Positions 1-27,729 of a stretch of 27,729 nt of DNA are shown here, in pieces (the stretch's first letter is position 1; every line of letters starts with the position of its first letter). The translations under genes were made by a program, and so were the position numbers. The stretch is from a virus: IMG/VR virus record IMGVR_UViG_3300041809_002690, positions 1 through 27,729 of that record. One strand, given 5' to 3'. The notes under the pieces are model-generated. The model searched no databases. It saw only the letters and a list, made by a program, of their open reading frames with translations, and was not told the DNA's origin.

Positions 1-1172
1 TAGTCCTGCGGCACGGCGGTTCCATATTCATACAGATAGCCGAAATACGTTTGCGCTTTTGCATATCCCTTGCCGCCATCGTCACCGCCGGATGCAGTGA
101 ACTTGTAAAGGTTCGGCACGCGGGCAAGAAAATTCGAGGCGTGCCACATGGCGTAATTCGTGGCGTAACTCATATATTGCTGGCTGCTGCGGACGATGTT
201 GGTTTGCAGGTAACTCACATATTGCTGGCCCGACACCCAGCCGACGATGGCGTTCGACACGCCGTTAAGTTGCACGACCGTTACGCCGCCGACCGCGCTG
301 TTCGTGTTTGCAAGCTGGCGGGCGATTGTGAAACTGCCATTTGGCTGATACGTTGTGGCTCCCACACCCTCCGATCCGCCGGAGGAATAATTCGTGCCGC
401 CTGTCATTGTGGACGTTGTGCCATCCGCCCACGTCACGACGACGGTCCAGGGATAGGTATTTAAGTAATCAGGCGGATCGCTGCGAACGGAGACGCCAAT
501 CACATCGCCGTATTGCAGCGACAAGCCGCTTGTCTGCGCCCAGTAAAGAACATCGTAGTTTGTCGCGTTATCAAATCCGCCTGGGTTGCGAATGACGGTG
601 CCATTCAGGGTCAGGACGACTGAACTCAACACCGGCGCGGCCTCTGTGAGAATGACGCTCTGCGGTGAACCGAGCGCGGTCTGGACGCGGGCAACGGGCG
701 GCGGCGTGAGGTAAAGCATCGCAGGCGATTTGAGCGGCGCAACGGCGGTTGCGGCCTGAATCTGCCCGGCGGAAAGGGTCAGGTTTGCGAGACCATCGGT
801 TTCGACGAGCGCGAAGGCGGGTTGCGTGTCGGCATTGGTGACGAGGAAAAAGGCCGTCTGGAACCGGTTGGTGGGGTCGTCGGCGTTGTATTGGACGAAG
901 CCGGTCATGTTCGTGCCGTCGAACTGGATGCGCCCGGACAGGCTCCACGTCGCCCCGCTGCCGAGTGTGGGCTGCGAGAGGAACAAGACGTTCGTGTCCA
1001 GCGTTACACTTAAGCCGGTTCCGGCCTGACCGGCAATGGCCGTGCCAGAGGCGTTGAAGCTGACAACGCCGCCGGACGCAGGCCAGAAATTCGTGAGCGT
1101 GTTGGTAAAAAGAATCTGCGCGTGGGCGGCAAAACAGCCACAGCAGAGAATCATGGCTAAAATTCGTTTCAT
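1..1172 (-). CDS. Exported Asn/Thr-rich protein after the J-like gene, partial (3' end outside window)
   Basis: The frame is open from an ATG at 1172 to the window edge, giving at least 390 residues. It opens with a clear Sec signal peptide (MKRILAMILCCGCFAAHA, then Q). The mature part is rich in Asn, Thr, Gly and Val, as expected of a beta-rich extracellular or fibre-like protein, with segments such as LFTNTLTNF and SGRIQFDGTNMTGF. The start codon overlaps the stop of the upstream J-like gene as ATGA, so it is probably translationally coupled and belongs to the tail-tip block. I recognise no family. Its place downstream of the tail-tip protein suggests a fibre or host-contact protein. A Sec signal on a virion protein is unexpected, so an exported accessory protein is the main alternative. 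Confidence 0.8.
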   Translation of the reverse strand, partial: MKRILAMILCCGCFAAHAQILFTNTLTNFWPASGGVVSFNASGTAIAGQAGTGLSVTLDTNVLFLSQPTLGSGATWSLSGRIQFDGTNMTGFVQYNADDPTNRFQTAFFLVTNADTQPAFALVETDGLANLTLSAGQIQAATAVAPLKSPAMLYLTPPPVARVQTALGSPQSVILTEAAPVLSSVVLTLNGTVIRNPGGFDNATNYDVLYWAQTSGLSLQYGDVIGVSVRSDPPDYLNTYPWTVVVTWADGTTSTMTGGTNYSSGGSEGVGATTYQPNGSFTIARQLANTNSAVGGVTVVQLNGVSNAIVGWVSGQQYVSYLQTNIVRSSQQYMSYATNYAMWHASNFLARVPNLYKFTASGGDDGGKGYAKAQTYFGYLYEYGTAVPQD

Positions 1173-4069
1173 GAAAAATAGGACGTGGTAATTATCGGCG
1201 AAAGCATAACAAGGACTTGCTGTGACCCGGTAAATCCAGGAGCAACAGACCAAACGGTCAGGTTAATTATCTCCGACGCAATACCCCCGCCGGACATGTC
1301 GGACAGCCCGTTGTAGGGCTGACACTGGCCAGGAACATAGGTCATCTGGGCGTTGTTAAACACAAACAGTCCGTTCTGCAAAATCGGGCCGCTTGTTTGG
1401 AAGTAAATTGTTGCGCCGGGCGTCGAACAGATGAGTGATACCGGCCCGTAAGCGACGGGCGACTGTGGAGCAATCACCCATTTGCCGGGCACATTGGTGG
1501 GCGTGTCGAAGCCAGCCGGATTGACGATCTGAATCCCTGCGGAGTCGAACAGAATCGGAAACGCACAAACAGGACTGGCATTGCCAGTGATGGTGACGGC
1601 GATGTCCTGCTCGGTGAAAAGGTTGGTCGCGTCACGGGCGATGAGTTTGATCGTCCATGTTCCGGGGCTGTCAATGGGGGCCTGCGTCGAAAACGCCATG
1701 CTGCCGGTCGGCGCGAACGTCTGGTCAATGATGACTCGATCTGCCGTGTCGGTAGATTTGCGAAGCAGGACCTTGATTTCAACAAGGCCGCCGTTCGGGT
1801 CTGTCCATTTTCCGGAAATCGGGATGTTGTAAGGATAAGCCGATGCGACAGCGGCGAGGGTGAACGTGTTTGGTTTTGACAGCGCGAGGCTCGGCACGCT
1901 GATGGAGTTAAGCGCGAACCGAAACTGTTCGTTCGCGGCATTGGACAAGGGCAGTTGCAGGGTGAATGTGTAAGGACACAACCGGAACTGCGCGTAAGCC
2001 GGCGTGAGGCCGGCGGCGCGGTTGGAGCGAAGGGTTGCAAACAGAGCGTTTGTAAAAACGGAAAGATTCGCGCGGGGGATGAGCCAGACCTCGCTGTTCG
2101 CGGCGGCGAACGCGCGCGCGACCGTGTTCTGGCGGCCGCGCAGCACGCCGAGTTGATACTGGCCGGCGCTGACCAGCGTCGCAACGCCGACGCTGCAGAT
2201 TTCTACCTCGCACAAACCGGTGGCATCCTCGGCTATTTCACCCGCGTCCGGAGACGTGCCGGCATCGGAGATGTTTTCACCGCCGGCCCCCTGGATCTGC
2301 TCGCCACCCGCGCCTACGAGCGGGTCGGACGGCACCACAGACACGACGATGGCGAGCATCGTGTCGGCCGCCTGTTCGTTCGCGGAAAATTGCTGCGTGA
2401 AGAAATCGGCGTCCGGCTGCGTGGTGTCCACGCTCACATTGAGCACGGCGTCTCCGGCGGCCACAGCCGTGTTCAAAACACCCTTCGCCGCGAAGCCGCC
2501 GAACGAGCCGAGCAACGCGAATGTTCCGGCCGGATTGGTGTCGAAGAACAACTGACAGCCGACGATCAAATTGCTCGGCCGCTGCACGAGGGCCGCCACC
2601 GCGCCGCGCTCATCGGACAGAACGGTGGGCACTTCAACGAAGCGGGCGTTGACGACAGGGGGCACCGTGTTGTTTTGCGGCGTGACCGGCGCCGCCTGCC
2701 CGTTCCAAGGAATCGCTGCGAGCGTGTTGTCGGCGAGCACCTCCAGCTTGATCGGTCCCGTCATCGGGATGGTGCGTTTCGTCACGCGGAAGAACTGCTC
2801 GATGGTGTATTGGTTCGGCTCGATGTCCACGTCGAGCAGCACATAATCGCCGGCCCGGATGTTGCGGCCGATTTCGCGCCGGACGGACAGGGTGCCGGTC
2901 AACTGCGCATGGCCTACGACACGAAGCGTTTCGCGGCCATGAAGCAAAGCCTGGCTCGCGCGCGTGATCCACGGCCGGTCCAGCGAAATTTCACGCACGG
3001 ATTTCAGCACCGCCCAGGCGCGCGGATCATCAGCGTGCAGGCTGGTCTGCTGGAAGTTTATCTGGCGGTCATTGTAGCGGACCGTGGCGCGCGAATAAGT
3101 GCCCTGCCAGCTTGTGCTCTTAAGCTGCGGCCGTTCGGTGAGGGAATCCTCCGTGAGGGTTGTGTAAGCCGCCGGCGCGACTCCGTGTTGATAAACCCCC
3201 ATCTCTATGAGTCCGGTCGAAGGGTTGAACCGGACAAAGCCGTCAATCATCTGCGTGAACTGATCCAGGACGCTGCGCAGCGTGTCGGACGTGTCAATGA
3301 GCGGACTCGCGCCGTAGAGCGCCTCGTTGTTTTGAAGATAGGCAGCAACAACGTTGAACGAAATTGAATCCAGCGCGGCGGCCGGCAGGCCGATGCCGTT
3401 CTCGCTCGTCAGCACCTCGGCGATGAACGCGGCCAGGTTGCACTGGCCGTCCACGATGCCGTTGTTCGGCGCGGTGACAACTGTTTGCTGCGGCGACCGG
3501 CGCGCGACAATCTCGATGTTCGGCGCATTCTGCACCTGCTGGCCGAGCAGGAAGCCGCCGGAATTTCCGTTCGGCGTTGTGCCCGGACCGGGAATGCAAT
3601 AGCAGATGCCGGCGTAGTTGGGGTGGACGTCGCTGGAGTCGTTGTTGCCATCGAGCACGGGATCAACCAACTGACCCGCAACGCCCCAATAAAAGCGCAG
3701 CGTGCCGTAGGGCGTGCCGTCGCTCGTGGTGATCGTGAAATCGTCAAAGAGTTCGGCGGTTTGCGCAAACACATATTCCACCCAAAAAGCCGGGTTGTTT
3801 CCGGGAATTGTCGGATCGGTGGCGGACGGATTTGCCGGGACCAGGAACGATTGCTGCGCGACCCAGGTCTGCGCGTCAAAAACATACATGTCGCCGTCGT
3901 TTACCCCGAACGCCGCGCCACCGCTGGGCCACGCCTTCCCCTCCGGCCAGACCTCGTTGCCATCCAGGATGATGCCGACCAGCTCCTGCACCGGGCCGAC
4001 GCAGACGCCGCACGCGATTGTCCCGTAGTAATCGTAGGTCGTGCTGGCGCTGCCGGATTTTCCACCCAT
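1169..4069 (-). CDS. J-like tail tip / host-specificity protein (Phage-tail_3 type)
   Basis: The product has 966 residues. The N-terminus begins MGGKSGS and continues with a tyrosine-rich stretch, then CGVCVGPVQELVGI, typical of tail-tip proteins of siphoviruses and gene transfer agents. Residues near 310-460 show the conserved pattern of the Phage-tail_3 family (ERPQLKSTSWQGTYSRATV, then LRVVGHAQL and IRAGDYVLLD). Residues 582-598 carry DPLVGAGGEQIQGAGGE, which recurs in the hub protein at 5911-7419. From about residue 830 to the end there is an immunoglobulin-like part with LICSTPGATIYFQTSGP, resembling the chitobiase/beta-hexosaminidase C-terminal type of domain. The protein should form the tail tip that contacts the host. 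It follows the NlpC/P60 gene and a 62-residue ORF in the same frame, separated only by TAA TTT. Confidence 0.9.
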   Translation of the reverse strand: MGGKSGSASTTYDYYGTIACGVCVGPVQELVGIILDGNEVWPEGKAWPSGGAAFGVNDGDMYVFDAQTWVAQQSFLVPANPSATDPTIPGNNPAFWVEYVFAQTAELFDDFTITTSDGTPYGTLRFYWGVAGQLVDPVLDGNNDSSDVHPNYAGICYCIPGPGTTPNGNSGGFLLGQQVQNAPNIEIVARRSPQQTVVTAPNNGIVDGQCNLAAFIAEVLTSENGIGLPAAALDSISFNVVAAYLQNNEALYGASPLIDTSDTLRSVLDQFTQMIDGFVRFNPSTGLIEMGVYQHGVAPAAYTTLTEDSLTERPQLKSTSWQGTYSRATVRYNDRQINFQQTSLHADDPRAWAVLKSVREISLDRPWITRASQALLHGRETLRVVGHAQLTGTLSVRREIGRNIRAGDYVLLDVDIEPNQYTIEQFFRVTKRTIPMTGPIKLEVLADNTLAAIPWNGQAAPVTPQNNTVPPVVNARFVEVPTVLSDERGAVAALVQRPSNLIVGCQLFFDTNPAGTFALLGSFGGFAAKGVLNTAVAAGDAVLNVSVDTTQPDADFFTQQFSANEQAADTMLAIVVSVVPSDPLVGAGGEQIQGAGGENISDAGTSPDAGEIAEDATGLCEVEICSVGVATLVSAGQYQLGVLRGRQNTVARAFAAANSEVWLIPRANLSVFTNALFATLRSNRAAGLTPAYAQFRLCPYTFTLQLPLSNAANEQFRFALNSISVPSLALSKPNTFTLAAVASAYPYNIPISGKWTDPNGGLVEIKVLLRKSTDTADRVIIDQTFAPTGSMAFSTQAPIDSPGTWTIKLIARDATNLFTEQDIAVTITGNASPVCAFPILFDSAGIQIVNPAGFDTPTNVPGKWVIAPQSPVAYGPVSLICSTPGATIYFQTSGPILQNGLFVFNNAQMTYVPGQCQPYNGLSDMSGGGIASEIINLTVWSVAPGFTGSQQVLVMLSPIITTSYFS

Positions 4070-4072
4070 AAA

Positions 4073-4261
4073 TTATTTCTTGGTTGGTGTCTGGTTTGGC
4101 GCGGGCGCGGTGTAGAGGTTGTAAATCTTGCTCATGGCTTTGACCGCGATCTTGCGCGTGCCGCCGAAGATGGCCACCGGCAGCGCCTGCTGCTGGGAGA
4201 TGCTCATCTGGTCGCCGACGCCGAACGGCTGCGCCTGGGGTGGTGATTGATTGCCGAACAT
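4073..4261 (-). CDS. Small tail-tip protein, possible detached N-terminus of the J-like protein
   Basis: The product has 62 residues: a Pro/Gln-rich start, then ISQQQALPVAIFGGTRK and AVKAMSKIYNLYTAPAPN. The pattern of a Gln-Ala-Pro-Val stretch, then a Phe-Gly-Gly, then a basic patch and Asn, is one I associate with the N-terminal part of some J-type tail-tip proteins. The gene lies 4 bases after the NlpC/P60 stop. It is in the same frame as the 966-residue ORF downstream, with only a TAA and one TTT codon before that ATG. It may be a separate conserved small protein, or the first domain of the tail-tip protein split off by a stop codon. I cannot decide between these from one sequence. Confidence 0.7.
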   Translation of the reverse strand: MFGNQSPPQAQPFGVGDQMSISQQQALPVAIFGGTRKIAVKAMSKIYNLYTAPAPNQTPTKK

Positions 4262-4265
4262 GTTT

Positions 4266-4754
4266 TTATTGGGTCAGGGGACGCCAGGCGCGGGCGATCC
4301 GGACCGCATAGCTCGCGTCGCGGATGTTGCTGAACTGGACGCCCTGCGGCCGCAGGCAATGCACGAATTTTCCATCCGCACCAATCAGCACTCCGCAGTG
4401 GTGGATACAGCCGCCGAGTTTGAAACCGAGCATGTCGCCGGGCCGGCAGGCTGCCGGCAACGATTGCCCCCCGGCGGCGGGGAGCGGCGCGAACAATGTT
4501 TGTTCGTCCATGAATTTCGCGATGAGCGATTCCGTTTGCGCGTGGCTCCAGTTCATCGGCCCTTCCGGCACCTGGAAATCTTTCGGCAGCGCGCCGGCCT
4601 CGATGAGGATCGCACCCACCAGTTTCTGGCAGCTCACGCCGGCGCCCTTCACGGCCGCGTTGGGCATGAAAGGCGTCCCCTTCCACGACTCCGCGACGGA
4701 CTCCAGCTTGAGCAGCCGCTCGACCGAATTGAAAAACGGATTGGTCGCGCTCAC
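4266..4754 (-). CDS. NlpC/P60-family tail peptidase
   Basis: The product has 162 residues and resembles tail-tip cell-wall peptidases of the NlpC/P60 superfamily, such as gp14 of the Rhodobacter gene transfer agent. Cys42 in GVSCQKLV would be the nucleophile. His118/His119 in CIHHCGVLIG matches the catalytic histidine region, and His132 (KFVHCL) the third polar position. RPGDMLGF just before the histidine is the usual strand leading to it. The nucleophile region has Ser-Cys in place of the commoner Asp-Cys. The enzyme would cut peptidoglycan cross-links during DNA entry. It sits between the BR0599-like protein (ATGA overlap) and the J-like gene, the standard place for it. Confidence 0.88.
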   Translation of the reverse strand: MSATNPFFNSVERLLKLESVAESWKGTPFMPNAAVKGAGVSCQKLVGAILIEAGALPKDFQVPEGPMNWSHAQTESLIAKFMDEQTLFAPLPAAGGQSLPAACRPGDMLGFKLGGCIHHCGVLIGADGKFVHCLRPQGVQFSNIRDASYAVRIARAWRPLTQ

Positions 4755-5353
4755 TTTTTACCGCCTCCGGGATTCTGGGTGATCTTCATCACAAAGGGAT
4801 TGCCGACGGGGATGAATGGGAATCCTCCGAAGGCCGGGCCGTTGTTGAACTTGGTGATGGCTGTTTCATATTGGCCGTCGTAGCCGGCGAAGATGGCCAC
4901 AACATCCCCCACATTCGGGGCGACGTTGAGCGCGGTGGCCAGGTTGACGGTGACCTGTCCGGCGGCGGCAGGAGTGGAATCGCTCACCATGCGGTATTGG
5001 CTCACGCCGTTCGTCGTGATCTGGACGTAGCCGGCCGCAAAATAATGCGCCGCCAGCACCGTCCCACCGTTGAGCGCGGCGTTGTTGGCGGAAATGCCGC
5101 CGATTACGAGTGTCGCGGTCGCCGCGTTGTAACTCACCACGGTCGCGTTCCACTGCCAGTCGGCGGCGTTGAGGCCGCTGGCCGGCTCGAACAAATTCCA
5201 GTTGTCGTTGTTCTGGTAAAGCCGGCGCGCGGCCGTGCGGTCAAACATCCAGCTCAACGAGGAGCATTGCGCGGAGAGGACGGGGCCGTCCATGTTCACC
5301 TCGCCGACCTCGCCGGAAAAATAACAGCGCAAATTGGTGGCCAGACTGTTCAT
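4751..5353 (-). CDS. Tail hub C-terminal half, BR0599-like
   Basis: The product has 200 residues starting MNSLATNLRCYF. The C-terminal third contains GYDGQYETAITKFNNGPAF followed by GGFPFIPVGNPFV, the hallmark of the phage BR0599 domain that ends DUF2163-type tail hub proteins (gp13 in gene transfer agents). The N-terminal part (GEVGEVNMDGPVLSAQC, then RTAARRLYQ) matches the linker and beta region before that domain. The DUF2163-like first half appears at the end of the 502-residue protein at 5911-7419, so the hub is divided between two genes with another gene between them. I chose the ATG at 5353 because it overlaps the upstream stop as ATGA. An in-frame ATG at 5362 is possible. Longer upstream readings are shadows of the preceding gene. 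Confidence 0.85.
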   Translation of the reverse strand: MNSLATNLRCYFSGEVGEVNMDGPVLSAQCSSLSWMFDRTAARRLYQNNDNWNLFEPASGLNAADWQWNATVVSYNAATATLVIGGISANNAALNGGTVLAAHYFAAGYVQITTNGVSQYRMVSDSTPAAAGQVTVNLATALNVAPNVGDVVAIFAGYDGQYETAITKFNNGPAFGGFPFIPVGNPFVMKITQNPGGGKK

Positions 5354-5889
5354 GGACGCCATTCCGAGTTCATGATGCCGAGCGTGCCGGTTTTGTTTGT
5401 CACGCCGACGACTTCGTTCGGGCCGACGCGCATGTAAAACGAGTCGTAGTTTGTGCCGAGGGCGGTAATGGAGCCGACCAACTGCGCGTCGCTGGTCGTG
5501 AAATTTGTGATCCATCCGAATGCGGCATTCGTCAACACAAAGTTGACCTTCAGCCAGCCCTGGGCGTTCGGACAGGTATATTGACCACCGGAGACAATCG
5601 GGTTTGAAACGCGGCCGAGCGCGGCGGTGTTCGTGGAGATGGCCGCGGTGTTCGTCGGGAAATGCGTTCCAATGTAGAGCGCCAGGTTTGTGGCATTGAT
5701 CTGGCCGTTGGTGATGCTGCCAAACTGACTGGTTGTCGTGGTGGCAAAAAGGAACGTATCGGCGGGTGCCGGCGTTCCGAATGGATATGTCAGCCAGTTG
5801 ACCGCGCCCATGCAGACCACGGCGATGACGCCAAGCACCCCGCCAACCGCGAGAGTTTTGAACTGTGAATTTCGATTTTTTGGTTTCAT
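5350..5889 (-). CDS. Membrane-anchored or exported protein inserted between tail hub halves
   Basis: The product has 179 residues. A basic N-terminus (MKPKNRNSQFK) precedes a single hydrophobic helix (about residues 12-31, LAVGGVLGVIAVVCMGAV), followed by an Asn/Thr-rich body. No good signal peptidase site is obvious, so a signal anchor is as likely as cleavage. I recognise no family. The gene starts a new translation block: its leader holds GAGG followed by eight A and C before ATG. Its stop overlaps the BR0599-like gene as ATGA. The same start context (eight A, then ACATGAAACC) occurs at the gpG start. The Asn/Thr-rich style matches the exported proteins at 1-1172, 10297-11319 and 15040-15519. 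It could be a small tip fibre or an exported accessory protein. Confidence 0.8.
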   Translation of the reverse strand: MKPKNRNSQFKTLAVGGVLGVIAVVCMGAVNWLTYPFGTPAPADTFLFATTTTSQFGSITNGQINATNLALYIGTHFPTNTAAISTNTAALGRVSNPIVSGGQYTCPNAQGWLKVNFVLTNAAFGWITNFTTSDAQLVGSITALGTNYDSFYMRVGPNEVVGVTNKTGTLGIMNSEWRP

Positions 5890-5910
5890 GTTTTTTTTCC
5901 TCTGTATTTG

Positions 5911-7419
5911 TTATGTGGGAGCATCGAGTTCTTCGCCGCCCGCGCCCTGGATTTGTTCGCCACCCGCGCCAACAAGCGGATCGGGCGGCAGGATGTCCGC
6001 CTCGAAGATTTGCACCTCCAGCGGAAATTCGAGCTGGAAGGGAATCAGCAGCGCCAGCGGGTTGCCGGCAAAATTGCGCGTCTTGATGCTGACGGTCTGG
6101 CGCTCAAGGTTCGGCGAGTCGGTGATGTCGTCGTTTTCAATCGGCGCGCTCACATAGACGTTCCCCTGCGCGTCCTGCAAATTCCGCTCGAAATTGGTGA
6201 AGCGGTAGATCGTGTTCGCGCCCGGCGTGGTGAGCGTGAAGATGTAAAGCATCGCCGTCGTCGGCAGCGGCCCCATCGTCTGCCCGATGGTCTCGCCGGC
6301 CACGGCCGCCGTTTCCCACGGCAGCTCCTTGAGCTTGAGCGACGCGCCGGCGAACTGCGAATGGATGAAATTTAATGTGAGTTTAATGGCGTCAAAACGC
6401 GCCAGGATCAGCGACTCGACGTTCGTCGTTCCCTGGCCGAACGCCGTGCCAACCGGCCCGCTCAAATTCCACTGGTTGCCGGCAACGGCCGTCACCACCA
6501 GCGGCACGCGGTTGTTGCCGTCGTTCAGGCAGACGAACGTGTTGGCGCCCAACGCGGACGGATTGTCCACGTTCAACACCGCGTCCGTCGCGGCCACGGG
6601 CGCCGTCAGATTTGCCTCCTTCAAGTTTGCCGGCAGCCAGAAGCTTTGCGTCTCGCCGCCCATCTGCGCGAAGAAAGAAAGCAGGTTCAGCGGGTCGCCG
6701 CCCTTGAGCGTGAGGTCCTGCTGCACGCGCCGGCGGTTCCGTTGCGTGTAGTAAATTTGAGAGAGGGCGCGGATCTCGCCGATCCGCATCCGGTCAATGT
6801 CGAATTCCGCCGTGCCGCTCTTGGGACTCGTCACCCAGTTGGCCGCGAACGGGAACAGCGGCCGCACGCCGCTGGCCGCCGCAATGCCGGCCGGCGGCAC
6901 GAACGCCGGCGGCGTGAGAAAATAATTGCTGTCATTTTCCGCGAAGGAGAATTCCACCGTCGCCACGCGCGAGGTCGTCAGCGGCGGATCGGGCTGTTCG
7001 GACAAAATCCCGACCAGCAGCGGATAGGCGAAGAGCGCGGCGGATTGCGCGTTGATGCCGCCGGCGGTGCAGATGGAATTGAAGCTGTAGTCCGGGTTGA
7101 ACAGCGCGTAGAACGCGGTCGTGGCCAGCGGCGCATTGCCCGGCACAAAGCCGCCCGGCCAGAACGGGCAGAGCACCGGCTCCGTGCTCGTCTGCTGGAG
7201 CGAGTTGCGCAGGTTGGAGAGCGCCCGCGGCGTGCGCAGCCGGGCCGACCACTTGAGCGCCAGGCGCAGCGTGTCGCCGGTGTTGCGCCGCGTCTCCTTG
7301 CCCGTCAGCCCGCGCTCGTAGGCAGACGGAATGGTCGCCTCCACCGAGACGCCTCCCGACCATTCCGGCCAGTCGTCCACCAGCCACGCATTGCTGCCGT
7401 TGAAGACGACGGGGATCAT
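5911..7419 (-). CDS. Distal tail / hub protein with C-terminal DUF2163-like half
   Basis: The product has 502 residues. The first half has PVVFNGSNAWLVDDWPEW and LKWSARLRTPRALSNLRN, typical of minor tail proteins placed after the tape measure. The C-terminal 120 residues (TLTTPGANTIYRFTNFERNL, then NVYVSAPIENDDITDSPNLE) look like the first half of DUF2163-type hub proteins, whose second half lies in the gene at 4751-5353. Residues 480-496 are DPLVGAGGEQIQGAGGE, identical to a stretch in the J-like protein, and the protein ends six residues later. I chose the ATG at 7419 because it overlaps the tape-measure stop as ATGA; the extra 14 residues upstream are Arg/Cys-rich shadow. The protein should join the tail tube to the tip. 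Confidence 0.85.
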   Translation of the reverse strand: MIPVVFNGSNAWLVDDWPEWSGGVSVEATIPSAYERGLTGKETRRNTGDTLRLALKWSARLRTPRALSNLRNSLQQTSTEPVLCPFWPGGFVPGNAPLATTAFYALFNPDYSFNSICTAGGINAQSAALFAYPLLVGILSEQPDPPLTTSRVATVEFSFAENDSNYFLTPPAFVPPAGIAAASGVRPLFPFAANWVTSPKSGTAEFDIDRMRIGEIRALSQIYYTQRNRRRVQQDLTLKGGDPLNLLSFFAQMGGETQSFWLPANLKEANLTAPVAATDAVLNVDNPSALGANTFVCLNDGNNRVPLVVTAVAGNQWNLSGPVGTAFGQGTTNVESLILARFDAIKLTLNFIHSQFAGASLKLKELPWETAAVAGETIGQTMGPLPTTAMLYIFTLTTPGANTIYRFTNFERNLQDAQGNVYVSAPIENDDITDSPNLERQTVSIKTRNFAGNPLALLIPFQLEFPLEVQIFEADILPPDPLVGAGGEQIQGAGGEELDAPT

Positions 7420-9734
7420 GACATTTTTTGGACGGTGCGGGCGGCAACGTCCGCAACCCATTTCTCGTGCGCGTCATCCTGCTCGATGTCGCGGGCCATC
7501 TTTGCCCGGTCGTGGTAGATGTAGTTGGAGACCCTCGTCTGGCCGCCGCTGCCGCCGCCCGATGCCCCGCCGGAGATCGCGCGCCCACCACTGCCGCGCA
7601 GGAGCGACGCGGTTTGCGCGGCGGGAATGATGGTTCCGGCCGTGTCGGGCACGAACAGCTCCGGACCGCGCTCGCCCACCATTGCCATCTGGCCCACCGC
7701 GGGGCGGCCGCCTTCGGCAAAACCCTTCATCATGGCCATGCCGGCGGCAATAATGCCGGCGGCGGCGACGACGGCCAGAATGGGGCCGACGTAGGGAATG
7801 TTGGCCATTGCCTGCATTGCCCCGATGGCTGCCGTGATGAGATATTTTCCAGCGCGAATAATGGTTTGAGCAACGGTCACTGCCGTGCACGCGAGTTCGC
7901 CGGCAAAATGTGCCGCAACGCGCAGGGCAACCATGACACCGTGGAAGACGGTTTCCATCATGCGCACCGCATTCCGTTGAACGCCGCCCATCGTTGTGGC
8001 TGCCGTCATGCTGTTCTCCGTGGCCACATGGCGGACCAGCATCACGATGGAGGACGTGATGAAGTCGGACACCATTTTTGCAAACGACTGGACGAAACTT
8101 TTTTCAATGGCCAGCGCCACATTTCCGAAAAACTGTTTCAGTGTTTGGCCGCGTTCGAGCAGCTTTGTGAACGCGGTATCCAACCCGGATTGCAGTCCCT
8201 CGAATGGCGATGCGAACACGCCGGCGATGCCCTGCGCCAGCGTGGGAAGCTTGGATTGGATCTGCGCGAGATCTGACATTGTGCTGGCCACAATGGAGTC
8301 CTGTCCCTGCGCGGCCCTGATTTGGTTTTGGAGTTCGACCTGCTGGACCAGAAGCTGGTTGAGTTCTTTTTGCGCTTCGAGATGCGCAACTTGATCATCC
8401 TCCGATTTTACCGGCTGCGCCAATGTGTTCTGGGCGGAGGCGATCTCTTTGGCCACCTCCGCCGCCTGGAATTGATAGATCGGCACGGACTGCTGCGCCT
8501 TCTCGTGGCCGGAAAGGTCTGGATTGCCGTCAATGGCCTTGAGTTTGGCCTCCGCTGCGGCATTCGCGATTTCCCGCCGCAATTCGAGTTCCCTTTTATA
8601 GTCATCGAGCAGTTTCTTTGTGGCCTCGTCTTCTTCGTTGAATTGTTTCAGCAGCTTCTCCGCCTCCGGACCGGTTGCTTTTACATAGGCCATCAGTTTT
8701 TCCCAGGCGTCAGCCTGCTTTTCAACAGACTCCGTCTGCTTGACGTTGATGGTGGCGATGTTCGCAGCCTCATTGGCGAAGCTCTGCCGCAGCTGCGCAT
8801 CGCGCGTCCGATTAACTTCAGTGAGTTCCGGACTGCCGGCAGAAAGTTTCGCCCCGGAAATTTTGGCGGTCTCGATAATTTCCTCCCGATCCGCCACGCC
8901 TTTTTTATGGGCCTCCTCAATCTCCTTGGCCATTCCAGTCAAGGATTCGACAAGGAGCTGCTCGGTCAGTTCCTTTTGTTTTTTCAGGGCGTCAACTTGT
9001 TCTTGGGAGACGTTCCCTCCGGCGGTCGCCTGATCCATGACCCATTTCGCAATGCGGGGGTCGTCGGGTTTTAACTCTTGATGCAGGAAAGTGGCCTCAC
9101 CGTTTTTGATAATTTCCTTGTAGCCGCCGGAGGCCATGTCGCCCGTGGCATCCCTGGTCACTTGACCCTTCCCGTCCACGTAAAGTTTTTTCTTTCCGGT
9201 CAGATAATCCGAATACTCTTTGGCTGCGGCATCGCTTAAGAATCCCGCCTTCTGCAAATCGTTGATCTGTTTGAGCAGGCCCGGCAGCGCCTTCCACGCC
9301 TCGGCCAGCTCTTTTGCGTTTTTAGCGGCCTCGGCCTCGGCGGAGTTCCACTCCTTCCAGATCAGCGCGCCGCCGCCGATGGCCAGCAGGACCGGCGCGA
9401 GATATAGCGAGAGCGTCCCCAACGATGCGCCGGTGAGCAGCGCCCCGGCGCGAAGGCCGCGCATGGCCTCGGTCACGCCCATCACGCCCATTGTCATTTG
9501 CGGGAACCGCGTGCCGCCCAGCAGGAAGGCGGAGGATTCCAGCACGCGGAAGCTTTCGTGCGTGGCGAGCGATCCCTCGCGCAGCTTGGTGAGCGGGTTC
9601 ACCGTGCCGGCGGCCGCCGCGCCAAAGGCGTTGATCTTGACGTTGGCCGAGCCGAACATCTCCTGGAGCCTGGCGTTGGCCTCGTCGGTCAGCGCCTGCA
9701 CCTTGATCGTTATGATGGCCCCGGTTTCGCCCAT
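7416..9734 (-). CDS. Tail tape measure protein
   Basis: The product has 772 residues. Hydrophobic stretches lie near residues 90-125 (LAPVLLAIGGGALIW) and 640-670 (ILAVVAAAGIIAAGMAMM), with long charged alpha-helical coiled-coil regions between. Near residues 670-705 is GGRPAVGQMAMVGERGPELF then VPDTAGTIIP, a signature found near the C-terminus of many tape measure proteins. A Gly/Ser-rich linker and a short helical tail end it. It sets tail length and probably leaves the tail with the DNA. The start is one base beyond the stop of the gpGT frameshift product, and the stop overlaps the next gene as ATGA. At about 0.15 nm per residue, the usual relation, the tail would be near 115 nm. Confidence 0.95.
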   Translation of the reverse strand: MGETGAIITIKVQALTDEANARLQEMFGSANVKINAFGAAAAGTVNPLTKLREGSLATHESFRVLESSAFLLGGTRFPQMTMGVMGVTEAMRGLRAGALLTGASLGTLSLYLAPVLLAIGGGALIWKEWNSAEAEAAKNAKELAEAWKALPGLLKQINDLQKAGFLSDAAAKEYSDYLTGKKKLYVDGKGQVTRDATGDMASGGYKEIIKNGEATFLHQELKPDDPRIAKWVMDQATAGGNVSQEQVDALKKQKELTEQLLVESLTGMAKEIEEAHKKGVADREEIIETAKISGAKLSAGSPELTEVNRTRDAQLRQSFANEAANIATINVKQTESVEKQADAWEKLMAYVKATGPEAEKLLKQFNEEDEATKKLLDDYKRELELRREIANAAAEAKLKAIDGNPDLSGHEKAQQSVPIYQFQAAEVAKEIASAQNTLAQPVKSEDDQVAHLEAQKELNQLLVQQVELQNQIRAAQGQDSIVASTMSDLAQIQSKLPTLAQGIAGVFASPFEGLQSGLDTAFTKLLERGQTLKQFFGNVALAIEKSFVQSFAKMVSDFITSSIVMLVRHVATENSMTAATTMGGVQRNAVRMMETVFHGVMVALRVAAHFAGELACTAVTVAQTIIRAGKYLITAAIGAMQAMANIPYVGPILAVVAAAGIIAAGMAMMKGFAEGGRPAVGQMAMVGERGPELFVPDTAGTIIPAAQTASLLRGSGGRAISGGASGGGSGGQTRVSNYIYHDRAKMARDIEQDDAHEKWVADVAARTVQKMS

Positions 9735-9735
9735 G

Positions 9736-10283
9736 TTAGTGTTTCATTTTCCGCGCGAGTTCCTCGTTGCGCTCGTTCATCTTTTCCGCGAACAGGTCGA
9801 GCTGCCGGAACGTGAGGCTTTTCAAGTCGCCCCAGCTCCAGCCCTCGTTGATCATCACGTCGCAGAGGGCTGCGAGGTCGGACTCGATTTCGGCGGCAGT
9901 TCGCCGGCGGTCGCGGAAACCAGCCGGCTTTTGACGTTTTTTATTTTCGAAGCGATGATGCCGATGTTGACCTCCAGCGCGGCGGTGATGATGTCCAGCA
10001 TCTCGGAAAGCGACCGCTGCTCGATCCATTGCGCGTCCATGCCGGTGGATTTTTCCACGAGCCAGGCGGCCAGCTCGACGTTGTCGCCGATGGCCTCCAT
10101 GAGCTTGTTGGCGTCCATGCAGATTTCGCCCTTGTCATTGACCAGCCCCTTGGCCTGGTCACGCAGCTTGTTGAAGAACGAGAGCGCGTCCGGCCACTTC
10201 AGCTCGTGGACTTCGATGCATCCCCCGGCCAGTTGCACGCGCGAGGTCGGGTTGAAAACGGGGAGTTCGGTTTTTGGTTTCAT
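9736..10283 (-). CDS. gpGT-like tail assembly chaperone, made by -1 frameshifting
   Basis: Translation starts at the gpG ATG (10283), reads 116 codons, slips back one base on A AAA AAC (9936-9942) and continues 66 codons in the -1 frame to a stop at 9736-9738. The predicted product is 182 residues ending ERNEELARKMKH. The T-part contains ALCDVMINEGWSWGDLKSLT and FRQLDLFAEKMN, a helical segment typical of the second tail chaperone. The overlapping second frame has no convincing start of its own: its only ATG region reads as His/Arg-rich shadow. In lambda, gpG and gpGT bind the tape measure and recruit tube subunits. The same layout lies here directly before the tape measure gene. The coordinates cover both frames, so this is a joined feature. 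Confidence 0.85.
9855..10283 (-). CDS. gpG-like tail assembly chaperone
   Basis: The unshifted product has 142 residues, starting MKPKTELPVFNPTSRVQLAG. The middle is acidic and helical (ELKWPDALSFFNKLRDQAKG, DANKLMEAIGDNVELAAWL), as in tail chaperones. After the slippery site the unshifted frame continues only 26 residues of Ser/Pro/Thr-rich sequence, which suits a throwaway tail. The gene lies between the tail tube and structural accessory genes on one side and the tape measure on the other, exactly where lambda G lies. The leader before the ATG is a run of A without a clear Shine-Dalgarno site. It shares the context ACATGAAACC with the gene at 5350-5889. Confidence 0.88.
   Translation of the reverse strand: MKPKTELPVFNPTSRVQLAGGCIEVHELKWPDALSFFNKLRDQAKGLVNDKGEICMDANKLMEAIGDNVELAAWLVEKSTGMDAQWIEQRSLSEMLDIITAALEVNIGIIASKIKNVKSRLVSATAGELPPKSSPTSQPSAT
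9903..9942 (-). promoter_or_regulatory. Programmed -1 ribosomal frameshift signal
   Basis: On the minus strand the heptamer AAAAAAC (9936-9942) is read as A AAA AAC in the gpG frame, a classic X XXY YYZ slippery site. A 7-base spacer (GTCAAAA, 9929-9935) follows. A GC-rich stem-loop comes next: GCCGGC (9923-9928) pairs with GCCGGC (9903-9908), and after a one-base bulge GGT (9919-9921) pairs with ACC (9909-9911), closing a 7-base loop. The -1 frame is open from here to 9736. All three canonical elements, frame, spacer and structure, are present. Confidence 0.88.
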
Positions 10284-10296
10284 GTTTTTTTTGTGA

Positions 10297-11319
10297 TTAG
10301 TGGATACCCATAAGGATGCCGTTGGTAAAGTTCATGGTCCGGTTCGTGGTGCCGAACGAAAACAGGATGTTGGTGGTCATGCCGCCGGGTGAAAGTGTGG
10401 TGCCGCTCAAGGTCAGCCCGGTTCCGGTGGAAACGGAGACCTCGGCTTTGTTACCATCGGTCGCCATGAGTTTGGACGACGTTAGTCCATTGTTTGTGAC
10501 CGACGTAGCAGTGACGGCGAAGCCGGCGATATTTGGGATGCCATACAGGTTGATGAGCGCGCCGTTTTGGCCGGCAAGATAGAAGGAGTTCCCGGGCTGG
10601 AACCAGAGAGCCTGCAAGCCCAGCCCCCCATCAAAAAATGATGCGTCCGTGTCGCTCATCGCGACAGAATTCCCCGACGTGCTGAATCCGCTGTCCAACA
10701 ACAACGGGGTGACAATTTCAAAAGTTGACGGATAAGCCGTGAACAATTCGCTGCCAGAACTCCAAACGGTAAAAATTGCCGTGCCGGACAGTGCAAAATA
10801 CATGTCGTAAAGCGGATTATTTGTCCACATCAGCATTTGAACCTGTGGAGTATCCACTTCGTATAAGTGAGCAGTGCCGCCGTTGAACGCAAAAACCGGA
10901 TTGGTTAGAACAATCCCATTGGCCCCAGCAGTGGCTGTGAGGCTGGTTGGCGCAACGTAATTATTTGTCCAAAGATACGTCACCAGGTTGCTCGCGCAGG
11001 AAACAAGCGTGTAGGTGTTGGTATCCGCTGGGACGTTGATCGTAAACGGGACGCGGCCGGGCAGGTAAACATAGTAGGGACCGCCGTCCACCTGGTTCGT
11101 GAAGCCGCCGTTCACCACGGTTATCTTTTGCGGCCCGTTCACCACGAGGCCGCCATTGGAAACCAGGCCGCCCGTGATCTGTGGCATCAACGTAAAAGAA
11201 CCATTGAACGGCACCAGGAAGATGTCGTGCATGTTCGTTTGCGTCAACGTCGCGGCGGTGGCAGCGCCACCGGCCATCACCGCCGCGACCGCAACAATCA
11301 TGATCCACAGCCTCTTCAT
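10297..11319 (-). CDS. Exported fibre-like protein in tail block
   Basis: The product has 340 residues with a clear signal peptide (MKRLWIMIVAVAAVMAGGAATA, cut likely after the Ala). The body is Asn/Thr/Gly-rich and beta-like (GGPYYVYLPGRVPFTINVPA). Near the C-terminus SVTNNGLTSSKLMATDGNK, then VSTGTGLTLSGTTL, resembles the repeat found in many phage tail fibres, where a Gly-Leu-Thr-X-Ser segment is followed by an Ala-Thr-Asp-X-Asn segment. The start overlaps the upstream stop as ATGA. It lies between the tail tube region and gpG, an odd place for a fibre gene. I read it as a fibre-like or decoration protein with an export signal. The receptor or role is not visible. Confidence 0.8.
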   Translation of the reverse strand: MKRLWIMIVAVAAVMAGGAATAATLTQTNMHDIFLVPFNGSFTLMPQITGGLVSNGGLVVNGPQKITVVNGGFTNQVDGGPYYVYLPGRVPFTINVPADTNTYTLVSCASNLVTYLWTNNYVAPTSLTATAGANGIVLTNPVFAFNGGTAHLYEVDTPQVQMLMWTNNPLYDMYFALSGTAIFTVWSSGSELFTAYPSTFEIVTPLLLDSGFSTSGNSVAMSDTDASFFDGGLGLQALWFQPGNSFYLAGQNGALINLYGIPNIAGFAVTATSVTNNGLTSSKLMATDGNKAEVSVSTGTGLTLSGTTLSPGGMTTNILFSFGTTNRTMNFTNGILMGIH

Positions 11320-11888
11320 GGCGTCCAGGTGCTGTTTGTGGGAGGCAGTCCGGGCGCGTTGGTGGCCAGCAGCGGCGGCCCGGAGGCGGTGGCGAATGCG
11401 TTGGAATTAATCAGCGACAGGTTTGCGCCGTTCGTGCCAGGCAACGCCAGCAGCGGCGTGAGCTGCACGATGCCGGGCCGGTTGGTCGGATACAGATAAA
11501 CCCCGGTGATGTTCGTCCCGGTATAGACGGTGATGTTGGTGCCGGCGGGCGGCAGGTTCGTCGTGCCGTAGAACGTGAAGCTGCCGGGCGAGTTCGATGT
11601 GTAAAGCCCCAGCGCGGGCGTATAGACCGTGTCATTGGTCGCGCTGAAGGTGGCCGCCCAAAGCGACCCGGCGAACGCGAACAGCAGCGCGATGACCGCC
11701 ACGGCCTTCGCCGCAGCGGCGGCAGCGCCGCCGGTTTTCGCCGGCGGAGTCACCACCTTGTCCGGCGTCACGATCCGCATTTCGGTTTCCGGCTCGCGCG
11801 ATTTGCGCAGCACGGGCAGGTCCTTGGAGAGGCCGCCCCTGGCCTCGCGCCGGGCGGGCAGCGGTGCCTTTGGATTTTTTTCGTTCAT
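11316..11888 (-). CDS. Single-pass membrane protein with exported Asn/Thr-rich domain
   Basis: The product has 190 residues in three parts. A basic cytoplasmic tail of about 55 residues (PARREARGGLSKDLPVLRKS) comes first. A hydrophobic helix follows at about 56-78 (AAAKAVAVIALLFAFAGSLW). The remaining 110 residues are Asn/Thr/Pro-rich and should lie outside the inner membrane (FYGTTNLPPAGTNITVYTGT). The leader has AAGGA five or six bases before ATG, a reasonable ribosome binding site. The stop overlaps the exported protein at 10297-11319 as ATGA, so the two are probably made together. No family is recognised. The long basic tail makes cleaved export less likely than a type II membrane protein. 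Confidence 0.75.
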   Translation of the reverse strand: MNEKNPKAPLPARREARGGLSKDLPVLRKSREPETEMRIVTPDKVVTPPAKTGGAAAAAAKAVAVIALLFAFAGSLWAATFSATNDTVYTPALGLYTSNSPGSFTFYGTTNLPPAGTNITVYTGTNITGVYLYPTNRPGIVQLTPLLALPGTNGANLSLINSNAFATASGPPLLATNAPGLPPTNSTWTP

Positions 11889-11915
11889 ATTTTTCCTTGG
11901 TGGGCGGGTTTCTGG

Positions 11916-12473
11916 TTACGAGCCGATGGCGGCCACGTTGAGGGCGTTTTTGTATTGGCTGAACAGCACCTCCGGCTTGGAGAGCGCGCCGCCGCCGCCC
12001 TTGAGGGCGTCGAGCTTGAGCCGGCCCCAGAGGTTGGCACTGAAGATGAGCGTGCCGTCCGAGGCGCGGTTGTCCAGGATGAGCCAGCCACGGAATACGT
12101 TGCCGGCGTCGGGGTTGAACTGGAGCGAGGTGGCATTGAGCGCCACGCTCTGGCCCGCCGCGTTGCCGGCGCGGAAGAGGATGCCGAGCAGGAAGGCGAG
12201 CAGCACGTTGCTGGTGAACTTGTATTCGTTGTAACCGTCGGTCTCCACCTCGTCGGCCAGTTGAAGGCGGCCGGTGCTGCCGTCCTTGACGGCTTCATAC
12301 TTCGCGTCCTTGCGCGTGAAGTCCCAGCTCTCGACGCGCTGGAAGTTGACCCAGCCGGGGTCGAGGGCGCTGGGGATCGCGCCCGAATTGCAGTTACCGC
12401 CGGCCTGCACCGCGTTCCCTTCAGGGAAGAACAGGATGCTGGCCCCGAGTGCCATTGATTTTTCGATGATCAT
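11916..12473 (-). CDS. Probable major tail tube protein
   Basis: The product has 185 residues. Internal features fit a tail tube subunit: VNFQRVESWDFTRKDAKYEA, then LADEVETDGYNEYKFTSNVL, and a final FSQYKNALNVAAIGS. It lies between the tail-completion-like protein and the chaperone/tape-measure block, where tube genes nearly always sit. It has its own leader and no overlap with neighbours, as expected for a highly expressed gene. The start at 12473 (MIIEKSMALG) could instead be the ATG at 12455 (MALGASILFF). The family is inferred from position and general character, not from a signature motif. Confidence 0.65.
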   Translation of the reverse strand: MIIEKSMALGASILFFPEGNAVQAGGNCNSGAIPSALDPGWVNFQRVESWDFTRKDAKYEAVKDGSTGRLQLADEVETDGYNEYKFTSNVLLAFLLGILFRAGNAAGQSVALNATSLQFNPDAGNVFRGWLILDNRASDGTLIFSANLWGRLKLDALKGGGGALSKPEVLFSQYKNALNVAAIGS

Positions 12474-12512
12474 GATTTTATTTGGTTGTTGGTTGTTGGT
12501 TGCTTTGACGGG

Positions 12513-12998
12513 CTATGGGCTGGCGTCAAAAAGTTGCATCGTCTCGACTTCGACGGAATAAACCTGCCGCTCCCGGTTGGCCTTGTCCCTGCCGGCGGAA
12601 AAATCGCCCTTGAGCACGCGCAGCTTCTCGAAACCGGCAATGTAAAATCCCTGGACGAGCCGCGCGACAAGCTGCGCCACGTCCACGGCCTTGGGCTTGG
12701 TCAGCGGATTGTCGCGCCAGATGACGGGCTGCTCGCCGATCTCGATGAACAGGTGGATTTTCGCGTTCACCAGGTCTGACAGCGGATCGTGGTTCGTGAA
12801 GCCCGGCATGTTGATCAGGGCGAGCATTCCGATCCGGCCGATGGCGATGTCAATTTTGTTGGTGATGTCCGCGTAGTCCTGCACCAGGACGGTGATGGCG
12901 GCCAGGCAGCCCTGGTTCGGCGTCCACAGGTTGCCGGCTCCGAATCCATTCGAGAGGCGGCCGGCAATGCCGGTGGTGAGATCGTTGAGCGTGGCCAT
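12513..12998 (-). CDS. Probable tail terminator / completion protein
   Basis: The product has 161 residues from the ATG at 12998, one base after the upstream stop. It begins MATLNDLTTGIAGRLSN, then has ITVLVQDYADITNKIDIAIG and a long alternating stretch with KIHLFIEIGEQPVIWRDN. Proteins of this size, with a helical start followed by a beta sheet and placed just before the tail tube gene, are usually tail terminators (lambda gpU or Mu gp37 type). The additional N-terminal residues in the longer open frame are shadow of the preceding gene. The role rests mainly on order and size. Confidence 0.65.
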   Translation of the reverse strand: MATLNDLTTGIAGRLSNGFGAGNLWTPNQGCLAAITVLVQDYADITNKIDIAIGRIGMLALINMPGFTNHDPLSDLVNAKIHLFIEIGEQPVIWRDNPLTKPKAVDVAQLVARLVQGFYIAGFEKLRVLKGDFSAGRDKANRERQVYSVEVETMQLFDASP

Positions 12999-12999
12999 G

Positions 13000-13632
13000 T
13001 CAGTTGTTCTCCCCCGTGTAGCGCGGATCGCCAAGCCTGCGATTGATATAATCCGACATCGCGCCGGTGGCGCAGCCGGCCAGCGCCGTCTCGGACGGCA
13101 GCACGGTCGGATCGGCGTCCTGGTCCACTTCCGGCACGAGCCAATACATCGCCAGCGCGCCGACGGTGGTGGTGGAATAATCGCCCTTGCGCTTGCCGCG
13201 CGTGATCTGTATCTGCAGCGCCTGCACCAGCATTCCGCCATTGCGCGTCGGAACAAATTCCAAATCGTCAAACTCGCGGGGCGCTTTGCCATAGGCTTCG
13301 GCGCGGGCCGGCTCGGCGAGCAGTGTGGCCACGACCGGTTTTATCGGGCCGCCCAACAGCCGCTGCGCCAGGCCGACGTGATTGATGGAGACGGAAGCCG
13401 TGCCGCCGCTCACCTCTGGCACCTGAACCGAGCGCGCCGCGTCCGCGTAAAAATGCGTCCGATCTCCCCCCATTTTGTTCGGGCGCTCGGCGTCGAGGTT
13501 GAAAAGATAATCCCGGAGGAATCCGGCCACGGCCCGGCCGCCGACCTTCGCCGCCTGCCCGGCAATGCCGGCGTCCGTCGCGCGCCTTTGCAGCACGGCC
13601 AGCTCTTCACTGTTGACGTTGAACGCAATCAT
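13000..13632 (-). CDS. Neck / tail-completion protein
   Basis: The product has 210 residues. The segment FLRDYLFNLDAERPNKMGGD followed by RTHFYADAARSV, and later AEPARAEAYGKAPREFDDLE, recalls a conserved prophage protein found among neck genes, but I cannot name the family with certainty. Its start overlaps the upstream gene's stop as ATGA and its stop is one base before the next start. This places it in a four-gene coupled neck block. It probably belongs to the connector or the tail-joining apparatus, like lambda gpZ or Mu gpG. Confidence 0.65.
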   Translation of the reverse strand: MIAFNVNSEELAVLQRRATDAGIAGQAAKVGGRAVAGFLRDYLFNLDAERPNKMGGDRTHFYADAARSVQVPEVSGGTASVSINHVGLAQRLLGGPIKPVVATLLAEPARAEAYGKAPREFDDLEFVPTRNGGMLVQALQIQITRGKRKGDYSTTTVGALAMYWLVPEVDQDADPTVLPSETALAGCATGAMSDYINRRLGDPRYTGENN

Positions 13633-14471
13633 GCCGCCTCCGCGAGTTTGGAGATTTTTTCGGTGAACGCCTTGATGGCGTCCACGATGTTCATCGGCTC
13701 CGGCGCGGCATCGCCCCTCTTCATCAGGCCGATGGCCTCGGCCTCGGCTCGGTCAATGTCGCGCACGTCCATGCCGCTATTGAAGGCGAACGGCGGCCAG
13801 ATCACGTCCAGCGCGTCGGTGAATAATTTCGACGAGCCGATCCAGAGCCAGATGTCGTGGTTCTTGAGCGCGATGAGCCGTTCGTCCGGTGTGATCGTCC
13901 AGCCGGTGCCGATGGGGTCGCCCGTCTGCGCGCCGGCGGTGCGCCAGCGGTTGATCCAGTCGCGTTTCTTTTCGCGGTCCTCGGCGCGGAAAAGTTCCTG
14001 CGCCGGGAACTGGTCCAGCACGGCGGCGTTCTGTCCCTGCGCCCACCAGCCCTCGCCCTGGGCGAGCTGCTTGTTGGTCTTGAGCACCAGGTTGATGCGC
14101 GCGTCGGAGGAAAGGTCGGCGATGGTCCCGGCCTCGTCGGGGCTGGGCGCGTATCCGAGTGATTGCAAAAGCTGCTTGGTTTGAAGGCGCGCGTAGGCGT
14201 CGGTTAATCCGACATTAACATTGCCCTGGGGATTGTCGGCCGTCACGCGGTCGGGGCGCTGCTCAACAACCGGGTTGAGCATTTTTTCGACGCGCGCTTT
14301 GTAGGCGTCGAGCAAATCTTCGAGCATCGTCTGCGCGGAAAAAAAAGATTCAGCGCGGACGCTGGCCGACAATGCGCGCAGCTCGGCGCTTGTGAGGTCC
14401 GTCGGCATGAGGCCGCGACGCGCCAGGCTGTCAAGCGCCTGCTGATTCGGTGATGGCGTGATGAGATCCAT
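13629..14471 (-). CDS. Conserved phage protein, probably head-tail junction
   Basis: The product has 280 residues from the ATG at 14471 (MDLITPSPNQ), one base after the upstream stop. The N-terminal half is helical and charged (FFSAQTMLEDLLDAYKARVE). The C-terminal half has FRAEDREKKRDWINRWRTAG and LKNHDIWLWIGSSKLFTDAL, then VIWPPFAFNSGM. The last motif, with tryptophans and a Pro-Pro-Phe-Ala-Phe, resembles the C-terminal domain of some head morphogenesis proteins, but I do not recognise the exact family. Position between the DUF1320-like protein and the neck protein suggests a virion component. The 15 residues added by the longer frame are shadow. Confidence 0.6.
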   Translation of the reverse strand: MDLITPSPNQQALDSLARRGLMPTDLTSAELRALSASVRAESFFSAQTMLEDLLDAYKARVEKMLNPVVEQRPDRVTADNPQGNVNVGLTDAYARLQTKQLLQSLGYAPSPDEAGTIADLSSDARINLVLKTNKQLAQGEGWWAQGQNAAVLDQFPAQELFRAEDREKKRDWINRWRTAGAQTGDPIGTGWTITPDERLIALKNHDIWLWIGSSKLFTDALDVIWPPFAFNSGMDVRDIDRAEAEAIGLMKRGDAAPEPMNIVDAIKAFTEKISKLAEAA

Positions 14472-14472
14472 G

Positions 14473-14916
14473 TCAGCCGTCCACTTCGTTTTGCCTGCGG
14501 TGCGGGCTGCGCCCAAACGCCGGCTGTGCGATGCCCTGCGTCATGTTTGCGGCTATCGGATTGTCCGGCGGGTCCACCAGGTCCTTGCCGTCGGCGATGC
14601 GGTTGAGTTCCGACGTCCGTTGCCGCAGCAAATCGCGCTCGCCGTCGAGCAGCTCGATCTCCAGCGCCGTCTTGATGCGGCAGACCATGATGTCCAGCGC
14701 CAGCGTCTTGAGGCCGCCAGGAATCTTCGTGGTGTCCACGTCGAGCTGGTTGCAGCGGGCAACCTTGCGCCGGATCTCCGCCGTCACGTCGGCGATGATG
14801 CCCGTCGTGCGGTCTTTCTGGTTGGTGCCCAGCGACGCATTGTTCGAGGCGTCAATCAGGCCCGCGACCTTCGTGTCGTAAAGGTCCTGAATCGTGATGG
14901 CAATCCACTGGCTCAT
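14473..14916 (-). CDS. Head-tail adaptor, gp36/DUF1320-like
   Basis: The product has 147 residues from the ATG at 14916 (MSQWIAITIQDLYDTKVAGL). It is all-helical, with a conserved scheme: a start strand, acidic residues (NQKDRTTGIIADVTAEIRRK), a central IPGGLKTLALDIMVCRIKTA helix, and an ending with DPPDNP. This matches the size and layout of adaptor proteins that cap the portal, such as Mu gp36 (DUF1320). It is the first large gene of the neck block. The longer upstream frame, Pro/Arg/Ser-rich, is not coding. Confidence 0.72.
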   Translation of the reverse strand: MSQWIAITIQDLYDTKVAGLIDASNNASLGTNQKDRTTGIIADVTAEIRRKVARCNQLDVDTTKIPGGLKTLALDIMVCRIKTALEIELLDGERDLLRQRTSELNRIADGKDLVDPPDNPIAANMTQGIAQPAFGRSPHRRQNEVDG

Positions 14917-14990
14917 TTTTCGATGGCGGCAAGGACGCCCTCCAGGCTGATGACCCGGAGCGCGATCAAGTATTTGGTCCAGAGTTTCAT
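14913..14990 (-). CDS. Small ORF of 25 residues before the adaptor gene
   Basis: A 25-codon frame (MKLWTKYLIALRVISLEGVL, then AAIEK) has a stop that overlaps the adaptor start as ATGA, the junction type used throughout this operon. It has a hydrophobic middle and could be a small membrane or leader peptide whose translation couples to the adaptor. No clear ribosome binding site precedes it, and such a short frame can arise by chance. Confidence 0.35.
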   Translation of the reverse strand: MKLWTKYLIALRVISLEGVLAAIEK

Positions 14991-15039
14991 TTGGTGACGG
15001 GGGCGATGGCTCCCGTTGAGCCACCGCCGCGCGTTGGCG

Positions 15040-15519
15040 TTAATACGTGGCTGTGTTGAGCGTGGGCCGGTCGATAGTCCAGCCCAGGTTGGTGACGGTT
15101 CCCGCGCCCGTATTAGTGAAGAGCGTGAAGTTCACGTAGGTGAATCCGGACAGGAACGGCTGCGACCAGTTCGTCCAGACGCTTACCGTGTTCGCCGGAA
15201 ACGTCGTCGAGTTCGGGGCGGTCAGGGTGAAGGGCGCCATGCCGAAATTCGTTCCGTCATTACTAAACGAACCCGACACGACTTCATTGCCGCCAGCGCT
15301 GCTGGCGAACGTGCGGCCCCCCACGGACAAACAACTGTTCCGCGTGAGTTGGATGATATTGGTGGCATTATAGACCACGTTGCTTGCCAGCGTCGCCGGC
15401 ACGTTGGTGATCACAACCAGGTCGAATGGACTGGCCTGGCCGAACGAGGATTGCGGCAGGCAGAAGGCGGCCACCGCGAGCGCGGCCGCGACGATGAGAT
15501 TTTTCATATATTGTTTCAT
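15040..15519 (-). CDS. Exported Asn/Thr-rich protein downstream of capsid gene
   Basis: The product has 159 residues. A signal peptide is clear (NLIVAAALAVAAFCLPQSSF then GQ), with cleavage likely near Gly-Gln. The mature part, about 130 residues, is beta-like, with VSGSFSNDGTNFGMAPFTLT and VSVWTNWSQPFLSGFTYVNF. This pattern resembles small beta-sandwich domains that bind or decorate surfaces; I recognise no family. A second start five codons in (ATG at 15507) is equally plausible. It sits alone between the capsid gene and the neck block, so a head decoration role is conceivable, but the signal peptide argues for export. Confidence 0.75.
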   Translation of the reverse strand: MKQYMKNLIVAAALAVAAFCLPQSSFGQASPFDLVVITNVPATLASNVVYNATNIIQLTRNSCLSVGGRTFASSAGGNEVVSGSFSNDGTNFGMAPFTLTAPNSTTFPANTVSVWTNWSQPFLSGFTYVNFTLFTNTGAGTVTNLGWTIDRPTLNTATY

Positions 15520-15548
15520 TGGATAATTTTGAGTGGTGTTTTTTTGCA

Positions 15549-15572
15549 GCGGGGCCGTTTGACCGGCCCCGC
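15549..15572 (-). terminator. Strong hairpin just after the capsid gene
   Basis: GCGGGGCCG (15549-15557) and CGGCCCCGC (15564-15572) form a perfect 9-bp stem with a 6-base loop, about ten bases beyond the capsid stop codon. On the minus strand it is followed by TGC and seven A, not by T, so it is not a canonical Rho-independent terminator. It could stabilise the capsid mRNA end or reduce read-through into the following genes. Confidence 0.5.
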
Positions 15573-15582
15573 CACAAGGGGA

Positions 15583-16698
15583 TTAACTTTGGTTGATGCG
15601 GAGCATGGACAGTGTTGACGTCTGGTGGATGTCACGGCTCCAGTCCACCAGGTGACCGCGCCAGAGTTGGTTGGGCGCGATGTAGGTGCGCACGTTGCCA
15701 AGGAACCCGGTGGCTCCGACGGTGAACGACTTGAACGCGCTCGGATCATAGATCGTCGCGCCGGGCACGCTGTAATGGATCAGGCAGGTGCCCTGCATCA
15801 TGCGCGTTTTACTGGGCGTCTGGTTCAAGCGCGTCGTGTCATAGACCACGTTCGCAATCATGATGTCGCACGGGAAGATCAGCGCGGCGGAAAGCTGCTG
15901 CGTGGTGATGGCCCCGATGGTCGTGGCCGCACCGAAGATGGCGCGGGCCTTGACCTTGGGATTGTTCCGCAGCGCGTTCCAGGCGGTCAGGTCCATCGTG
16001 ATCTTCACATTCTGCGTGCTGCCGCAATTTTGTGAGAGTTGGAGCAGGGCGGCGTCAATCTGGTCAATCGGGTCCACGTCAGGATTGCTCCACTGGCCCA
16101 GACCGGCCGGTGCGCCGGCCCAGCCGGGATTCACGGCGTTGAGCACCGTGGTGGTCACGTCGAGCACATGCGAGAGCGCCACCTTGTTGATGAGCGCCTT
16201 GATCTTGCCCTGGTCGAGCAGGTTGCTTTCAACCTCGCCGCCGGCATTGCCGGCCGCCTGATCCTCCTCCTTGTCCACGCGCACCTCCAGCGCCTGGGGC
16301 TTGCAGGAGTAGTAATCGTCCGTCGCGTTGAAGGCGACGATCACCGGATCGCCACCGAGCGCGCGCGGAGTTTTTTCCGGCATGAAGGAGTTCTTGTCGT
16401 CGAACTTTTTGAACTGGCCGGCCGCGCCGGGGACCGGCGTGGTGGGGGCCAGACGTTCTGCCAGCGCCAGGACATCCTGGATGTCGTTCCACAGCCCCTG
16501 GGCGTAATTGGTGAGCTGGTAATTCAGTGTCGCACTGCCTAATGCCGAGATCAGACCCATCGCATACGGGTTTGGATTCAACATGTTGGCAAGGCCGGTA
16601 TACAGGATGCAGGCGATCAACAGGCTCACCGGCGAATAAATCGCCCACAAGGTGATGAGCGCCAGCCCAAGCACGAATCTTTTCGTTGAGAATTTCAT
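15583..16698 (-). CDS. Major capsid protein with hydrophobic N-terminal extension
   Basis: The product has 371 residues if started at the ATG at 16698 (MKFSTKRFVLGLALITLW). The body fits a HK97-fold major capsid protein: LNYQLTNYAQGLWNDIQDVL, DKEEDQAAGNAGGE, VKITMDLTAWNALRNNPKVK, and a C-terminal segment with QLWRGHLVDW. It lies right after the decoration gene, the standard order. About 35 residues at the N-terminus are strongly hydrophobic (LALITLWAIYSPVSLLIACI), then capsid-like sequence begins near Met39 (16584) or Met47 (16560). Codon use in the extension is GC-rich at third positions like the rest, so it appears to be translated. An A-rich leader precedes the start. A start at 16584 or 16560 would remove the extension. 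Confidence 0.85.
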   Translation of the reverse strand: MKFSTKRFVLGLALITLWAIYSPVSLLIACILYTGLANMLNPNPYAMGLISALGSATLNYQLTNYAQGLWNDIQDVLALAERLAPTTPVPGAAGQFKKFDDKNSFMPEKTPRALGGDPVIVAFNATDDYYSCKPQALEVRVDKEEDQAAGNAGGEVESNLLDQGKIKALINKVALSHVLDVTTTVLNAVNPGWAGAPAGLGQWSNPDVDPIDQIDAALLQLSQNCGSTQNVKITMDLTAWNALRNNPKVKARAIFGAATTIGAITTQQLSAALIFPCDIMIANVVYDTTRLNQTPSKTRMMQGTCLIHYSVPGATIYDPSAFKSFTVGATGFLGNVRTYIAPNQLWRGHLVDWSRDIHQTSTLSMLRINQS

Positions 16699-16742
16699 TT
16701 TTTTATTGGTTGAATTTTTAATTGTTGGTTTGACGATTTGGA

Positions 16743-17168
16743 TCAGAACGTTACATAGCCCGGATCGCACAAGACGGCCTCAAAGAGGTCGCCGGGGTTG
16801 GCCCCGTTCTTGTCCGTGCAGACGCCGACAACGACACGGGCACTGCCGGTGATGTTTTTGGTGACGGTGCCATCCGCCGCCTGCATGAGCTGGTCGCCAA
16901 AGGCGAGCGCGGCGGAGGCGGCGCTAAGCTGCACACGCACGGGGGCGGGCAGCGATGCCAGGATGCCGATGCTGTTGTCGTAGGTGGTGACACTTCCAGT
17001 GGTGCGCGTGCGCGCATCCAAGACGATGCCGACGGCCGGGACCGTGGCGGAAGCGCTGACGGAAGGAATCCCGGCAGCGAACGTAACGAGTTTGCCGATG
17101 GCGGCCGAAAGATCCGTGGTGGTGTCCGGATAAATCGGGTTGCCTTTGGCGTAAAGAGAACTGTTCAT
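16743..17168 (-). CDS. Capsid decoration protein, DUF2190-like
   Basis: The product has 141 residues. It is rich in Ala, Val and Thr in alternating strands, ending AASAALAFGDQLMQAADGTV, TKNITGSARVVVGVCTDKNG, then ANPGDLFEAVLCDPGYV. This pattern (Gly-Asp-X-Leu, then Ala-Asp-Gly, then repeated Val and Gly-Asp before the final strand) is usual for DUF2190-type cement proteins that sit on capsid surfaces. It lies between the protease/scaffold and the major capsid gene, as is usual. The leader has no clear ribosome binding site. Confidence 0.78.
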   Translation of the reverse strand: MNSSLYAKGNPIYPDTTTDLSAAIGKLVTFAAGIPSVSASATVPAVGIVLDARTRTTGSVTTYDNSIGILASLPAPVRVQLSAASAALAFGDQLMQAADGTVTKNITGSARVVVGVCTDKNGANPGDLFEAVLCDPGYVTF

Positions 17169-17203
17169 ATTGTTTTTGGTTGAGTTTTACTGGTGGTTTG
17201 GGT

Positions 17204-17704
17204 TCAGCTTTTCTTTGCGAGTTCGCCGGCCGCCTGTTTCCAGCAATCGTCGAACTTGCGTTGAGGCGCGGCGCCTTTCAGCTCGTTCGCACGGTTTTTA
17301 ATTTTGTCGGCCACGGTTTTTTCATCGTCGTCTTCGGTGCTGTTGGCAACGGCGGCGCCGTTCCCGCGATTCAGCACGCGGGTTTCCTTTTTTTCCGCGC
17401 CCGGCTTGTAGCCGAGGTCGGCCAGGAACGACATCCGGTCGGCGCGGTTCTTCAAGGGCGTCAGCGACGGCTTGAGCCGGTTGATGATCTTGGTGTCGGT
17501 GATTTTGCATTCGGCCAGAATGCCGTCCACCTGCTCGCCCAGGAGCGTTTGGTTCTCCGCCTCAAGTTCCGTCTTGCGGTTCTTGAGCGGGGTGACTTCG
17601 CCTTCCAGCTCGGTCACGCGATTTTGCAGCTTGGCAACTGCGGCATGAACGGATGTCTCATCCGCGTCAGCGGACAGTCCAAGCAATGAGCAGACTGTTT
17701 TCAT
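17204..17704 (-). CDS. Possible nested scaffold protein, internal start of the protease gene
   Basis: An in-frame ATG at 17704 lies just after a run of A with no Shine-Dalgarno site, like several true starts here. It begins MKTVCSLLGLSADADETSVH and covers the coiled-coil part, 166 residues. Mu Z and lambda Nu3 are made from such internal starts within the protease gene, so the arrangement is expected. It is inferred, not shown. Confidence 0.4.
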   Translation of the reverse strand: MKTVCSLLGLSADADETSVHAAVAKLQNRVTELEGEVTPLKNRKTELEAENQTLLGEQVDGILAECKITDTKIINRLKPSLTPLKNRADRMSFLADLGYKPGAEKKETRVLNRGNGAAVANSTEDDDEKTVADKIKNRANELKGAAPQRKFDDCWKQAAGELAKKS

Positions 17705-18268
17705 TTTTTTTATTTGATGGTTTTGTTGTTTGCTGTCCGTCGACGCGCCCGCGCCGGCGAAATTCGGGTCCCGGTTGGTGATGGGGACCAAAAGGTTTTT
17801 TCCGTTCGGATAATTCGTGAACCCGACCGTGTCGATTTTGAGGATGCGGATTTTGCCGCCGCCCAGTTTTTCGATGGCGCCCGGCATGGCTGGATCAGCG
17901 ACGAGGCTCGTCCACTTGAACCGCTTGTTTTTTATGGCCGGCGCCCCGACATCGGTCGGCTCATATTTCGTCGTCCAGATTCCCATGTCGTCCAGACCGA
18001 ATTCCTTTCCCCAGGCGAACGCCTGACTGCTTTTGTTTGAGTCGTAGATGAAATGCTCCTCGCCCATATACAGGCCGCCCTTCTGGGCGTGGCGGTTCCT
18101 CAAATCGGCGAGGATCGAATTCAACGACTTGTCGTCGAAGATTTGAGTGACGCCAGCCTCGTCGTTCACCAGCTCGCCGCGAGGGACAATGTGGATGCGT
18201 TTGGGCATTTCGTCCGCGCCGTATTCAATCGGCAGCGCCCGGTTCAGGATTAAAAGTTCTCGGCTCAT
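17204..18268 (-). CDS. Mu-I-like prohead protease with scaffold-like C-terminus
   Basis: The product has 354 residues. The first 165 match the Mu-type I protease pattern: KRIHIVPRGELVND, then GLYMGEEHFIYDSN (candidate active-site region), AFAWGKEFGLDDMGIWTTKY, FKWTSLVADP and ILKIDTVGFTNYPNGKN. A Pro/Asn/Ser linker leads to a coiled-coil C-terminal half (KLQNRVTELEGEVTPLKNRK and TELEAENQTLLGEQVDG). In Mu, I is a protease and its C-terminal part is made separately as a scaffold. The start overlaps the portal stop as ATGA. It would cleave scaffold and perhaps other head proteins during maturation. Confidence 0.85.
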   Translation of the reverse strand: MSRELLILNRALPIEYGADEMPKRIHIVPRGELVNDEAGVTQIFDDKSLNSILADLRNRHAQKGGLYMGEEHFIYDSNKSSQAFAWGKEFGLDDMGIWTTKYEPTDVGAPAIKNKRFKWTSLVADPAMPGAIEKLGGGKIRILKIDTVGFTNYPNGKNLLVPITNRDPNFAGAGASTDSKQQNHQIKKMKTVCSLLGLSADADETSVHAAVAKLQNRVTELEGEVTPLKNRKTELEAENQTLLGEQVDGILAECKITDTKIINRLKPSLTPLKNRADRMSFLADLGYKPGAEKKETRVLNRGNGAAVANSTEDDDEKTVADKIKNRANELKGAAPQRKFDDCWKQAAGELAKKS

Positions 18269-20664
18269 GGGTTGACAATCTCCTCGTCGGGGTTAAATTT
18301 GAACCAATCCGGCAAGCTGCCAGCAGCGGCCATAGCTTGTAGAACGCCAGCGGACGGCTGCTCGTCCGTGTTGGCTCCCTCCCGGTTTTCAAGCTTCCCG
18401 GAAAGCTGTTTTGGCGACAGGATGTGCATGTTGAAGGCGTAGCCGTCCTTGGTATCCACGAGCACCTGAAATGCCCGGCGCGCTTTATCATCCTGGTAAA
18501 TTTTTCCGTAACGGGTGCGTTGCTCGCCCTTTTCCTCAAAATCAGCCTTTACACCCGCGCCCACCGTGTCCTTGCCCCATTCCAAAAGCACCTTTCGGTC
18601 GTCGGAGATTTTCTTCTGCATTTCAGTTCCAAACCGGATTTTGACGCCCTCGGAATCGGTCACGACCTTTCCTTCGGAGAGTTCGCGGTTGGCATCGGCC
18701 ACGGAAATTCTCGGCGGCGCTTTTCCTTCGGGGATTTTTCCAGCGCCATCGCCCGGATGCCGGCCGCTGCCGGGACCGCCATTCAGAATTTTCCGCCAGC
18801 GGTTTGTCACCTTGTGGCCATTCATGCCGGCAACCACTGCCGCGCCGTTTATTTTTTCCAGCGCGCGCGCCGTCTCCGGATCGGCGGTGATGTCCCTGGT
18901 CAGCTCGTCCCAGTCGTCGAGCAGTGCCTGGAGTTTTTGTTTTCGCAGGTCGGGATCGGAAATGGTTTCAATCGCCGCGACGCGCTGGCGCAGCAGTTGC
19001 AGGTCGTCGGCCACGGCGGAGTAAAAGGTTTTAGCATCGCCCTCGGCGGCGGCGCGGTTGCGCACGGCCGCGCCGATCACGCCCTTGCTGATTTTCAAGT
19101 CGGCCTTGGCGGCCGCGCCGGCCAGCGGATCGTCAGGGTTGGGGGTATTGGAATTGCCACCGGGGGCGGCCGGGAGGCGTGTGAGTTTTAATCCGGTGCG
19201 GTCGCTGATTTCCGCCACGTCAGTTTGCAGCCCGATGCCCTCGCACTTCACGGCATTGTCCAGCACCTCGCTGACATCCTCCTCATCCTTGATGCTCAAG
19301 GCGAATTCGACGCAGACCGGTTCACCGGGAAACTCACCGGCCAGTTCGGGAATGTCAAAATCGCGCTGCAAGGTGTCATTGATGCGCACCGCCTTGGTGA
19401 CCGCGATTTTTTTCCAGGCGGCATCATGTTCTTCCGCGCCCCCCTTGCCGAGGCCGCCGTGGTCCGATTGCAGCATTGTCAGATGGCCGCCCGTGCCGGC
19501 CAGCACAAAGTCTTTTTCCTGCGCCCCGCAGTAAGCCTCGAACGGCTGGTTGCCCCGGACTCCGCTTGTCGGGAATTTTACATCCGACCCCGCCGGGAGC
19601 GCCCCGCTCACGCCTTGCGCCACCTTCTCGGCCGACGACTGGTAAACCAGCTCCTTGCCGGTGGGGATGTTCGGCGGCATGATGACGACCGAGTTTGGAA
19701 GCCCGAAAATCTCGATGAACGCGCCGTAATCCTTCCGGCCCATCAGCCAGTTCATGAACGCAATCAGCGCGATCTCGTAGAGTGGGGATTCGGATTCGCG
19801 GATGATAAAATCCGCGCGCGGCATCGCGTCGCTTCCAATCCGGTTATCTTCCCCCAGCGTGCCCTGGCAGGTGCCGAGGCCGATGCCAAATTGGGAGTTC
19901 GGGTTGTAATAAAAATCACCGTAAAACCCCTCGCGCACCCAGCACCACGGTTCGAGCCAGTAAAGCTCTTCCACCGCGCCGTCATTCTCCCCACCCTTAA
20001 AGCGGTGCTTTTGCAACACGGCATAACCACGGATGTCTGCCAGGGCGATCTGCGCCACGGAGGTTTTGAAATTTTTCAGGAGGTCATAGCGACCCTGCAA
20101 AAACTTGCGCTGCTTTTCCGCCATCTCCGGAGTGCCGCCTTCCGGCAGCTGTTCCTTGTCGCGCACCTTGCCATCCAGTTCCTCGATGTTGGAAAGCAGC
20201 TTCTCCACGAAACCCTTGAGCACCGGGAAACGTTTTTCCACCTTGCGCAGCGTCAGTTGGATTTCCGCGAATGCCCCGCGCTCCGCCTGCTCAAACAATG
20301 CCATCAAACGGGCCATCGTCAGCCCGCGCAGCGGATTGTAATTATCGCGCCAGAAATTGGAGCGCCGGACCATTTCCTCGGTTGTCAGTCCGCCACCAGG
20401 CGGCCCGGCTGTTGTTGGCTTGTTCAGACCAACGGGAGCGCCCTCGCTTCCAGCCAGAAAAGAAGCCGCTTCCATTGGATCGGTTTGCCGCTTGGCCGGC
20501 GTCTTCCGGTTTTTGATGGCGGTCGCGCCGTGATATGACGCTTTGACCGCGTGCGCAGTTGCCATTAGCTGGCCATTAGCTGCCGCGCTGCGCGTTTTTT
20601 GCCCCCCCGGTCGGCTCACAGGCGCGGATGCCGGGTTTTGGCGCGATTTAAGGCTCGTTTTCAT
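18265..20664 (-). CDS. Portal protein, DUF935/Mu gp29-like, with extra C-terminal domain
   Basis: The product has 799 residues, longer than the usual 450-550 for DUF935 portals. Near residue 100 is FWRDNYNPLRGLTMARLMAL and FEQAERGAFAEIQ, the family signature. ELYWLEPWCWVREGFYGDFY and ALIAFMNWLMGRKDYGAFIE follow, with a middle region to about 540. Residues about 628-636 read NGGPGSGRHP, a motif often placed at the start of modules fused to phage head proteins. The last 150 residues (GKVVTDSEGVKIRFGTEMQK, TRYGKIYQDDKARRAF, AFNMHILSPKQ) look like a small alpha/beta domain, possibly a BECR-type nuclease or another protein carried in the head. Its start overlaps the large terminase stop by one base (TGATG). 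Confidence 0.85.
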   Translation of the reverse strand: MKTSLKSRQNPASAPVSRPGGQKTRSAAANGQLMATAHAVKASYHGATAIKNRKTPAKRQTDPMEAASFLAGSEGAPVGLNKPTTAGPPGGGLTTEEMVRRSNFWRDNYNPLRGLTMARLMALFEQAERGAFAEIQLTLRKVEKRFPVLKGFVEKLLSNIEELDGKVRDKEQLPEGGTPEMAEKQRKFLQGRYDLLKNFKTSVAQIALADIRGYAVLQKHRFKGGENDGAVEELYWLEPWCWVREGFYGDFYYNPNSQFGIGLGTCQGTLGEDNRIGSDAMPRADFIIRESESPLYEIALIAFMNWLMGRKDYGAFIEIFGLPNSVVIMPPNIPTGKELVYQSSAEKVAQGVSGALPAGSDVKFPTSGVRGNQPFEAYCGAQEKDFVLAGTGGHLTMLQSDHGGLGKGGAEEHDAAWKKIAVTKAVRINDTLQRDFDIPELAGEFPGEPVCVEFALSIKDEEDVSEVLDNAVKCEGIGLQTDVAEISDRTGLKLTRLPAAPGGNSNTPNPDDPLAGAAAKADLKISKGVIGAAVRNRAAAEGDAKTFYSAVADDLQLLRQRVAAIETISDPDLRKQKLQALLDDWDELTRDITADPETARALEKINGAAVVAGMNGHKVTNRWRKILNGGPGSGRHPGDGAGKIPEGKAPPRISVADANRELSEGKVVTDSEGVKIRFGTEMQKKISDDRKVLLEWGKDTVGAGVKADFEEKGEQRTRYGKIYQDDKARRAFQVLVDTKDGYAFNMHILSPKQLSGKLENREGANTDEQPSAGVLQAMAAAGSLPDWFKFNPDEEIVNP

Positions 20665-22685
20665 CAGCCTAAAACCTCCCTCTTGCTGCGGTCCGCCAGG
20701 ACGCGGCTCGACCGGGTGTTTTCAAAAACAAAAATTCGGCCCGCTGTCGTTTGCGGCAGAGATGATTGCGTGACCGCCAACCGCGCATAAACTTTTGCCA
20801 GGCCGAGGTGATTCTCCACGCCGTCAATCCAATCTTCTTCGCCCGTCTTCACGTCGCGTTCCTTGCGCAAATTGAGCAGGTGACCTTCAAGCACCGCCTG
20901 GCTCGCGCCGGCGCCGATGAATGTCTGCGGCAATCTGGCGCGCGGCGAAGTGCGAATTGTTTTTCCGCCAATGCCGTCCACCATTTCAATCACGCCTTCC
21001 CCAGGTGTGAGGAAATCATTGACCGCCGTCTGGATGCTCTCCGCCCGGTTGCATTTGATGAGCGGGTAAATTTTCCCTGACTGCGTGATGCCGATGGTTT
21101 GCTGGATGCCCCTGGCCTCCGTGGCAGTGAACAGGATCGCGCACGCACGGATGCCATGCCAGCGCCCCTGATTGCCGTCCCAGGTCACGCCGTTGCCGAT
21201 GTTGCCAAGATATGCCTTGAGCAATTCGTTTGGCGGCATGACCGGCGGCGCGTAATTCTCCAAACCGTTCATCGCGAGCACGGTGCGCTTCGTCAAATCC
21301 GGTTCACCTCCCTGATCAATGAAAACGCACGCGATGTTCAATTGCTGTGCCAGCGCGGCGAGTCGCGCCGGGGCGTTCTCGCTGGCAATCAATTCCGCCC
21401 AGACCAGGCGGCTTGTGAATGCGTCGGGAACTTCATCCACCCATACCCAGCAGCGCGGGCCGGGGTCCATGCCGGCAAAGCGCGGGGCCATGCCGGCGGA
21501 AAGTGACATCGCATAATTGTCGCGCGCGCGGTCCAAAACCTGTTGCGTGATGGGCTGGGCCGCGCCCGCGTTCGGTATCGCCACGCGGTCACAATAAAAC
21601 GCCACCATCGCGTCACCGCTCGGATCGGCCATTGCCGCAAACCAGCTCCCCACGATTTCCTGCATCGAAATCGCGCTGATGTTAAACTGCGAAACACGGA
21701 TGGAAAATTGCGCCTGACGAATCTTGTCCGGATTTTTTGCAACGTAACGGCCGCCATCCCGGTCCAGTTCCGCGCCACATTCCGGGCACGCGCAATAATA
21801 GTATGCGTCCCGGTCGTGGCCGGCCTCGGCCGTCAGTTGCGGGTCGGTCTTTGCCGGCTTGCCGTCCACGGCGCAGCGGATGATGCGCGGAAAATTTTCC
21901 TCAAGGTTCCAGGACGATTTGCAGTCCGGGCATTCATACACCTTGGTGAAGCAGCAGCCCGATTCCACGCGCGCATTCTGGCCCGCGCCGGCCACACGCT
22001 GTGTCCCGATCTCGAACCGCAGATGCAGCGGGCTGGCCGTCATGCGCCCGTCCACGTAGCCGATGTTCTTGCGCGGTATGTCGTCCACCTCGTCCAGCGC
22101 CGCCGCGTCCAGCGAAATCGTCGTGGGTGGTTTCTGCATGCCGCAGAAGTAGCCGAACGCCTTGCGATTGCCATCGCTGGCCTGGTAGGAGTTTTTCCGG
22201 TTCACCGTCTTGCCACTGGCGTTCTCGGCCTTGCCCACCTGAATCATTCCAGCCATCCACGGTTGCTGGTCAATCACGTCCGGCCGGAACTTCGTGTCCA
22301 CGATCTTGGCGAGCAGTTCCTGATCGGGCGTGTAGTAGCCGAAATTGACAAACTCAATGAACGTGGCGAACGCCTGGAAGTTCAACACCAGCACCGTCTT
22401 GCCCCATTGTGCGCCGCCGCCAACGGTGAGCGTCGCGCCCTTGAGCGCGCCCGGCTTGAACGTGACGCCCTCGATGACAACCGTTTTTCCATTCAGCGTG
22501 TTGTCCAGGATCGCGTCAATGATGCTGACGATGAACCGCAGCGGCTCGCGGCCCTCGAAACTGAATTTACCGTAGTTGCCCTGGCGCAGCGGCACTCGCG
22601 CGCACGTCGCGAGATAATCGGCGAACGACTTCACGTCCGGCATCGGCGACTTTTTTACCCGCTTCAATTGTGCGATGGCGCTCAA
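20664..22685 (-). CDS. Large terminase subunit, GpA family
   Basis: The product has 673 residues if started at TTG 22685. Residues 89-97 are GGGAQWGKT, the deviant Walker A of GpA-type terminases. LDEVDDIP near residue 200 is Walker B. A zinc-finger pair follows (CPDCKSSW and CPECGAEL, about residues 250 and 300). A nuclease-like part begins FAGMDPGPRCWVWVDEVP, with CVFIDQGGEPDLTKRT later. The N-terminus SFADYLATCARVPLRQGNYG fits the family. I prefer the TTG because it overlaps the small-terminase stop (TTGA) and is preceded by GGAGGAG at 8 bases; the ATG at 22643 (MPDVKSFADY) is the alternative. About 190 residues of the longer open frame are shadow of the small terminase gene. Confidence 0.9.
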   Translation of the reverse strand: MSAIAQLKRVKKSPMPDVKSFADYLATCARVPLRQGNYGKFSFEGREPLRFIVSIIDAILDNTLNGKTVVIEGVTFKPGALKGATLTVGGGAQWGKTVLVLNFQAFATFIEFVNFGYYTPDQELLAKIVDTKFRPDVIDQQPWMAGMIQVGKAENASGKTVNRKNSYQASDGNRKAFGYFCGMQKPPTTISLDAAALDEVDDIPRKNIGYVDGRMTASPLHLRFEIGTQRVAGAGQNARVESGCCFTKVYECPDCKSSWNLEENFPRIIRCAVDGKPAKTDPQLTAEAGHDRDAYYYCACPECGAELDRDGGRYVAKNPDKIRQAQFSIRVSQFNISAISMQEIVGSWFAAMADPSGDAMVAFYCDRVAIPNAGAAQPITQQVLDRARDNYAMSLSAGMAPRFAGMDPGPRCWVWVDEVPDAFTSRLVWAELIASENAPARLAALAQQLNIACVFIDQGGEPDLTKRTVLAMNGLENYAPPVMPPNELLKAYLGNIGNGVTWDGNQGRWHGIRACAILFTATEARGIQQTIGITQSGKIYPLIKCNRAESIQTAVNDFLTPGEGVIEMVDGIGGKTIRTSPRARLPQTFIGAGASQAVLEGHLLNLRKERDVKTGEEDWIDGVENHLGLAKVYARLAVTQSSLPQTTAGRIFVFENTRSSRVLADRSKREVLG

Positions 22686-23260
22686 ATCTTTTTCTCCTCC
22701 GCGTTGGTCGCGGCATTGATCGCTTCCACCGCCGCCTTGACCTTCGGGTTGTTCCCAGCCTCGGCGAGGATCGCGTCGAGGCCCGCCTGGATTTTGCTCT
22801 TCAACCCCTCCTTGAATTTCTCCTGGTCGAACCTCAACGACTCCACCTTCACATCCGCCGCAATTGTCTTGAGTCCCAGCTTCGAGTCGCCCGTCGCCCG
22901 CGCCCGGTTGTAAAACCGCCGCAGCAAATCCTCGCGCACCCGCTCCTTCGTCCAGTCCGGATGCTCCGCCAGGATGCGCCGCTCCTCCTCGTCCGCCTGC
23001 TCCGCCTCCTCGTCCATCGCATCCTGCTGGTCCAGCCATGACCGGAACTTCGTCAGCGCGGGATCCGACCCCAGGTTGATTTTCAGCTTGGAAAATATCT
23101 CCTTGCGAATGGCCGACTGCGCATCCGACGACGCAAAGCGCCCCCGCCAGAATTCGCGCGCATCCCCGGACAGCGAATCGCGCCAGAGGATTTTTAAGCG
23201 CGTGAGTTCCGGCACTTTTTCGCCGGCCTTCACCCCGCGAGGTTTTTGATTTGCGCTCAT
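22682..23260 (-). CDS. Small terminase subunit, DUF3486-like
   Basis: The product has 192 residues, almost all helical and strongly charged. The N-terminal part (FSKLKINLGSDPALTKFRSW) looks like a winged-helix DNA-binding element, followed by a coiled-coil (MDEEAEQADEEERRILAEHP) and a basic segment (KERVREDLLRRFYNRAR). Mu-type small terminases (gp27, DUF3486) have this size and order. It lies just before the large terminase, with a TTGA junction, and overlaps the winged-helix gene upstream as ATGA. Function is inferred from context and general form. Confidence 0.72.
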   Translation of the reverse strand: MSANQKPRGVKAGEKVPELTRLKILWRDSLSGDAREFWRGRFASSDAQSAIRKEIFSKLKINLGSDPALTKFRSWLDQQDAMDEEAEQADEEERRILAEHPDWTKERVREDLLRRFYNRARATGDSKLGLKTIAADVKVESLRFDQEKFKEGLKSKIQAGLDAILAEAGNNPKVKAAVEAINAATNAEEKKI

Positions 23261-23514
23261 TCATTCATCAGCTCCAGCCGGGCGGCCTCGCCACGGTCAT
23301 TGATGTTCCACTTCTTTTTGCCGAACGTGCCGGCCACGCCGGTGATCCATTTGCGCGTGTCGCACAGCGCCAGCGCCGCCGCCAGTTCCGCCACGCTGCA
23401 AAATCCCGTCCCGCCGATTTCCGCGTGGATCTGGATTTCCGTGAGCTGCATCCCGTCGGCGTCATGCAGAACGCCAAGCACGGCCTTCACAATTTTGATT
23501 TCGCGCGATGTCAT
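23257..23514 (-). CDS. Small winged-helix protein (Mu gp26-like position)
   Basis: The product has 85 residues: MTSREIKIVKAVLGVLHDAD, then a helix-turn-helix like segment (MQLTEIQIHAEIG, VAELAAALALCDTRKWI) and a possible wing (FGKKKWNINDRGEAA). It fits a winged-helix fold. In Mu-like phages a similar small protein lies between the DUF2730 membrane protein and the small terminase. Both junctions are ATGA overlaps. Its role is not known, but placement implies packaging or late control. Confidence 0.65.
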   Translation of the reverse strand: MTSREIKIVKAVLGVLHDADGMQLTEIQIHAEIGGTGFCSVAELAAALALCDTRKWITGVAGTFGKKKWNINDRGEAARLELMNE

Positions 23515-23939
23515 CGTCCCTCCACTTTGGTTTTCAGCAGCAATTGGACATTTTTATTCACCTCGTCCAGGGTTCCCCCCAGATGCGCCAGGTCGGTTTT
23601 TACCTGCGCGAAATTTTGCGCGTGCGTCTCTCGAATGCTCGTGTCCTCCTTGCGCATCTCGCTCCAAATGCGATCCAGTTCCGCATCGTGGCCATCCAGC
23701 CGGCCCTCGATGCCGCCAAAACGGAGTTCGCTCGCGTCGTGGTTGTAACGCTTTGCTGCCTTGCGGAACTCCGGCGGCGGATTGTCGTCAATCTTCGTCG
23801 TCGGTTTCCCAAACATTTTGATCAGGCCGGCGATACAGGCTCCAATGAACAGCAGCGCCACCAAGACAATGAGGGTCCACTTGAGCGTTTCCGCCGGCAC
23901 GCTCGGCAGGTCTGTTGATTGCGCAAAAATTGGTGTCAT
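23511..23939 (-). CDS. Membrane/coiled-coil protein, DUF2730-like
   Basis: The product has 142 residues from the ATG at 23939 (MTPIFAQSTDLPSVPAETLK). A single transmembrane helix (about residues 20-42, WTLIVLVALLFIGACIAGLI) is followed by a charged helical region ending DLAHLGGTLDEVNKNVQLLL, which resembles the end of DUF2730 proteins (Mu gp25). Such proteins are thought to be inner-membrane spanin-like components of lysis. The start overlaps the lipase stop as ATGA. A longer reading upstream is shadow of the lipase gene. Whether an outer spanin partner exists here is unclear; the lipoprotein at 25660-26019 is a candidate. Confidence 0.7.
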   Translation of the reverse strand: MTPIFAQSTDLPSVPAETLKWTLIVLVALLFIGACIAGLIKMFGKPTTKIDDNPPPEFRKAAKRYNHDASELRFGGIEGRLDGHDAELDRIWSEMRKEDTSIRETHAQNFAQVKTDLAHLGGTLDEVNKNVQLLLKTKVEGR

Positions 23940-24706
23940 AGTCCCTGAATCCGTTGTTGGTAGGCGGCGATGTAATGTTCCGAAATGAGAACGTCCTTTC
24001 CGTTCCGGTATGCGCCCCACAAGCCGAGCGCGGCGGACAGCAGCAGCACCCACAGCGGCGGGTTAAGGTCATAGCCGCCGCCATAAGCCAGAAAAAGCTT
24101 TTGCCCCACGCGCTTGTAATCCATCAGCAGCGGCGGCGTGCGCGGCACGATGTCATTTTGGTTGACGATGCAGAATGTTTTGTCGGCGAGGCCGGCATTG
24201 TAGATGTCACGGAACGGGCCGTTGCCCACGCGCGGCGCGCCGAACGTGTAAACGGCCGCCACCGGAATGCGGCAGCGGTTGATTTCATCCGCCGCCAGAA
24301 CCGCCAGCGCGCCGCCGAGCGAATGGCCGGTGATGAACACCTTGCACCGGGACGACGCGCCTTCGAGCAAAAACTCCAGCCTTGCCTTCACCTCGTTGCG
24401 GATCGCGCGCCAGTCGCTCGCAAACCCGTGATGCACCTGCGACCGGTAGCCAGGCCCGTAATTTGTCAGCCAGAACTCCGCGTCCTTGATGAAGTCCTCC
24501 GGCGACTTGCTCCCGCGAAAGGCAATCATGATGCAGTCGCCGCGATCCTGGATAACCGCCGCCGCGTGCGTGGCCTCGTCCTCGACAAAAATCCCCTCGT
24601 TCGCGGCGATGGAGCTGGCGCTGGCATAGGCCAGCGCGCTCGCCTCGGCCAGCGCCCGCGCGTTGCCCCAGTCAAAACCGGTCTTGGTTGGATCAAGTGT
24701 CAGCAT
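23936..24706 (-). CDS. Class 3 lipase (alpha/beta hydrolase)
   Basis: The product has 256 residues matching the lipase class 3 family. FRGSKSP (residues 63-69) is the oxyanion region, GHSLGG (127-132) holds the nucleophile Ser129, NQNDIVPR (182-189) the acid Asp185, and SEHYIAAY (242-249) the catalytic His244. A hydrophobic patch (PPLWVLLLSAALGLWGAY, about 216-233) lies between Asp and His and may contact membrane. No signal peptide is seen. It is coupled by ATGA to the spanin-like gene. Where most phages have an endolysin, this one has a lipase, so it may act on host membrane lipid during lysis. The leader holds AGAGG five bases before ATG. Confidence 0.9.
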   Translation of the reverse strand: MLTLDPTKTGFDWGNARALAEASALAYASASSIAANEGIFVEDEATHAAAVIQDRGDCIMIAFRGSKSPEDFIKDAEFWLTNYGPGYRSQVHHGFASDWRAIRNEVKARLEFLLEGASSRCKVFITGHSLGGALAVLAADEINRCRIPVAAVYTFGAPRVGNGPFRDIYNAGLADKTFCIVNQNDIVPRTPPLLMDYKRVGQKLFLAYGGGYDLNPPLWVLLLSAALGLWGAYRNGKDVLISEHYIAAYQQRIQGL

Positions 24707-24711
24707 GTGTG

Positions 24712-24735
24712 CCTCTGCGCCTCTGCGTCTCTGTG
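24712..24735 (+). repeat. Short CCTCTGCG-type tandem repeat
   Basis: Two copies of CCTCTGCG (24712-24719, 24720-24727) and a diverged third (TCTCTGTG) lie between the lipase start and the barrel gene stop, just upstream of the lipase ATG. Short repeats of this kind are common in intergenic DNA of several Gram-negative genomes. I see no gene function. Confidence 0.5.
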
Positions 24736-24746
24736 GCGGTTAAAAA

Positions 24747-25343
24747 TCAAAACGCAAACCCGGCGCCGACGTGGAACACCTTTTCCAAGTCGCCGCCCGG
24801 ATGCGCCCGCATATCCACACCGGCGAAGACGTAGGTGAACCCGCCCGCGCCGCCCAGGAAGCTGGCGCCGGTTCCCTTGGTCAGGTTGTAGTTGATGTCC
24901 GCGCCGCCCGAGACGAAGAAGCTCTTCGAACCTTCCAGCACACCGCCGCCGCCGAGCTTCCCGACGAGCTGCCAGTTGGAAAAGTTTTTGATCAGCTCAA
25001 TGCCGCCCGATGCCGAATGCAGGCCGGAGCCGGTCGCGCTCAAGGTCGCCGCCGCGCCCGCGCCAATGTCAACCGCCGCGCCGTGGTGGAAGTCTGCATC
25101 CGCCTGGATGTAACTCATCGTGCCGCCGGTGGATTCATATTCGAGGCCAGTCGCGACCTTGTAGTTCGCGTTGGTGAAGCTCAACCCGTTCGGATCGAAC
25201 GCGGGCACCGAGACGCCGGCGGGAACGCCGGCGAGTTGCGCGGCCATCTGCTGGACGTTGGTGGATGTTTGAGCGCGGAGAGGAACAGCCAGGGCGCAAA
25301 GGGCGCCAAGAATTAGAATTGCGAACTGGATTTTATTTTTCAT
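24747..25343 (-). CDS. Exported protein, probable outer-membrane beta-barrel
   Basis: The product has 198 residues with a signal peptide (MKNKIQFAILILGALCALAV, then PLRAQ). The body alternates hydrophobic and polar residues, rich in Gly, and ends VFHVGAGFAF, with a terminal Phe typical of outer-membrane barrel proteins. Segments such as KVATGLEYESTGGTMSY and FFVSGGADINYNLTKG would form strands with turns. Placed next to the lipoprotein and the lipase, it may alter the host outer membrane, for example as superinfection exclusion or as a lysis aid, but no family is recognised. It has its own leader without a clear ribosome binding site. Confidence 0.75.
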   Translation of the reverse strand: MKNKIQFAILILGALCALAVPLRAQTSTNVQQMAAQLAGVPAGVSVPAFDPNGLSFTNANYKVATGLEYESTGGTMSYIQADADFHHGAAVDIGAGAAATLSATGSGLHSASGGIELIKNFSNWQLVGKLGGGGVLEGSKSFFVSGGADINYNLTKGTGASFLGGAGGFTYVFAGVDMRAHPGGDLEKVFHVGAGFAF

Positions 25344-25659
25344 GGTTGTGTTTGGTTAGTGCGGAGCGCATGGCGCTCCGCTGGAGGCGGCGGCATGAGA
25401 CGGCTATGAGCAATGTGGACGAGCGACCGCCCACTCGGAGGATTCGCCCCATGCCGCCGGAATTTTTCGTTTTGTCGCTCACGTCAGGCGCGACAATGAC
25501 ACAACCGCGGCAACGCGGCTCGTAAGTTGCTTACAGAATTTTAGGGGGTGAAAAAAGAAGACTGCCGGTGCGCCAAACTAAAACGGAGCGGGCAACTCGC
25601 GGTCGCTCGCTCCGTGGCCGCCGATTAGAAACCCAAACCCGCCCAACCGTCAAATGAAA
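25344..25659. other. Hairpin-rich intergenic region without a gene
   Basis: No gene is evident in these 316 bases. Perfect inverted repeats are dense: GCGGAGCGC/GCGCTCCGC (25361-25381, 9 bp, 3-base loop); GGCGGCAT/ATGCCGCC (25388-25395 with 25451-25458); TTGTCGC/GCGACAA (25472-25496); CCGCG-GCAA-CGCGG (25505-25518, a GNRA loop if read on the plus strand); GTAAG/CTTAC (25522-25534); ACGGAGCG/CGCTCCGT (25583-25615). The count and spacing suggest a structured RNA or a complex operator region. No tRNA is apparent. Confidence 0.5.
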
Positions 25660-26019
25660 TTATTGCCTGGGCGCGGACGAAACCCTGTTTGTATTTTGTC
25701 CGGCAAGTGCGGAGGCTTTCCAATCCCGAACGGTGCCGTCTATTTCAGCACCGACCGTCACGGTCATTTCGCCGATGACAACAGTGTCAACGGGCACGTT
25801 ATATTTGAACGCCGCCTTGTCGCGCAGAGCCGCAAAATAAGTGTATTGCGGCGGCGGCGCGGACAGGGATAACGGCCACATGCCGGAATTGGCCTCAACC
25901 GGGCCGAGGATTTTCACGTTTTGACTCCACCCTTCAGAGGGAGGATATTTCATCACAGATTCACAGCCGGTCAGACACAGCAGCGCGCCGGCGGCGAGGA
26001 GGTAGAGGGCGGTTTTCAT
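25660..26019 (-). CDS. Small lipoprotein
   Basis: The product has 119 residues from the ATG at 26019. The N-terminus MKTALYLLAAGALLCLTGC has a perfect lipobox (Leu-Thr-Gly-Cys19), so the mature form should be lipid-anchored. After it the sequence is neutral and Pro/Ser-rich (PPPQYTYFAALRDKAAFKYN) with no recognised domain. Leader AAAGGA lies nine bases before the ATG, one of the better ribosome binding sites. It is the first gene of the left-directed run. It might be an outer spanin partner of the membrane coiled-coil protein, or a superinfection-exclusion lipoprotein. A longer upstream frame rich in Arg and Lys is not credible. Confidence 0.8.
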   Translation of the reverse strand: MKTALYLLAAGALLCLTGCESVMKYPPSEGWSQNVKILGPVEANSGMWPLSLSAPPPQYTYFAALRDKAAFKYNVPVDTVVIGEMTVTVGAEIDGTVRDWKASALAGQNTNRVSSAPRQ

Positions 26020-26065
26020 TGGTTTTTTTCCTTTAGCTTTTGGGGTGGATTGACGAAGGTTAGAT

Positions 26066-26080
26066 ATACGCTTTGCGTAT
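26066..26080. promoter_or_regulatory. Palindrome in the lipoprotein upstream region
   Basis: ATACGC-TTT-GCGTAT is a perfect inverted repeat (6-bp arms, 3-base centre) 47 bases upstream of the lipoprotein ATG, in the presumed promoter region of the left-directed run. It is a candidate operator. It has no T-run to suggest a terminator. A -35/-10 pair near it is not clear to me. Confidence 0.4.
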
Positions 26081-26164
26081 CGGACTTGGAAGAGCCGGAA
26101 ACCGCGAATTTTCATTCATCAACCAAGTGCCGGACGCGCCCATCGGCGCGGCTCGGTGCATTTG

Positions 26165-26242
26165 GTGAAGGGCGCTTCGCGGTGCCTCGGCCCTTGTGTG
26201 CCGGGTCCGCGCCCTTTCTGGTTCAATGAAAGCCTTCATTGA
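26165..26242. other. Two hairpins beyond the ribbon-helix-helix gene
   Basis: AAGGGCGC and GCGCCCTT (about 26165 and 26217) enclose an inner stem of about six pairs (CTCGGC with GCCGGG). TCAATGAA-AGCC-TTCATTGA (26223-26242) is a separate perfect 8-bp hairpin, about 12 bases beyond the stop of the minus-strand regulator. Neither has a T-run on the minus strand. They may end or stabilise that transcript. Confidence 0.4.
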
Positions 26243-26253
26243 GATTGGTGGGT

Positions 26254-26679
26254 TTATTTTCGTTTTGGAGTCCGAGCCGGTTCGGCAGAAGAAGCTTCCC
26301 GCAAAAGAGCGGCTCGTGCTTTACGTTCAACCTCCGCCTGCGCCGGAGGCACGGGAACGTTTGCCGGATCGTAGGTGCTACGCTTGTGTGCGGTGTCGGA
26401 ATTGATCGAACTCTTCTGATCATCAAAACTTTCGTTGAGAGCGTCGGCATTCTGGACGATCTCATACTTAATTCGCCCACCCTTGCCAGCGCGGTCTGGA
26501 GCAATAACTTTTTCACGGGGAACCTCGATTCCAGATGCCTCCAGTTTTTCCTGCAAAGCATCCCTCACGAATTGAGAACGTCCCAATTCTCCACGGGCCC
26601 GGTCAATATCTGCAAGGAATTCCAAATCAACCCAGCAGCCGACCATCTTGTATTTAGACGTGTTATGCACCCCTGGCAT
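26254..26679 (-). CDS. Ribbon-helix-helix regulator with long C-terminal tail
   Basis: The product has 141 residues. Residues about 12-52 (MVGCWVDLEFLADIDRARGE then LGRSQFVRDALQEKLEAS) form a typical ribbon-helix-helix DNA-binding motif: one strand and two helices with the Arg-Ser-Gln-Phe-Val-Arg-Asp signature. The remaining 90 residues are charged, Ala/Pro-rich, ending RTPKRK, and likely unstructured. The gene faces away from a second ribbon-helix-helix gene at 26778. It would repress or activate one of the two transcripts. The ATG at 26646 is an alternative start; the ATG at 26679 overlaps a TTATGC/GCATAA inverted repeat. Confidence 0.8.
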   Translation of the reverse strand: MPGVHNTSKYKMVGCWVDLEFLADIDRARGELGRSQFVRDALQEKLEASGIEVPREKVIAPDRAGKGGRIKYEIVQNADALNESFDDQKSSINSDTAHKRSTYDPANVPVPPAQAEVERKARAALLREASSAEPARTPKRK

Positions 26680-26751
26680 AAACTGGTTTTAACACCCCAT
26701 AAAAAAAGTTCAAGATTTTTCTTTACATGGTGTTAAATCGAGTTAAACTCG
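26660..26751. promoter_or_regulatory. Divergent control region between two ribbon-helix-helix genes
   Basis: TTTAACACC (26688-26696) and GGTGTTAAA (26729-26737) are perfect inverted copies 32 bases apart, with a third GTGTTA at 26660-26665. The palindromes TTATGC/GCATAA (26663-26668 and 26676-26681) and CGAGTT-A-AACTCG (26739-26751) flank them. Weak promoters can be drawn in both directions: TTGAAC and TAAAAC on the minus strand, TTCAAG and TTAAAT on the plus strand. Each -10 region would then overlap one GGTGTTAAA copy. This is a plausible operator cluster for the two regulators. Confidence 0.5.
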
Positions 26752-26777
26752 GTTCAAGAATGAAATTGAGAAAGACA

Positions 26778-26945
26778 ATGAAGCGCGGTGCAGTGAGGGC
26801 TAGCCAATGTGTCTTTGTCGGCGCATGGCTGCCAATTCCACTCGTAAATTCCCTCGATGAAGCTGTAACCCAGCTCGACAGCGACCGCTCCAAAATAATC
26901 CGCGATGCGCTCCGTGAGAAAGTGAGCAAGGAGGCGGCATCGTGA
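26778..26945 (+). CDS. Small ribbon-helix-helix regulator
   Basis: The product has 55 residues from the ATG at 26778 (MKRGAVRASQCVFVGAWLPI). The strand VFVGAWLP and helices NSLDEAVTQLD, SDRSKIIRDALREKVSKEA give a ribbon-helix-helix fold, with Asp-Ser-Asp-Arg-Ser-Lys-Ile-Ile-Arg-Asp at the turn. Other in-frame ATGs lie at 26760 and 26727. I chose 26778 because GAG lies seven bases before it and the region upstream holds likely promoter and operator sites. It diverges from the other regulator. Its stop overlaps the next gene as GTGA. It may control early or late genes as one half of a switch. Confidence 0.75.
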   Translation: MKRGAVRASQCVFVGAWLPIPLVNSLDEAVTQLDSDRSKIIRDALREKVSKEAAS

Positions 26946-27175
26946 GCGCACACCTCCAACCCGCATTGCTCGTGGACGGTGTTCCGCTGACCGGCGGCAA
27001 ATCGCACGCGGCCATCGCCCAGGCCCACGTCACCAAAATCATCAAGGCGCTGGAACTTGACGCGGCCCACGTCTTTGTGGACGACGCCGGCAAGGTGTAT
27101 GACCGCGTGGCCGCTGGAAAACTTTTCGGCCTGGAAGGCCCGCTCAATTCCGAACTGCTGGACACAACCCCATGA
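26942..27175 (+). CDS. Small unknown protein, GTG start
   Basis: The product has 77 residues, starting at GTG 26942 where it overlaps the regulator stop as GTGA. It reads MSAHLQPALLVDGVPLTGGK, AQAHVTKIIKALELDAAHVF, then VDDAGKVYDRVAAGKLFGLE. It is small and soluble, with no recognised family. Its stop overlaps the next gene as ATGA. Being coupled to the regulator, it is likely an early or control gene. Confidence 0.7.
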   Translation: MSAHLQPALLVDGVPLTGGKSHAAIAQAHVTKIIKALELDAAHVFVDDAGKVYDRVAAGKLFGLEGPLNSELLDTTP

Positions 27176-27348
27176 AAACACTTCTCGCCATTTCCTGTGT
27201 CGCCGGCCTGCTGCTCACCTGCTGCGTCGGCTGTGCCGCCGCGTTGCTCGGCCTGCGCCGGCTGGACCGCTGGTGCCAGCGGCAACTTACCGACACCGAC
27301 GGCCAGCCCGAATCAATCCGCAATCCGCAATCCGCAATCCGCAATTGA
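27172..27348 (+). CDS. Small protein with N-terminal hydrophobic helix
   Basis: The product has 58 residues: MKTLLAISCVAGLLLTCCVG, then CAAALLGLRRLDRWCQRQLT and a hydrophilic end. The first 25 residues form a signal anchor or signal peptide with several cysteines. The last residues come from a CAATCCG tandem repeat (27314-27345), which also supplies the stop region. It overlaps the upstream gene as ATGA. The function is unknown. Confidence 0.6.
   Translation: MKTLLAISCVAGLLLTCCVGCAAALLGLRRLDRWCQRQLTDTDGQPESIRNPQSAIRN
27314..27345 (+). repeat. CAATCCG tandem repeat
   Basis: Four full copies of CAATCCG (27314-27341) and a partial CAAT end the 58-residue ORF. Because the unit is 7 bases, gain or loss of copies would shift the C-terminal frame. 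Similar CGGATTG arrays are frequent in intergenic DNA of several bacterial phyla, by my recollection. Confidence 0.7.
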
Positions 27349-27349
27349 A

Positions 27350-27729
27350 ATGAACGCCACCCTGCCATTGCCCATTGAAGTTGGCGCGCACACTGTTTTG
27401 GTGGACGCCGGCTTTGTGCGCGCGCGGCGGCGGGTTGACAACGACAGCGTTCTGGCGATGACGGACAACGCGCTGCATCCCCGGCATTTGCGGTTCGTTT
27501 TCGACGTGAGCTGCGGAGCGGGCGAGGTGCGCGAACTCCGATTCTGGGGGCTTGAGGTGGAATCGCCGGAAGCGTGCTCGCGCCTCACGCTGGACGCCGC
27601 GCTGCGGCAGATACTGGGCCGGCGCGATTATTTCCGCCGGGGCGACCTCGTGATGGAGTGGGTTGTCACGCGCATCCACGTGAGCAAGCTCATCCGCGCC
27701 GGCGAACTGCGCGAGACCGGCAACCGCCT
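27350..27729 (+). CDS. Unknown protein with possible C-terminal HTH, partial (3' end outside window)
   Basis: The frame opens at ATG 27350, one base after the previous stop, and stays open to the window edge (at least 126 residues). It starts MNATLPLPIEVGAHTVLVDA, then has LRFVFDVSCGAGEVRELRFW. The final part (LDAALRQILGRRDYFRRGDL, VMEWVVTRIHVSKLIRAGEL) resembles a helix-turn-helix of the type used by excisionase-like or helix-turn-helix accessory proteins, where a Val-Ser-Lys-Leu-Ile-Arg turn is followed by Gly-Glu-Leu. No family is recognised with confidence. It is the last of four coupled plus-strand genes. Confidence 0.65.
   Translation, partial: MNATLPLPIEVGAHTVLVDAGFVRARRRVDNDSVLAMTDNALHPRHLRFVFDVSCGAGEVRELRFWGLEVESPEACSRLTLDAALRQILGRRDYFRRGDLVMEWVVTRIHVSKLIRAGELRETGNR

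Follow-up and report, generated by a model that had tools for sequence, protein, structure and literature searches.

The structural proteins of tailed phages are taken as made and assembled in the cytoplasm. Phage-encoded envelope factors follow another route, the models being lambda Lom, encoded after J, and HK97 gp15, and morons can sit between virion genes. Lom is a single outer-membrane protein with a Sec leader. The siphophage tail fibre counterparts that we checked, those of TPA2 and Ranunculus, are leaderless, as is gp46, a neck-module protein of the Guernseyvirinae phage FSL SP-031. In the open-licence full-text papers searched, we found no report of a tailed phage with fibres routed through Sec.

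The virion operon and five exported-type proteins

The window, the whole stretch of DNA that was analysed, is a tailed-phage virion operon of 27.7 kb (an IMG/VR virus record). The head genes are Mu-type and the tail genes are lambda/GTA-type, and all the late genes are located on the minus strand. Their order is terminase, Mu-type portal, protease/scaffold, decoration protein, phrog_1005 capsid, head-tail joining genes, tube, and chaperone, and the tail end comprises the tape measure, hub and tail assembly genes, an NlpC/P60-type gene, and the J-type tip protein. The core neighbours named by profile search are TerL, Portal_Mu, protease, the phrog_1005 major head protein, tail chaperone, tape measure, tail assembly proteins, and the J-type protein. 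Five Asn/Thr-rich ORFs, designated E1–E5, lie among them, at the positions given by the first-pass annotation. The features from the capsid gene onward are as follows, where a slash marks the putative cleavage position.

15583–16698, minus strand: major capsid protein (phrog_1005, E = 8e-38); body from about 16563, with a 45-residue hydrophobic extension in front
15040–15519, minus strand: E1, directly after the capsid gene; leader 15439–15519, predicted cut FG/QASP
14473–14916, minus strand: probable head-tail adaptor, by position (as DUF1320 in RR1-B); 17-locus family
11916–12473, minus strand: probable tail tube protein (core), by position and conservation as a leaderless family of 10 loci
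11316–11888, minus strand: E2, between tube and chaperone; leader 11655–11888, predicted cut LWA/ATFS, with an Asn/Thr-rich domain behind
10297–11319, minus strand: E3, between tube and chaperone; leader 11254–11319, predicted cut ATA/ATLT
9855–10283, minus strand: tail assembly chaperone (core; phrog_1442)
7416–9734, minus strand: tape measure protein (core; phrog_2854)
5911–7419, minus strand: hub-type tail protein (core; phrog_1082)
5350–5889, minus strand: E4, between the hub and tail-assembly genes; leader 5803–5889, cut MGA/VNW by homology
4751–5362, minus strand: tail assembly protein (core; phrog_778)
1169–4069, minus strand: J-type tail tip protein (core; phrog_1101), negative in the leader test
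3–1172, minus strand: E5, after J; leader 1119–1172, predicted cut AHA/QILF; C-terminus past the contig edge

The first-pass annotation had assigned export signals or anchors to all five proteins. In a rule-based signal-peptide test, E1, E3, E4, and E5 indeed have short leaders with the layout expected for Sec and signal peptidase I (SPase I), i.e., a positive N-region, an uncharged hydrophobic core, and an AxA-type site. E2 deviates from the classical short signal peptide, since a charged N-region of 60 residues precedes its hydrophobic segment and AxA site. The residue at position −3 in E4 is Met, where the two closest homologues have Ala.

The E genes are tightly packed into the operon. E2 and E3 overlap by 4 bases, J and E5 by 4 bases, and E4 and the tail assembly gene by 13 bases. 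These overlaps suggest that the E genes are coupled with the late operon. Promoter-like and terminator-like sites at the E genes were not above those in shuffled sequences, in a scan with a sigma-70 pattern from which Verrucomicrobia promoters may differ. Together, the overlaps and the absence of an excess of promoter-like sites are consistent with E genes expressed as part of the late operon.

E1–E5 matched no family in PHROG (E ≤ 0.01) or Pfam (family cut-off), and no fibre sequence module was recognised in them by these profile searches. A tblastn search with E1 against the phage collection gave no match, and a short domain scan of viral contigs gave no relatives. The AF2 model of E1 is a beta-sandwich (pLDDT 80), whose structural matches are jelly-roll folds including CBM16 and phage tailspike domains. 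A function for E1 was not drawn from the fold, because the beta-sandwich is generic and Z values of up to about 9 extend to many unrelated proteins. The pLDDT of the predicted E5 structure is 39.

Two further exported-type genes are located ahead of the terminase gene: 24747–25343, signal-bearing with a beta-barrel-like end, and 25660–26019, a small lipoprotein.

A search of 84,980 bacterial and archaeal genomes gave 27 capsid-protein relatives, every one of them in Verrucomicrobiota, though the host-genome records are mostly MAGs and any single assignment may be mis-binned. The closest ones (62–66% identity) are in Verrucomicrobia MAGs, two of which are labelled subdivision 3. Capsid genes of this family are also found beside restriction/defence-like genes, with no tail genes, in two Opitutaceae MAGs (L024 and L028) and IMCC26134 (L027). 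These loci look like a capsid-bearing island or satellite, and L024 and L028 were left out as tail controls since they have a capsid gene without tail genes. In one relative (L121, in record G003), a DNA transposition protein (phrog_296) adjoins a 730-residue protein and a ParB-like gene (7661–10969). Judging from such genes, the relatives of the window look like Mu-type transposable phages. A lytic lifestyle deduced from the missing integrase was thus not adopted; a temperate lifestyle, and hence a role in lysogens, is possible for this phage group.

Leaders, slots, and families in relatives

The leader rule was devised in this analysis and requires a positive N-region, an uncharged hydrophobic stretch, and an SPase I-type site. 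In the controls, it selected 0/24 proteins of Mu, 1/24 of lambda (Lom, which is truly exported), 0/30 of verrucophage P8625, and 0/31 of the RR1-B virion run. The SignalP run by the P8625 authors gave no signal peptide either (PMC4642752). The leader pattern is therefore general neither to tailed phages nor to all verrucophages. Among the core proteins of the window, the rule selects the capsid protein alone, and this only if the long start is taken.

The families were compared in 18 related loci and the window. Leaders are predicted for 0 of 172 core genes (a scripted count of 4/176 minus the four E5 genes), 13 of 15 genes in the E1 family, and 4 of 4 in the E5 family, which consists of E5 and the proteins after J in L097, L098, and L099. 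Asn/Thr richness and leaders also coincide (36/58 vs 28/350, Fisher p = 2e-19) in 53 loci, which include near-identical ones and are not independent. From these counts, the occurrence of putative leader-bearing proteins in virion slots is not due to chance, and in this respect the first-pass annotation, which had argued the same from their spacing, was right.

The positions are replicated in relatives, in agreement with the module-by-module placement noted earlier for the five. The post-capsid slot holds a leader-bearing protein in 25 non-redundant loci by eye and 18 by rule; L014, L015, L042, L107, L108, L110, and L114 were judged by eye. The slot between tube and tape measure is filled in the window, L003, L005–L008, and L096–L100, the hub-adjacent slot in the window, L099, and L100, and the post-J slot in the window and L097–L099. 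No such proteins were found in L012 and L081, which are relatives with intact tails.

The hub and tail-assembly genes, which are separate in the window (4751–7419) with E4 between them, are fused as one ORF in L015 (14128–16131) and L096–L100. A small Pro-rich ORF (HKNPPKPHTP-like) lies between the tube and the leader-bearing protein in L099 (4315–4473) and L100 (4413–4574), and a similar Pro-rich sequence is fused onto the leader-bearing protein in L014, L015, and L045.

The mature N-termini of E1, E2, and E4 are conserved whatever the leader. In the alignment of the E1 family, AxA is followed by QV[TSYN]P in most members, while the leader ahead varies. It may be a plain Sec leader or a prepilin-like one (L005, L007, L017, L042, L102, and L106); in L107 and L110, a cytoplasmic domain precedes the hydrophobic segment. 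The E2 relatives in L096, L098, and L106 have a common mature start behind leaders of about 20 to 95 residues. E4 is 46–47% identical to the proteins at L099:10613–11098 and L100:10614–11099, which are next to the hub gene, and these leaders end in GA/V[DN]W. The likeness of E3 to leader-bearing proteins in L003, L005, L008, L018, L107, and L115 is limited to a weakly similar N-terminal domain (14–23% identity).

The prepilin-like leaders should be noted. The six resemble the GFTLxQ/E-type motif of type IV pilins and pseudopilins. However, the Gly before Phe is missing in L007, L042, and L106, Glu5 is often missing, and an SPase I-type AxA site follows. A type IV prepilin identity for E1 was rejected: the motif is incomplete in most of the six and absent from the E1 of the window, and the mature part is predicted to be a beta-sandwich.

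The same observations bear on whether the leaders have an export function at all; they might instead be miscalled starts or the hydrophobic cores of cytoplasmic fibres, and the first-pass annotation had named a coiled or chaperone-bound segment as a possible refutation. Export here is predicted from sequence, and the leaders evolve faster than the mature parts (pooled pN/pS in close pairs of 0.51 vs 0.29). These ratios indicate that the predicted leaders are translated and under purifying selection, looser than that on the mature parts. A leader that is constrained but only loosely, and can be swapped, is as expected of a generic targeting signal. The leader sequences are readily exchanged in front of a constant mature start, which speaks against a conserved coiled or chaperone-binding segment, yet the order of positive region, hydrophobic stretch, and AxA site is always kept. 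Moreover, E1 and E5 have no Met at the mature start, core virion proteins never score, and leaderless homologues exist elsewhere. We therefore regard leaders without export function as very improbable.

Independent moron-type insertions that are exported by coincidence, for which lom in lambda is a precedent, are hardly credible as an account of the E genes. The sporadic presence of morons is not what we found, since the same slots are occupied across many relatives, the families are homologous (E4 is 47% identical in the same slot), and the genes overlap. The earlier suggestion that the genes might turn out to be random insertions lost from the closest relatives thus failed, as relatives keep the same slots, families, and leaders.

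Fibre and neck-protein modules behind leaders

In some relatives, recognisable virion modules follow the leader. The protein at L016:7600–8637 has a leader and then GLxNVDNTSDxxKP repeats, which are those of siphophage tail fibre and minor tail proteins (PHROG tail fiber families). Its profile matches are to tail fibre and minor tail families (E to 6e-29), and tblastn aligns it with minor tail proteins encoded by Arthrobacter and Gordonia phages. This fibre occupies a slot other than those of the E proteins in the window. Leader-bearing proteins in L006 and L046 match PHROG tail-fibre profiles as well. By these matches, some putatively exported proteins of the relatives are clearly tail-fibre proteins. 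They differ from the siphophage counterparts in having Sec leaders and in lying outside the usual post-J position, and the window's own proteins differ from both in showing no such sequence match. Proteins in L014 and L096 resemble beta-helix spikes by eye, without profile confirmation.

The protein in L020 provides a second kind of module. It has a leader, followed by the N-terminal domain of FSL SP-031 gp46 and an SGNH hydrolase domain in the alignment. Leaderless gp46 of this Salmonella phage opens with the domain at residue 3, whereas L020 adds the leader in front of it and the hydrolase domain behind it.

The fibre repeats and the neck-protein domain after a leader favour the reading that E1–E5 are exported appendage or decoration proteins. 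We tentatively regard them as Sec-exported parts of the virion that would dock on core particles at lysis, with a chance of being right that falls just short of even. Against this reading, the five proteins of the window match no named fibre family, the fold of E1 is generic, two relatives with intact tails (L012 and L081) have no such proteins, and the sequences that point to fibres all belong to other members of the family.

An unlikely alternative, which nevertheless deserves weight, is that the E proteins are exported to act on the host envelope and are not in the virion, e.g., by masking receptors against superinfection or altering the lysogen surface. The Sec leaders look real, the post-J position is held in lambda by lom, the relatives carry Mu-type transposition genes and are perhaps temperate, and the window has the other exported-type genes ahead of the terminase. 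E5 shares with Lom both the leader and the position; it differs in having no profile match to Lom, in overlapping J, and in belonging to a clade with several such genes. Against this alternative, the E genes are packed into the late operon and overlap its genes, with no excess of promoter-like sites in the scan limited to the sigma-70 pattern; each genome has several E-type genes, at set positions; and fibre repeats and a neck-protein domain occur in relatives with this arrangement. Finally, no leaderless fibre candidate was seen by eye among the listed gene calls of the near-complete relatives G003 and G004 (about 41.5 kb), records without end repeats that may be incomplete.

Hydrophobic head-protein starts and a possible assembly route

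The capsid protein of the window has 45 hydrophobic residues in frame before its body (16564–16698). A hydrophobic start had been suspected from the first reading, and the extension is present. It is absent from close relatives (75% identical), in which the start corresponds to an internal Met (ATG), and from most other relatives. The capsid protein in L102 (from 8406), whose body is only about 27% identical, has a similar extension ending in LNPKPYALG, where that of the window ends in LNPNPYAMG (LNPxPYAxG in common), and that in L111 (from 7998) has a hydrophobic N-terminal extension, too. A start-call artefact was therefore dropped; judging from these two divergent proteins, the extension is probably real, though not general. 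A start of the L101 capsid protein that resembles a signal was discounted, since close relatives lack it. In L101, the head decoration protein (11225–11878) has a hydrophobic N-terminal segment, as do its relatives in L113, L114, L115, and L117, a group with another capsid protein. Several L101 head proteins (protease, decoration, and capsid genes, 9457–13141) also contain a repeated FAN[DE] motif, possibly a prohead protease site. The protease and portal of the window have a repeated xNR in its place.

One possibility is that the capsid extension is a membrane tether. More broadly, uncut leaders may act as anchors, so that head and tail parts assemble tethered at the inner membrane through the E proteins, in some cases with the capsid or decoration protein as a further anchor. 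The cytoplasmic domains ahead of the hydrophobic segment in E2, L107, and L110 fit this, together with the capsid-protein extensions in the window, L102, and L111 and the hydrophobic start of the decoration protein in the L101 group. However, the conserved AxA sites and mature starts in E1, E2, and E4 are as expected for cleavage, and most relatives have no capsid extension, so that anchoring is not generally needed. We consider such tethering quite unlikely. Thus, among the meanings first proposed for the leaders, exported appendages or decoration are favoured by the relatives, envelope factors and inner-membrane assembly stay as rivals, and the earlier interpretation as a whole is partly supported.

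For the exported appendage reading, the basis at the sequence level consists of the leaders, the fixed slots, the conserved mature starts, the leaderless core, and the fibre modules behind leaders in relatives. From these we infer leader-directed export and cleavage, virion membership of the five proteins, and the place and time of docking. E1–E5 would be translated from the late operon along with the adjoining core protein, cross the inner membrane by the host Sec pathway, have their leaders removed by signal peptidase I, and reach their folded state in the periplasm. The core of head and tail would meanwhile be put together in the cytoplasm. At lysis, the released particles would meet the periplasmic appendages, and docking would follow. 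We infer this order of the steps after translation. A clade of phages with such two-compartment assembly, in which the core is cytoplasmic and the appendages of head, tube, hub, and tip are Sec-exported, matured in the periplasm, and joined on lysis, is plausible, though rather less likely than not.

Phage appendage proteins are a known kind of protein; the Sec route for them would be new and surprising. The analysis suggests that outer parts may be made outside the cytoplasm in tailed viruses of Verrucomicrobia, for which there are very few cultured phages. If this is true, the secretion system of the host would be tied to particle assembly, to the evolution of receptor binding, and to the timing of lysis. 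Receptor-binding proteins would then escape annotation pipelines in which exported phage proteins count as morons, and exported genes could reveal host specificity in Verrucomicrobia. E1–E5 also make up a set of proteins that can be tested directly.
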